Source of the DNA: Caenorhabditis elegans
Lineage: Eukaryota > Nematoda > Chromadorea > Rhabditida > Rhabditidae
Length of the DNA: 64,000 bases
Direction: 5' to 3'
Assembly: GCF_000002985.6 (NCBI RefSeq)
Contig: NC_003280.10
Coordinates: 2,790,001 to 2,854,000, forward strand
The notes below the pieces were generated by a model, which was not told the origin of the DNA, made no database searches, and saw nothing but the letters and a program-made list of their open reading frames with translations. The translations under genes and the position numbers were made by a program. This document shows, one piece after another, positions 1 through 64,000 of this stretch (its first letter is position 1; each line of letters begins with the position of its first letter).

Positions 1-580
1 TCCACAGTAAATTTCGATTTTTTACGGAAATTTGTCAAATTTTCAGTGAAAAAATCGAGTTTTCACTCTAAAAACCCGATTTTTTCACAGAAAAACTCCA
101 AATTTCCCCCTGAAAAGCAACAATTTTCAGAGAAAAATTCGATTTTTAACTGAAAAAATTTAAATTCACACATTTTCAGACCAAATTCCTCCAGAAAAAT
201 GGAAATTTTACCTATTTTACGGTAAAAAATAGATTTTTTCCGAACTTTTTTATCCAATTTTCGTTATAAAATCAGGAAATTTCGGATTTGTTAGTCAAAA
301 AGCTTCAAAATTACAGATTTTTGGGGTTAAAATGCTCCAAAAATCGAGAAAAACTGAAAAATTTACCTCTTTTTCGATGAAAAAATCGAGAAAAACTGAA
401 AAATTTACCTCTTTTTCGATGAAAAAACATTGATTTTTATGAAAAAATTCGAAATTTCCCGAATTTTCATCAAAAAATAAAATTTTTTGTCAAAAAAAAT
501 CGATTTTTCAGTCAAAAAACTCGCAAATTTATAGATTTTCAGCCCAAATTCCTCCAAAAATTCCCAATTTTTCGTTTCAG
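1..580 (+). other. Intronic AT-rich sequence of srpa-72
   Basis: No coding potential seen. The stretch is low-complexity A/T-rich intron ending in the TTTCGTTTCAG acceptor of the exon at 581. It contains a direct tandem duplication of about 42 bp near 340-425 (a CGAGAAAAACTGAAAAATTT-type unit). Confidence 0.6.
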
Positions 581-3202
581 ATTGACCAAACGAAGCTAAC
601 TCGTCGCCAGCGGCTCACTTTGATGCTCAACAATGCTCTTGTGCTTCTGCTCTCAAATCAACGTGAACCATGTAAACGTGCTCTCGAAGAGCTCGTCGCT
701 AAATTCGGAAGCTCCAAGGATGTTGCTCTCATTGAGGCGACACTTCATTTTAAAATGGGCGATGCTGAAGCTGCGTTGAAGGTGCTGAAATGGAGCATTT
801 TTGGAGCAAAAATCGCGAAAAACCGATAAAAATGAGCAGATTTAGAGCAAAAATCGCCAAAATTTGATGAAAAGCCGATAAAAATGAGGATTTTTCAACT
901 AAATATCGGCTTTTGGAGCAAAAAACGCCAATTTTGAGGAAAAAATCACTAATTTCGCGAAAATCCGTGAAAAATTAGGATTTTTACAGGAAAAATTCGA
1001 AAATTCACGATTTTCGTGAGAATTTTGTAAAAATCTTTTAAAAGTGCACATTTTTTCGGGAAAATTACAAATTTTTACATATTTTACGCAAAAACTGGAA
1101 AAATTGAGCTTTTTTGAGCCAAAAAATGCAATTTCTGTAAAAATGGCTTTTTTGGGCAAAAATCGTAAAAAAAATCAGGAAAAATCCAGCAAAACCGAAA
1201 AAAAAGTCAAAAAATTGTGAAAATTGCTCAATTTTTTCGAGAAAACCCATAAATGTTGACAAAAAACACAAAAATTTGGCATTTTTAGTGCAAAAATTGA
1301 AATTTCTAAGTAAAAATGCAGTAAAATGAGCATTTTCACGAGGAAATTTCATGGAAAATGTGGAAAAAAGCAATAAATTGTTAAAAAATGGCATTTTTGT
1401 GCAAAAAACATGGAAAATTCACTAAAATTCGGATTTTTACTACGAAATTCTCTAAAATCGTGAAAAAATACAATTTTCCGGTAAATTTAAGGCAAAAACC
1501 ACAACAATTTTTATTTTAAAAAGTGAAATCTTTATGAAAAAACTGAAATTTCCTCGTAAAAATGCAGTAAAAACGCAAAAATTCTCAAAAAATTGTCAAA
1601 AAGGGGCATTTTTACGCAAAAAAAACCTGAAAAATGTACTAAAAACCCCAAATTTTCGACGATTTTAACATAAAAACCTCAAAAATTAATTTCAGGTTCT
1701 CGCCGGCTCGGATTTGGAGCAATCGTTGGCTCGTCTACACGTTCTGCTAAACGCCGGTCGCCTTCCAGAAGCCGTCGGTGCAATTCGTGATCTACCGATT
1801 TCCGGCAAACTTGGAGCATCTTCTCTGCTCACTTCAACGTTGATCGCCGCCGATTCTCGAGATGAAGCTGTAAAGGAGCTCGTCGCAGCTTCAACGGCAA
1901 AAAATCAGACTCCAGAAGCGCTGAAATCGATTTTGGAGGATTTGGTGGAAGTTGAGCAGCAACGGGGCAACGAGACGGCTGCTACGAAGCATTTGGAGAA
2001 GCTCGTCGAGAAATTCCCGGAGGATTTGCAGCTGCAGTGTCGATTGGTCGGAGCCTACTCGAAGACTGATCCGAAGAAGGCCGAAAGCCTTAGTGCTAAG
2101 GTGCTGCTGGCTTTTTTCCTGGAAGATTTGAGCCATTTTGAAGGATTTTAGAGCAAAAATTGAATTTTTCAGAAAAATTTGAATTTTCCCGTTTTTCCCC
2201 TGGAATTTGAGCCATTTTGAAGGATTTTAGAGAAAAAACTAAAAATTTCTGATAAATCTGGGTTTTCTACCAGTTTTCCCAGAAATTTTGAGCCATTTTG
2301 ACAATTTTTTAGGGCAAAAATTGAAAATTTCAGAAAAATCTGAATTTTCTACCGGTTTCCCAGAAATTTTGAGCCATTTTGACAATTCTTAGAGAAAAAT
2401 TGAATTTTTCTGAAAAATTAAAAACTTTCCACCAAAAATTTCAAATTTTTAGTAATTTTTCTATCAAAAAGTCCAACTTTTCACTGAAAATTCGAAATTT
2501 TTTATCCAAAAAATTAGAATTTGCAGCGAATTTTCCCAAAAAGAAACCAGATTTCATCCATCCAAAAATATATTTTTTTTTTCTGAAAAACTAATTTTAC
2601 CTTAAAAATCCAGCTTTCCAGCAAAAATTGGTTTTATTTCCAAAAAATTCAAATTTTTAGCAATTTTTCCATTAAAAAACCCAAATTTTCACCAGAAAAT
2701 TCAAATTTCCCGCTTAAATTAACTCCAAAAAATTAACAAAAAAATATATTGCCAGCTGTTCCCGGAGACGATGGAAGTCGATGTGAACGTTGACGAGCTC
2801 GAGGATTCGGATTGGATCCTTTACGGTGAGAAATACCGTCAAAAGAAGGAGGCAAAGTCACCACAAACTGCTGAAATTGCTGCTACTCGAAAGCTGAAAA
2901 TCGCGACGAAGCGAAAACGGAAGATTCGTCTCCCGAAGAACTACAATTCCGCAGTGACTCCGGATCCAGAACGATGGCTTCCACGCCAAGAACGATCGAC
3001 TTACAAGCGAAAACGGAAGAACCGAGAACGCGAAATTGGCCGTGGAACTCAAGGATCTTCGTCTGCGAATCCGAATGTCGAATATGTGACAGCGTCTCCG
3101 AATTCGCCACGCCCACTTCCTGGTCCCGTCGCAGAAGGACCCCGTCAACAGCGTCCCAATTTCCAGAAACAGAAGAAGAAGAAGAATGCGTCGAAATTTT
3201 AA
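581..3202 (+). CDS. srpa-72: Signal recognition particle 72 kDa subunit, 3' part
   Basis: Last three visible exons: 581-781, 1696-2100 and 2756-3202 (TAA), all joining in frame. SRP72 is the scaffold subunit of the signal recognition particle. With SRP68 it binds 7SL RNA and supports delivery of secretory proteins to the ER. The first two exons encode TPR-like helical repeats (for example the stretch around LEKLVEKFPEDLQLQCR). The last exon carries the SRP72 RNA-binding signature: a basic run followed by RLPKNYNSAVTPDPERWLP and then IGRGTQG, which is diagnostic for the family. The tail is lysine-rich. Upstream exons lie outside the window, so the gene is partial at its 5' end. Two donors read AAG|GTGCTG, which is unusual for a nematode. 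The symbol follows the C. elegans orthologue. Confidence 0.93.
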
Positions 3203-4405
3203 ATTTTTTTTGAAAAAAATTTCCTTTTTTTTCTATTACTAGTAATAATTATTGCCCCCTGAGATTTCCTTTCCCTGAAAAAATTGCGAAAAAAGTGAAA
3301 AAAAAATTGGAGAAATTTTGGCGATTTTTGAAAATTTCTGAAAAATTGACAAAAATCGTGTTTTTTGACGATTTTTCGATAATTTTAACATTTTTAGTCG
3401 AAAAAAAAAATGCATTTTTTGTGTAAAATTGACAAAATTGACGCGATTTTTGGCGAAATTTCGTTAAAATTTTAAAATTGGCATTTTTAGCCGAATTTTT
3501 TGAGAGAAATCTCCATTTTTATTTGAAATTGACTAAAATCCAGATTTCTGGCAAAAAATAACACATTTAAAAAATTGAAAATTCGGCCAATTTTGGCATT
3601 TTTTCCATCTGAAATTGGAGAATTTTCCCTGTTTCCGGTCATTTTTTGTGGAAAAATTTCAAAATTTTAGCCATTTTTAGGTTGAAATTACGGAATTTTT
3701 CCAGATTTTCGCGTGAAAATTGGCGATTTTTAAGCCTTTTTGTCTGAAAATTTGCCCATTTTTCCAGACTTTTCGCAATTTTCTTCCCTCTGAAATTTCC
3801 CAGACATATTTATTTGATTTTTTATTGCTCCGCACTCCCTTTCCCGCGTTTTTTTTTGTTCCCCACATTTCTGTGTCCCCCGAATACCTTCTTTTTGTGT
3901 AATTATTGTTTAAGTTAAGCTTTTTTAGTAAAAAAATTATTGGGATTTTCCGAAAATTTAGGAAAGTAGGTAGGCAGTAGGCAGGCAGAGTAGGCAGGCA
4001 CAGACAAAATTCTCAAAAATTCAGTTTATTTTCTTCAAAAAATCGAGAGCAAAAAAAAATCATATTTAGCACCTTTTTCAGGGGGGGGGGGGGGGACTTT
4101 TGTAAATAAGGCAGAAATAGTACAGAGAAAAAAAATGCAAACTGAACACAAAAAAACTGAGCAAAAATCGATTTTTAAAAAAATTGAATTTGGGGGGAAA
4201 CATGATGAGAAACAAAAATGGCTGGCGACTCGTAATCAATAATGGAAGTGGAGGAATTGGGAAAATTCGGCGACTTTTTGGCGAAAGTGGCAAAATTTGG
4301 AATTTTCAGCGAATTTTATTGAAAAATTTGGGCTTTTCATGAAAAAATAACCTGAAATTCATATTTTCCGCGAAAATCTAAAAAAAACGATATTTTTTTA
4401 AAAAT

Positions 4406-4591
4406 CCGTAGAAATCAACTACTCGGAAAAGTGGGCGGGGTCTATTAGATCCGCCCACAAAATAGGCGGGCCTGTTGACTCCGCCTACATACTGGGCGTG
4501 GCGAACAATTTCCGCCTAATTTCGAGCCGGTTAGTGGGCGGGTCTAGCAAGCCACGCCCCATTTTTCAGGGAGTTGACTTCTACGGAAACT
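4406..4591. mobile_element. Foldback (palindromic) element, copy 1
   Basis: The left end TCCGTAGAAATCAACTAC and the right end GAGTTGACTTCTACGGA are inverted repeats, and the interior GTGGGCGGGTCTA / CCGCCCAC motifs continue the palindrome. No ORF is present, so this is a MITE-like foldback element. A second copy begins about 130 bp downstream. Confidence 0.7.
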
Positions 4592-4725
4592 CGTTTTTTT
4601 TTGGAAGGTTTTCTAAGAAAATTTTTGATTTTCCGGAAGAAATGAGCTATAAAAATCGTAGTTTTCAAAGAAATCTAAAAATTATTGCGAAATACTCAAA
4701 AAAATCGATATTTTACAACAAAAAA

Positions 4726-4913
4726 GTTCCGTAGAAATCAACTACCCGGAAAAGTGGGCGTGGCTTACTAGCTCCGCCCACAAAATCGGCGAAGTTTGTT
4801 GGCTCCGCCCACATATTGGAGATTGTCAATAAGCTCCGCCTATTTTCAAGCAGGTTAGCGGGCGGAGCTAATAAGCCACGCCCCGTTTCCAGGTAGTTGA
4901 GTTCCGCGGAATT
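4726..4913. mobile_element. Foldback (palindromic) element, copy 2
   Basis: This is a diverged copy of the element at 4406-4591, in the same orientation and with the same ends (TCCGTAGAAATCAACTAC ... GTAGTTGAGTTCCGCGGA) and the same GTGGGCGTGGCTTACTAGC interior. It is non-coding. Confidence 0.7.
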
Positions 4914-5084
4914 TTTTCCACAAAAATTTTAATTTTTTGGTTTTTAATGTTTCAGATCAGTTTTTCACCTAGAAATGGCCAGAAAATCGTCAAAAAACCG
5001 CCGAAAATCAAGTTATCAAACAAAAAAAATGGAAAAATATCACGAGATAAAGAAAGTGCGCTCTACGGCAAACACACACAGCTA

Positions 5085-8000
5085 CTAGCTAGGCGGATTA
5101 AAATTGATATAATTTCCGTCGTCGCACTCCATTTGATTCTGCGCGACGTACATCATTTGATCGTAATTTTGAGCATTTTGTGGCTGTTGTTGGCTCATAT
5201 ACTGGGGTGGGAGGCTGTTCGTTTTGCACAGAGCCTCATGTTGTTGGCTCCCGGAGCTCGGCATTTGACCGAATGAGCCGCTGGATTGTTGTGGCATACC
5301 GCCCACGCCGTTTTGGTAGCCGTTTTCGCCGTACGCGTGGCCGTTTGGAGCGTTTTGGAAGCTGAAAATTTTAAAAATTTGGGGTTGGAAACGTGCTCCA
5401 TTGAGAATGTTGCGAATTTATCGATTTTCTGCCGGAATTATTGATTTTTTATAGATTATAGATTAATAAATTACTACACATGTTTTTCAAATCATTTTTT
5501 CAATTTCCACATAAAAAACTAAGCATTTCGGAAATTCCGGCTATGCAAACACGCTCCGATGAGAAAATTGTGATTTTATCGATTATTGAGTGTTAGTTAT
5601 TGATTTTTCGGGTCAACCTATTAGTTTTTTGTTGTTCTCGAGTAATTTCTAGATTTCAATACGAAAAACACAAAATTTTCGAACTCCTTGCTAAAGCAAT
5701 CGCGCTCCAATGAGTTATTTAGGCGAAATTATCGATTTTCTCGGCAAATTTTCGATACAAAATCACAAAAACAGCAGTTTTTATTGATTTTTTCACAATT
5801 TCTTTTCTGGGCACCCGTCCCTTACCGATCATACGACGCTGTGGTGACTGTGAACTTGTGCTTGGTGCTCTCGACAGTGGAAATGTAGAACATTGGCTGC
5901 GTGGGCGACTGGGGTAACTGCATCGAATCACGACGTTCTAAATTTGGAGTTCCCATTCCGTTGTTGCCGACTTGCGACTCGTCAATCTCCATTCCACCGT
6001 GAGCGACGTTCATCGCTTGGCGCATGTCTGGAAGAAAATAACGTGTAACTTTTTTCTCCTTGAGTTTCGTGAAAAATTGCTAACAGGTAAATTGTAGCCC
6101 GTAAAATTTGGCACATTTTGTTAGTTAACAACTTTTTGATAGCTCTTCTCGTTGCAGAGATACATGCGTTCAAATATGAGCGGGCTAGAGAGTGTGGTGG
6201 TGGGGGAGGCGCAGAGAGGGAGAGGGTTTTCTGCGTCTCCCCCGCCGCCACACTATTTCGCCGGGGCAAACTTCAAACGCGCATATCTCTGGAACGGAGA
6301 GCGCTCGAAAGAAACTTTCAAAACGGCTCACCTCCATACATATCCGGTGTGATCGTCACGTTGTAGTCTGGATCGCATTCAGCCATCTCTAAATTCGGCA
6401 TCGATGATGCTCCATTCAGCGAGACGCCGAAATCGTTGACCTGTGCCGGTAGGGAATTGCAGGAGAGGCTGAAATTTCAGGCTTTAGCTAAAAAGTCCAA
6501 GAGCCCACTCACTTATAAGGCAGTGTTCCGATCTGATTCTGATAAGAGGCTCCTCCATCCGACGAGCACTGATAAGATCCATTGAGGCTTTCAATCGAGC
6601 TGGAGCTCGACGAATGCACCATACGGGGCTCACTGTGTCGCCGGCCGAGATCGTGTTGGGCTCCGCCGAGCTGCTCGTCTTGGGATGACACGCCATGATG
6701 GTTCATTATCGGTGGAGATGGTGAGGTATCCATACCGGAGGTCGTTGGTGGGGAGGTGTTGGTGGGTGAGCGGTTTTGCTCGACTTTCGGCGCTTCTTGT
6801 AGGAGATCATGCACTAGAGCGTCGTTCATTTGACCGAAACTGTCGACGAAGGAGAGGTTTTCGGTTACTAGGCGGCCGAGCATCTGGAAAAGTTTATTTC
6901 ACACAATTTTGCAGTTGGAAATTTTTCGATATCTCTTTTTGCCGCAGAGATATAAGAGTTTGAAGTTTCGCAAGCTAGATAGTGCGGAGGGGGGGAGACG
7001 CAGGCGACCCCCTACACCCACGCTCGCTCGTCGCTTAACTTTCAATGCGTATATCTCTAGAACCGTTACAGATATCAAAAACTTTGCAAATAACGAAATG
7101 TAGCAAATTTCAAGAAGAACAATTTTGAAAAAGCAGGTATGTGATTTTTTGTCTGCTTAACTTAGAAATTTCCGTATCTCTATAGTGATTGAAGATATCA
7201 AGAATTTGCCAACTGCAAAAATGTAGAAACTTTTTAGCAGATTATTTTGTTAGTTGGAAATTTTTCTCTAACGGTTTACGCTGTGGAGATATAAGCGTTT
7301 GAAGTTTGGCGAGCTAGAGAGTATGATGGGAGGGGAGACGCAGACAAAGCGACATCTCTGCGTCTCCCCTACACCCACGCTCTCTCGTCGCTTAACTTTA
7401 AACGCACGTATCTCGAGAACGGATAGAGATATCAATAACTTGGAAATTAGCAAAATATAGGAAGTTTTCAGAAGAACATTTTGTCAGTTGAAAATTTTTC
7501 TCTAACATTTTTCGCTGTGGAGATATAAGGCTTTGAAGAAAAAACTCACCATAACACTTGGCACAAAGAGCAACAAGTTTCCAAATCTGCTCGACGCAAC
7601 TTCCTTCGGGTGAGTCTCCCGTACCACATGATACAAGGTCTCTTGGATTCTATCCCGAAGATCCATAATCGCCTCCGACCCGTCTTGAGTGAGAGTTTTT
7701 AGGTCTGAAACATCAAAATCCTCTGATAAAAGTACACCTCAGAAGCACTTACAGGGGTTCAACACGATGATCGCCTTGATCAGCGTGATCTCTTCCTCCT
7801 TGAGATTCATCTTCTTCAGCGGATCGATGAGCTCGTCGATGCATCGCTCGGCGAGCTGATTGCCAAAGTGATATGGCTCAGCCCAGCCGTTTGGAGCATA
7901 TCTTGAAATGTAGCCGAATGTGCTCAAGCACACTATATCCGACATTTTGTGGCGGGAAGTGTTGGCGCACAAACTGAAGATCATCAGGGGTCCGTAGCTG

Positions 8001-10582
8001 GCCTTGACGATTGCTATCTGGAAAAAATTGGGGGTTTTGAAGGTGCACTATTATTAGAGGGTGTACCTTATCATCCATATTATTGACATCCATCATGTCG
8101 AACAGATGATCAGCCCAGTCGATCATCGCGATAAGACGGCGATGCGCAATGCACGGCAGCTCGTCGGGGTTGATCTCGCGGAACGTCTCGTACCGCATCT
8201 GGAATGAGGTTTTTGAAATTAAAATTAGAATTTTCCAAAGTAAAATTTTATTCTGAACAACTTTTCAGTTGAAAACTTTTTTCTAACTCTGATGGTTTTA
8301 GAGATAAATGCAAAAATCTGGAAGAAATCCTAAAATCCTAAAATCCCACTTTTTGAAAACTAAAGATTTTCGAAATCAGGTTCAATCGAAGCAAAATTTA
8401 ATTTCGAATGTTTAATTTAGCTTTCATTACTGAAAAAACCACAGATGTTTAAAATTTAGTAGATGAGAGAGTGTGGAGGTAGGGGAGACGCAGGCAGCCA
8501 CCCTGCGTCTCCCCTCACCCGCACTCTCTCGCCTCTTTACTTTGAGCGCGTATATCTCTGCAACGGGTGGAGATATCAAAAAGTTATTAATTAACGAAAT
8601 GTAGAAAATTTTTAGAAAAACACTTTGTCAGTTGACAAATTTTTGATATCTCAATTCAAAATCAAGTTATGGATAAAATTTTTTTAAAAACCAGAATTTT
8701 TTCAATTTTTAGGTTCCATCGAAAGAAGAAAAATTTAATTATCATCAAAGTTTTTTTAAAAATTTAGTTCAGATTAATCCAAAGAAACGACGTTAAAAAT
8801 TTAACAAATGAGAGAGCGTGGAGGTAGGGGAGACGCAGACAACATCCCTGCGTCTCCCCTCCCCCACACTCTCCCGCTCCCAAACTCGCCTCTATACTTT
8901 GAGCGCAGGTATCTCTGCAACGGCTAGAGATATCAAAAAGTTTTCAATTAACAAAATGTAGCAAATTTTCAGGAGAACACTTTGTCTGTTGACAAATGTT
9001 TGATAGCGTTTGTTGTTGAAGAGTTATAGCAATTTTAACAACTCTAAGTTCCCACCTCGGTCCTTTTCCCATCCAACAGAGTCGGGTCCTCCAACAGCTG
9101 CCTTATCGATGTGGCAAAGGGTAATGGGTAGATTTTCGATGGTTCAGTATGCCCATCACCTCCACCAACAATAAGATCGATATTTAACAATTGCATCAAA
9201 GTGGTTCTCATGTCAACTGGCAGTTTTCTCATCCATTCCGCATCGACCTCCCCCTCATCCTCTGCTGAAAGTTTTGATCGTCTCTGACGGCCCTGATAAT
9301 GTCGGCCGGTGGCATCTCGATCAGGACGGACAGCTTTTGGATCCATACCCACTTCGATGCACTTTTTGAAACGGCAGAATCTGGAAGTTTTGGGAATTAA
9401 AAAATTTTTTAGGAATAAAAAATTCGAAAAAAATCTGTAATTTCTTTCAGAAGTTGGCAATTTTTTAAAGATTTATTTTCGCAAAAAAGGTGGTTTTTTT
9501 AAATTTTACTTCAAGTAATCAAAAAAAAAGTATTAATATAAAATTAATATAAATTAATACGTATAAAAAATAACAAAACATTTTTAAAAAAATTTCTGAA
9601 AAGAAACTTTTTTAAAAAATTTTTTTGCTCAAAAACAAAAACTTAAAATCTCAGAAAATTACTAGTTTTCAAGTTTTTTTTTTTCATTCTTTATGCAACT
9701 TCTAGTAATACGAACGAAATTTTCTTTACCACAGAATTTTTGAAAATTTTGGAAAAAAAATTTGAAATTTTTTTCTGAAATTTTTTTTAATTTCTAAAAA
9801 CTTTCAGAAATCTCATTTTTCATGTTTTTAAGGCATTTTTGTGTTTTTTTGAAATTAAAATAAAAAACATGTGATATTCTACACATAAACCTAACAATAA
9901 AACTAAAATTTCTCAAAACAATTTTTTTCGATTTTAAAAATTTTTCCAAAATCGTTATATGTTAAATTTTTTTTTTTTGTAATTTTTGTAACTCATAAAA
10001 TTTATTTTTTAATTTCAAAACTAAAAAATTTCCTTTCAAAAAAAAGAAAAAATTTCCCAAAAAAAATTCAAAAAAATTTTTTTTTCAGAAATTTTTTTTT
10101 TCAAAAATTTCAATTTTTTCCAAACTTTTTTCCCCAAATTTTTTTTTTCCAGCACATTTTTAGCCTACCTACCTGCAAGAATTCCTCTCATGCCTATCCA
10201 CAACACAGTGTCCATTATGCCTACACGTGTACTCGGAGGGTCTTTTCAGCGTTCTCCGGAAGAATCCCTTACATCCGAAGCATGTGACGACTCCGTAATG
10301 GGTTTTTGCGTTTCCATCTCCACATACTTTACAAGTGTCACTGCCGCCTGGAAAATTTGAAAAAAAATTTGTTTTGGAAAATTGGAAAAAAAAATTTTGA
10401 AATTTTTTTAAAATTCAATTTTTTTTATTTTTAAGAATGTTTTCAATTTTCAAGTTTATCACAATTTTGAGCCCTAAAACACAAAAAAACTCACCAGAAT
10501 GTGACGCGATTTGGCTTAAAGAGGACTTTCTGGAAATGGAGGCGGCCATGTTTTCCAGACTCGACGTGTCCACTTTTCCCAT
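5085..10582 (-). CDS. Nuclear hormone receptor (HNF4-like type), 10 exons
   Basis: Exons in transcript order: 10582-10495, 10347-10173, 9380-9056, 8198-8067, 8017-7753, 7704-7550, 6883-6513, 6468-6332, 6027-5826, 5361-5085. All phases join, giving about 708 residues. This is a ligand-regulated transcription factor of the nucleus. The DNA-binding domain starts near residue 35 (CKVCGD) with P-box CFGCKG, then FFRRTLKR and the second zinc module ending NSCRFCRFKKCIEVGM (about residue 102). The ligand-binding domain spans roughly 150-415 and includes LIKAIIVLNP and an AF-2-like VHDLLQE near 404. The C-terminal 290 residues are Ser/Gln/Asn-rich and low in complexity. Introns 3, 4, 6 and 7 carry palindromic repeats. 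The exact orthologue is not assigned; the KKCIEVGMDPKAVRPDRD segment is typical of HNF4-related nematode receptors. Confidence 0.88.
6113..6325. repeat. Palindromic GACGCAG-family element in receptor intron
   Basis: A long imperfect palindrome. The left arm has AACTTTTTGATAGCTC and CAGAGATACATGCGTTCAA; the right arm has TTCAAACGCGCATATCTC. The core is GGAGGCGCAG ... CTGCGTCTCCCCC. It lies between exons 8 and 9 of the receptor gene. Confidence 0.7.
6903..7112. repeat. Palindromic GACGCAG-family element in receptor intron
   Basis: Same architecture as the element near 6.1 kb, between exons 6 and 7. The core reads GGGGGGAGACGCAGGCGACC. The right flank continues into CGTATATCTCTAGAACC and ATCAAAAACTTTGCAAATAAC. 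The right half of the core is less well matched, so this copy is partly degraded. Confidence 0.6.
7240..7475. repeat. Palindromic GACGCAG-family element in receptor intron
   Basis: A well-preserved copy between exons 6 and 7. The arms are GTTTGAAGTTTGGCGAGCTA and the matching TCGTCGCTTAACTTTAAACG, around GAGGGGAGACGCAG ... CTGCGTCTCCCC. It lies 130 bp from the 6903-7112 copy in the same intron. Confidence 0.7.
8455..8990. repeat. Two neighbouring palindromic GACGCAG-family elements
   Basis: Two hairpin cores, at 8463-8535 and 8811-8895, each read GAGAGAG(T/C)GTGGAGGTAGG, then GGGAGACGCAG ... CTGCGTCTCCCC and a GC-ACTCTC closing arm. Each is followed by a CGTATATCTCTGCAACGG-type flank and ATCAAAAAGTT. 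Both lie in the intron between receptor exons 3 and 4. Confidence 0.7.
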
Positions 10583-11329
10583 AGTTTTTTCTGTACTTCT
10601 GAAAAATCACAATTTTAGAGGTTTTCAAAGTAAAAAAATCGATAAAATCACAAAAAATTGATTTAAAAAATTCTTATTATACATTCGCGAAGGCTCACCA
10701 CGAACGTGTAATAAAAATTTTTTCAAAAATTTTTCTTCGACTCGAAAAAAGTTTTCTATGCTATTATACACATTGCAATTCAAACAATTTTTTTGAAAAA
10801 TTAAAATTTATAAAATTTCTTATTACACATTCGCGGAGGAATGTATAATAACCAAACAAAAAAATTTTCGCAGACAAGAAAAAACCACAATAAAAGGGGA
10901 TAAAGATACAACAGACGAGATATAGATGACAAAAGAGACGCAGAGAAGCCGACAGATAAGATTGATCGACGATTGGAAAAATGATAAGAATCAAGAGAGG
11001 GTGAGAGACGCAGAGAAGAAGAGACGGAGAGGACGGTGTGGTGATAACGAGAGAGAGTGGGAAGTGGTGAAGAGACGTAGAGATACAGAGAGAGGGGGGG
11101 GGGTACAAAGTGTCTCTGATATGTTTCTGGTTATGAATCACTACTGTAATATATCTCTTGAGGGGACTTGATAATATGTTCTTTGGTACAAGAATTTTCA
11201 AAACGCCTGCCTACCCCACCTACAAAATGCCTACGCGCCTATACAAATTTCAAAATCAAAATTCCTGCAAAATTTCGGTCAGAACAAAAAAAACGAGAAG
11301 TTTATAGCTCAAGTTTGAAATTTCCAGTG

Positions 11330-11540
11330 AAATTTGTAGGCACGTAGGCACGTAGGCATGTAGGCACAAAAATTTCTAGGTGCTTAGCCACCGAAGTACC
11401 AAGTACATAGGCACGTAGGCACCTATCCACCAAGGCCACAAACCTAGGCACTCAGGCGCGAAGGCACGTAGGCACGTAGGCACGTAGGCACGTAGGCACC
11501 TAGGCACGTAGGCACGTAGGCACGTAGGCATGTGGGCAAA
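11330..11540. repeat. GTAGGCAC minisatellite
   Basis: A tandem array of a roughly 8-10 bp unit (CACGTAGG, with variants CACCTAGG and CATGTAGG), densest at 11455-11535. A short related array at about 20297-20355 lies in intron 3 of the zinc-finger gene. Confidence 0.8.
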
Positions 11541-11856
11541 TAACGCATGTCAAAAGTTCCAATTCGTATGTAAAATATGAAAACGATGAAATATCGGAAA
11601 AAAAACTATTTTTTTTCAAAATAATCGGATTATACTTTTGAAACCGGAAATTCCTGAATCAGGTCAACTGATAATTCCAAAAAAAAAGAAAATCAAACCA
11701 TCAATTTTCAAGGATTTGCATAGGAAATGATGTTAGTCGATCTAATTTGGAAATTTTATTTTATTTTCAAAGTTCGCGGGGTCATATCTCAAAAACTAAT
11801 AGAGTTAGAAAAAAGTAGTCAAATAACAAAATGATAAGCATAAAATTTGAAACATT

Positions 11857-12075
11857 TTCTCAGTTGAAAGTTTTTTGATAGCTCTGTTAGTTGCAGAGAT
11901 ACACGCTTCAAAGATGGCGGGGCGAGAGAAAGAGGGGGAGGGGAGAAGCAGGCAGCCTAGCCGCCTGCGTCTCCTCTCAGCCCACGCTCTCTCGCCGCAA
12001 ACTTTGGAGGCTTATAACTCTGCAATGGTTAAAGTTAGGAAAACGGTTCCAAGAGAAAAGTTGCACATAATTAAA
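11857..12075. repeat. Palindromic GACGCAG-family element
   Basis: The arms are TTGAAAGTTTTTTGATAGCTC ... CAGAGATACACGCTTCAAAG on the left and CGCAAACTTTGGAGGCTTATA on the right. The core GGGGAGAAGCAGGCAGC / GCCTGCGTCTCCTC forms a hairpin loop. It is intergenic. Confidence 0.65.
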
Positions 12076-12529
12076 TTTTGCGTTTAATAATACTAGTATT
12101 TTCAAAAAATTTACAAGTGCAAAATTTTTTTCCGCAGAATTTTGCCTATAACTTTTGATAAATTTAAATTTAAAAAATTTTTTTTATTGGAAAAACGTCC
12201 CTGTATTCTATAAATAATGCCCCATAAATAATTAGGCCGCATGTCTATCACGTAGTCATTTGATCTATCAGTTGACCGTACTAGACTATAAGCCAAAAAC
12301 ACGCAATAAATCATTGGGAATCACTAGGGTAGTAGGCCGTCATGACAAAGAATTGACCGAATGTTGTCGAGCCTATATATACTGTGGATTAGGATATAAA
12401 AATTAAGATAATGAGCTTGCAAATGGAAATTGAGAATGCGGAAAAAATTAAATGGAAATTGTTTTTTCTCCTTGAAAATAATAATTTTATCGAGCAGAAA
12501 ATTAAATTCCACACAAATTTTCATTTGGA

Positions 12530-12712
12530 ACCTTCTCTTTATCTCTAACCGTTGCAGAGTTACAGGCAATTAAAGTTCGCGGTGAGAGAGAGCGTGGGGT
12601 GAGGGGAGACGCAGACGGCAGACTCGCTCGCCAACTTTAAGGCGCTGTATCTCTGCAACCAGTTAAGCTATCAAAAAACTTTCAACTATCAAAATGTTTA
12701 AAATTTTATGCT
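12530..12712. repeat. Truncated palindromic GACGCAG-family element
   Basis: The left arm reads CAGAGTTACAGGCAATTAAAG, GCGGTGAGAGAGAGCGTGG and GGGGAGACGCAGACGGCAG. The right core (CTGCGTCTCCCC) is missing, and the right flank resumes at CAACTTTAAGGCGCTGTATC. This looks like a copy that lost the distal half of its hairpin. Confidence 0.55.
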
Positions 12713-13283
12713 GATCATTTTACTAATTGACAAATTTTTGTTATCTTTAAAACTGGCAAAGTTATGATCAAAATAAAATTGAAAAAAAAAACAAAAAAAA
12801 CTGTTCTGATGATCCCACCGCCACTTGTGATAAGATAATAAAATCAGCATAATCTAGCGAAACACATCTAGTTTTGTTTCTTGCCTATCACTGCCTATCA
12901 CCTATCTACATTTCATACGACACCTCTCCGTCTGCGCTCTCCATGATTTTTACACTATTTCTCTAGAAATTTTGGTTCGTTTCATGTGGTTCAATATGTT
13001 TTGGGGGTGAGAAAAAAAAACGAATAAAAGTTGTGAAATGAGAGACATGGAGGTGGGGACAGACATCACTGGTGATATAAATACTTCAGACATACAACTG
13101 TACACGTGGCCCGCGCGTGGAGACTGTTTGGGGAAAAGGAGATCAATGATTAATCAAAAGTGGAAATTCAACCAGGAAAAATACTTTTTTGTTTTATTTT
13201 TTTTACGTTTTGCATCATAGCTTTGGAGTGAGCAGAGCTATGAAAAACTAGTCAACTGAAAAAATACTCAGCGTAAAATTTCA

Positions 13284-13512
13284 AACATTTGGTTAGTTGG
13301 AAACTTTTTAATAGCTCCAGTGGCTGCAGAGTTATGGGGGTTTAAAGTTAGTAGGCGCCCAGGAGGGAGAGAGAGTGTGGAGGGGAAGGAGACGCAGGCG
13401 CGCAGCCTGCGTCTCCCCTCCTCTACACTCTCAAGCGTGGAATCTTTAAACGGGTATATCTCACCAGCCGTTGATGATAGGAAAAAGTTTCAAAATGCAA
13501 AAATGATTAGAA
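13284..13512. repeat. Palindromic GACGCAG-family element
   Basis: The core GAAGGAGACGCAGGCGCGCA pairs with GCCTGCGTCTCCCCTC. The flanks are AACTTTTTAATAGCTCC and CGGGTATATCTCACCAGCCG. It is intergenic. Confidence 0.65.
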
Positions 13513-15179
13513 TTTAATTTTGCGTCGGTTTTTCTCTGAAAAACTAAAAGATTGAATTAAAAAAAATAAATTTTCGAATTATATTTTTTAGTAGAAGATT
13601 TTATCAGTGATCACTGAAGTTACAACAAAAATCTCCGAAATAGAGAAAAATGTGACTTTTGAAGGTTATTTCGCTGCTGAACTATGACGTGTTTTTTGAA
13701 GATAAACAAAACAGAAATGATACGAGATTAATCAAATAAGTTTCTAAAATTTGAATTTTAATAAAAAATTTAAATATACTTTTGGCATTTTTTGGATCCA
13801 AAACAAACAAAATATTGTTCAAAAAATTTCCTATATTTTGCAAAAAAAAATGTCTAAAAACTTTAAAGCCTACTAAAAGCCAGGTGTTTTAAAACATTGG
13901 AATTGTGTAAAAAACCATTTTGAATTTTTTTCAGTTATTCAATCTTTTCGATCCCTTTTAAACAAATTTTGTTGAAAAAACAATGTTTTTTTAATTGGAA
14001 AAAAAATAGTTAGAACAACGTTATTCTTTGAAAATTAAAAAAAATTCCAAAAAAATTTTTTTTTTCAACTTTTTTTTCAAAAAAAAAAAGCTCCAAAAAT
14101 TAAACAATTCCGCAAGCTCTATTTTATCTTTTTTTAATTGAAAAAAAATGCTGTTAGAATGAACATAAAATAGGAAAAAAAAAAGAATTTTTATTTTCAA
14201 AAATCGATTTCTGCTCAAAATTTTCCGAATTTTTTAATTTTTACTTCATTTTAATCATAAAAATCTTAAAAACTCAATAAAAACAACAAAAACAAATAAA
14301 ACCACCAGAAAAAACGTATAGGAAATTGAAAAGACGGGAGAGAGAAAGTGCTCCATCGGGCTTAAACATGTGTGCTCCAGCTTCCCTCCATTTCTCTTTT
14401 CTTTTGCAAATATCTCTGCGTCTCGTACTCTTTTTCTTTGTGCAAATGTGCACATTTTCCTCTCTTTTCTCTCTATTGAGGGAGAAAACTAAAAAAAAAT
14501 TTTTTTTTTTGGAAAAGAAAAGTGAAAAGTGGGAGAAGACCACGTGGGGTTTAAAAGTACAAAAAAAAATTATTTATGATTTAAAAAAAAATAGTTTCTA
14601 CTGAAATTTTTGTAGGTAGATTGAAAAAAAAACTTTAAAAAAATATATCGAAAAATCAAAAAAAAAAAAATTTTTTTTTGGAATTTTTTTTTCAATTTTT
14701 TCTTTAAACTAAATTATCTCAAAAGCCATTGTAGCGATCCAAAAATTTTTAACTGGAAAAATTTTCTCCAAATATTTTCCCATATTTTTTCAATTGGCAC
14801 ATTTTTGCTAGCTATAAAACCTGCCGAGTTACAAAAGTTTGAAAAAGTAAAAATTTTTTTTAAAGTTGAGTTTGCTAGCCAAATTAGATGAAAATCCGAT
14901 TTTTTTCATAATTTTTTTCAAAGTTACCAAAAAAAAATTCTGCAAAAAAGTGTGTAAATCTACCACAGAAGGTCACTCGTACCACAACACAAAAAATTTG
15001 ATAGTAATAAAAAAATCTAGTAGTAGTCAACGAAACATTTCTGTCTCTAACTCTCTATCCTTCTTCACACTCTCCACATTTTTCAGATCAGGTGGTTGTT
15101 GGGAGGTGACAGTCGCATGCCAATTTGGCAGAAGAACTTTGTTGCGATTTGTGGGAGACTGTTTGTTTGGTGTTAACTG

Positions 15180-15385
15180 TTTGGTGTTAACTTTACGGTT
15201 GCAGAGATACACGCGTTCAAAGTTTTGCGGCGAGAGAGCGTGGAGAGGGGGGAGACGCAGAGTGCGCGCCTGCGTCTCCCCCACTTCACACTCTCTCGCC
15301 GCGAAACTTCAAACGCTTGTATCTCTGTAATCGTTATAGGTAGAAACAAATTTCAAAAAACTAAAATGTGCAGAATTTCTCAGAG
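15180..15385. repeat. Palindromic GACGCAG-family element
   Basis: A very regular copy. CAGAGATACACGCGTTCAAAG and GCGGCGAGAGAGCGTGG mirror CACTCTCTCGCCGCGAAACT and CAAACGCTTGTATCTCTG around GGGGAGACGCAGAG ... CGCCTGCGTCTCCCC. Confidence 0.7.
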
Positions 15386-15879
15386 AATATTTTGCTAAAT
15401 GACAAAATTTCGCTAGCAAAGCCTATTTTTGAGTTATTGTCCAAAAACTGCTGAGAAAAAAGTTCCAAATAAAGTCTATTCAGAAATCAAACTAAAACCG
15501 TGCTCCCGTGATATCAGTGTGCTTTTATACAAAGTTTGCACCGAATTTGTCAGTTTCCGGTCGTAAAATAGGAATTCCCCTCTGTTTCCCTGCTCCTTAT
15601 CAGCTACACAAAAATTCTATTTCTGGAATACAAGCAAGCTGATACAAACAACGAAAAGTTCATGGTTCACCGGAAACAGTTTTTATGGGGCACTGTTTCG
15701 GCCGGCGGGGTTAAATGCAGATGAAAGGTCATCGATGAGAGATAGACCCCTAGAAGGTTTTTGGGGGACACTAGGTGATAAGATAACATAGATCAGTGTG
15801 GAAGGGGATAGGTACGAAGAATGTTGGAAAAAAAAGAAAGGAGATGCTATTTTTTTAGTTGGGAGAATGTAACCGGGTT

Positions 15880-16420
15880 TTGCAGAAAGTTGAAGGAGGC
15901 TGGTGAAAGTTGGCTAAAATTGGCAGAAATTTGGCAGAAAGTTGGCGGAAATTAGCTGAAGCTGAAGAAGTTGAACAGAAGTTGGCAAAAGTTGGTGAAA
16001 ATTGGAGTAAGTTAAGCGAAAGTTGCCAAAATTGGCAGAAGTTGGAGTAGGATAAATTTGACAAAAGTTGATAGAAATTTATTAAATTTGAAAGTTGTCG
16101 AGAGTTGCTGTAAGTTGGCGAAAATTGGCAGAAAGTTGACAAAAAACATTGGAAGTTAAATTTGCGAGATTTGGCGAAAATTGCCGAAAGATATCGAAAT
16201 TCGGCGAAAAATTGTGAAAAGTTGTGGAAAGTTAGCAGAAAGTTCTGCAATTCTGCAGGACACTATACAGACTATAGAGACTTTAGAGACCCTACAGACT
16301 TCCAAAATTTACAGTTTTGCCAAAAGCTCTAGAAATTTGGCGAAAGTTGGCGAAAACTTGTAGAAACTGACAAAAATTGCTAAAATTAGAAAAGAAATTG
16401 CCAAAATTCCAGAAAAAATT
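15880..16420. repeat. TTGGCGAAA-type minisatellite, G-rich orientation
   Basis: Degenerate tandem repeats of a roughly 10-12 bp unit such as GTTGGCAGAAA or GTTGGCGAAAA. The same unit recurs in reverse complement at 16920-17730, so the two arrays could pair. Confidence 0.75.
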
Positions 16421-16919
16421 TGAAGTAGTTGAAAGTTAACGAGCTCCAAAATTTGCCAAAAATCTGAAAATTTCAAAAATTTTTACAATTTTCCAAATTC
16501 CCAAAATTGCCAAAATCACAAGTCCTAAAGATTATAAACAATGTGAAAAACTTTCCAAAAAAAAAAAGTTAAAACTTTTAAATTCGCAAAGTAAACGAGT
16601 AAACGTTCCTAAAAAAATTTTGTCTATTATTTTTGCTCGCCGAGCACCCCCGTACTATTTGACCGGCTCATCGGCGCGACGGCGGGGAGCAACAAGGAAA
16701 TAGTACGGTAATTAGAGAGAGTGCCAGAAATCTTAAATCGGTTTTGTACCTATTGAGAGTAAAAAGAAACAAAAAAAAAGTAAAAGTCTATTTGTCAGAG
16801 ATCTTTTGGGAAAATAATTGGTTTAGTTTTGGAAAATGGAGGGGCGGAAAATGGAAAATGATAAATTTCAGCAAATTTTGAACTGTTAATGTAGTAGAAG
16901 TTTTGACAAATTTCTATTG

Positions 16920-17730
16920 CTTTTGGCAAAATTGTAAAAATTTTGGCAACAACCTACAAAATTGGAGAAGCTTCTTCTAACTTTCAAAAGCTTTCGACAA
17001 CTTTTCTTCGGCCAAATTCGGCTGTTTTTTTGCAAAACTCTCAAACTTTCGACATTTTTTGGCAGCGTCCTACAAAATTTGGTAAATTTCTGCCTTTCCA
17101 ACTTTCGACAGCTTAATCCAAAATTCGCCAACTTCCGGCAATTTTCATCAACTTTCGCCAACTTTCAGCAACTCGTGGCAATTTTCTGCAGCTTTTGACA
17201 ACTTCCGCCAACTTTCATCAGCTTTCTTCCAATTTTGACAACTTTTGGCAATTCTCGGCAGCTCCTTTAAATTTTCCGTTTCCTTGTGAAAACCATCATC
17301 AATTTTCTGTTACTTTTGAAATAATTTGGCAGATTTCTGCAACTTTCTACAATTTCCGACTATTTTTCAAAGTGAACTTTATACACATTTAACGATTTTT
17401 GTCGTTTTCTTGTAGGTTTTGGCAATTTTTTGGCAGTTTTCGCTAATTTTCGCCCAATTTTCGGTCCACGTTTAGCTAAAACTTTTGGCAAGTTTCAGCA
17501 ATTTTTATCCTAAAAATTTAGCCAGAATTCTTCTACTTCCGCAACTTTCGGAGAATGTCGGTGATTTCCTGCAACTTTCAGCAACCTTGGCCAATTTTCG
17601 TAAATTTTCTAGACCTTTTGGACGTTAAGTTTCGGCAATTTTCGATAACTTTCTGCCAATTTTCTACAACTTCCGACAACTTTCTCCAATTTTCTGTTCA
17701 ACTTTCTGCAATTTCCTGCAACTTTCTAAA
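16920..17730. repeat. TTGGCGAAA-type minisatellite, C-rich orientation
   Basis: Degenerate units such as TTTCGCCAACTTTCAGCAAC, the reverse complement of the array at 15880-16420. The ORFs here (for example 16886-17161 and 16962-17198) are repeat translations, not genes. Confidence 0.75.
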
Positions 17731-18166
17731 ACCCGTGGCCCTCAACCCTTACCTACAACTGATCACCTCCGTTGCCCAAGACACGTCTCTTGTCACCTGA
17801 ACCCCTTATTGTACACTGGATAGTGTCGAGAGATAAAAAGAAATGTAGCCAAGCGGCGAGATAGTACACGAACGCCGGAGGGCACGACATAGAAGCAGAG
17901 ACAAATCTTCTGACAGTGCTCATTTCCACACCACAAATGGCTGAGCCACCTGAGAGAACGAACCAACCGAAGAGACGCAGACAGTCGTAGAGACGGAAGG
18001 GGGGAGCGCGGCTCACATTCCTTTTCTTTGAAGAGGTGAGGTGGTTTTTAGGTTTTTGAGACTACTGTTACAGTAATCTACGTCAGAATTTCTAGAATTT
18101 TTTTTTCATTTTCTTCTTTAAATTTGGTTTTTTCTAGGCTTCGAACGAGATTTTTTCAGAGAAAAA

Positions 18167-21100
18167 ATGCCAAGACGACACCGAATACCTGGAGAGGCGG
18201 TCAATGGGGAGTACCGGCTTGATGACTTATTTCGGTAAGCGGATTTTCTCGAAAACTAGACGAGATACAGAAAATTTGATAACTGTGAAAATGTAGAGCG
18301 GAAATTTTGCTACATTTTGTTAGTTGGCAAATAATTTTTGGTAGCTGTGGAGGTTGTAGAGTTATAAGGGTTTGAAGCTAAGATAACCCCGGTGTGAGAG
18401 TTACCTAACTTCAATAAAACTAATTTTTGTATCTATATCTAAAAAAATACGTCTAAGAAAGGAGGGAAATTCACAAATCATCGCTGCTTAAAACTTTCAA
18501 AATTTCAAGAATTAAAAAATACTTTAAGCTAAAAATTTATACTTCAAAACTACATTCATTCGACGCAAAATTTGATTCTAAGCATTTCTTCAGTTTTAAG
18601 TTTTTCTCTATCTCTAACCGTTCTAGAGATACACGCGTTCAACGTTTGCGCGTGAAAGAGCGTGGAGGAGGGGGAGACGCAGGTGCGTACCCTGCGTCTC
18701 CCCTCCCCCCACGCTCTCTCGCGTCCAAACTTGGAACGCCTGTAACTCTGCAGCCGTTACAAGTTTTTAAAAATTTCAAAAAGACTAAATGATCAGCATC
18801 AAGTTTTACACATACTAGAATAAATTTTAAAAAGCTTTTAATATTTCGAAACTAAAGTCCCCCTCCTAGTCAAAATTTCCCACAAATTCACCAAATTTCT
18901 CGTGGGAAATTTTGTGTACTTCTTCCATGACTACAAATGACCTGTCTCAAGTAGGTGTAACCATGGTAATTTATCCCGAGAAATGGAAAGAGAGTACATG
19001 TAAGTATTACTATTGTTTTCACGTTAGGTGTGAGGGGGGAGATTATCTTCTTCAAGGCTCCGTATCTTTGTCCAGAGAGGAGATACGGAGAAGGTGCCAA
19101 CAAAGATTTTGTTGGAAATTTTATGAGCAATATTTTGATAGTTGAAAGTTTTTTGATAGGTCAGGTGGCTGCGGAGATAGAAAGGTTTAAAGTTTTTTTT
19201 GGTAAAATTTTTTAAAACTTTTTTTAAAATTCGTAGAACCGTTTAGAAAGCGCAAGTAATGTTTATTAAACATTAAATTTAATTTTAATGAAACTGTAAA
19301 GACCGTAATAATTGAAAATTTCTGATTTCTGAATTAAAAAAAAATTTTGAAAAAAAAATTGAAAATTTTTTTTCCCAATTAAAATTTTTTTTCCATTTTT
19401 CCCCTTTTTTAATTTGAAGTTTTTTTTTCAATATTTCCAAGAAAACTGACATTTCCCCCCATCAGAAAGTTCGCATTTCTTATCATTTTCCCATCAATTT
19501 CCCACCACTGGAACAGTTGTGCTAACTGAACTTTTTCCCCCAATTTCTCTGCGTCTCTCACTTTTCCCATACCCTCTATTTTGTACCGAATATCTTCAAT
19601 TGTGAACTCCGGAATTGTTTGATGAAAAAATATAGTTTTAGAGAAAAAATTTTACTTTTTGAATTTTTTTCCAAAAAAATGTTTTTTCTTTGAAATTTTT
19701 TTCTGACTTTTTGAAAAAATTTTAAGCCTAAAATTGTTACTTGATTTAAAAAATCGTTAAATTTTTTTTTAACTGAAAAATAAGTATTTCCAGTTCAAAT
19801 CCCAAATTTGCCGTAATCAGTATGGAGGAGAACAATGGCTCAAGTGCTCTTAATTTGACGAAGCATTTGGTAAGTTTTTACATGAAGTTTTAGAGAAAAC
19901 ACCTAAAATAACATTTACAAACTTATAAAAAATTGAATAAAAAATTTTCGAAAAATATTAGAAAAAAAAAGTTTTTTTAATTTTTCCAAAAATTTTTTTT
20001 GAAAATTTTTTTTTCTCGAAAAATAAAATTATATTTTCAAAAATTCCAAAAACTGTTTCAGTTCGGTCTTGGCATTAAAGATGTCAGTTTTTTCGACAGT
20101 TTGGTGCATCATCCAATGGTCCAAGAGCTCATGAAAACTCAAAATGGACTTTCCAATGGCACCTCAAATGTTCCAGCTTCACCACAGCAACAGGTAATTA
20201 AAAATGTTCTGAAAAAATTATAAATTTCAGATTCGAAATCCTCGCAAAATTTCGGCCAAAACACAAAAAACTAGAAGTTTCTAGCTCAAATTTGAAGACA
20301 TGTAGGCACGTAGGAACCTAGGCACGTAGGCACGTAGGCACGTAGGCACGTAGGCACAAAATTCGTTTTTTTTTTTTAATTTTCAGCAAGTCACCCCATT
20401 CACACAGCTTCTCAGCAGCCTCTACTCGACTCCTGACACTCCAGCTGCTGAAAGAATCTCCCCGGCTTCCTCCAGAGCAGCTCCGCGGAAAAAAGAGCAC
20501 CCATTGGTAGAAGAATACCTGAGGTGCCAAATGTGTGGTCCCCAGGTGGAGCCGATACTTATCACGAATTATAATCATGTGGCGAAGCACATGAAAAGTC
20601 ATTTGAATATTAATATGAGGCAATTTCAATGTACTGAGTGCACATTTGCGAGTAATGCTTCTACTAAGGTGAGTTATTGATTTTCAAACCCGTATATCTC
20701 AGCCAATTTTAAAGTTATCAAAAAGTTTTCAACTAATAACTTGTAGCAAATTTAATTTTCTACATTTTGTCAGTTGAAAGCATTTTCCTATCTCCCGCCA
20801 ATCAAAAGTTACAGCAGTTTTCCAGGTGACCGCCCACGTGAGACAACAACACAACCTTCTCAACGTGCCACCGAAGCTGAATCAGAAGAATTTTCAGCCG
20901 CAATTTAACAAAATGGTTGAGCAGTGTTTTCCAACGTACCATGAGCAAATGGAGTTGGTTCGGGCCGCGCAAACTGCTCGGAATGTGGAGAATTCGAAGC
21001 AGCGGCAGGAAAATCGGAGCCGCCCGAGCCGGGAGCCCAGTTCCATGACACCTCAGCCACTCGATTGTAATGTTCACGTGATTCCAATTAGGAAAGCAAT

Positions 21101-22829
21101 CAGAGGAAAGGAACAGGTAATAGTCACGTGGTCTAGAAATCTAAATTTCGGCCATTAACTTTATATTGGCATTGCTTTCTTGAAACTCGTCGCATTAGGT
21201 TATTTTTAACATAACTATGATGCTACTGGCGTTGTGCATCTTTTCGGCCTGCTTAACGTTTATTGGCCTAGAAATCCAAGTTTGCAAAAGTTAGTCCACC
21301 AACTTCAAATGCCTATAACTTTGCGGAAAATCAAGATTTTTCAGTGATTTTAACGTAACTATGATGCTACTGGCTTTGCGCATCTTTTTGCCCTACTTAA
21401 CGTTTGGTGGCCTAGAAATCCAAGTTTGCAAAAGTTAGGCCATCAACTTCAAATGCCTATAACTTTGCGGAAAATCTATATTTCAAATTAATTTTTGAAC
21501 TTCTGTGATGCCATTAACATTGCGCATTTTTTTGGCCTAGTTAACGTTTGATGACCTAGAAATTTAAAATTTGCAAAAGTTAGGTTATCAACTCAAAATA
21601 TTTCTATCTTTGTGAAAAATCAAGATTTTTCTGTGATTTTTACATTAACTTCATGGCATTTGTTTAGCGCATTTTTTTTTGAGTACAGACCGATTGGTGG
21701 CCTAGAAATCCACAGTTCGGCCACCAAATTCAATCAACCATAACTTGGCTTAAAGTTCATATTTTTCCGTTCTGAAAAAAACATTTTGGTTCAAAAACTC
21801 GTGCACTTTCCTTCTAATTTCCTAAAATTGCAGACAATCACCAACTTGAAAACCTACCACTGTTACGAATGTCGTCAAGATGTTCAGTGTGTTCTGGGCG
21901 CTGAAAATCTCACGGCAGGACCACTAATCAGTCATTTGAGTACCAAACACTCCTTCCAGTGTGTTCCATGGAAATGTGATGAGTGTGGATACAAAAATGC
22001 GGTCCAGGTAAGCGGTGGCCTAGAAATCTCGATTTGCAAAAGTTAGGCCACCAACTTTAAATTTCTGTAATTCAGCTGAAAATCGATATTTTCCTATGTT
22101 TTTAGTGCCAAGATGTAGCGAATTATGTAACGCTACTTTTTGGGGTACTTAACAATTGGTGGCCTAGAAATCCCAACTTGCAAAAGTTAGGCCACCAACT
22201 TCAAATCGCCGTTACTCAGCTGAAAATCAATATTTTCCATTGTTCTTGATGCTAAAATGTAGCCAATTTTGTAGCGCAACTTTTTGGGGTACTTAACAAT
22301 TGGTGGCCTAGAATTCCCAACTTGCAAAAGTTAGGCCACCAACTTCAAATCGCCATAACTCAGCTGAAAATCGATATTTTTCGACCAAACAAAAACCAGG
22401 TATGCAATCGCGCTCTAGTGAACACATTTTCAGTGGAAAGTCCGCCAACATATTTGCGTCCGACACCCGGAAAACGCCTACAAAATCCAAGTGTCTGCAA
22501 CGAAGAAAAACGAATGGAAATTATTTCTCAGATATTATTTTAAGGATTTGGGGGATGTGGGTGAGTAAGGATATTTAAAATTTGAGCGGGAAATTCAAAT
22601 TTTCAAAAAAAAAAAATTTTTTTTTTAATTTTTCGAATTTTTTTTTCAAATTTTCAAATTTTCAGTCCCCGAATGCAATGAAGAGCTCGAATGTGCAAAA
22701 CTCGTTGAAAATGGAGCAATTATCAGAAATTTCGTGCGAAAACGAAATTCGGAGCATTTGGAGCAAAAGATGAAGCTGAAAAAGAAGAAAATGTCGCTAG
22801 TCGAGGAGCCTGTGATAATTATTGAATGA
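18167..22829 (+). CDS. C2H2 zinc-finger protein, 8 exons
   Basis: Exons: 18167-18234, 19794-19869, 20062-20193, 20387-20668, 20826-21116, 21834-22007, 22434-22560, 22666-22829. This gives about 437 residues. The ATG lies 10 nt after a TTTTTTCAG, a likely spliced-leader site. It is probably a nuclear DNA- or RNA-binding regulator. Fingers come in pairs: an atypical one (Cys139/142, His64-72 of exon 4) with a canonical one (Cys174/177, His190/195), then an atypical (Cys293/296, His317/322) with a canonical (Cys331/334, His347/351). Fingers 2 and 4 are each split by an intron. The exon 7 acceptor was chosen because only 22434 restores the last two histidines, avoids an in-frame stop and gives the right phase for exon 8. 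The C terminus is lysine-rich. Function and orthologue not recognised. Confidence 0.82.
18590..18810. repeat. Palindromic GACGCAG-family element in zinc-finger intron 1
   Basis: The arms GAGATACACGCGTTCAACGTT and CCAAACTTGGAACGCCTGTAA flank GGGGGAGACGCAGGTGCG / CCTGCGTCTCCCC. It lies in the first intron of the zinc-finger gene. Confidence 0.7.
21130..22380. repeat. Tandem repeats of about 130-150 bp in two introns flanking exon 6
   Basis: Units contain TTGGTGGCCTAGAAATCC, GCAAAAGTTAGGCCACCAAC and TTCAAATGCC(T/G)ATAACT. About four lie in intron 5 (to 21.75 kb) and about three in intron 6 (22.01-22.38 kb). GGTGGCCTA / TAGGCCACC inside each unit is an inverted repeat. A single related fragment occurs at about 61550-61580. 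Confidence 0.75.
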
Positions 22830-22957
22830 TGGGATTTATTTATGATAAAACTAACAAAACAAGTGACAACAAACTATGAAATAAAAAATTAACAAAAAAA
22901 ATTTTCAAAAAAAAAAAAAATTTTTTCTAAAACTTTTTAAAATACTAAAACTTCAAA

Positions 22958-24122
22958 TTATTTCTGAATCGGAGCACATTCTTGCTCCATTACAACAACT
23001 TCGACGCTATCATCGGGTCCGGTGATGCTGTAGTAGTCATCGGAGACGAAATGCGAGCTGAAATTGGAAAAATCGATAGTTTTCGAATTTTTTTTTTGGA
23101 TTTTACAAACTTTTTAGGCCAATGAGCCATTTTGCTGATTTTTCGGTGTTGTTTCTCGCAGGCGACGCTGAAAAAAAAATTTTTAGAAAAAAAAATTTCA
23201 AAAAAAAAATTTTTTTTTTAATTTTTTAAAAATTGTTTCAAATCGATTTTTCTCGAATTTTCAATTTTTCTTACTTAAAACTTCCCAACTCACACTATAA
23301 TCACCGCAATCACTGCCACAAGCCCGGCAGACACCACTCCAACTGTAGCATAGAAGAATCGGGAGAACTTCCAGGATTCCCTGGTTTTCTGGAAAAGCAG
23401 GTCCGTCGTGAAGTGATAAAGGGAAAATGGGCAAGTGAAAGTCGCATTTGCACTAAGAAGGGTGGCGTCGATTATGAGATTCGCTGAAAAAAATTTTTTG
23501 GAAATTTTTTAAAAAAAATTGTTTTTTAACTTAAAAACTTTTTTAGATTTTTTTGTGGGAATTTTTTTAAATTTATTTCAAAAAAAATTTTAATACGTAG
23601 ATTTTTACGTAAACAAAAAAAATTTTTTTTAATTGAAAAAAAAATTCCAAAAAAAAAATTTCCAAAAAAAAAAATTTTTTTTCAAATTTTCTTAAATTTT
23701 TTTTTAATTAAATTTTATTTTTCTACTCAATTTTTTCTCAAATTTTCAAATATAACCCACCATTCATCTCAAAAAACAGTCGATCTCCCTTATCACACCA
23801 CTGCTTGATGACGTCAGAGCCACAGTACTCCCATTCCCAGGTGACTCGAGTCTGAATAGGCGGGTTTTTTGTTGAAAAAATAATATTTTGGGTAGCTAAA
23901 AATTTAAGTAACTTGTTTTAAACAATTTTCAAAATTTTCAAAAAAAAAATTTTTTCAAATATTTCAAAAAAAAATTTTTTTTCAAAAACTTAAAATTTTC
24001 ACCTCATCGTCATTCTCCTTTGAAGTACGCGTTGAATACAGCTGAAATTGACTTTTTAGGTCATTTTCACATGGTTTCGCAGTTAGGGAGACGTAGAGAA
24101 GGATCACATATCTGAGGGGCAT
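22958..24122 (-). CDS. Single-pass type I membrane protein of unknown function
   Basis: Exons: 24122-24003, 23851-23761, 23483-23294, 23167-23111, 23057-22958. This gives about 185 residues. The start MPLRYVILLYVSLTAKPC looks like a signal peptide. The exon opens after a TTTTTCAG 25 nt upstream, compatible with trans-splicing. A Cys-containing ectodomain (WEWEYCGS ... IKQWCDKGD; ANATFTCPF) is followed by a transmembrane helix (VGVVSAGLVAVIAVIIVV) and a basic cytoplasmic start (EKQHRKISKM). The tail is acidic with tyrosines (DDYYSITGPDD). It runs convergent to the zinc-finger gene, with only 128 bp between the stop codons. No family recognised. It may instead be the 3' part of one longer gene with the ORF at 24292-24765, because the reading frame also joins across that intron. 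Confidence 0.72.
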
Positions 24123-24291
24123 GGTAGGTGGAAGCTGGTTTTCGATGCTGAAAAAGGTGGGAATTTGAGGGAATTTATTGAAAAATATGATGGAATTTGC
24201 TTTTTTGATAGGATTTTGAGATGAAAATGTGAAAAAAAAATTTTGGGAAATTTTTTTTTTTTTTTTTTAATTATTTTTTTTTTCTAAAAAT

Positions 24292-24765
24292 TTACTTTTT
24301 AGCAGTTTCATTTGACAATTCCCTCTTTGCCATTTCCAGATCATAATCCAAATTCCAACTGTTGAAATAGTTGCGCCAAGTGTAATTAACGCCCGTCGGC
24401 AGGTCCTTCATCATTCTGGAAATTGGCTTTTTTTTTTTGAACTTTTGCGGTTTGCAAATGTGCTCTAATGAGAAAAATTCGAATTTTTAGTAAGTTTGAA
24501 GAGTTTTAGATAAAAATTTCAAAAATTTTTTTTTTTTTTTTAATTTTCGAAAAAAAAAAATTTTCAATTTAAAAAAAAAAAAATATTTTTTTAAATTATC
24601 GATTTTTATATAACTTTTTGCTAATATTTTCACTAACATTATGCTCCGATGCTTCTGTAGCCAATTATCATAGTCATCGAATGCCGGGTCCTGAATCGCT
24701 ACGGTAGACGCGATTTTCGGCAGAAAAATCCAAAAAATCAGTGAAATCCACGTGGTTTTCAGCAT
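24292..24765 (-). CDS. Small secreted protein, possible upstream operon partner
   Basis: Exons 24765-24638 and 24415-24292 encode about 83 residues. There is an N-terminal signal peptide (TTWISLIFWIFLPKIAST), then an acidic and aromatic segment (DPAFDDYDNWLQKHRS; GVNYTWRNYFNSWNLDYD). The stop TAA overlaps a perfect donor AA|GTAAAT. The transcript could therefore stop here, leaving a separate gene about 150 bp upstream of the membrane-protein start as in a nematode operon, or splice in frame into that gene at 24147. No homologue recognised. Confidence 0.6.
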
Positions 24766-27068
24766 TTTCTGGAAATTTTTGGTAGATTTTTAAATTCTTT
24801 AATAATATTTGGCCACATTTTAAGAAGATTACACAAAAAATTTAGAAATTTGCCAGGCGGCTGACCGAAACAGCGGAAATTTGCACTTTTAGGCCAAAAT
24901 CTCGTTAATTTTATGGGATTTTATCGATTTTATATGTCAATTTGCACATTTTTCTGTTGAAAATTTGAGCAATCACCTAAATTTGTTGCTTTTTCCATTT
25001 TAAATTGGGAAATTCACCGAAAAGGTAACAAAACAAAATTTTTAGCATATTCTATTGCCATTTTTAAGGAAAAACTACATTTTCTGAAATTTTTTGATAA
25101 AAAATCATATATTACATGGAAAAATTAGTGGAAAAACAAATAAAATTTGTGAAAAACAATTTAAATTAAAAAAAAAAATTACACGCTACGGTGTGCGGTT
25201 CACCGTTGCGTACTGCTGCACACTTTCACAGCTACAGTAGTCGACGAGAACAATTTATTGATTTTTTGTGATTTCGAAGCCATTTTCAATGGAGAAACTG
25301 GAATTTCTGGAAATTTTACAAGACATCTGAAAGAATAATGTATGAAAAGATTGTTTTTGGAATTAAAAGTTAAAATTATAGATAATTTAACAAGCTTAAA
25401 TACAAATTCGGTGAAAACAAATTAAAAAAATTTCGAATATTTTGAAAGAAAATTAAAAAATTAAAACTTACTAAAAACCTGAATTCAATGATTTTTTAAA
25501 TACTTGTCAACTCAAAAATTGGAGTTATGAAGCGGCCGACATCTTACAGGCTCCTGAAAAGTGGAATCATTCTGGCTGATGACGTCTGCTATGGTTGGTG
25601 TCCCGTGTAAGCAAATTTTATGCAGGAAATCTAATCGATAAACGGTATTTCTCACATACATGTTGGGGCAACATGGGGTGAGAATTGGTGCAGCAGGAGT
25701 TTTGGGAAAAAGAGACAAGTACACCGATTACGCAATAAGCCACATGACAGTTGTTGAGTTTAAAGGTTCATATCTCCGCGGAAACTGAGTTTTTCAAAAA
25801 ACTTTCTATTAGCAAAATAATCTACAGAAAATTTGCTACATTTTGTTAGTTGATAACTTTCTTGTACCATTTACCTGTAAAAAGTTATACAACTTTGAAA
25901 ATGTCAACTTTTTTTTCGAAAAAAAATTGTTAAGTGCTGAAAAGTTTGGCTTGTTTTAGAGGGGGGTCTTACCTCGCAGCAAAATTAGTAAAGTCTGATA
26001 ACATACACAATAATCTACAGAAAATTTGCTACATTTTTTCAATTGACAACTTTTTTGTATCATGTACCTGTAGAGAGCACCACGAATTTGAAAATTTCAA
26101 ATATTTTTTTAAGTAAACAAATTTGGAAAAGTTGTCTTAAATTTGTTTCCCAAAACCCTAACTAACCTTTTTCCTTATTGTAACTGTGCATTCGATCAAT
26201 GTCTCCTGTTGCGCAACCTACAGGTGTGCATAACAATGTGCTCATTCTCTCCCCCCGCGGTCTCTTCCTAGAACTCCTTGTCTGACTTGGCAGTCACTTT
26301 TTATCTACTGTTTTTTGAGTTTCTTTTAATTTTGTTTAAGTTTTACCATTTGTGCTTTAATAATATTAACATAACTCAAGTTTTCAATTTATTGCTACTC
26401 GACCATTTTATACTACAATTTTTTTTTCGCAAAAAAAAGTTGACATTTACAAAGCAGTGTAACTTTTTTCTGGTATGTGGTGCAAAAAAGTTGTCAACTA
26501 ACAAATTGTAGCAAAGTTTACGTAGATTATTTTGTTAGTTGACCACTTTTTACAACTTTTGCTGCCAACCGAGTTATAGGCTTCGAAACACTGGTTAGCC
26601 CACCCTTTCCCCACTCTCTATTTCTTTGAAACCCGCCTAGCTCCTTTGCCAGTTTATATAGAAAAAAGTGGTCAACTAACAAAATGTAGGAAATTTTATG
26701 TAGGCTAATCTGAAATTTTAAAACTTTTCAAAAACTTAGTCACCGGCAAAGATATAGGTCTCCAAACGTGGGTCAAACTTTTTTTCTTCCCTTTTTTCTC
26801 CTTCTGTCAAAAATCCCTTATAACTCATGTGCCAGGTAAGGTACAAAAAATTTGTCAACTAGGAAAATGTAGCAAATTTTATTTTCTTCACTTTGTCAGT
26901 AAAAAAATTTTTCTACCTACCCTAGTTTTTTAGTTATACCAGTCTGTCTGTAGCCTAAATTTTCCCTCCTACTTTATGGCTAGCTGCCAAAAATCGATTT
27001 TTCTTGGCCGGTTGACAACTTTTACCGATTCAAATATATCACCGACTAGCCTAATTTTTTCCAGCAAA
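24766..27068. other. Intergenic repeat-rich region upstream of the SET gene
   Basis: It holds AT-rich sequence and several copies of a dispersed motif, GTTAGTTGA(C/A)AACTTTTT with ACAAAATGTAGAAAATTT, near 25.85, 26.03, 26.5, 26.66 and 26.87 kb. The ORF at 25512-25724 (minus) has no splice context or domain. No gene is supported. Confidence 0.5.
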
Positions 27069-29123
27069 ATGAGCTCCCGCACCTTGAGATCCAGTTCCAG
27101 TTCCAATGCTATCAGCACCAAGACCCAGCCGAAAACTGAAGAGGCTCCACTGGTAAGCCTCCTTTGTAAGCCTAAGCCTAGTCCTAAGTCTAAGCCTAAA
27201 CCTAAGCCTAATTCTAAGGCCAAGCCTAAGCCTAAGCCTACGCCTAAGCCTACGCCTAAGCCTAACCAAATTCCAAAAAATTTCCAGATTCCTGTCACCA
27301 AAGGCCCAGTAATCCGAATGACCTCCAACATGGCCGACAAGGCCCAAAATGACCACTCCATGTGGCCCTCGACATCGAAATTTGAATCGATTTGGGGAAA
27401 TGTATTGGGGGAGCGGGTGAATAAGAGCACCATCGCAGCTATCAGAGAGGGAATGAAAATCGAGAATAAGGTAAGTTATTGGAATTTTTGTGATTTTTTA
27501 TGCCAATCCAAGCTAGATAAGCAAAATATTTCAGGTAACCTGTGGCTGCAGGCCAGGCCAAGACTGCTCCACCAATCCAGCGTGCCGCTGCTTCCAGACG
27601 GCTTCAAGGCTCCGCGAGCACTTTGGGAGCGATATTTTGGTATGAATTTATTGTAAGTAGAGTAAAAATTCTAATAGTTTGGCTTCAGACCCGAGGGAAG
27701 CCTGTGAAAACCGTCGACACTATGTATTGGGATCGACCGATGTTTGCGTGCTCGGGGAGGTGAGTTAAAAGTTAAATTTTAACAAAATGTTACATTTTAC
27801 GTGTAGAATATTCTATGCAGATAATTTTGTTAGTTGGAAGTTTTTTGAAAGCTTTAATGGTTGCGGAGATACAGCACTTTGAAGTTTGGAGGTTGAGAGA
27901 GGAGACGCAGGCGGCGAGAGCGTCTGCATGTCTGGCCTCTCCCCTTTCCTTCTCTCTAGGTCTTTTGCGCAGGCCTAACTTTAAAGGACTATAACTCGAG
28001 AACCGCTTTAGCTAGCAAAAAACTTCCAACTAGACAACTACTCAGAATTTTATTTTAAACATTTTGTTAGTTGAAAACTTTTTGATAGCTCTCACTATTG
28101 CTGAGATACAGTACCTTGAACATTTCCAGCTGCGGATGCAAAGGACAATGCAATTTGAACGCTCTTCAAGACATTTGCGAAGACCCGGCAAAGAAATTCA
28201 AGATCACAAGGACCGACGGAAAAGGTTTCTGCGTCTACTCCGCGAGGGTTATCAAGAAAGGTAATACCTAATAAATTATCTGGAAACTATCAAATTTTTA
28301 ATATTTTCAGGATCCCCCGTTCTGGAGTTTTCTGGAGAAATTACAGATTACCTAGCGATAAAGAGCAACGCAGATATTGAGCAATATTCCATAATGCTTT
28401 ATAACAATGAAACGAAGCTTTGTGATTTCTTTAGTAAGGAGGAAAATCTTAGCTCCAAGTATAAAAAGATTTTGTGGGTGAGTGAATGGGGTTAGAGTTT
28501 TGAAAAATTTTGAAAAACTTAGGAAAATTTTGAAAAATTTAAAAATTTCAGAGCGCGTATCGATCAAAAGCCTGGATCAACCCGCTGAACAGAGGCAATT
28601 GTGCTAGGTTTTTCTCCCATGGGTGCAAAGCGAACATGGAGCTTGGGAGGTTAGTTAAATCAACGTAAAATTGAATTCTGATCAATTTTGTAGTTGAAAA
28701 TTTTTTTCAGATATGAGCGCCCAAACTTTCAACGCTTATATCTCTGTAACGGTTAGAAATAGAAAGAAATTTCAAACTAACGTATTTATCAGAATTTGAT
28801 TCTCTATTCAGTGAAAACAAAAAAAAGATTGAATTTATTTTTTCAGAGTTTTCCAAGGCGGTTTTTCTCCAGCCGACATGAAAATCGTCCTGTTTGCGAA
28901 GGAAATCATCAAGCCGGGAACCGAGCTCACGTTTAACTACGGGCCCAGTTATAAGGAGATCTTCCTGGGTAATAAGTGTCTCTGCGAGGCTTGCAAGAAG
29001 GAAGCTGTGAAGAAACTGGAGAACGCTGTGAAAAGAATCCTGAAAAATTCTCGAGACCCTAGTGAGCCCCCGAGCAAGAAAAAAAGCGTGAAAAAGTTAG
29101 ATGGTAAGGAGAATGTACGCTAA
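27069..29123 (+). CDS. Pre-SET/SET domain protein lysine methyltransferase
   Basis: Exons: 27069-27152, 27288-27470, 27535-27639, 27689-27759, 28130-28260, 28311-28477, 28552-28649, 28847-29123. This gives about 371 residues. Such proteins transfer methyl groups from S-adenosylmethionine to lysine, usually on histone H3. The pre-SET zinc cluster is visible as CGCRPGQDCSTNPACRC and SCGCKGQCN. The SET domain begins GKGFCVYSARVIKKG with a following FSGEI. It contains RFFSHGCKAN (canonical RFINHSCxPN) and ELTFNYG, then a short post-SET KCLCEAC. The tail is lysine-rich. The ATG follows TTTTTTCCAGCAAA, a likely trans-splice site. Intron 1 contains telomere-like repeats and is 135 bp, so its retention would keep the frame. 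It resembles the small SET proteins of C. elegans; the orthologue is not assigned. Confidence 0.9.
27160..27270. repeat. Interstitial telomere-like (GCCTAA)n in SET-gene intron 1
   Basis: Degenerate GCCTAA repeats, the reverse complement of the nematode telomere unit TTAGGC, fill most of the first intron. In the gene frame they would read as alternating Lys-Pro. Confidence 0.85.
27815..28065. repeat. Palindromic GACGCAG-family element in SET-gene intron 4
   Basis: The arms are AGTTTTTTGAAAGCTTTAATG / GCGGAGATACAGCACTTTGAAG and AACTTTAAAGGACTATAACTC / GCTAGCAAAAAACTTCC, around GAGACGCAGGCGG. The inner right arm is diverged. A second half-element follows at 28065-28110. Confidence 0.55.
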
Positions 29124-29434
29124 TAAGATTGATAATTGATAATTGATAATGATTAACTAATAAATACTGTATTTCCTTTCAAAAATTTTATTTTGTTCTT
29201 TGTTCAACCATAACTCGAAAAGTAACCGTTTTCGTTAAAAACTGTCAACTGACAAATTAATCAGCGTGAAAAGTAAAACATATTTGTAGTTGGCAACTTT
29301 TTTGTATGTTAATCCAAAAAAAAATTATAGCAGCCGACATCTCACTGGCTGCTGCAATTTTTTTCTGGATTGACTCACAAAAAGGGTTTTTTTTAATTTA
29401 TAGCAGTTTTAAGATTAAAAGTCTTTAAAAAAAG
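29124..29434. other. Short intergenic region between convergent SET and fucosyltransferase genes
   Basis: Contains the 3' flank of the SET gene and one dispersed TGTCAACTGACAAATTAATC / GTTGGCAACTTTTT repeat. No gene seen. Confidence 0.5.
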
Positions 29435-32400
29435 CTATATCAAATACTTCATTCCAATTGAATTATTACACACTCCTGCTGCCTGCCAATTTTCATTTGC
29501 ATTTTTATAAAATTTACGATTTTCTAAAATTAAATTTTCATCCTGAAGTCGTTCACATAAACGGCACCATCCTGAGAACCCGTTGTCGAATATTACCCTG
29601 AAATTTTGGGAAATATCATTTTCAGACATTTTTGAACATTTTCGGACCGTTAAAATTTTTTAAAATGTTGACAAAATTTCAGTTATTTTTCCAGAAATTT
29701 TCAGAAAGTTTCTAAAAAAAATTCCAAAATTTTCTGACATTTTGGAGATTTTCAGGAATTTTCTGACATTTTCAGACATTTTTAAACTCCAATTCTCACC
29801 TATAATCCTTCCTCCACTCGTGAAATTTCAAATAAAAATCCTTTTCACTCCCGACCTTTTCCACAAAATCCACAAACTCCTCCAGATTCTGAAAATCGTC
29901 CACAGAAATGTACGCGGGATCCGGGACTCCGAGCTGTCGCACAACTTCCCGCTGGAGCACAATTGGCACAGCCATTCGATCGCCCAGCGATTTCCAGAAC
30001 TTTTCAGTGACATAATCCACACAATTCGAATTTTCCAGTGCTAAATAAAACTTGTAGGGCTCAATGAGCTCCCGGACACAGGGCTCCGTCCGTTTTTGTA
30101 CTCCCATACAGGCTCCCGGCGGGGCTCCACAGGCTCCCCAAACGTCGGCTTCCAGGCCTTTCTGGATCATTTTCCCGATCAGTTGGATTCGATTGTTCGG
30201 GGTGTTGCAGTTGGAGCCGAGCCACGTGGCAGTCTTTGTTTTGAGGCTCCAGATTGAGTTGACGTCGATTTTGGCTGAAAATTTGGCTTGAAAACTCTAA
30301 AAAATGAATTTTTGTTCAAATGGCGCAGTGGGATTCTGCACAACTTCAACCTGGAGGGTCATGGGTTCAATCTCGGCAGTGGTGGAAATATTTTTATGAT
30401 TTTTTTTAAAATGTGGGAAGCTTTGAAAACATTCCAAAATTCGCCAAAATGGGGGTTGGCACCTACCTACGGTACTTTCTTATGGTGCCTACCTATAATG
30501 CCTATCTACATCACCTACCTATGGTACCTGCCTATGGTACCTACCTATGGTGCCTGCCTACCTATGGTACCTAGGACGCCTACCTATGGTGCCTACCTAC
30601 AGCTCCTACCATTGGTGCCTACCTATGGTAACTACCTATGGTACCTACCTGAACTGCCTACCTACCTATGATGCCTATCTATGACACCTGCCTAAGTTAA
30701 GTACCTTTCTAAATATAATAACTACTTATAATGCCCACCTATGGTACCTAGTTATGGTTCCTATTTATGGTGCCTACCTATGGTGCCTACCTATGGTATC
30801 TACCTAATAGCCTATGGTATCTATAGTGCCTACCTATGGTACCTACCAATGGCGCCTATCAATGATACCTGCCTGTGACCTACCTACAACGTTTGGTGCC
30901 TACCTATTGTACCTACCTACCTGTGGTGCCTACCTATGACACCTACCTAAGTTAAATACCTATCTCTAATGGCTACCTATGGTTCCTATCTATAGTCACT
31001 ACCTATGATACCTACCTATGACACCTATCCATGGTACCTACCTACCTACCTACCTATGATACCTACCTCTGATGCCTACCTATGATACCTACCAATGGCA
31101 CCTATCCATGGTACCTACCTACCTACCTACCTGGCACATCCATCTTCTCCATGTACCCATATGGTGCCCATAGATCTGCATCCCGGCGATACGTCATTGT
31201 CCAATTGAACAAATCTGAGAAAAATTTTATCCAATCTCTATGTCATTTTGTCACTTTTTGCTCACTTTTTTCGGTTGGAAGCTGCTCATGGCTCGGGCTC
31301 TCAATGTTCCATAAAATCCATGGAACATTGGGTTTTCGCAATTTTTTGAGATTTGGGAGAATTTTGACCTAAAAACTTTGATTTTACTTAATTTATCTCA
31401 AAAAACTCACTGCTTCAAAAAAGTTCCTACTATGAAAAAGCAGCGCATCAGAAGTTGAAGCCTCGGAAAAATTCCGTGTAACTCTACAAAATTTCTGAAA
31501 ATTGCGATATTTTTCTGAAATTTTTTTTCCTGCGACCTACTTTCAGCTCCGGGCAAGTCAGAAATGCCATTTCTGCGTCTATGGGGTCTCCATAATAAGT
31601 GGTTGCCACGTAGATGGTCACATTTTTGCGCGGTACAGAGAATTCCGAGGGGCCGCTGAGTTGGAGGAATTTGGAGACTGGAAATGGAATTTGAAACTGG
31701 TTTCCGTCATATTTAAAGTAAATAAAAAATATTTGACTTATGTGGGGATTGAACCCGTGACCTTCTGCTCCGAAGTTGTCAAAAATCGCACTGCGAAACT
31801 CGACCATTTGATCCCAAAATTGAAGTTTTTCAATTTGGAACCACTTTTCAATAAATTTGGAATATTTTCTGGTGAATTAAAGCAAGAGAAAAATGTTTGG
31901 CCCACACTGGGTTTGAACCTAGGACCTTCCGAGCCGAATATATCAAAAATGCCACTGCACCACTCGAATAGTTGAGCCCAATAATTGGAGTTGTTTCAAT
32001 TTGGAACTATTTTTCAGAAATTTTGGAATATTTTCTGATAGATTACACCATAACAAAAATATTCTACCTGCGTGGAGATCGAACCGGTGACCTTGTTCTC
32101 CAAACTTGTAAAAAATCCCACTGCGCCATTTAATTTTTTTTTGAACAAAGCTGGTATTTTTCCAACTTACGCAGCTTTCCTACGTTCCTCGCATAAAACA
32201 AAAAATATTCGACCACATCTGGGGTCGAACCCCGAACCTTCTGATTGGAACTCTTCGAAAATCCCACTGCGCCACTTGGACATTTTAAGCCAAAATTTGA
32301 ATTTTTAATTTTTTTTTTGAATTTTGCACAACTTTTTGGACTTTTGAGGAAATTTTATCAAAATATAACTTACGAAAATCGGCCGAATAAAAAAATTGCC

Positions 32401-32476
32401 AAAAAGTCAGTATAACTACAGCGTAAACTCCAAAAATAACCAGAAATTTCCAGAAATTGCCACTTGTCGAAGACAT
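29435..32476 (-). CDS. Alpha-1,3-fucosyltransferase (GT10), type II Golgi protein
   Basis: Exons: 32476-32374, 31677-31541, 31461-31411, 31368-31266, 31214-31131, 30274-29800, 29597-29435. This gives about 371 residues. The enzyme moves fucose from GDP-fucose to N-acetylglucosamine of glycans in the Golgi. A short cytoplasmic start is followed by one membrane anchor (FWKFLVIFGVYAVVILTFW). Family motifs occur in order: DALLFHSRNF, PWILWNIESPSHE, FNWTMTYRRDADLWAPYG, then the acceptor-site hallmark FYLALENSNCVDYVTEKFW and a C-terminal cysteine pair (GWCRLC). All seven exons join in phase. The intron after exon 5 carries a long CTACCTATGG minisatellite that starts at the splice donor itself. Intron 1 is full of tRNA-like repeats. 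The gene is divergent from the small secreted peptide gene at 32.9 kb. C. elegans has several such fut genes; no specific orthologue assigned. Confidence 0.93.
30317..30385 (+). repeat. tRNA-derived SINE-like repeat
   Basis: TGGCGCAGTGGGATTC resembles a pol III A box and GGGTTCAATCTC a B box about 30 bp later. It lies in the fucosyltransferase intron between exons 5 and 6 and does not fold as an intact tRNA by eye. Confidence 0.6.
30460..31130. repeat. CTACCTATGGTGC minisatellite in fucosyltransferase intron
   Basis: Tandem degenerate units such as CCTACCTATGGTGCCTACC over about 670 bp. In the gene sense this is GGTAGGTAGGTACCATAGG. The right end abuts exon 5, where the donor is embedded in (GTAG)n. 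The ORFs over it are repeat translations. Confidence 0.9.
31736..32290 (-). repeat. Four tRNA-derived SINE-like repeats in reverse orientation
   Basis: Copies at about 31741-31806, 31910-31975, 32071-32135 and 32217-32280 share (reverse complement) an A-box-like TGGCGCAGTGGGATTTT and a B-box-like GGTTCGA(C/T)CCC. All are in the first intron of the fucosyltransferase gene. They differ enough from one another to be old insertions or duplications. Confidence 0.65.
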
Positions 32477-32873
32477 GCTAGTTGGAATATATGACGAAAA
32501 ATGTTTGTAAATGTGAAAAAAGCGGAAATAACAACATTACTCACACGGGTGTACGGAGACCGATCACTGAAATATTGAACGAAAAGAACCAAAAAAACAG
32601 AGAGATTAGGCTTAGTTTTTGGTGTGTTTTGGTAAAATTTTACGTGTTATGACTGCTAAGTTTGTTAAAATGGAAAATGCAAAAAACTTTTTTAAAAAAT
32701 TTTTGAAAAAAAAAAAAAATTTTTTTGTCAAAATTTTTTTTTTCAATTTTAATGTTTTTTCCAAATTTTTTAAATCTGTCTACATTTTAATCCACAGTTA
32801 AACCTATTAAGCCTCATCAATGCATTTATAAACCCCACTCCCCCTTGTCAAAATCCAATTTCCAACTACCGCT

Positions 32874-33059
32874 ATGAACTTCCTCCACTTCCTCGTATTT
32901 TTCCTAAATTGTTTGATTTTCCATTCAATTTTTGCTATGACATACGAATCTAGTGGTAAGTTTATTTTCAAATTAAAATAAAATCTACGAAAAATGTAAA
33001 TATTTTCAGAAGAAACAATGTTCGAGGTTCCGGAGCATGATTTTGGAGTTTCGGAATAA
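32874..33059 (+). CDS. Small secreted peptide, 43 residues, two exons
   Basis: Exons 32874-32955 and 33010-33059 join at a GT..AG intron of 54 bp in phase 1. The product begins MNFLHFLVFFLNCLIFHSIF, a strong signal peptide, and ends in a short acidic mature part (MTYESSEETMFEVPEHDFG). There is no dibasic processing site. A TATA-like TTTATAAA lies about 50 bp before the ATG. No relative recognised. The model rests only on the signal peptide, splice sites, frame and TATA context. Confidence 0.55.
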
Positions 33060-33756
33060 TTTCTTGAATTTTTCAAATTTTTGAGTGAATGAAGCTTTCA
33101 TTTAGTTCAAAATTTGATATTCTATTTAAAACAAAATACAGAAATACTTACATTTTGAGCATTTCCAAAAAAAGTTCGAATGGCGCAGTGGGATTTACGA
33201 CAAGTTCGGAACAGGAGGCCGCAGGTTCAATCCCCGCTGTGGTAAAACATTTTTCTCTTATTGTAATTTACTTTAAAATGTTCCAAAATTTACGATAATT
33301 GTTAAAAACTAAAAAATGTTTGTTTTTGGCTGAAATGCTCGACTGGCGCAGTGGGATTTTCGACAAGTTCCGAGCAGGAGGTCGTAGGTTCAATCCCCAT
33401 GGCGGTTAAATGTTTTTTTTTTGAATAAAACTTTATTTTTACACTGGAAAAATTAATAAGATTTATTTTGCCCAACATGCCAGGTCATTGGTCAGTCCTG
33501 CCGAACACTCTCCGGAAGACTCTTAGCCCTGAGCATGACAGGTATGATACAGGTTCTGTCAGAACTTTGACAAATGTTGGCAGAAGGGTCACAGAATCAA
33601 TATAGGAGTCATTATGTACTTCTGAAACAAGTTTTTAAGAATTCAAATTCTTGACTGCTTCTTCATGAAGTAGTTCAAAATTTGTACGCTGACAATGTAA
33701 AAAACGTTTGAATGCTCAATATTTATTTGCTTCACAAAAAAGTTTAAATCAACACT
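33060..33756. other. Intergenic region before cluster A
   Basis: Holds the two tRNA-like repeats and an unclassified stretch at about 33470-33610 (CCAACATGCCAGGTCATTGG, ATGACAGG). No gene seen. Confidence 0.5.
33177..33405 (+). repeat. Two tRNA-derived SINE-like repeats in tandem
   Basis: Copies at 33177-33241 and 33341-33405 share TGGCGCAGTGGGATTT, CGACAAGTTC, GGAGG(C/T)CG(C/T)AGG and GGTTCAATCCCC. The A-box and B-box spacing matches the copies in the fucosyltransferase introns. Confidence 0.7.
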
Positions 33757-34258
33757 TTAATATTGGGGTTGTTCATTTTTGCACTTGTCAGTGACACATT
33801 TGTGGACACTGTAAATTCGGAAAAGACCCGGCAACTGTTTATTCTAAAAAATTTAAAGTTGAACCTTCAAAATAAAAACAGACGTACCTCATCGAGCAAG
33901 AGGTATACGTAATAACCTCTCTCATATTGACTTTCCAGGTAAACCAAGGCTTCAGCTGTGTTGCCTTTGATCGAAAACTTTTTAATTTCCGATTCCATGA
34001 TTGGGTATCTTTTCAGATTGTCGACATCTGGAAGTTTTATGAAAATTATCCGAGTATTTTCTCTCCTCTTTCCTATTGCTTACCGGCTCCCTTTCGGAAC
34101 AATTTGTAAAGACATTCATCTTTACGCTGTTCAAGGCAACCTATCGCCATATTGATGGTTCTTTTGGCAATCTTTTGCATTTTTTCTTCGGGAGATATCA
34201 ATGCGGAGGAGAAGCTTGCCAGAGCCAGGAGCAGAAGGATGGTAGTTGGAGATGTCAT
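33757..34258 (-). CDS. Cluster A small secreted protein, copy 1
   Basis: Exons 34258-34084, 34027-33888 and 33843-33757 encode about 133 residues; intron phases are 1 and 0. There is a signal peptide (SPTTILLLLALASFSSAL), then a helix-rich segment with two cysteines (AIGCLEQRKDECLYKLF) unique to this copy. The second exon starts DVDNLKRYP and ends in a YYVYLLLDE strand. The third has the family C-x4-C (HKCVTDKC). Role unknown; likely an extracellular protein. The gene is head-to-head with copy 2, sharing a 155 bp promoter. It is most like copy 3, which occupies the same position in the next pair. Confidence 0.8.
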
Positions 34259-34413
34259 CGTTGAATGATGAGGAAAAGGATGGTGAGCGATGCTTAATAG
34301 GATGGATGTAATTGGATTTGAGAGGGGGCGTGATGGGAACCGTCCTAATTCGATTTGCGCGATCGGAATAAAAGTTCAAAATTCTCAAATTTTCCATCAT
34401 TCTCCACCAAACG
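34259..34413. promoter_or_regulatory. Bidirectional promoter of cluster A copies 1 and 2
   Basis: The whole spacer between two start codons is 155 bp. It contains GTAATTGGATTTGAGAGGGG (34308-34327), closely matched in the second pair, and an AATAAAAG TATA-like box at 34367-34374, about 40 bp before the copy 2 ATG. Confidence 0.6.
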
Positions 34414-34911
34414 ATGAGAGTTATCCTTCTTCTTCTGGCTCTGACAGTCTTCTGTGCGGCCGATGCTCTGGATTGGACAGCCTTATTCGGTATTCAATCG
34501 AAGTTGATCCTTCAAGCCAAGAAAACCAATTCGCTTTCGACTCTCTATTCACTCATTCCACGAGGACAAGGTATGTTATCAGAATTAAAGAAGGACCTGC
34601 CGGAGATGAAAACATATCAATTTCCAGATATCGACCAGTATCTCGCAACTCACGATGTTCGAGACGTTCACGTCTTCACAGCAGGCAGTAGCACTTTGGG
34701 ATCTCGAGCTCTGGCTGAACTCACTGTATACAGAGGTTATCACCAAGATAGAGTCTACGCGTATCTCTGGCTCAGTCCGGTAGGTTAAAGCTGCTGTTGA
34801 GAAAGCATTAAGATGAGATTTCAGAGCAAGCAGAGCGCCACCGGATACACAATGTCCAAGGGATTCATCTGTGCCAACATTATGTGCGTTGGAGAGCAGC
34901 CATCAGTTTGA
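34414..34911 (+). CDS. Cluster A small secreted protein, copy 2
   Basis: Exons 34414-34570, 34628-34779 and 34825-34911 encode about 131 residues, phases 1 and 0. The signal peptide is RVILLLLALTVFCAADA. The mature start DWTALFGIQSKLILQAKK is shared with copies 4 and 5. Exon 2 runs from DIDQYLATHD to RVYAYLWLSP. Exon 3 has the strongly conserved GYTMSKGFIC and the C-x4-C pair. The compact helix-then-strand layout hints at a small alpha-beta fold, but no Pfam family was recognised. Confidence 0.85.
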
Positions 34912-35661
34912 TAACTCTTATGATTGAGATTATATAAATGAACATTGTGAAATTCCAGCAGAAAATGTTAGGGAAACGCACGGAGCTCGCCGAGCTCGGT
35001 GAGCAACATTCACTCGGGGGAATGATGCTTTAGTCATCCATTGCTTGAGCTTTCTTCGCCTACCAACGAAGGCCTGGAGGCTCGACAGAAGGCTGGAATA
35101 GCTCAGTGAACTAATTTCTGAGTTACTCCAAATCTTCAGGCCACAATTTCAAGGCCTTTGCACTGCCTGGGCTTACCCTACCTTAGCTGGAAGGTAGCGC
35201 AATTCACCACAGTCTCCGGCTCTGGCTCAGCTCCAGTTAAAGCCTAGTGGGATTATTCTTGCATTAGGCCATAGCGATTGAGGAACGCATGGCGATTGAA
35301 GAACGGATCATCCTTCAAACCTTATTGAGGAGTTCTGAAAATAGTGCGCATTTCAGTAAAAGCTGCCAGAAATGTTATAGGACTAATCCGACTACTAATT
35401 CCGTAGTTTCGTTCAGATGTCTGGCCCATTCATCCAAACCTATAAGGCCTACTCCTGTGAGAGGTAAGTTTCAGGTAAGTTTCTTGTTTGGACCACCCTG
35501 GAAGATGTACGAGAGCTCAATAGTTGTGGGCTCCGAAATTAGTCCCCACGATGTTAAGTTCTGGTGCATTTTCAAAAAATGGAGCTTTTCAAATTTCAAT
35601 CACAAAAATTTTAATTCCATTACTCAAATTTTATTCAATATTGGTTATGAACATTTTATCC
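34912..35661. other. Spacer between cluster A pairs
   Basis: Holds the SINE-like element and the 3' flanks of copies 2 and 3. The plus-strand ORF at 35289-35708 overlaps copy 3 exon 3 on the other strand and shows no domain, so it is not called. Confidence 0.5.
35075..35275 (+). repeat. Second tRNA-derived SINE family, copy 1
   Basis: GGAATAGCTCAGTGAAC resembles a tRNA A box. The 3' tail (GGAAGGTAGCGCAATTCACC, CTCCGGCTCTGGC, AGCCTAGTGGGATTATTC) matches, with divergence, the tail of the element at 51778. The B box is decayed. Confidence 0.55.
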
Positions 35662-36172
35662 TTATACTGATGGGAACTCTCCGGCGCAGAAGGTGCTGTG
35701 GCAGATGAATCCCTTTGACAACACGTATCCAGTTGGGCTTGATGAGCTCTGAAAATTAGATTTTTTATGTAAGGCACCCTCTAGCAGCTCTAGATACCGG
35801 AGTGAGCTTGAACATTGCGTAGAACTTTTGTCCATTGACAGTCTCGAAAGAGGCAAGAGGCATCATGTGCTCTCTGGGTTGCATTTGCTCGACGGTGACT
35901 TTTGTGATGGAATTTGGATGGTCTTGCAGGAATCTGTCAATGTCTGAAAAATTGATTCACAGTGAATTTTAGAGTTGGATCGTTTAAGCCAGCATACCAT
36001 ATCCTCTTGGAATCAACTCGTAAAGCATTCCATATTCATGAGAGCTTGAGGCCAGGAGCACCATATTGAGGTGGAGTTGAGCCAGCTTTGCAGAGTTTTC
36101 CTGCGACATGTAGGATCCGGAGGAGAAGCCCACCAGAGCCAGAAGAAGAAGGATGGTTGTCGAGGAGGTCAT
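35662..36172 (-). CDS. Cluster A small secreted protein, copy 3
   Basis: Exons 36172-35998, 35943-35798 and 35748-35662 encode about 135 residues, phases 1 and 0. The signal peptide SSTTILLLLALVGFSSG is close to that of copy 1. The first exon ends YGMLYELIPRGYG. The second holds DIDRFLQDHP and strands ending FYAMFKLTP. The third has SSPTGYVLSKGFIC with C-x4-C (CHSTFC). A TATAAA box (36210-36216, read on the minus strand) lies about 40 bp before the ATG. Head-to-head with copy 4. Confidence 0.85.
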
Positions 36173-36318
36173 CGTTGGATGATGAGGATGGTGGCGGTGT
36201 GTGGGATGATTTATAGGGAGACTGTAATTGAATTTAAGAGGGGGGGAACGTGTCTAATCCAATCAGGACTGTGAGTATATGCTTGGAATATTGCCCAGCT
36301 ATCCATCATTCACCAACA
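36173..36318. promoter_or_regulatory. Bidirectional promoter of cluster A copies 3 and 4
   Basis: A 146 bp spacer between start codons. GTAATTGAATTTAAGAGGGG at 36224-36243 matches the element in the first pair with only a few changes. A TATAAA for copy 3 lies at 36210-36216. Confidence 0.6.
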
Positions 36319-36923
36319 ATGAGAATCGTTGCTATTATCCTGGCACTCGTTGTCCTCTCCGTTGCTGAGAATCGGGACTGAAAAACCTTGTTTGATATCC
36401 AATCGAAATTGATCCTCGACGCCTATGAGAGCGGTGCACGTTCAACTCTTTGTGCACTTCTTCCTTGTCACGGTGGTAAGTGATTTCTGATAGGATAGCA
36501 TCTGTTGTGACTTGGGTTCCGTACCTACATCCAGGCGTTACAATCATTTCGCTGTTGTAACCGTCGGATCTGACTCTCCTCTCGGGTGTCAACATCATAG
36601 GTGAAGTTCTCACAGTACTGAAAAATTCAGCTTACAGATATCGAGCGCTATTTTGACGAAGAAAATCGTGTGGCATTGGTGGAAATTCTAGAAGCAGACG
36701 GACCACGGGCGATGGCTAGAATTTACCTGAAGGACACTCTCCTTCCAGAAATACGTTATGTATATCTCTGGCTTACACCAGTAGGTTAGATGTCATGAGA
36801 AAACCACTTAAAATTGAGTTTCAGAGCTACAAAAGCCCAACTGGATACACAATGTCCAAGGGATACATCTGCCATCACGATTTCTGCAAAGGAGACAGTC
36901 CACCAATATCTAATTTCCATTGA
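36319..36923 (+). pseudogene. Cluster A secreted-protein copy 4, nonsense-broken
   Basis: Exons 36319-36475, 36638-36780 and 36825-36923 keep all splice sites, phases and an open frame, except for one TGA at 36379-36381 (codon 21). The aligned codon in copies 2 and 5 is TGG (the Trp of DWTALF / EWKALF). Downstream the family marks are intact: LFDIQSKLIL, DIERYFD, YVYLWLTP, SPTGYTMSKGYIC. Truncation falls just after the signal peptide, so the product would be nothing but that peptide. It is a young null allele, a sequencing error or a fixed pseudogene; the sequence alone cannot tell. Confidence 0.75.
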
Positions 36924-37896
36924 TTGTGAACGATTGAATAAAACTTGAATATTTCAATTTTTTTATGTGATTTGGAGAAGTAAAAGGAATCTGACCAAAA
37001 GTGTAAATGAGAGTACCGAACAAGACCCTAGTTGTGCTCAGGAACATTACAGACGTTTAAATACAGGCTGATAAGCGGGACATGGTACTTGAGATTAAAA
37101 GGTTTCTCTGTGCTAATCAGGTATGACGCCAGGTGTTCTCTTCAGACTGAAGTCTTCGGACTGGATTAGCTCCCCAACCGAACCTGTATGGATGGCTTGG
37201 AGGATCACATTTTGGCTTAAATAGGTCGTATATAAGGTTATGGGCCGGATGATTCAACTGTTGTGAGTTCTGGAAACTTTTCCAGCTCACTTCCTCTTTT
37301 TTTTTCCTGGAAAGCAGGTTTTAAAGAAAACTTTTGAACTGACCGATTTTGAGGTGCAGCTAATCTTCGATCACTGTAGCAAAAAGAGGAAGAAATTCAG
37401 GTGGGCTGTAATTGAATTTGGTAGGTAAAACGAAAAAATCTGGGAACATCGATGTGCTGGGAACCAGGAAGTAGGTGGAAACCTGAAGATTTTTGACTGA
37501 TACGGCAGATCGGTCAGGTCTTACCCCCTACTAGCTTAAGATTCTTGATCCTTCCGAGGATCAGTGCACTGATTAGGATATCTTCTTCTACTGTGACTGG
37601 ACTTCACTTTGATCACTTGCACGTTGCGCTGGGAACCAGGAAGTAGATGAAAACCTGAAGATCTTTAAGCTGGTAGAACTGATCACTCAGATCCGACTCC
37701 CAGGTTTTCTGATATACTGGATCCTTTTGAGGATCAGTGTATTGATTAGAATACCTTCTTCCACTGGAATACCTAGTAGCTATCTGGTAGGCCCTTAAAG
37801 TTCAAAAATCAGATTCCCATGGAAGCCCACCTAATTCGATCAGCCTCCTTCCTATAAAGGATCACAATTTTCAACATTTTCATTCTCCATCCGACC
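36924..37896. other. Spacer before cluster A copy 5 with a tandem duplication
   Basis: Two tandem copies of about 185 bp (from about 37453 and about 37628) share GCTGGGAACCAGGAAGTAG, GAAAACCTGAAGAT and GGATCAGTG(C/T)A(C/T)TGATTAG. A TATAAAG at 37853-37859 serves copy 5. The fragment CTGTAATTGAATTTGGTAGG near 37409 resembles the paired promoters, perhaps a relic of a lost divergent partner. Confidence 0.55.
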
Positions 37897-38567
37897 ATGC
37901 GAATCATCCTACTCCTTCTAGCTCTCACCGCCTTCTCGGTTGCCTCCCCGGAGTGGAAAGCGTTGTTTGACATCCAATCAAAGCTGATCCTTAGCGCCTA
38001 CCGTAACCGGGCACCGGCAACTCTTTATTCGCTTATTCCAGTTGGACATGGTATGTAAGAGGGGTGCCTTGGACCTGTACCTGGAGAGCCTCGAGAGCCT
38101 GGAGCTGGTAGGGAAGGATCAGTGGCAGCATGAGTGAGGTCAGCGAGCTTTGTGGTCCGATTAACTGCCACGTTCTGGCTGCTGCTGCTGACAAGTTTGG
38201 TGAAAACTGATGCATGGTCTCCCGCTCTTCAGTAGATCGCAAGGAGAACTCCGGACCAGACCTCAAAATCCCAACTTCCAGACATCGACCGCTACCTCGG
38301 ACCGAACGATGTGAGACGAGTGCAAATTCTGAGCGCTCACGGTTCATCTCGATGGGCTCGCGCTCTGGCTGCAATCACAGAGTACGACGGCTTCGCTCCA
38401 AAGTTCAACTATGCACTCCTTGACCTTACTCAGGTTAGCTGAAGCTTATTGGATCTGAAAAAAGCTGAGAGTTTCAGAGCCCGACTAGCCCGACCGGATA
38501 CACAATGTCCAAGGGATTCATCTGCACACATATCATGTGCGAGGGAGAGTGGCCACCACCGCAATAA
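37897..38567 (+). CDS. Cluster A small secreted protein, copy 5
   Basis: Exons 37897-38050, 38282-38433 and 38478-38567 encode about 131 residues, phases 1 and 0. The signal peptide is RIILLLLALTAFSVAS. The mature part starts PEWKALFDIQSKLILSAYR. Exon 2 begins DIDRYLGPND; exon 3 has SPTSPTGYTMSKGFIC with C-x4-C (CTHIMC). It is most similar to copies 2 and 4. Its intron 1 (231 bp) is longer than in the other intact copies, and no divergent partner remains upstream. Confidence 0.85.
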
Positions 38568-38762
38568 CTATTTGAAAATGTTCGAAAAAATGTTTTTATT
38601 CAATTTGAATCAACAACAAGCAGCCAAAAAACATGATTATCGTTTTGTAAGAAGAAGAAGAAAAAGAAAAAAGTGACAAATAATTTAAAACTCAAAGTTA
38701 CACGTTTTCAGATTTTACAAATTTTCAAAAAAAAATCCAGAAATTAGAGAGAACAAGAAATT

Positions 38763-41220
38763 TCAGCCAATGATCCCGTCATTTTGGTCGGAGCCCTGCA
38801 CGACTTGCTGAAAAAAAAAACGATAAATTAACTGAAATTTTAAATTTAGTTAACTGAAATTTTGCTTACCTTCACCAAATTCTGATGCTCCGGGGGAACT
38901 TCTGTTTCAACTCTAGCTGGGACTTGTCGCTGACGGCTTGCGCCTGGAAAATGAGAGGTGACGTTATGAGGGTACTGTAGGGGTACTGTAGGCCATGGTG
39001 CATCGAGGAGGATACTGTACGGGTTACTGTAGGGGTACTGTAGGGGAGAACAATGGGGAGAACTATACCGTGAGCTTGAGACCTTTACTGCAAGGGTACT
39101 GTACAGTTGGAGCGCATTACTCTTAGGGTACTGTAGGGGATTACTGAAGGGGTACAGTATATTATGGTGCATCGAGGAGAATACTGTACGGGTCTTGAAG
39201 GGTTATGCCGGTTACTGTAAGTAGCACTGTAGAAGTACTGTACGGTTAACACTTCTACTGTAAGGGTACTGCCAGGGTACTGTAGATGTGTACTGTAAAG
39301 TTACTCCAGGGTTATGTTACAGTAAACATAGCTACTGTAGGAAGCCTTGTAGAAGTACTGTAGAGTTAAGACTATTACTGTACGAGGTACTGTAAGGTTA
39401 CTGTAGGATTATGGTACAATTGGGAGGGTTACTGTAGGACTACTGTAACTTTACATAGAGATTACTGTAAACGCTTACCACAAAATCCATCGGCAGCCAA
39501 CAGACGGTAGGTAAGCACCATATTCGAGCTGGCGAGGCAAAGAATGAGCACGCAGATCGTTGAAGCAATGTACCATGGGCTCATCGAGAACGATGCGAAC
39601 TGAAAATTAACTTGCTGAAACTAATTTTCCGTCAAGTAACCTACCACAAAGTAGATCATGTAAACATTTACAATCAGCCTGAACACCACGAGAGTGATGA
39701 TGTTCAGAATTACAGTAACGCGGAATGCGGTGAGCTTCTTGTCGAATCCATATCTAGAATTTAGTGGATAATTATTTTTCAAATTTTCTAGACTATAAAC
39801 TTACAAGTTCATCAAGCTTCTGATGTGCAAGAAGATCGAGTTGAGCTCCATGAGCAGTCCGGCGACGACGATGCCTAGCATGAGATCGTAGAACTGGAAA
39901 TAGTGGGGAATTTTTAAATGAAAATTCGGAAAGTAGAGGTTACCAGGCAAATAGTGAAGGCGGAGAGGACGACGACGTGATGGAAGAGGAGCTCCACGAT
40001 TCTGACGGATCGTTCATTGCAGATGAGGTCGACGAGGTCGTTGAGCAGGTAGCCAGTCATCATGAGCACCTGGAAATCGGGGAACTGTAGGGGTACTGTA
40101 GGGGTACTGTAGGGTTACTGTGGGGGTATTGTGGGGGTACTGTAGGGGTACTGCATAGTTTCGGTGCACTATGGTAGGCATTCTGCAGGCTCACTGTAGG
40201 GGTATAACATACTATTGTAGGGTATTGAAGGGGTAATGTAGAGGTACTGTAGGGTTACTGTGGGGGTACCGTAGATGTGCTGTAGGGGTACTGTAGAGGG
40301 CACTGTAAGGGTACTGTAGGGGTACTGTAGGACTACTGTAGGGGTAGTGTAGAGGTACTGTAGGGGTACTGTAGAGGGTACTGTAGGGGTACTGTAGAGG
40401 TACTGTAGAGGAACTGTAGGGGTACTGTAGGGTTACTGTAGGATTACTATAGGGGTGCTGTAGGGGGGTACTTACCAGGTTCCTGCCAACAATGCAATGG
40501 TACAAAATTGGGCTTTTGAAGAGCTCCGGGTCCACAATCAAAGCGTAGGCGGCCCAGAATCCTGAGATTGCCGAGTGCACCATTGACACACTTTCGTTGG
40601 AAATTCGCCATTTTTTGAGGGTAGACATTGTCTGGAATATTTGAAATTTGCTAGGATTAGTGTTTCAGGCTTAGGCTCGTAAGATTAGGTCCTCAGGCTT
40701 GTGTCCTTGGGCTAGGCCTAGGCTTGGGCTTAGGCTTAGGCCTAGGCTTGGGCTTAGGCTTAAGCTTAGGCTTGGGGCCTTAAGCTAAAGGTTAGGCTCA
40801 GGCTTAGGACCTTGGGCCTTTGGCTTCAGGCTTAGGTTTTATTTTTTCAGTTTAAGCCTAAACCTAGGGTCAGGCTTAGGTTTAGGCTTATGCTCTTAAT
40901 CTTAAGGCTAGGCCCATTCTTACCGCATTTCCGGGCTCCGACTCTGCCACCGGCACGGTTTCTTCGTTATCAACATGTGTTTGCTTGCAGAAGTTGTGAC
41001 AGTCTAACCTCCATTCTCCGAACAAGAATCGGTAGATCACAATGTGCAAAATTCGGAAAAAGACGACGGAGACGAGGACCTGAAAATTGAGAGAATTATG
41101 GATAATTTTGAAAAAAAAACCGACTTTTTTCTCTAAAAAATATTTTTTTCAAATTCAACTACTTACCAATGCAATTTCCCTGGCCCATTTCTCATCGAGA
41201 ATTCTTGTGGAGTCCCCCAT
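38763..41220 (-). CDS. TLC-domain multi-pass membrane protein
   Basis: Exons: 41220-41167, 41079-40924, 40631-40476, 40069-39944, 39893-39805, 39753-39645, 39599-39479, 38943-38870, 38807-38763. This gives about 309 residues. TLC proteins span the membrane several times. The TLCD1/2 branch is reported to limit long polyunsaturated acyl chains in phospholipids, while other branches include ceramide synthases. Marks seen: MVHSAISGFWAAYALI, GYLLNDLVDL, the family histidines in ELLFHHVVVLSAF, and further helices (GIVVAGLLMELNSIFLHIR; STICVLILCLASSNMV). The SVSMVHSAISG segment favours the TLCD1/2-type branch over ceramide synthases, but this is inference. Three introns carry TACTGTAGGGG arrays or telomere-like repeats. 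Confidence 0.85.
38960..39470. repeat. TACTGTAGGGG minisatellite, TLC-gene intron
   Basis: Degenerate units GGGTACTGTA or GGTTACTGTAG repeated over about 500 bp in the penultimate intron of the TLC-domain gene. The ORF at 38846-39172 is its translation. Confidence 0.85.
40084..40470. repeat. TACTGTAGGGG minisatellite, second TLC-gene intron
   Basis: A more regular array of GGGGTACTGTA units in the intron between exons 3 and 4. Same unit and orientation as the array at 38960-39470. Confidence 0.85.
40670..40910. repeat. Interstitial telomere-like (TTAGGC)n in TLC-gene intron 2
   Basis: Runs of GGCTTAGGCTTAGG with variants GGCCTAGGCTTGGGC. This is the nematode telomere unit on the + strand, the opposite strand to most other tracts in the window. 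Confidence 0.8.
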
Positions 41221-42854
41221 TGGCGCTTTTTTTCTGAAAAATATATAATTTTAAAATTAAAGACATCAAAATAAGCAAAAAAAAGGTGCTATATAACATA
41301 TATCACATGTTGTCAGAAAATCAAAAGGGCGTGAAAAAGTGCAAGAGATAAGAGACCAAGAATTTCGAAATCGCGGCGGCGGGGGGGGGGGTCACATGGG
41401 ATGTAGAAAGAAAATTGAAAGGATTTATGGAGGATTTTTGGAGAAAAATGTGTTGCAGAGTGCTATAGAGATGTAGAAAATTGAATAAAACGAGCAAAAA
41501 TTCAATGAAATTAAATTCGAGCCGGGTTGGAAAGGGCGTCTATAGCGTTTTTAATTTTGGAAAAATTCGCAAAAAAACGCACCGAGTTATTTTTTTCAAA
41601 AAGAAGAACAAAAAGTTCAAGCTAGAGTGTGGGAAATGACACAAAATTAACAAAAATGCTGAAATTTTTAATTAATTTCAACTAGAAATTGGCAAAATTG
41701 AGAACATTTTGATTTTGTAAAAAATTGGAATTTTCTCAAAAACCGTAAATGCTACAAAAAAGTTGTCAACTAACAAAATATTTGTCTTAAAATTTAGCGC
41801 ATTTTGTCAGTTGACAACTTTTTTGTAGATCTTCCCATTTTTGAGATACAGGGGTTTAAAAAAATTTGATTAGTAAAATTCAAGTTATCAAAAAAAAAAT
41901 TGATAAATGTCTCAAAAATCGTAAGTGCTACAAAAAAGTTATGTACTAACAAATTTTTTATCTCGAAATTTTATAAATTGTTAAAATGACATTTTTTTAG
42001 GGGCTCCACTTATTTTTGAGATACAGGGAATTTAAAAAGTTTGTGCAAAATTTGTGAAAATTATCAATTATTGGACAGATTTTTAAAGCTTTAAAAAAAA
42101 ATTTTTACCAACAAAAATTTATTATTAATTCCTCTAAAATTACTTTGAAAAATTATAAAAAATAAATAAAATGTTTTGCAAAAAAAGTAAGCAAACCACC
42201 GAAAAAACTGCCAACTACACACACAAATACACACCAAAAAAATGCCGTGAATCGACCGAGAATCTCTCTTTTCCCATCTCACCAATGAACAAATACACTT
42301 TTACGAATCGACAACACAGTGACGTCACCTGTTCGTTTTCTCTGCGCTCTCTCGCTCTCTAGATTTTGAGATATTTTTAGATGGTGGAAATGGGGCATTT
42401 TTGAAGGAAAAGTTGAGAAAAAATGAATTAAAAATAGTTATAGAATGGGATAGGACTGGAAGTTAAGAAGAAAAATTGCAAAAATAAATTGTGAAAAAAA
42501 TTTAAAAAATTGTTTTTTTGAAATTTGTCAAAATGTGTTTAGGCATATTTTATTAACTTTTTAAGGCAAAAATCAGGATTTTTTTTTTTTGAAATTTTAG
42601 CAAAAGGAAAAAGTAAAAAAATCCTATACACGACAAAAAATAAGGAATCGATAAAATAATTGTGGGCCTTGACAACCACCCCTCCCCACACAGGCAGGCA
42701 ATTTTCCCGCCCATCCCGCGTGCGCGTCACCTGTTTACGACACGTACACCCTTTTCCTCAATACAGGAGGGGGACTCTTTTAATAATTGCTCTTTTATAG
42801 GGTCTATTTTGTAGGCTACAAACTACAATAGGTGCGGGAAAATGAGCCTATTCA

Positions 42855-43950
42855 CTTGTGCTAGACACTTTGACGGGCCAGATCTTGGTTTATTTTGCAG
42901 ATATCGAAAAAATTTTAATTGAAAAAATGTAGTAAAAAATAGGTTAATTATTTTGTTAACAATTTTTTGAACAAATGAAAAAAATTTGAGATACAAGCTG
43001 TCAAGGTTGAGTGCAAGAAATGGTGCATCGACTAGACGTTGACAGGCTCTATCTCAGTGGTTTTTGTAAAAATTACAAAATTTTCAATTGAAAAAAGGTA
43101 GAACAAAATATGGTAATTGTTTTGTTAGTTGTCAACTTTTTGATAAAACCAAAGCTGACATAGATATAGATTGCTCAAATCGGACAAGACATGGTGCATC
43201 GACCGAAATTGTCTCTACTGGCTTTGAGAGTGTATCTCAGTGGGTTTTGCAAATATTAAAAATTTTTCAATTGCCAAAATGTAGTACAAGATATGATAAT
43301 TATTTTATCAGTTGACAACTTTTTGATAAAATCAATTTAAGGGAAGATATCAACAGCCAAAGTTCAAATCAAGACATGGTGCATCGATCAAAATTGTTTC
43401 TCTCAACTTCAAAAACGTATATCTCAGTAGGTTTTGCAAATTTCAATTGCAAAAATTTTGTAAAAAATATGATAATTATTTTGTCAGTTGACAACTTTAT
43501 GATAAAATCAATTTAAGGGAAGATATCGGGTGCCAAATTTTAAAGCAGGACATGGTGCATCGACCGAAAATGTGTCCATATATTTTGAGAGCATATATTT
43601 CAGTGGGTTTTGCAAATATCCAAAAATTACTAATTGTCAAAATAAAGTAAAAGATATGATAATTATTTTATAAGTTGACAACTTTATAATAAAATTAATT
43701 TAAGGGCAGATATCGGCAGCCAACGTTCAAATCGAGACATGGTGCATCGACCAAAATTCTTTCTCTCAACTTTGAAAGCGTCTATCTCAGTGGGTTTTGA
43801 AGATATCAAAATTCATTCAACTATAAAATTGTTGTAAAAAACCTGATAATTATTTTATAAGTTGACAACTTTTCAATAAAACCAAAACTAACTGAGATCT
43901 GAGCTGTCAAAGTTGGGCATCGACCATGATGCATCGACCAAATTTTACAG
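42855..43950. repeat. Tandem satellite of about 180 bp, six units
   Basis: Each unit has GACATGGTGCATCGACC (near 43020, 43189, 43374, 43552, 43737 and 43915), TATATCTCAGTGGGTTTTG, and TTGACAACTTTTTGATAAAA. Part of a unit recurs inverted at about 45300-45570. Confidence 0.85.
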
Positions 43951-44599
43951 CTTTTGCCTTTTCATGAGTTTTCAGTTGAAAAAATGAATAGAAAACGTGC
44001 CATTTTTTATGTAAAAATAAGACGAGTTGAACAGGTAAAATCTTAAAACTGTCAATTAACATTTTGACTGACAAATTGGCAGTTTCAAGAGTTTTAGAAT
44101 TTTAATCGAAATTTGTTTTAAAATTTTAAAATTTTATCTAATTTCCTGCATATACATAGAGCTCCCTAACTAACTCGCAACATAATTATCAAGTTAATAA
44201 CAAAACACGATAAGAGTTACCTCTTTATCATTACCTTTTATCAGAAAATAAACATCAAAGTAACATGGCTAGTCAGCCAACTGCGAAGAACGGGGAAAAT
44301 TTGGCATGTTGGGAGAAAAATTCGAGAGATAGAGAGGGAGGTGGAAAAGAAAAAAACGGAAAAAATTTATTTTTCTGCTGTCTCATGTTTACCAAAAGTG
44401 TGTATGACGGGGGGAATAAAATGGAAAAGGAGGTTTGTTGACAACTTCTTCTGTTTTTTTTTCGAGCTTTTCCCCCACTCTGAAATTAAATTTTTCCTCG
44501 AGTAATTATTTTCAGTTCAGTCAGCTTCAGCTGCTGGGAAATATGGAGCTTGTAAATAGCAAACAAGTGCTGGAAAATGTATAGAAAAAATCAAGAAAC

Positions 44600-44890
44600 T
44601 TGCGTAGGTACGAAGATGGCTGCCTGCCTACTTGACTGTCTATGCCTGCCTTGCCTGCCTATTAAGCTACCTAAGTTTGCATTCTTGCTTTTTAGGCTTC
44701 TCAGGTTATCCAGTCTGTCTTCTAGGCGCTCCAGAGGTGTCTACCTACTAGTTTGCCTAGGCATTCATACTTGCCTTCTAGGCTGAATGTGCCTGCCTGC
44801 TGAGGTCTGCCTACCTACTAGGCTGCCAAGACTTGCCTTATTGCCTTTTAGGTTTCCTAGATCTGCCTGCTTGCCTGCCTTATGCCTACT
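44600..44890. repeat. TGCCTGCCTAC minisatellite
   Basis: Degenerate units of CTGCCTACCTACTAGGCTGCC and TTGCCTTTTAGG over about 290 bp; non-coding. Confidence 0.7.
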
Positions 44891-45050
44891 CGTATTTATA
44901 TAAGCGTGAAATTTACAACACTTTTTGCTCAAAAAATGAAAAATTTAATTTACAGGCTTCATTCTTATATAAACTCAATTATTTTTCATTACATGTACAA
45001 AATAAAAATTAAGGGTTCCAGAAAGCAATGAGAAAATTCTGAAAACAAAT

Positions 45051-46837
45051 TCAATCCCAGACAAGAAATTTGAATGCATTAGAAGTGATACAGATTGATG
45101 CTATTTTTCCGTCGCCAGATCTTTTAATATCCATCCACGTGGAACAATCATAGACTTTGTTGAAGTTTTCTGGGAAAAATCTGAAATAAAAAAACTTAAA
45201 CTTTGACAACTTGCATTTTGGCAGGCTTTGGGATTGTCAAAAAATTTGGCAATAAATCAGTAATTAAAATTCATAAATATCTTTAAAAAAAAAAATAAAT
45301 TGATGCACCTTGTCTTGCTCAAAACTCAGCCCCAGCCGCTCATAAAAACTGCCGGAGCTAGCTGCAAGTGAGAGAATCTAGGTCGATGCACCATGTCTTG
45401 CTCAACTCCGTGAGCACGTATCTCAGCTGACTTCAGCTCTATCAGAAAATGTTCAACTAACCAAATATTGGTCGTTTAATTCTTAACAATTTTGTAGTTG
45501 GCAACTTAGTGACAACTTAAACATAAACACAGATATTAGCTTGCCAAGTTAAGTGAGGACATGATGCATCAACCTGAAAGGATTTTGAAGCAATAAGGCT
45601 GAAACTCACGTCGACACAAAATTAAACTCTTTCGGTCTCTCTGCAGGATCCCAATCGCTGACGTCAATATCTTCATACACAATATCCGGATTCAAAGGAT
45701 TCATCCCCTCAGAAACCTTTATTTCAAATATTTTCCGATCGCACTCCGAGTTTTGCCAAGTGTTCAAAAATGAAATGATATCTTCATTTTTTATATTGGC
45801 ATCGGTCATCCATAAATGAGTTCCTTGAAACTTGGAGAGCACAATTGGAGCATGCTCTAGGGAATAAGTGAACCAAAAGTATTTCATTCGAAATATAGCT
45901 GAATCCTCTTGAAAATTATCGAGAACTTTCATTCCTAATGTAAGCTTTTCAATGCTTGTTTTTTTAGATAAAAAGTTGTCAATGGTGCTTGCATTGAGGC
46001 TTTCAGATTTTATAGTCGCTAAATAGCTCTCTTTCATATTCTTAATGTCAGGAGTACAAGTGAGATCGTCCACATTTGTAGTGAGTTCATACTTGTTGTA
46101 TGGTGTGGGTCGATATAAGGAAGTTATGCAAAGATGAATTGCTTCGTGAAATTGTTTCACTGGTCCGAGAAAGGTAAGGAAAACTTTTTTCTTGTTGTCA
46201 AATGTATTGGTGACTGGTGAAACACTGAAAAAAGTTCTGGAAGTTACAACGTCTTGCAATGCTTTTAAAATTAAAAACTCACCAAAACGGAATACGAGAA
46301 AAATTCGCGTTGATCAGCCGACTGGAACCCCCTCAAAAATCAAAAAAACCGGAAAATCCTAAGCCTAAATAGCGTCAGTAGCGAGCTGACGCTTACCACT
46401 GACGCCAAGCCCACACATAAACATAAGCCTAAGCCTAAGCCTAAGCCAAACGCTTCTGCCGGCTGTTATATGTAAGTATACGACTTTTACAATTGTTTTA
46501 AAAGAAAGAAAACCCACCAAAACGGAATCTTCAACTCATCCACTTCCACTGTGAAAGGACGCCCACGCTTCAGCAAATCTTCCTCAGATTTGGCCTTCTT
46601 CAAATAAATTCGTCCCATAAAATTGGAATTGTGATTTGTCAATTCAAACCAGTGATCATGATCTTCGGAAGTTCTGAAGCATATTTGCAAGATGGATAAG
46701 GCATCATTTTTGGATTTTGTAGCTATGATTTTTGACTTTTCAGAAGCAAACATGAATATTAGAGCGTCAAGATCGCAAAACTCCTGGCAGATTTGTTTTT
46801 GGACAAGATGTGGGAAAAGTGGAAAATGAAATGGCAT
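45051..46837 (-). CDS. F-box protein with FBA_2-type domain
   Basis: Exons 46837-46518, 46224-45610 and 45180-45051 encode about 354 residues. F-box proteins are substrate receptors of SCF ubiquitin ligases; nematodes have large, fast-evolving families. The F-box is N-terminal (MPFHFPLFPHLVQKQICQEF, then DLDALIFMFASEKSK). The rest resembles the nematode F-box-associated type 2 domain, including HLWMTDANIKNEDIISFLNT and the closing DIKRSGDGKIASICI ... FKFLVWD. The acceptor at 46224 was chosen because the one 12 nt upstream would create a stop at the junction. Intron 1 carries a telomere-like tract and a copy of the exon 1 donor region. Confidence 0.82.
46277..46530. repeat. Telomere-like insertion flanked by a duplicated exon-intron boundary
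   Basis: The sequence CACCAAAACGGAAT occurs at about 46281-46294 and again at about 46515-46528, where it spans the real exon 1 donor. Between them lie GCCTAAGCCTAAGCCTAAGCC (46427-46447) and other short telomere-like runs. Confidence 0.6.
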
Positions 46838-48415
46838 CACCAAAAAATTTCTGAAAATAAAATTAAAGGGGAACAAATGAAGGTGCCACTAGGATCAAAT
46901 AATGCATATAATTTTATTCCAGTGGGAGAAAAATTGGATGAATCGATCCGAAAGAACGTAAGAGACAAATGAAGAATAGACGGTGGTAGTACTGTGTAAT
47001 GGGGAAGACAAGATATTGCACTGAAGAGGTCATCCCACGAGACAACAGCAAATGAGCTCATCTCAATCAATAATTACCAAAAAATAGGGTTGTGCAAAAA
47101 GTGTTACAATGAGTTTCAATATATAAAATTCAATTGCTCACGCTCTCATAAAAGTGTAACAACGGTGCTGCGTTATTAGGTAAACTCAGCTCTTATTTTT
47201 CTAAACTTCGGTAAAACATTTTCGAACATTTTTAGAACAGTTTTGTTTTCAATCTGCTAAATGGTCACATTTCAGTGTATTCGAGCAAGCGTTAAACCGC
47301 GTTTTCGTACAAAAAATCCAGTTTTTCAGCAAAATGTGTTTGCAAAGTGCCGAAGTGCCGAATCGACACTAAGTACCGAGTTTTTCAGATTCGATCTATG
47401 AACACGAGGAAACAGTATCTGACTGCAAGAGGGGCAAAAATTTAAACAAAGAAGGTAGTTTTCTAATTCAAAGGGTTCCTGTGCCGCTAAATTGTTTGCA
47501 AGCATTTTTACAATTTGCAATCTTCCAAATGGCATTTGTTTCTTTTTAAAGGTGGAGTAGCGCCAGTGGGGATTTTGTCTAAATGCACTTATAATGATCC
47601 AAAACAACCGAATATCATAATAAAACACTACAAAAAACAAATTTTTCTTAATTTCCGGTCAAAGTTTCGGCAGACTGCCAAAATTTTGAGAAATACGAGC
47701 TTTTGAGGAAATTTAAAAAAATTTCGCATGTTTCGACCCTTACAATGTTTTAATATAAATAATTTAAATTAAATTTCAAATATAATTTTCAAACGTTTTA
47801 TCACGATATTTGAATATTTTGGGACCAGAGGAGTGGTTTTTAACCACTGCCGCTACTCCACCTTTAATAGTCTAAAGGTGAGTTGAAATAAATAGTCAAA
47901 ACTTGTAGTTGACTAAAATTCAAGTGAAAAGTGAAAAAGTCTACCTGATAATGATGTGAAAAGTGGAATTCGTGAACACCGACATAATTTTCGAATAATG
48001 AATAATGATACATACATCTTCTCTCAATAATATCCTGCGAAATATGCTTTGAAAAAATGTTCATGATACAGGAAGATCATTGATTTGAAAACAATTAGAA
48101 ATTCGAGATGGCCAGGGAACATCATACAATCATAGATTTCAGTGTTTTCAACGTTTTCTCGCACAATTCTCAACTAGACCTACATTGATAATATTTGATC
48201 TACTATCATTATGAAATAATCGGCGCCTAATTTAGTTTCTCTCTTAACCACCGGTGGAAAAAAACGAGCAAAATGTCTTTTTATGGTTTAACTGGGTGAC
48301 TTTTGTTTGTTTCTATTTTTTTTTTAAACTATTTTATTTATAACTGTCATTTTAAGAAGGATTGCCAAGATGGGCAATCATTTGAATGATCAAATTATTG
48401 AGTGAAAGTACTTAT
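46838..48415. other. Intergenic region containing a MITE
   Basis: Apart from the TTAA-flanked element at 47.55-47.87 kb, nothing recognisable. The minus ORFs at 46837-47070, 47326-47640 and 47864-48064 have no domain or splice support. Confidence 0.5.
47548..47866. mobile_element. MITE with terminal inverted repeats and TTAA flanks
   Basis: The left end AAAGGTGGAGTAGCG and the right end CGCTACTCCACCTTT are perfect inverted repeats, each preceded or followed by TTAA-type flanking sequence. About 320 bp, with no transposase ORF, so it is non-autonomous. TTAA targets fit piggyBac-like or palindromic TTAA elements of Caenorhabditis. Confidence 0.75.
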
Positions 48416-48548
48416 TTTTCCAAACTTATTTCTTTTAGGTGGCCGATTCGACTGACTCTAGCCAATCAATGGTCGCCAATGCAGGTATTCCCTCTCCTCA
48501 GACGGATCAGCAAAGCCAGGCAGCATCACCATCAGCTGTGGCATCGGT
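48411..48548 (+). repeat. Duplicated exon upstream of the hypothetical gene
   Basis: CCAAACTTATTTCTTTTAG followed by TGGCCGATTCGACTGACTC is repeated at 48420 and 48580. The upstream copy has GTG where the downstream copy has ATG. It then diverges into a Gln/Ser-rich open frame ending at a GTATGA donor (48546). It could be an alternative internal exon. Confidence 0.55.
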
Positions 48549-48598
48549 ATGAACTATTTCTCTCAAATTTATTCCATTTCCAAACTTATTTCTTTTAG

Positions 48599-48941
48599 AT
48601 GGCCGATTCGACTGACTCTAGCCAATCAATGGTCGCGGATGGTGGTCTCCTCTCTCCTTCGGATGCTTTTGGAATTTTTTTTGCTGTAGTAATTGCCGAA
48701 ATTATTGAAGCAAGAAAAAACGCCAGAATTCGCGAGCAGATGGTGGTTTGTTAATTTTTTCACTATATTCAGTTCAAAAATGTATAAATAATCTCAAGTT
48801 GAAGAAAAAAAACTGAGGTTATGGCTTGAAGCTACTCAAAGAGCACAGATTGAAACGGCCAAATTTCATCATGAGATTTCTGAGAATTCCAAAATGTTTA
48901 CGCACATATCTTTGACTAACTCGGGGGTTACATATCTTTGA
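48599..48941 (+). CDS. Small hypothetical protein with tandemly duplicated first exon
   Basis: Exons 48599-48749 and 48799-48941 encode about 97 residues. ATG follows TTTCTTTTAG directly, fitting trans-splicing. The product starts MADSTDSSQSMVADGG, then a hydrophobic stretch (FGIFFAVVIAEIIEA) and a charged helix (RKNARIREQ; EEKKLRLWLEATQRAQIE), so it may be a tail- or signal-anchored coiled coil. About 160 bp upstream the same exon start is duplicated (48430-48480) but begins GTG. Not recognised; the donor TTT|GTTAAT is weak, so the exon junction is uncertain. Confidence 0.45.
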
Positions 48942-49488
48942 TTAATTTAAATCCTTGGTAAAAATTAATAACAACCAACAAGGTGTACTTATTAAACATA
49001 AATTTGCAACTAAAAATGTGATAGAAATACATGTTATAAGTTATCTTTTAGTAAAATGCTTTAAAGTTGGCGTACAAGTTTTTGTTCGAAAAAAAGTATC
49101 GGAAGTTACAGTTGTTCAAAGTGGAGCCTAGCTAGTTGGCATCACATCAAAAACCCGCCCACGCAAGTTATTCGATTTGACTGGTATAATTCGATTAGCA
49201 CCCTGTGAACGTATAGTTCAGTTCTATTGTTTACTATCCCTCTATTATTACTATCGCATTTCCCATCTGGCCTCCCTCTAGTGTTCTACCCTTGATTATA
49301 TTCATTCTATACATCAGCTGGCGAGTGAGAGGTGACCTATCTCCTCTCTCTCCATCCGGCCTATTTAATCAATAAATACATGTATTCAAACACTAGTTTA
49401 ACAATCATAAACAGATAATGTGGTACCATTATCTTCCGTTTATAACCCCCTTCATAAGCCTTGAAGTTTCCTTATTGGCAACTTCTCT
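48942..49488. other. Intergenic region upstream of cluster B copy 1
   Basis: No gene seen. A TTTATAA box at about 49438-49444 lies roughly 45 bp before the copy 1 ATG, followed by CCTTCATAAGC, which also precedes copies 2 and 4. Confidence 0.5.
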
Positions 49489-50069
49489 ATGATTTTCCGC
49501 CCGCTTCTGCTCATATTCCTAGCTGTCAACTCCGATGCTCAACTTCTTCCTCCGGTCAAGAATATACTCCAAAACCACCTTGACATCTTCCAGAAAGCCG
49601 TTGACGCAGGAGATAAGGCGACGATGAGCAAAATGATACCGTTGAATCACAGTAAGAATACTTTGTCAGCAACTAATTTCTAATTCATTCTCAGTTTCCG
49701 ATGAAACACTAGATAAATTCATCAAGGCTCACAAGTCGATGAAGATGACTGCAAAAAGCGCGACGTTCATCGGCACTGGTAATACCCAGTCTGGTATCTC
49801 TGGAGTAGTGGAGTACGCAAGAGGAGGCCGTACTATTCTGCTTGAAGTAGTTGTTGAGAAGGTTCAGCTGAAACTCAGATCTCTATACTTAAGTTCCGAA
49901 TTTTCAGAGCCCTTCTAGTCCATCTGCCTACAAGTTTGCGAGTATCAGAACACCACCGGTCCCTTCCCAACGACGCAGTTTCCCGACTTGTATGCTGGGA
50001 TTGGTCGCGTGCTACCTCCATCTCATTGATGTTTTGCCAGGCAGTGCCGAGGAAATTCTTGTAAGATAA
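49489..50069 (+). CDS. Cluster B small secreted protein, copy 1
   Basis: Exons 49489-49651, 49695-49861 and 49908-50069 encode about 163 residues, phases 1 and 0. The signal peptide is IFRPLLLIFLAVNSDAQ. Exon 1 then gives an amphipathic helix (NILQNHLDIFQKAVDAGDK). Exon 2 starts DETLDKFIKAHKSMKMTAKS and ends in strands (ILLEVVVEK). Exon 3 starts SPSSPSAYKFASIR and extends into a hydrophobic C terminus (CMLGLVACYLHLIDVLP) ending EEILVR. Length and layout suggest an NTF2-like small fold, but that is only a guess. It is the only plus-strand copy in cluster B. Confidence 0.82.
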
Positions 50070-51051
50070 CTTTATTGAATTTTTTGGCCCGGATACATAA
50101 ATCAGTTTTATTTCATTTTGTTGTTTTTTGGAACTCAGTCAAGGCATGCAACATCTCCAGAGTTGAAGCAGCTGCAGAAGGGATATGGTGGTAAATGCAC
50201 CAGCATCATTTTTTCCAGGTGCACATGGTGCAGCCGACATCTCCACATTTTTAGCACCCGTCGCATCCAGCTGGCTAGGTGGAAATAAAGCAGCCGACGC
50301 CTACTGGTTGAATACAGGACGACCTACTTTTCCAATAAGCACACGGTGAATCATATTGCCTAAGATGGTGCTGAATGCTAACTTCAAAATCGGAGCACCC
50401 GATATTCCACGTATTATAGTTGACTTCAGACGAATAAATGAAGAGTTTGAAACATTGTAGTTTGAAGTTAACACTAACATGGCTGCAGAAAATATTTCAA
50501 AAATCCGAGGGGGTTCTATAGAAGTTGCAAGGTCGTTTTTAAGACTTTTTAACGTAGTCCCTGTGGTTTCTCAAAATTTTCAATAAAAACTTTGCCCGCT
50601 TCCAAATAACCATATTTTCGCATTACGTTGCACACACATCAAGCTACTTGTTTCCGAAGTTGCCGAACCAAAAAAAAAGCACACCCGAACTATGTTGCTT
50701 CCTCTTTGCTATTTAGGTACGGCTCTTGCGGGCCAGCCTAAATTATCTATTCGGGTTTTAATTTAATTTTTCATTATCAAAGTCAATAAACAATACCAGC
50801 ACTGTAGGTTGGTTGCTTGGATTCTCAAGCTGGAAGTTTTTTTTCAGCTAATAGTAAGGCCCATCGCCCTGTATCTACCCTAAAAATGTCAGCTGCTAGG
50901 CTAGCTATACTCCACTGGTAGATGAAGACTGAGGAGACGGCTGTTGAAACTTTGAATACATTCTTTAATTGATCTGCATACATCCAAGTTTCCAACGAGA
51001 ACAAAAAAAAACAATAAAGCAAATTCATCCGAGCCAAAAGTACAAATATAG
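50070..51051. other. Spacer between cluster B copies 1 and 2
   Basis: Holds unclassified sequence and a segment (about 50800-50895: GATTCTCAAGCTGGAA, GCCCATCGCC, ACCCTAAAAATGTCAGCTGC) that recurs at about 53540-53630, showing segmental duplication within the cluster. No intact gene. Confidence 0.5.
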
Positions 51052-51629
51052 TTATCCTTTAAGGACGTTTTCGGCAGTTTGTGCCAAAGCAACAATTAAA
51101 TCATACGGGCACATTATCAGGAGAGTGTAAAAACAATCAGGGATTTCACGACGTTGAGAAGGGATTGATTGTTTGCTGATACTCACAAACTTGTAGGCAG
51201 ATGGACTAGAGGAACTCTGAAATTTTGATACTTGAGTTAAAGAGATCCGAGAGTTTCAGGTGAACCTTCTCCAAAACCACGTCGAGCAGAAGAGTAGCCT
51301 TTCCTATGGCGTAGTCTACCTTTCCGGTGATTCCAGAACTTGTGGCCTGTGCGCTTTTTGCTGTCATCTTGAACGACTTGCGAGTCTTGATGAACTCATC
51401 TAGCTTTTCCTCGGAAATTCCTAAAGTTATAAGATACATATGTAGTTGCTGGTCATGAAATATTACTTTGATTCACCGGCATCATCTCGCGCAGAGCCTT
51501 CTTGTCTCCGGTGTCAACGGCTTTCTGGAAGGTGTCAAGGTGGTTTTGTAGATCCTTCATGTCCGGTGGTAGGGGTTCACCATTGGAGTTGGCAATGAGG
51601 AATATGAGAAGCAGCGGGCAGAAGAGCAT
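51052..51629 (-). CDS. Cluster B small secreted protein, copy 2
   Basis: Exons 51629-51467, 51420-51266 and 51216-51052 encode about 160 residues, phases 1 and 0, with introns of 46-49 bp. The signal peptide is LFCPLLLIFLIANSNG. The helix is DLQNHLDTFQKAVDTGDKKA. Exon 2 has EEKLDEFIKTRKSFKMTAKS and ends LLLDVVLEK. Exon 3 starts SSSSPSAYKFVSIS and ends QTAENVLKG. Exon 2 lacks the four-residue GNTQ-type insert of copies 1 and 3. Upstream, TTGAATTATACCAGTGTCAAATT is conserved before copy 3. Confidence 0.82.
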
Positions 51630-51679
51630 GGTGAAGCTGTAATGGAAGAATAAGAAAACTCGGATGCTTATGAAGGAGG

Positions 51680-51735
51680 TGCTGATTGAATTATACCAGT
51701 GTCAAATTGAATAAGGATCGTAGGTTTACGATGTG
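51680..51735 (-). promoter_or_regulatory. Conserved upstream block of cluster B copies
   Basis: GATTGAATTATACCAGTGTC, then AAATTGAATAAGG and GGTTTACGATG, recur before copy 3 (53240-53290) and, less well, before copy 4 (55137-55192). The block includes a TATAAT-like box on the coding strand 62 bp from the ATG. Confidence 0.5.
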
Positions 51736-52607
51736 GTTCCCAGAGGAAGGAGCAGCGTGGCATTGAAGATCCAGGGGCAGAATAGCTCAGTCGGTAGTGG
51801 TGGCCGCTAGCAATCTGGAGGTCACGAGTTCAAGTCCGGCCTAGGTTCACCCAACGTCTATTGGGAAGTGGAGCAATCCACGACTGGATTATCGGCCACC
51901 GTCCCCGGCTAGGACGTGGCTTAAATTACAGCCCAGTGGGATCACCACCAGCCAGTGTACCTGACTCCCAGATCCGCAGTGCGTAGCGCTTGAAGAAAGT
52001 ATCGTACTTTAATCCTTTTTAACTTAATCCAGGTGTTTGAAAGTTGTTTCTGTTCAAGTATTAGGAAGCCGAGCAGGATCTTGTTGACCACTACATTGCT
52101 TAACAACCGTTTTTAGCTATTCAGAACTCGACGGAGGGCTATATCCACCCTGCAGATGTCGGATGCGAAAACCCTAGGGATGACAGCTACATAGCATCAT
52201 CTGAAGCAGTGTCGTTTGCCCCATGTCTGTTTCCTGCAGGTGGTGGCTGATTGACTTCTGGGGATGTCGTGAGATCTATATCCACGTGTAAGATATCGAA
52301 CTTTTAAACTCTGAAGGTGTCGTCAATTTTCATTTCAGCCGAGGTCCTTAACCCTGTATCTACCCTAGCTGCCTATACTCTGAAAACGAAAGATATTTTG
52401 ACTTTTCAATATTCTCCGAAACGGTGGAACTTTGGCGTCATCAGTCGTCCTTGTCCTAGGTGAGATCCATAGATCCATAGATGTGAATCTACCCTCAGTT
52501 GTTCAAGCTCTGAAAACTGATTGGTTACTAAAGGAAACATCAAGACATCCAAAAAGCAAAAGTAAAACTGATTCATGTATCTTTGTCGAAAATATGTGTA
52601 ACAAAAA
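51736..52607. other. Spacer between cluster B copies 2 and 3
   Basis: Beyond the SINE-like element it holds unclassified sequence, including fragments (AACCCTGTATCTACCCTAGC near 52350) shared with the other cluster B spacers. No gene supported. Confidence 0.5.
51778..51995 (+). repeat. Second tRNA-derived SINE family, copy 2
   Basis: AATAGCTCAGTCGGTAGTGG (A box) and ACGAGTTCAAGTCCGGCC (B box) sit at tRNA-like spacing. A 3' tail of about 150 bp follows (GGAAGTGGAGCAATCCACGA, GTCCCCGGCTAGGACGTGG, AGCCCAGTGGGATCACC) that also occurs in the element at 35.1 kb. This copy is the better preserved. Confidence 0.7.
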
Positions 52608-53188
52608 TTATTTTCCAAAGACATCCTCAACAGATGGTGGCATAACATCAACAAGCCAGAGGTAGCACCAGAGGAATCCCACAAGACAAACATGGAAATT
52701 ACGTTGGGATGGGACTGATACTGGCCTGACACTTGTGAACATGTAAGAAGATAGACTGGAGCGATTCTGAAATATAGTAACTTCAGTTAAAGAGATCTGA
52801 GGCTTTGATCTGAACCTTCTCAATAACCATTTCAAGCAGAATAGTGGCGCCTCCTCTCGCGTACTCCACCACTCCGGAGATGCCAGACTGGCTATTACCA
52901 GTGCCGCTGTACTTTGCACTTTTTGCCGTCAACTTCATCGACTTGTGAGCCTTGATGAAGTCATCTAGTTCTTGATCGGAATCTGAAATTAAATTGAAAG
53001 ATAATTGATGACCAACTGTTCTTACTATGCTTCACTGGCATCATCACTCTCAGCCACTTCTTGTTTCCGGCGTCAACAAATTGTTGGAAGACGTCGAGGT
53101 GGTGTTGGAGCATATATCTGGCCGAACCAAACCGTTGAGCATCGGAGTTGACGATGAGAAATATGAAAAACAGCGGGCGGAATAGCAT
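52608..53188 (-). CDS. Cluster B small secreted protein, copy 3
   Basis: Exons 53188-53026, 52982-52816 and 52766-52608 encode about 162 residues, phases 1 and 0. The signal peptide is LFRPLFFIFLIVNSDAQ. The helix is YMLQHHLDVFQQFVDAGNKK. Exon 2 has QELDDFIKAHKSMKLTAKS and the insert GTGNSQSGISGVVEYARGG shared with copy 1. Exon 3 starts NRSSLSSYMFTSVR and holds a hydrophobic stretch (CLVGFLWCYLWLVDVMP). That the C-terminal extension stays open in four diverged copies supports it being coding. Confidence 0.82.
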
Positions 53189-54397
53189 GGTAAAGCTGTA
53201 TTGGAAGAATGAAAAATTCGAACAGATATGTAGAAGGTGCTAATTGAATTATGCCGGTGTCAAATCGAATCACGAGGGCGGGTTTACGATGTAGTTCCCA
53301 GAGATTTTCAACAGAGATGGGAGCACTACGGAAGCCAAGCAGGGTGTTGGCCCCCCCCCCCCCCCCCCCAGATGTCACATGTCAGAGGTTCCTTTATGAT
53401 GGCAAATTTTTTCTGACATCTGGAAATGCAGATCACTCTTTTTACACCAGGAGGCCCAAGTTCAAGCCGATCAATTATTTCAACTTATTCGTGGACTTAG
53501 TCACTTGGAAAGAACACGCTTACCAGAATTGTAGGATGGTTGCTCGGATTCTCAAGCTGGAATTTTTTTCTCACAATCAGCTAACTGGCCCATCGCCATG
53601 TATTTACCCTAAAAGTGTCAGCTGCAAGTGATGTGGAAATATAGCTTCACTCAACAGGCAGATATGCTTCATATTCACCTGGAGGTGATGTTGAACCTTA
53701 CTAGGGAGCCCCGTAAACTTATGGTGGCCGATTTGCTTGAAACTTATGCCATTCAAAAGCTGATATTGTGAGATGTAAGAATATAATTTCCATTTTTGCC
53801 CAATACATCTGAAAACTCAGAACATTTCATTTGAGTCCCGCGTAAGGCAAATTTAGGTTGACTTTGGCTAGCTGTATCTCTCCAGTAATGTAAGATAGCA
53901 AAAAGTTTTCAACTAACAAATTGTTGAGCGTGTTCTGATAAATAATTGTTTAGTTTTAACTTTTGCTATATCTTTTATACCAGTGTGGGATTACACTTGA
54001 CAAAGTGACAACTTCAAAGGGTTATAATAGGACAACATTGACAGATAGAGCAAAATTTTAAATTGAAAATCTGTTAATCAGAATACGCTCAACAATTTGT
54101 TAGTTGACAACTTTTTCTATCATTGATTACTGGAGAGATACAGCTAGCCAAAGTCAACGTAAATTTGGCTTACGCGGGACTCAAATCAAATTTTCTAAAT
54201 TCACAGATGTATTGGGCAAAAATGAAAATCATATTCTTACAGCTGACAATGTCAGCTTTTAAATGGCATACAATTCAAGCAAATCGGCCACCATAAATTG
54301 ACGGGGCTCCCTAGTTATTTTGTCTGACATCCAAGTTCACAGAGACAATAAAAACAACAATAAAGATGATTTATCTGAATGAAAATTACAAATATAT
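53189..54397. other. Spacer between cluster B copies 3 and 4
   Basis: Contains a run of 19 C at 53351-53369, a segment duplicated from about 50.8 kb, and the large palindromic element described separately. The plus ORF at 53251-53631 crosses the C run and the duplicated segment and is not supported. Confidence 0.55.
53698..54316. mobile_element. Large palindromic (foldback) element
   Basis: The ends CTAGGGAGCCCCGT and ACGGGGCTCCCTAG are inverted repeats. The arms stay complementary for about 250 bp (for example GTTGACTTTGGCTAGCTGTA versus TACAGCTAGCCAAAGTCAAC) around a roughly 110 bp centre. No ORF, so it is a non-autonomous foldback element. Confidence 0.85.
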
Positions 54398-55088
54398 TTA
54401 TCCTTTAAGAACTTTTTCCGAAGCCCTTTTTACAAGTTTAGCAATTTGTTGGTACCAAAAGAATAGTCCAAGAGGTATATTAGGGAAATTTTGTCGTTGA
54501 GAAGGTTCCGCTTGTGTTCTGACACTAACGAGCTTGTAAGAAGATAGACTTGAACGGTTCTGAAATTTTGAAGTTTGAGTTAAAGAGATCTGAGAGTTTC
54601 AGCTAAACCTTTTCCACAACCATTTCAACCAGAATAGCAGCGCTTCCACTCGCATACTCCACCACTCCAAAGATGCCAGTGCTGATGAATTTCGCGCTTT
54701 TTGCCGTTATCTTCATCGACTTGTGAGACTCGATGAAGTCATCTAGTTCTTTATCGTAATCGGAAAATAAATTAAAAGATAGTATATAACGAAAATTTTT
54801 TAAGTGCCAGAAGCTTCCAGTTGAATCAAAAAAATTGAATTTTCAGGCATATATTTAACAGTAGTTTTTTAGTTGTACTAAAACCAATTATTTATTGGGA
54901 TATTTATTCAATTTTCATAACTTTGAAAATTCATATTTCTCTCAAAACTAACTTTTTTCAGAAAGTTTCTTCGGGGACTTGTTTCAAATTTTGAGCTCTT
55001 TTTTAATTGCCTAGTTGTTGACCGGAGGAAGGAGTTGAGCATTGGAGTTGACAATCAGGAATATGAGAAGAAGCGACCGGAAAAGCAT
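54398..55088 (-). pseudogene. Cluster B copy 4, broken in exon 1
   Basis: Exon 3 (54559-54398) is intact, from NRSSLSSYKLVSVR to SEKVLKG. Exon 2 (about 54760-54609) is open but lost its acceptor: copies 1 and 3 have TTCAG or TTTCAG where this has TTTTCCG, and a few codons of the GTGN insert are missing. Exon 1 survives only as the signal peptide (LFRSLLLIFLIVNSNAQ, LLPPV) at 55088-55014. It then hits TAG and unrelated AT-rich sequence of about 240 bp in place of the helix-coding part. A deletion or insertion destroyed the gene; the promoter block upstream is still recognisable. Confidence 0.75.
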
Positions 55089-55615
55089 TGTGAAGCTGTA
55101 TGAGAAGAAAATGCAAACTCGAAGGCTTATGAAGGACGTGTTAATTGAATTATGCCGGAGAAATCAAATAAAGGCCGTAGATTTACGATGCGGTTCCCAA
55201 AAGTAGTTGGAAACTGAAGGTCCTCCGGATCCTATTTGATTAAGCTCTAGCCGGAACTTAAGCCTACGCCTAAGCCTAAACTTAGGCCTAAGCCTAATTC
55301 TAAGCCTAAGCCTGAGCTGAATAGGAAGTCTAAGCTCAGCTTCTCCCTGTGGGTTGATAGTGAAAAATAACCCTGCAAATGATCACAGCATTTATAATTT
55401 GAAAGAGCATCGAGATTTTAGAATTCTTTAATTTTAGAAAAAAAGTGTGGTGAAAACAAAAACCATATAGTACAGATATGCAAGAATTGGGTCAAAATCT
55501 ACCGAGAAACTTTTTCGAAAAAGGGACAAAAAACAAAAAAAAACAATTGGTGGGGGGAACGGTGACCCGTTTGGCAAGAAAAAAGGAAAAATTGGGATAA
55601 CATTGTATTGTTTTA
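55089..55615. other. Spacer between cluster B and ptc-3
   Basis: Holds the copy 4 upstream block and a telomere-like GCCTAA tract at about 55258-55315. No gene. Confidence 0.55.
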
Positions 55616-58600
55616 TTACTTGTGCGCTGGCGATGACTCGTCATCAGAAGAATGGGACGCTGAGGATGTTGATGGAGAGTCGCGAGCCGACATTTCGACC
55701 TGGGAAAAATTATGAAAAATTAGGCTCAGGTTACAAGATCTAAGCTCACCTCCGCAGGCCTCTTCTCCTTCCGTTTCCTCATCCCACCTTCCACACCTCC
55801 ACTCTTCTCAGCGTACTGCTGCCGCAATGGTGGAGGTGGTGGAAGCACACTGCTACCATCGGTTGGTGTCAGCTCAGGCTTCGGGCCGACCAGCGTAAGG
55901 ATCACTGGAAGAACACACAACCCGTTGAACACACCCAACGCTACCAGCAACGTCATTGTGTAGAAGAAGTAGGTGACGACGAAGTCGAACTCGGAGAACA
56001 CAAGCATCACAACTCCGAGGAACGTTGAGATGGCTCCGTGATAGACTGGCACGAACATGTGCTGGAGGCAAGACTCCAGGCGTTGATCGATGGTTCCTAG
56101 AGCTGTCAGGAAGGCCAACTCGACGTGAGCAGTGAACTCGACACCGATTCCGACGGCACAGATGAGGGTTACAGCGGAAATCGGGTTCATCTTGATGCCC
56201 ATAAGCCCCATGAATCCTCCCAGCTCGATGGTAGTGATCACTACGATGCACATGATAAGAGTGGCTGCCCATGGATTGAACATTAGAATTGAAATGACAC
56301 AGAACACGGCGAGCGCGATGATGCAGATGGCTTGGAACAAGTTCCATCTGGAAATTTCTTAGATTTTTGGGGGTTCAGGAAAAAAAAGACTCACCTCAAA
56401 GTAAGATATTGCTCCCAGAAGGTGAAGGCGATACCCGATGGATGGTTGGAAAGGCCTCGTTCGGAGTATTCCTCGCAAGTGGCACGGATTTCCTGAAACA
56501 GGAGAAATTAATTTGTGAATGAGACCCAACAGAAACATGAAAGTTGAAATTTCGGCCCGAAACTAAGCCTAAGCCTAAGCCTAAGCCTAAGCCTAGGCCT
56601 GAGCCTAAGCCTAAATCTATGCCTAAGCATTATCCTTATTCTAAGCTTAATCATAAGGCTAAGCCTAAGCCTCGCTTTGGGCTGAAGCTTGAATTTAATC
56701 CTAAGCAAAAGCCAAAGTGTTGGCATAAGCTGAAGCCTAAGCCTTTGCCTAATCCTGAGCCTGAGCTCAAGACTAAGCCCAAGCTGCAGCATGATCCTAA
56801 GCCTAAGCATACATATAAGCCTAATCCTGAGCCTGAGCCTAATCCCAAGCCAAATCCTTAGCCCAAGCCTAAGCCTAAGCCAGAATCTATTCTTATGTCC
56901 GAGCCAAACCTAAGCCTGAGCATAAGCCTAAGCCTCGCTTCCAGCTGAAGCTTGAACGTAAGCCTAAGCCTAAAAAGGCCCGAAATAACCCACCTCAATC
57001 ATTTTTACAATCGCTGGTGTATCGATCAAATCATTCTGATAAAACGGCATCTGTGAGTACAACAATGGCTCGGCAGCCGGAACCACCTTGGCGAGCTTCT
57101 CATTATACTCCCATCCAGGTGGTGTTGGATAGAATGAAGCCTGGGACACGTAGTACATCATGTTGTCAACGTTGAACCATCCCGTCAGATAGTTATAGAA
57201 TCCTTCTGGATTAATAACCTCATTTTCCACCATCTTCATCTTTCCGAGCCGCCCGTCACAGTTGTAGTTGGTGCCGAAGGAGCATACAAGTCTAGCCGCG
57301 ATCATCGATTCGGGACTTGGCTTCTCTCCGTTCACCTTGATAGGATTTCCATTTGTCAAATCGAATTTGCCAGCGGCGAGGTCTTTTTCCAAGGCCATGT
57401 CCAAAGATTGCAGCCAGACTCTGAGCATAGACATCCAGTAGGGTTGAAGTTTACCTTCAGCCTTGATCATAAACTTTGAAGATCCCAACTGTGCTCTGTA
57501 CTCTTCGATAAGTTGCTGTTGGTTCGGAATGTCAAGCTTGTCACCACGAAGAACTGCAAACATCGGGTAGAAGGAGAAGTATTGCTCGCGAGCACGAAGG
57601 AAGGCCGCTGGTGGGGTGTGCTCTGGAAGCACGTCGGCGAGCTCGAGACCGAGAGTCGAGGTGTACATTCCGTAGAGTCCGAAGACGACGGCGGTGGTAG
57701 TTCCGATGAGAACGCAAGCCTGGAAATGATAAAAGTATGCATAAAAGCGACAGTCTAAGCCTATGCCTAAGCCTAAGCCTATGCCTAAGGCCCTTAGACT
57801 GAGTCCATAAGCCTAAGCCCAACCCTAAGCCTGAGGCCCTAAGCCTAAGCCGAAGCCTGAGCCTAAGACTGAGCCTAAGCCTAAGCCTAAATCTAAGCCC
57901 AAGGCCCTAAGCCTAATAGGAAGACTGTCTAAGGCGTTAAGCCTAAGGCCCTAAGACCCTAAACATAACCTAAGCCTAAGCCTAAGCCTAAGCCTAAGCG
58001 TAAGTCTAAGCACAAGCCTGAACCTAAGCCTAAGACTAAACGTGTCAAATCCTAAGCCTGAGGTTCTAAGCCTAATTCTAAGGTCCTAATCCTAAACCTG
58101 GGCCCCAGTCTAAGTTTAAGCTAAAGCCTAAGCATAAACCTAACCCTAACTCCAGGCGTACCACTTACCTTAACAACATTATTCTTGAGTGCCGGAATGT
58201 AGATCTTGTTGAGGAATCCTCCGACGGTGTACCACGGCTCGTGACGCTTATACTCGTCGGCCTGCTTCTCGTAGCCAGCCAACTCGGCACGTGATGACAT
58301 CTGCGTGTTCTATATGGTTTGCCATTAGCTGCCGAAAAACTCGAACTTACATTTGAAACATTGCTCGGCACACTTTGACTAGTCGCCATTTGTGGGTTTC
58401 CTCGACTGCAGTAGGCCAAATCTCTTTTTCCTTTTCGCTGTCTTCTCAGATCGATTCCGATCATTGCTGGGAAGATGAACATGAGGAAGATCAAGTTGAA
58501 GGCAAGGAGAATCGCGGTTTGGGAGCAGAAGGATCGTAGAGCAGGGATCGGGAGAACGTATCCCGAGATGAAGGCGAGAATGTTGTTGATAGAGGTCAAC

Positions 58601-61600
58601 ATCACAGACATTCCGGTCTCTTTTAGCAATACTCCGATCTCGTTTTTGTTGCAAATATTGATGATTTCATCGTAGTTATGCAGAAGGAGGAACATATCAT
58701 CGATTCCTAGACCTAAGGAAAGGAATGGCACAACTTGAGTTGTCGCTGCATTGAAATTGATCCCAAGATGAGTAGCGAATCCTAATCCACAAATCGATGA
58801 TATAGTAACCAGGATAACTCCGCAAATTGCCAATGCCACATTTGACTGCACAGCCAGCCACCATCCTTGGAACCTTCCCTGGGTAAACGCGGCGTAGATC
58901 ACCATCAAGATGTATCCGATGACGATGATGATGTAGTTGAACTGGGAGAACTCCTCGAGCATGTCAGCGATTGAGGTGGAAGCTAGGGGGTGGAACTGAC
59001 GGCGTTCACGGTTGAGCTCATGGCTGTAGAGTCGCTTGGTGAAGTTTCTCTGCCACGTGCTGATGATCTCTCCAGCCATCCATGGTTGGAAGTGGTGGCG
59101 GTCAAGGCCGGGGTGGCTGTCGGTTTTGTCGTTCTTGATTCTGGCAAACACGTCATAGGCTCCTGAGACCAGGAACACGGATTGCAGGGCCTCTGCTGAC
59201 ACCAACTTCCCATTGTCCCGCTGGATTCCTCCAATGATCAAGTCCTCCGGCCACTCCATGATCTTCTTTCCGAATCCCTTACATCCACCGGTCATCACAT
59301 CTCCATAGTTCGGGTAATCTGGCATCTCCTCCTTGGTCAAGAACTCGCCGAGTCTCTCGGGATTCTCCTGCATCCACTTGAGAAGTGAGCTTCCGTACTC
59401 AAGGCACAGAAGGTCCTTGGCTTCCTTTTCCGGATTCTTCTTGGCGATTGTGGAGTTGGCGATTCCTGCTAGGTAGTCCGCGTCGTCTTCGTACTCGTAG
59501 TAGTCTTCGTCTTTTTTCGTGGCAGGCTTCTTGGTCGTAGTATCCGCTTGTCGCTTCCTTCTCTTCTTTCCAAAAATGTCGTTGAGAATCGTTTCGGCGA
59601 TGTCTGACTTTCCATCGTCCTTTGGGATTATTTTGCGCTCCAGGGTGACCTGTAATTTTGAAGTTATATGGAGGTATGGGGACACCGGTGGAGTTGGAGC
59701 AGGCCAACGGCGGCCTGGAAAGTCAACTGAGTCTGAAACCCCGGGCCGGAAGCCCGGGCTTCCCATGGGACCAAGGTCCACCACAATGTTAAACCCTCGG
59801 TACCAGGCCGGCCGGCCCGCCAGGATCTACGTGGCTCACCTGCTCGCTCATGGCCTTTGCCATATTCCACTCGTTAAACTTTGTCAGTGCATGACACCTA
59901 TCGAAGTAGTTCGGAGCAGACTTTGGGCATTCCTCCTCCAGTGGGTCAATGCATGGCCTGTCGAGGTAGGCTCCGTCAATACCGGCTCTTTCGAAAAAGT
60001 TGCCGATGGGTCCCAAGTCGAATAGGGTGCCGACCTCTTTGATGACAGATGTTGGATTCAAGTTCTTCCAGGTAACGTTGCCAGGTGGGAGGGAGGACAC
60101 GAAGCTGGCGACTTCTGGGCTGAAAATTCAAGCTTCCTAGTGATAAGGCCATCTCCAAAGGCTTACCCCAAGTTCAACGGAGGATTTGGTCCCAGTGGCT
60201 TTGCACCATCCCAATAGCAATCGATCGGTGTGATCCAGATGCATGGAATGATCTTGTCAAGGAGCTTGGACATGATTCCAGCCAGCGGGCCACTGTTGAA
60301 AGATGGGCCTGGCGGCTTGAAGCAGATGTCGGAGAGGGTCCAGGTTCTGGAATTTTTAGTTGTAGATCTTGTTCATGAGGGCCCCTAGTTGTTGGGCCTC
60401 TGAAAATTGCGGAGGCCAAAAAGTGTTGACTTACTCATTGAACATTTTCACTTCATACGTAGAAATTTCCTCCATCAACTTGGTATGCTGCTGCAGAGCC
60501 TCCTTGGAGAGAATATTCTGACCATCGAAGGACGGAGTTTGGATTACCACCTAAAGATTTTAAGTTTTTTTTTTTAGCTTATTATCTAAATATCTCCGAG
60601 GGGTACCAACCTGAAAACCTCCTCCCAATCCGTTTTCCTTTGGCAGCTCGGGACCACGCCGGACTTCTGCCTTCACTGCCGGTGCCGGCGGCTCCGTAGT
60701 CTGTTCGACGGCTCTTTTCACTTTATGCACTAGGTGTCCGGATTCTCGTTCAAATTTAACTTGGCCGAGATATCCCATTTCTTCATTCAGCCGTCCACCT
60801 TCTGACACCCAAAGTTTCACGAGATCGGTTTCGATTGTGACGTGGCGAAGGCCTCCGAGGCAGAGGCAGTAGAGGAATAAACTGGAAATTGACATTGAAT
60901 TCGGATTTTGGAGGTCAGGAGCTTCAAAATGAGCCCCATAATGACTGCATTTGGTTGAGTTTGAAAATTGGGGGAAAACCGCGACGCGACCGCGCCGCAA
61001 GCTCAGTGCTCTTTCCGTCATAAATCAGCGCCGGGTAGGCCTAGCGGAACAAAAATTAGTTTTTAAAAGAGCTGGGATTTTTGGCTTTGAAATTAGCCCC
61101 ATAGGCTTGACCAAATTAGACAATTCAGTAAAAACCGCGACGCGACCGCGCCGCAAGCTCAATGCTCATTCCGTGATAACTCAGCGCCTAGTAGAGCCAG
61201 CGGGATAAAAATTGATTTTTCAGAGAGGTGAGAATTTTGGCTTCAAAATTAGCCCCATATTGACTTGGCTTGGTCAAGTTTGAAAATTCAGTAAAAACCG
61301 CAACGCGACCGCGCCGCAAGTCTTTTCCATTTTCCATCATAACTCAGCGCCTAGTAGGCTTAAAATTAGTTTTTCAGAGATTTTATTTTCAAAAAATCCG
61401 ATACCTGATAAAAATAGTGGACCAAGCCCATCGTTGCACAAAACATCCTATCCTGAACAACCATAATTGGAAAAATGCTCTGGCGGTGAGCGCAACGGTG
61501 TTTCCAACGGCTTTACCCTAAAATTATTTGGTCCTGTTTAAAAAAAACTTGGTGGCCTAGAGAAAGCTAGGCCACCAACATACCCGCTTAATCTGCTGAA

Positions 61601-62512
61601 GAGACATGTCTGCATCACACCAAGTCGGCGCGTGGGCGAATTTTTTCTTCCACGCATCTGAGAAATCTTCGGAATCGAAATTTCCGATCAGGCGGTTTTC
61701 CAGAAACTGAAAAATTGGAATTTTTGGGATTTAAAAAAATAATGGGGGTTTTAAGAAAATTTTGTAGTTTTTCCAATTTTGTAGTTTTTTTTTTTAAGTT
61801 TTTAGTTTTTTTTTCTGAAAACTTGAAGCAATTTATACAGTTTTTTTTTTGCTGTAACGTTTATTATTTTTTTACAAATAATTGATTTTACAATTAATTT
61901 TTCTTAATTTTTTACCTCATTTTTTTCAAAATAAAAATTCCTAGCCTTGGGTCGAGCTCAAAGCATTTAAAAAAAAAAATTTTTTTAAGTTTTTCAAAAA
62001 ACTTTTTTTTTTAAATTTTTTTCAAATTTATTTTGATTTTTTACCTTCCTATGAGTACGATGAATAACATTCCGAATACAATGTTTAGCTTCTGATAATA
62101 AATCAGTTTCCTCATCAGGAAACGACATTTGAAGCTTCGAAGGGCTTCAGTCAGAAAATGCGAAATTGTCGGAAGAAATGGGGGAAAACGAAAAGGAAAG
62201 TTTTGAATCAATTCGATTAGCCGGGCGATAATTTATTGTCTTTTCAGTGATATGATAAGGAAATTTTCAAGGATTACAGAAATTTTGGGGAACAAAAATT
62301 TTTCGATTAAAAAAAAATGTTTTCAAACTTTTTTTTTTCAAACATTTTTTTAAATAATTTTTAAAATGTTTTCAGCTGTCTAAGTTTTCCTATGATTTTT
62401 TATTCCTTTTTATCCCTATTCCAAGCCCAGTTCTGAGCCTAAAGCCCGCACTTACCCTTCTGATCGGACCGGGTTCGTCCTTCCCGGGCGGTTGTTCCGA
62501 ATGCACCTTCAT
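55616..62512 (-). CDS. ptc-3: Patched-family sterol-sensing-domain transporter (ptc-3-like)
   Basis: Core exons: 62128-62045, 61706-61584, 61517-61405, 60881-60611, 60550-60435, 60346-60167, 60119-59840, 59649-58351, 58309-58169, 57719-56994, 56492-56395, 56347-55750, 55699-55616. This gives about 1370 residues from MSFPDEETDLLSEA. A possible extra first exon at 62512-62456 (MKVHSEQPPGKDEPG) joins in frame through an acceptor at 62135. Patched proteins are 12-helix RND-type membrane proteins; nematode PTC-3 is linked to cholesterol efflux, moulting and osmoregulation. Seen: the N-terminal ptc motif SDAWKKKFAHAPTWCDADMS, first helix ARAFFQLWLFRIGCFVQRW, a sterol-sensing domain (VVPFLSLGLGIDDMFLLLHN), the second RND half (ISAVTLICAVGIGVEFTAHV) and a Pro-rich basic tail. 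The GIDD and GVEF motifs match the acidic residues of the RND proton relay. The ptc-3 call, rather than ptc-1, rests partly on remembered synteny with srpa-72. Confidence 0.9.
56560..56975. repeat. Interstitial telomere-like tract in ptc-3 intron
   Basis: About 410 bp of degenerate GCCTAA units between the exons at 56994 and 56492. The Lys-Pro ORF on the plus strand is a translation of the repeat. Confidence 0.9.
57750..58155. repeat. Second interstitial telomere-like tract in ptc-3
   Basis: About 400 bp of degenerate GCCTAA with GGCCCTAAG variants in the intron between exons 58169-58309 and 56994-57719. Same strand as the previous tract. Confidence 0.9.
60960..61350. repeat. Three tandem copies of a GC-rich unit in ptc-3 intron
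   Basis: AAAACCGCGACGCGACCGCG, then CGCCGCAAG, occur near 60975, 61133 and 61297, each followed by ATAA(A/C)TCAGCGCC. The period is about 160 bp, in the intron after the first transmembrane exon. Confidence 0.8.
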
Positions 62513-64000
62513 TCGGGGATTTTTACCGGATTCCAATCACCCGATTTTTAGATAATTTGCAGTATTTTGTTTGGTTTGAGTGATGGTGGATTTCTGAAAA
62601 ATTGGGGAAAATTAGTTGGAAAAATATGAAATTTTGAAAAAAAAAATTTATGAAAGTGGGAAAAGTTATGCAACATTTCGGAGATTAGAGATATCAAAAA
62701 GTTCAGTATTGGACAAATGTAGAAAATTAAATTTTCTACATTTTTGTAGTTCACAAATTACTGTAGCTCAAAGTACTGCAACGTTATCACGTTTTAAAGA
62801 TGGAAGAAAGGAGGAGAGAAGGAGGGAAGGTGGGAAGGAGAGAGGGAGACGAAAAACGGTTATAACTCAAATACGGCTAGAGATAGAAAAATATTGCCAA
62901 CCAGCAAAATGTAGGAAATTAAATTTCACATATTATAGTAATTAACAAATTTTTTCTAGCTAAAGAGGCTGCAAAGTTGCAAGGCATTAAAGGTAAGCAC
63001 CCCCTGCAGCAGCAACAGTTTGCTGTGAAGGGAGAAAAACGGGTACATCTCCAAAACGGTGAAAGTTAGAAAAATGTTGTAAACTGATAAAATATAGAAA
63101 AATAAATTTCCTCTAAATCACAAAAAAAAATAATTTTAAAATCTCAAACAACAACAGAGATATGGAGCTTTGAAAATGGCCGCCCAAAAAAAAATTTTTT
63201 TTGATTTTTTTTCAAAAATTTTTATTTTTATTACTATTAATGCTAAGATGAAGTTTTGCTATTAAAATGTAGAGAATTAATTTTTTTCTAATTTATAACT
63301 GTTTTGGAGCTCTTCCTCTTCTCTCAGTAGAGATATGAAAGTTTGAAAAAAGATATCAGTAGAAAAATTGAGGGGTAGGGTTAGGGTACAGCCAAACTTC
63401 AAATATAATATATATAATATATATAGCTCTACCTCCGTCTGAGTAACAAAAAAGTTGTCAACTGACAAATTATAGAAAATGAAATTTGTTATATTTTATT
63501 AGTTGAAAAATTTTTAATATCTCCAACATTAGCCGAGATATGAAGCTTTGAAGTTAGCTAGTCACTGCATGCGAAAAGAGAACGGTAAGATGAAATGTGT
63601 ATATCTCAGAAACCGTGCTAAATACCAAAAAGTTTTCAACTAACAACTTGTAGAAAAATAAATTTCCTACAATTTGTTAGTTTACAACTTTTTTCTAGCT
63701 TTTACGGTTTTTGAGAAAAATTAGTTTTTAGCAAAAAAATCAACTTCGAAATTTTTTTCCCAATTTTTGATCTACATAGGAGGGAAGGTAAAAAATGAAA
63801 TGTTATGACCCTACAAAAAAATGTTAAAAAAATCTAAAATTTTCCGCGATAACATCTGTCTGTCTGACATGCCAACACACACACGGTTTCTAGTTCTTAA
63901 ATTGAACAAGTTTGGGTCGTCGAAAAAATTGAAGAATTTTTGAGGTCAGGAGAGGCAATTTGATCAGATTACAGAAATGGGTATATGGGGGAGTTGGACT
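62513..64000. other. Upstream region of ptc-3, repeats only
   Basis: No gene supported. Several copies of the dispersed ATCAAAAAGTT ... ACAAAATGTAGAAAATT motif and half-palindromes lie at 62.7, 62.9, 63.1, 63.45 and 63.65 kb, with a short TATATAATATATATA at about 63406-63424. The ptc-3 promoter must lie here but no site was recognised. Confidence 0.5.

Follow-up and report, generated by a model that had tools for sequence, protein, structure and literature searches.

Two gene clusters on Caenorhabditis elegans chromosome II that probably encode relatives of the NTF2-like seminal-fluid protein SFP-1

The window, a 64,000-nucleotide stretch of Caenorhabditis elegans chromosome II, carries two clusters of small genes: A with five members, arranged as the head-to-head pairs A1/A2 and A3/A4 plus A5, and B with four (Table 1). 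Gene structures were obtained by reading and translating the window DNA. The nine small secreted-type genes or relics described in the earlier note lie at the positions it gave, and the plan it ascribed to all of them, three exons with intron phases 1 then 0, holds in eight (A1–A5 and B1–B3, with GT..AG introns) and fails in B4, where exon 1 is cut by a stop. The products of A and B begin with a hydrophobic, signal-peptide-like stretch (judged by eye) and are about 130–160 aa long. A4 is open throughout save for a single TGA in exon 1. B4 has kept its signal-peptide start and exons 2 and 3, and a TAG ends its exon 1 after 'LLPPVNN'; the remainder of that exon was not found. Simple counting gave dN/dS values of 0.26 to 0.73 for the 12 of 13 pairs that were computable, and dS was >1 for every computed A pair; taken over the full gene length, none of these pairs pointed to positive selection.

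Table 1. Genes, promoter boxes and landmarks of the two clusters (positions counted from the first base of the window).
Feature	Position	Strand	Details
Fucosyltransferase gene, part (left landmark)	29796..30296	-	PF00852, E 2.4e-43; probably K12H6.3
A1	33757..34258	-	130 aa; exons 34258-34084, 34027-33888, 33834-33757; phases 1,0
A2 box	34345..34358	+	CTAATTCGATTTGC; AATAAA 21 nt on
A2	34414..34911	+	131 aa; exons 34414-34570, 34628-34779, 34825-34911; phases 1,0
A3	35662..36172	-	135 aa; exons 36172-35998, 35943-35798, 35748-35662; phases 1,0
A4 box	36254..36267	+	13/14
A4, broken copy	36319..36923	+	exons 36319-36475, 36638-36780, 36825-36923; TGA in exon 1
A5 box	37831..37844	+	CTAATTCGATCAGC; TATAAA 21 nt on
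A5	37897..38567	+	131 aa; exons 37897-38050, 38282-38433, 38478-38567; phases 1,0
B1 box	49186..49199	+	ATAATTCGATTAGC; displaced to -302
Insertion, B1 box to TATA-like stretch	49203..49444	+	~242 bp; blastn
B1	49489..50069	+	163 aa; exons 49489-49651, 49695-49861, 49908-50069; phases 1,0
B2	51052..51629	-	160 aa; exons 51629-51467, 51420-51266, 51216-51052; phases 1,0
B2 box	51681..51694	-	ATAATTCAATCAGC
B3	52608..53188	-	162 aa; exons 53188-53026, 52982-52816, 52766-52608; phases 1,0
B3 box	53239..53252	-	ATAATTCAATTAGC
B4, relic	54398..55088	-	exon 1 stop-shortened; exon 2 (to 54609) and exon 3 (from 54559) discernible
B4 box	55140..55153	-	13/14

The short motifs claimed for the two clusters were recovered with exceptions. 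All five A genes contain C-x4-C, and all four B genes begin exon 2 with LDxF. The exon 2 start DIDx(Y/F)L was found in three of the five A genes, A4 reading DIERYF and A1 DVDNLK. Exon 3 opens with Sxx-S-(P/A)-(T/S)-(G/A)-Y in six of nine (A2–A5, B1, B2); the exceptions are B3 and B4, with NRSSLSSY, and A1, with LPGLFRIY. The DNA pattern for GYTMSKG occurs three times genome-wide, each time in A, whereas A3 carries GYVLSKG.

A profile-profile check of A against B gave a low standard hhalign probability (7.4%, or 0.9% without the signal peptide), and for that reason column shuffles and decoys were adopted. The exon-by-exon A–B score was reached by 0 of 500 column shuffles, and other permutation runs gave 3/200 and 0/200. 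Shuffles ignore the helix/strand rhythm, which is controlled for in part by the decoys, segments from other window proteins; the segments in both tests were cut at known exon ends, with the A and B segments aligned by eye. Both introns fall at matching columns of an A–B alignment built without intron information. Together, the shuffles, decoys and introns support the homology of A and B that the earlier note had proposed, and the permutation and decoy tests place their shared features beyond chance. That A and B are unrelated, and came by their signal peptides, exon layout and short motifs through convergence, would accord with the low standard probability, but it is highly improbable in view of the permutations, the decoys drawn from real proteins, the co-aligned introns and a promoter box common to both clusters.

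SFP-1 is described as a secreted NTF2-like seminal-fluid protein of C. elegans built of three helices and four strands (PMC12669617); none of the other three seminal proteins screened there has an NTF2-like domain. Its gene (F56D2.8) lies on chromosome III. Like A and B, SFP-1 has a signal peptide and a three-exon gene with intron phases 1 then 0, and its 133 aa compare with 130–135 aa in A. A differs in its extra C-x4-C and B in an extra hydrophobic C-terminal tail, the profile match to SFP-1 being better for B than for A. A further cluster of five genes was found at II:3.459-3.472 Mb (L042, L055 and L050); one of them may be C16C8.10, as we presume from its clone position. These genes share with A and B a signal-like start, an SGD-like helix turn and the box, which here lies at -61 to -63, and their first intron is of phase 1 in four of five and their second of phase 0 in two of five. 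Within the reference group, the full plan is present in SFP-1, L042 and C3; unlike A and B, C4 is intronless, and intron 2 is missing from C1 and C2, whose last strand reads GNWT(L/M)KSM.

The profile score of B against the SFP-1 group was reached by 1 of 500 shuffles and, among 300 decoys, by 3 for C1, 5 for C2, 5 for C3, 6 for C4, 16 for SFP-1 and 25 for L042. For A compared directly with the group, 57 of 500 shuffles reached the score, and the decoy counts of 300 were 3 for C3, 24 for L042, 50 for SFP-1, 98 for C2, 121 for C4 and 125 for C1; the direct A–SFP-1 sequence comparison was null. These comparisons support homology of B, matched as a profile, to the SFP-1 group, and link A to it only through B. 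The single family proposed for A and B stands as regards homology but appears to reach SFP-1 and II:3.46-3.47 Mb. Protein searches of the own genome with A5, B1, A1 and A3 gave matches only inside their own clusters, and those with SFP-1 and L042 each matched the query only, so such searches miss relatives found through promoter and place.

The fold was modelled for A2 and for exon 2 of B, using an alignment in which exon 1 ends and the A1 exon 2 start were trimmed and A1 exon 3 was dropped. The AlphaFold model of A2 has the helix/strand order of the NTF2-like superfamily (NTF2, ketosteroid isomerase, limonene-epoxide hydrolase, DUF4440), and its structural matches to NTF2-like proteins, among the families listed in the matches, are weak. 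Exon 1 would encode the signal peptide and helices 1–2, exon 2 helix 3 and three strands, and exon 3 the last strand. Cystatins, by comparison, have one helix, four strands and a QxVxG loop. A cystatin-like fold, which would make these proteins secreted protease inhibitors, is very unlikely: in the A2 model helix 3 and the sheet come after two other helices, the NTF2-like arrangement, and no QxVxG loop was seen by eye. Pfam hits were at chance level only, with no family above the cut-off for L042 or for the seven window genes scanned (A1–A3, A5 and B1–B3); SFP-1 is likewise without a match to a curated Pfam family. A PDB sequence search with the A and B profiles returned E 0.05 (SDA1), E 2 and E 7, none credible. 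Two worm DUF4440 proteins proved a poor yardstick, aligning with A, B and SFP-1 no better than shuffles allow (local score reached in 6 of 100 shuffles for B, 16 for SFP-1 and 43 for A).

A 14-base box, rare genome-wide, lies 60–70 bases upstream of the start codon in six of the nine window genes, about 20 bases before a TATA-like stretch. The same box precedes sfp-1, at -61 with TATAAA 22 nt on, and five relatives. The flanks of the B1 insertion are contiguous in B2 (51711-51649; blastn). Cys-rich small secreted peptide genes on chromosomes IV and X also have the box upstream.

Cluster A is flanked by the fucosyltransferase gene and a TLC-domain gene (probably K12H6.6). Because of this position, and with clone order inferred, K12H6.5, a seminal-vesicle secreted protein of ~15 kDa in the same published report (PMC12669617), is probably one of the A genes; the identity reaches cluster level, with no single A gene singled out. 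B1 is probably Y110A2AL.4 (table start II:2839303, B1 start codon II:2839489). A search of the literature yielded no Y51H4A link.

A role in gut, cuticle or defence had been suggested for these genes; the evidence, by inference, favours male seminal fluid instead. Intron phases and places matching sfp-1 and its relatives, a box at the same position there, and the likelihood that K12H6.5 is one of the A genes make it unlikely that A and B are homologous lineage-specific gut, cuticle or defence proteins whose likeness to SFP-1 comes from a small fold of common occurrence and a promoter box in wide use, even though such an origin would fit the null A–SFP-1 comparison, the reported presence of Y110A2AL.4 in larvae, the 5.5-fold increase of Y110A2AL.3 (not placed on the window) at 12 h of H2S, and the box before Cys-rich peptide genes.

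We consider it probable that A and B are tandem clusters of one secreted family of SFP-1's kind with the NTF2-like fold, a cone of helices and sheet, serving male seminal fluid, the case being stronger for A than for B. The box and the TATA-like stretch, spaced as at sfp-1, probably drive most A and B genes, and most would probably be expressed in the seminal vesicle of the male somatic gonad. Once released into seminal fluid, the proteins would be transferred to the hermaphrodite during mating; bound to a partner or ligand, they would act in the recipient or on sperm. This account of tissue, transfer and action is likely for A and evenly balanced for B. Should all three clusters (A, B and II:3.46 Mb) prove related to SFP-1, effects of mating on the hermaphrodite may stem from this family.

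More tentatively, CTAATTCGATTAGC with a TATA box ~20 nt on may mark a secretory regulon of the male seminal gland. This regulon, which would comprise the NTF2-like clusters A, B and II:3.46 Mb, SFP-1, and the Cys-rich peptide genes of chromosomes IV and X, would now be in decay, the species being a selfing one. If so, the box would offer a direct route to listing and testing male gland genes, and the decay of copies would show the fate of male-transfer proteins once a species turns to selfing. Candidate signs of such decay are A4, B4 and the split B1 promoter.

The nine genes of clusters A and B were rebuilt from the window DNA; cluster A consists of two head-to-head pairs, A1/A2 and A3/A4, together with A5. 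The plan of three exons with intron phases 1 and then 0, which the earlier note had ascribed to all nine, was recovered in eight, the exception being B4, a relic missing most of exon 1. A4 carries a single in-frame TGA. The motifs described for each cluster were present in general and failed in some individual genes. A plain A-B profile-profile comparison was weak (probability 7.4%, falling to 0.9% once the signal peptide was removed). The profile alignment score, local or global, was reached by 3 of 200 column shuffles, and both introns fell at matching columns in an alignment built without intron information. Compared exon with exon, the total was reached by none of 200 shuffles and, in a second run, none of 500. 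Exons 1 and 3 carried this signal in exon-by-exon shuffles, and exon 2 showed none (117/500 shuffles reached its score). As decoys, 300 per test, we used triplets drawn at random from other proteins of the window (1,696 residues in all). Those equaling or exceeding an A gene on the B profile numbered 0 for A5 and A3, 3 for A1, 5 for A2, and 15 for A4; for B genes on the A profile, they numbered 0 for B1 and B2 and 10 for B3. The shared ancestry proposed for A and B is borne out, as the exon-by-exon scores beat both column shuffles and decoys; judged from sequence, the two clusters are one family. The whole-genome matches listed for A5, B1, A1, and A3 all fall inside them.

The gene of the seminal-fluid protein SFP-1 was sought near a peptidase-M16 gene on chromosome III, which we take to be ucr-1 of clone F56D2. 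A three-exon candidate there, with introns of phases 1 and 0, has a spliced product of 133 aa. We identify it as sfp-1 from product length, genomic location, gene layout, and a signal-like start rather than from a database record. Aligning the helix 1-2 turns by eye puts the first intron of this gene within ~2 residues of the A/B position. SFP-1 (F56D2.8) is described in PMC12669617 as a secreted NTF2-like protein of 133 aa with a signal peptide, three helices, and four strands, which originates in the male seminal vesicle, is passed at mating, and is absorbed by the intestine of the mate, in which it activates SKN-1.

The same promoter stretch was noticed upstream of window genes and of sfp-1. 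The pattern TAATTSRATYAGC N7-9 TATA had five distinct genome sites, and its backward control had one. The five are A5, sfp-1, two places lacking a recognisable gene, and a site 62 nt before the ATG of L042, a gene in a cluster at II:3.46 Mb; the L042 product looks secreted, and its introns have phases 1 and 0. A wider pattern had 12 distinct sites (control, 1). At six of them, a gene for a small protein of secreted type follows (A5, B2, B3, sfp-1, L042, and a short peptide at locus L050), and at the other six, by eye, none does; because four of the former served in pattern design, the independent score is 2/8. A third pattern gave 16 sites (controls, 2), including A5 and sfp-1. Among the remaining 14, seven precede a small-secreted-protein-like start, five do not, and two (L065, L067) are ambiguous. 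The seven comprise five of a six-member cluster at IV:16.62-16.63 Mb, with complete short Cys-containing peptides readable at three, plus IV:13.867 and X:6.209. An unspliced signal-like ORF stood at that distance in 291 of 20,000 random places, a figure not strictly comparable with the pattern-site counts because in several of the peptide genes an intron interrupts the signal.

Four further genes of this kind, C1-C4, lie beside L042 in a 9.9 kb stretch (L055), with L050. C3 has phases 1 and 0, C1 and C2 have the first intron only, and C4 is intronless. Each carries a box at -61 to -63, and these boxes played no part in pattern design. The 14-base box was then scored over 320 nt at 16 starts (clusters A and B, SFP-1, L042, C1-C4, and the L050 peptide). 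At -61 to -72, it matched 14/14 in A2, A5, B2, B3, SFP-1, L042, C1, C4, and the L050 peptide, and 13/14 in A4, B4, C2, and C3; the best boxes of A1 and A3 (12/14) lie farther upstream. Random 100-nt slices (n = 6,000), shorter than the 320 nt scanned per gene, held 14/14 in 0.12% and 13/14 in 0.3%. Where the box is in its usual place, a TATA-like stretch begins 19-24 nt past its TAAT; for B3, the script chose another hexamer at 17, and CATATC is seen by eye at 21. Across the window, 9 of the 10 sites scoring at least 13/14 fall within clusters A and B or at their margins.

The B1 box is 14/14 but at -302, its promoter being split by an insert of about 242 bp between box and TATA-like stretch that B2 lacks. 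No inverted repeats of at least 14 nt were found around it within 49150-49500. The start published for Y110A2AL.4 is 186 bases from the B1 start codon. A difference between N2 and DR1350 has been reported for Y110A2AL.4, and one might guess that the insert bears on it.

Against a group profile of SFP-1, L042, and C1-C4, B matched through exons 1 and 2 (1 of 500 shuffles reached its score), and A alone gave no match (57/500). Decoys (n = 300) reached the score against B 3 to 6 times for C1-C4, 16 for SFP-1, and 25 for L042, and against A 3 times for C3, 24 for L042, 50 for SFP-1, and 98-125 for C1, C2, and C4. Pairwise, the shuffles reaching the score (n = 200) were 0 for SFP-1/L042, 7 for B/L042, 22 for B/SFP-1, 31 for A/L042, and 96 for A/SFP-1. 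By these shuffle and decoy scores, A therefore joins the group through B.

Cluster A is flanked on the left by a fucosyltransferase (PF00852) and on the right by a TLC-domain gene (PF03798). PMC10796627 gives K12H6.3 as a core alpha-1,3-fucosyltransferase, and K12H6.6 is named once for a TLC-domain protein paper (PMC6279351) whose searchable text lacks the name. K12H6.4 and K12H6.5 are A genes, provided that numbers run along the clone. Clone C16C8 presumably lies at II:3.46 Mb. Four seminal-vesicle secreted proteins of ~15 kDa appear in PMC12669617: F56D2.8, K12H6.5, C16C8.10, and F40G9.15. If K12H6.5 is an A gene and C16C8 is so placed, two of these four belong to this family. According to PMC12669617, gut-made K12H6.5 did not shorten lifespan, so A need not act like SFP-1.

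Most likely, male gonad cells would secrete the A/B proteins, which would be passed at mating, and an NTF2-like domain with a pocket would bind a ligand or partner. The broken A4 and B4 and the B1 promoter insert would fit, as a guess, relaxed selection in a species whose males are scarce. In the literature searched, chiefly the main text of freely accessible papers, we came across no description of A, B, or K12H6.5 as NTF2-like or SFP-1-related and no mention of the shared box, an absence that is not proof.

Other features of the window and of the related loci were noted alongside. We read the Patched/sterol-sensing exons as ptc-3 (Y110A2AL.8); these exons and the published Y110A2AL.4 start both fit the placement of the window on C. 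elegans chromosome II, at 2,790,001-2,854,000.

Positions of features in the window and at related loci
Feature	Position	Strand	Remarks
Candidate sfp-1	III:5,582,411	minus	
L042 box site	II:3,460,208	minus	
Published Y110A2AL.4 start	II:2,839,303		
B1 promoter insert	window 49203-49444 (approximate)		
Patched/sterol-sensing exons	window 58.2-59.8 kb		
Small-secreted-protein-like start	window 24487-24789	minus	MLKTTWISLIFWIFLPKIAS...; no box of at least 13/14
C run	window 53351-53369		19 residues, upstream of B3
Nested long inverted repeat	window 53700-54315		between B3 and B4; outer arms 204-nt, 89%; inner arms 74-nt, 84%
Minisatellite	L055:3104-7889		within II:3.46 Mb cluster; several kilobases, many open frames
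L059, L060, L062, L063	IV:16.623-16.634 Mb		genes for small peptides of secreted type, often with Cys, after the same box and TATAAA
L061	IV:13.867 Mb		small peptide gene of the same kind, after box and TATAAA
L068	X:6.209 Mb		small peptide gene of the same kind, after box and TATAAA
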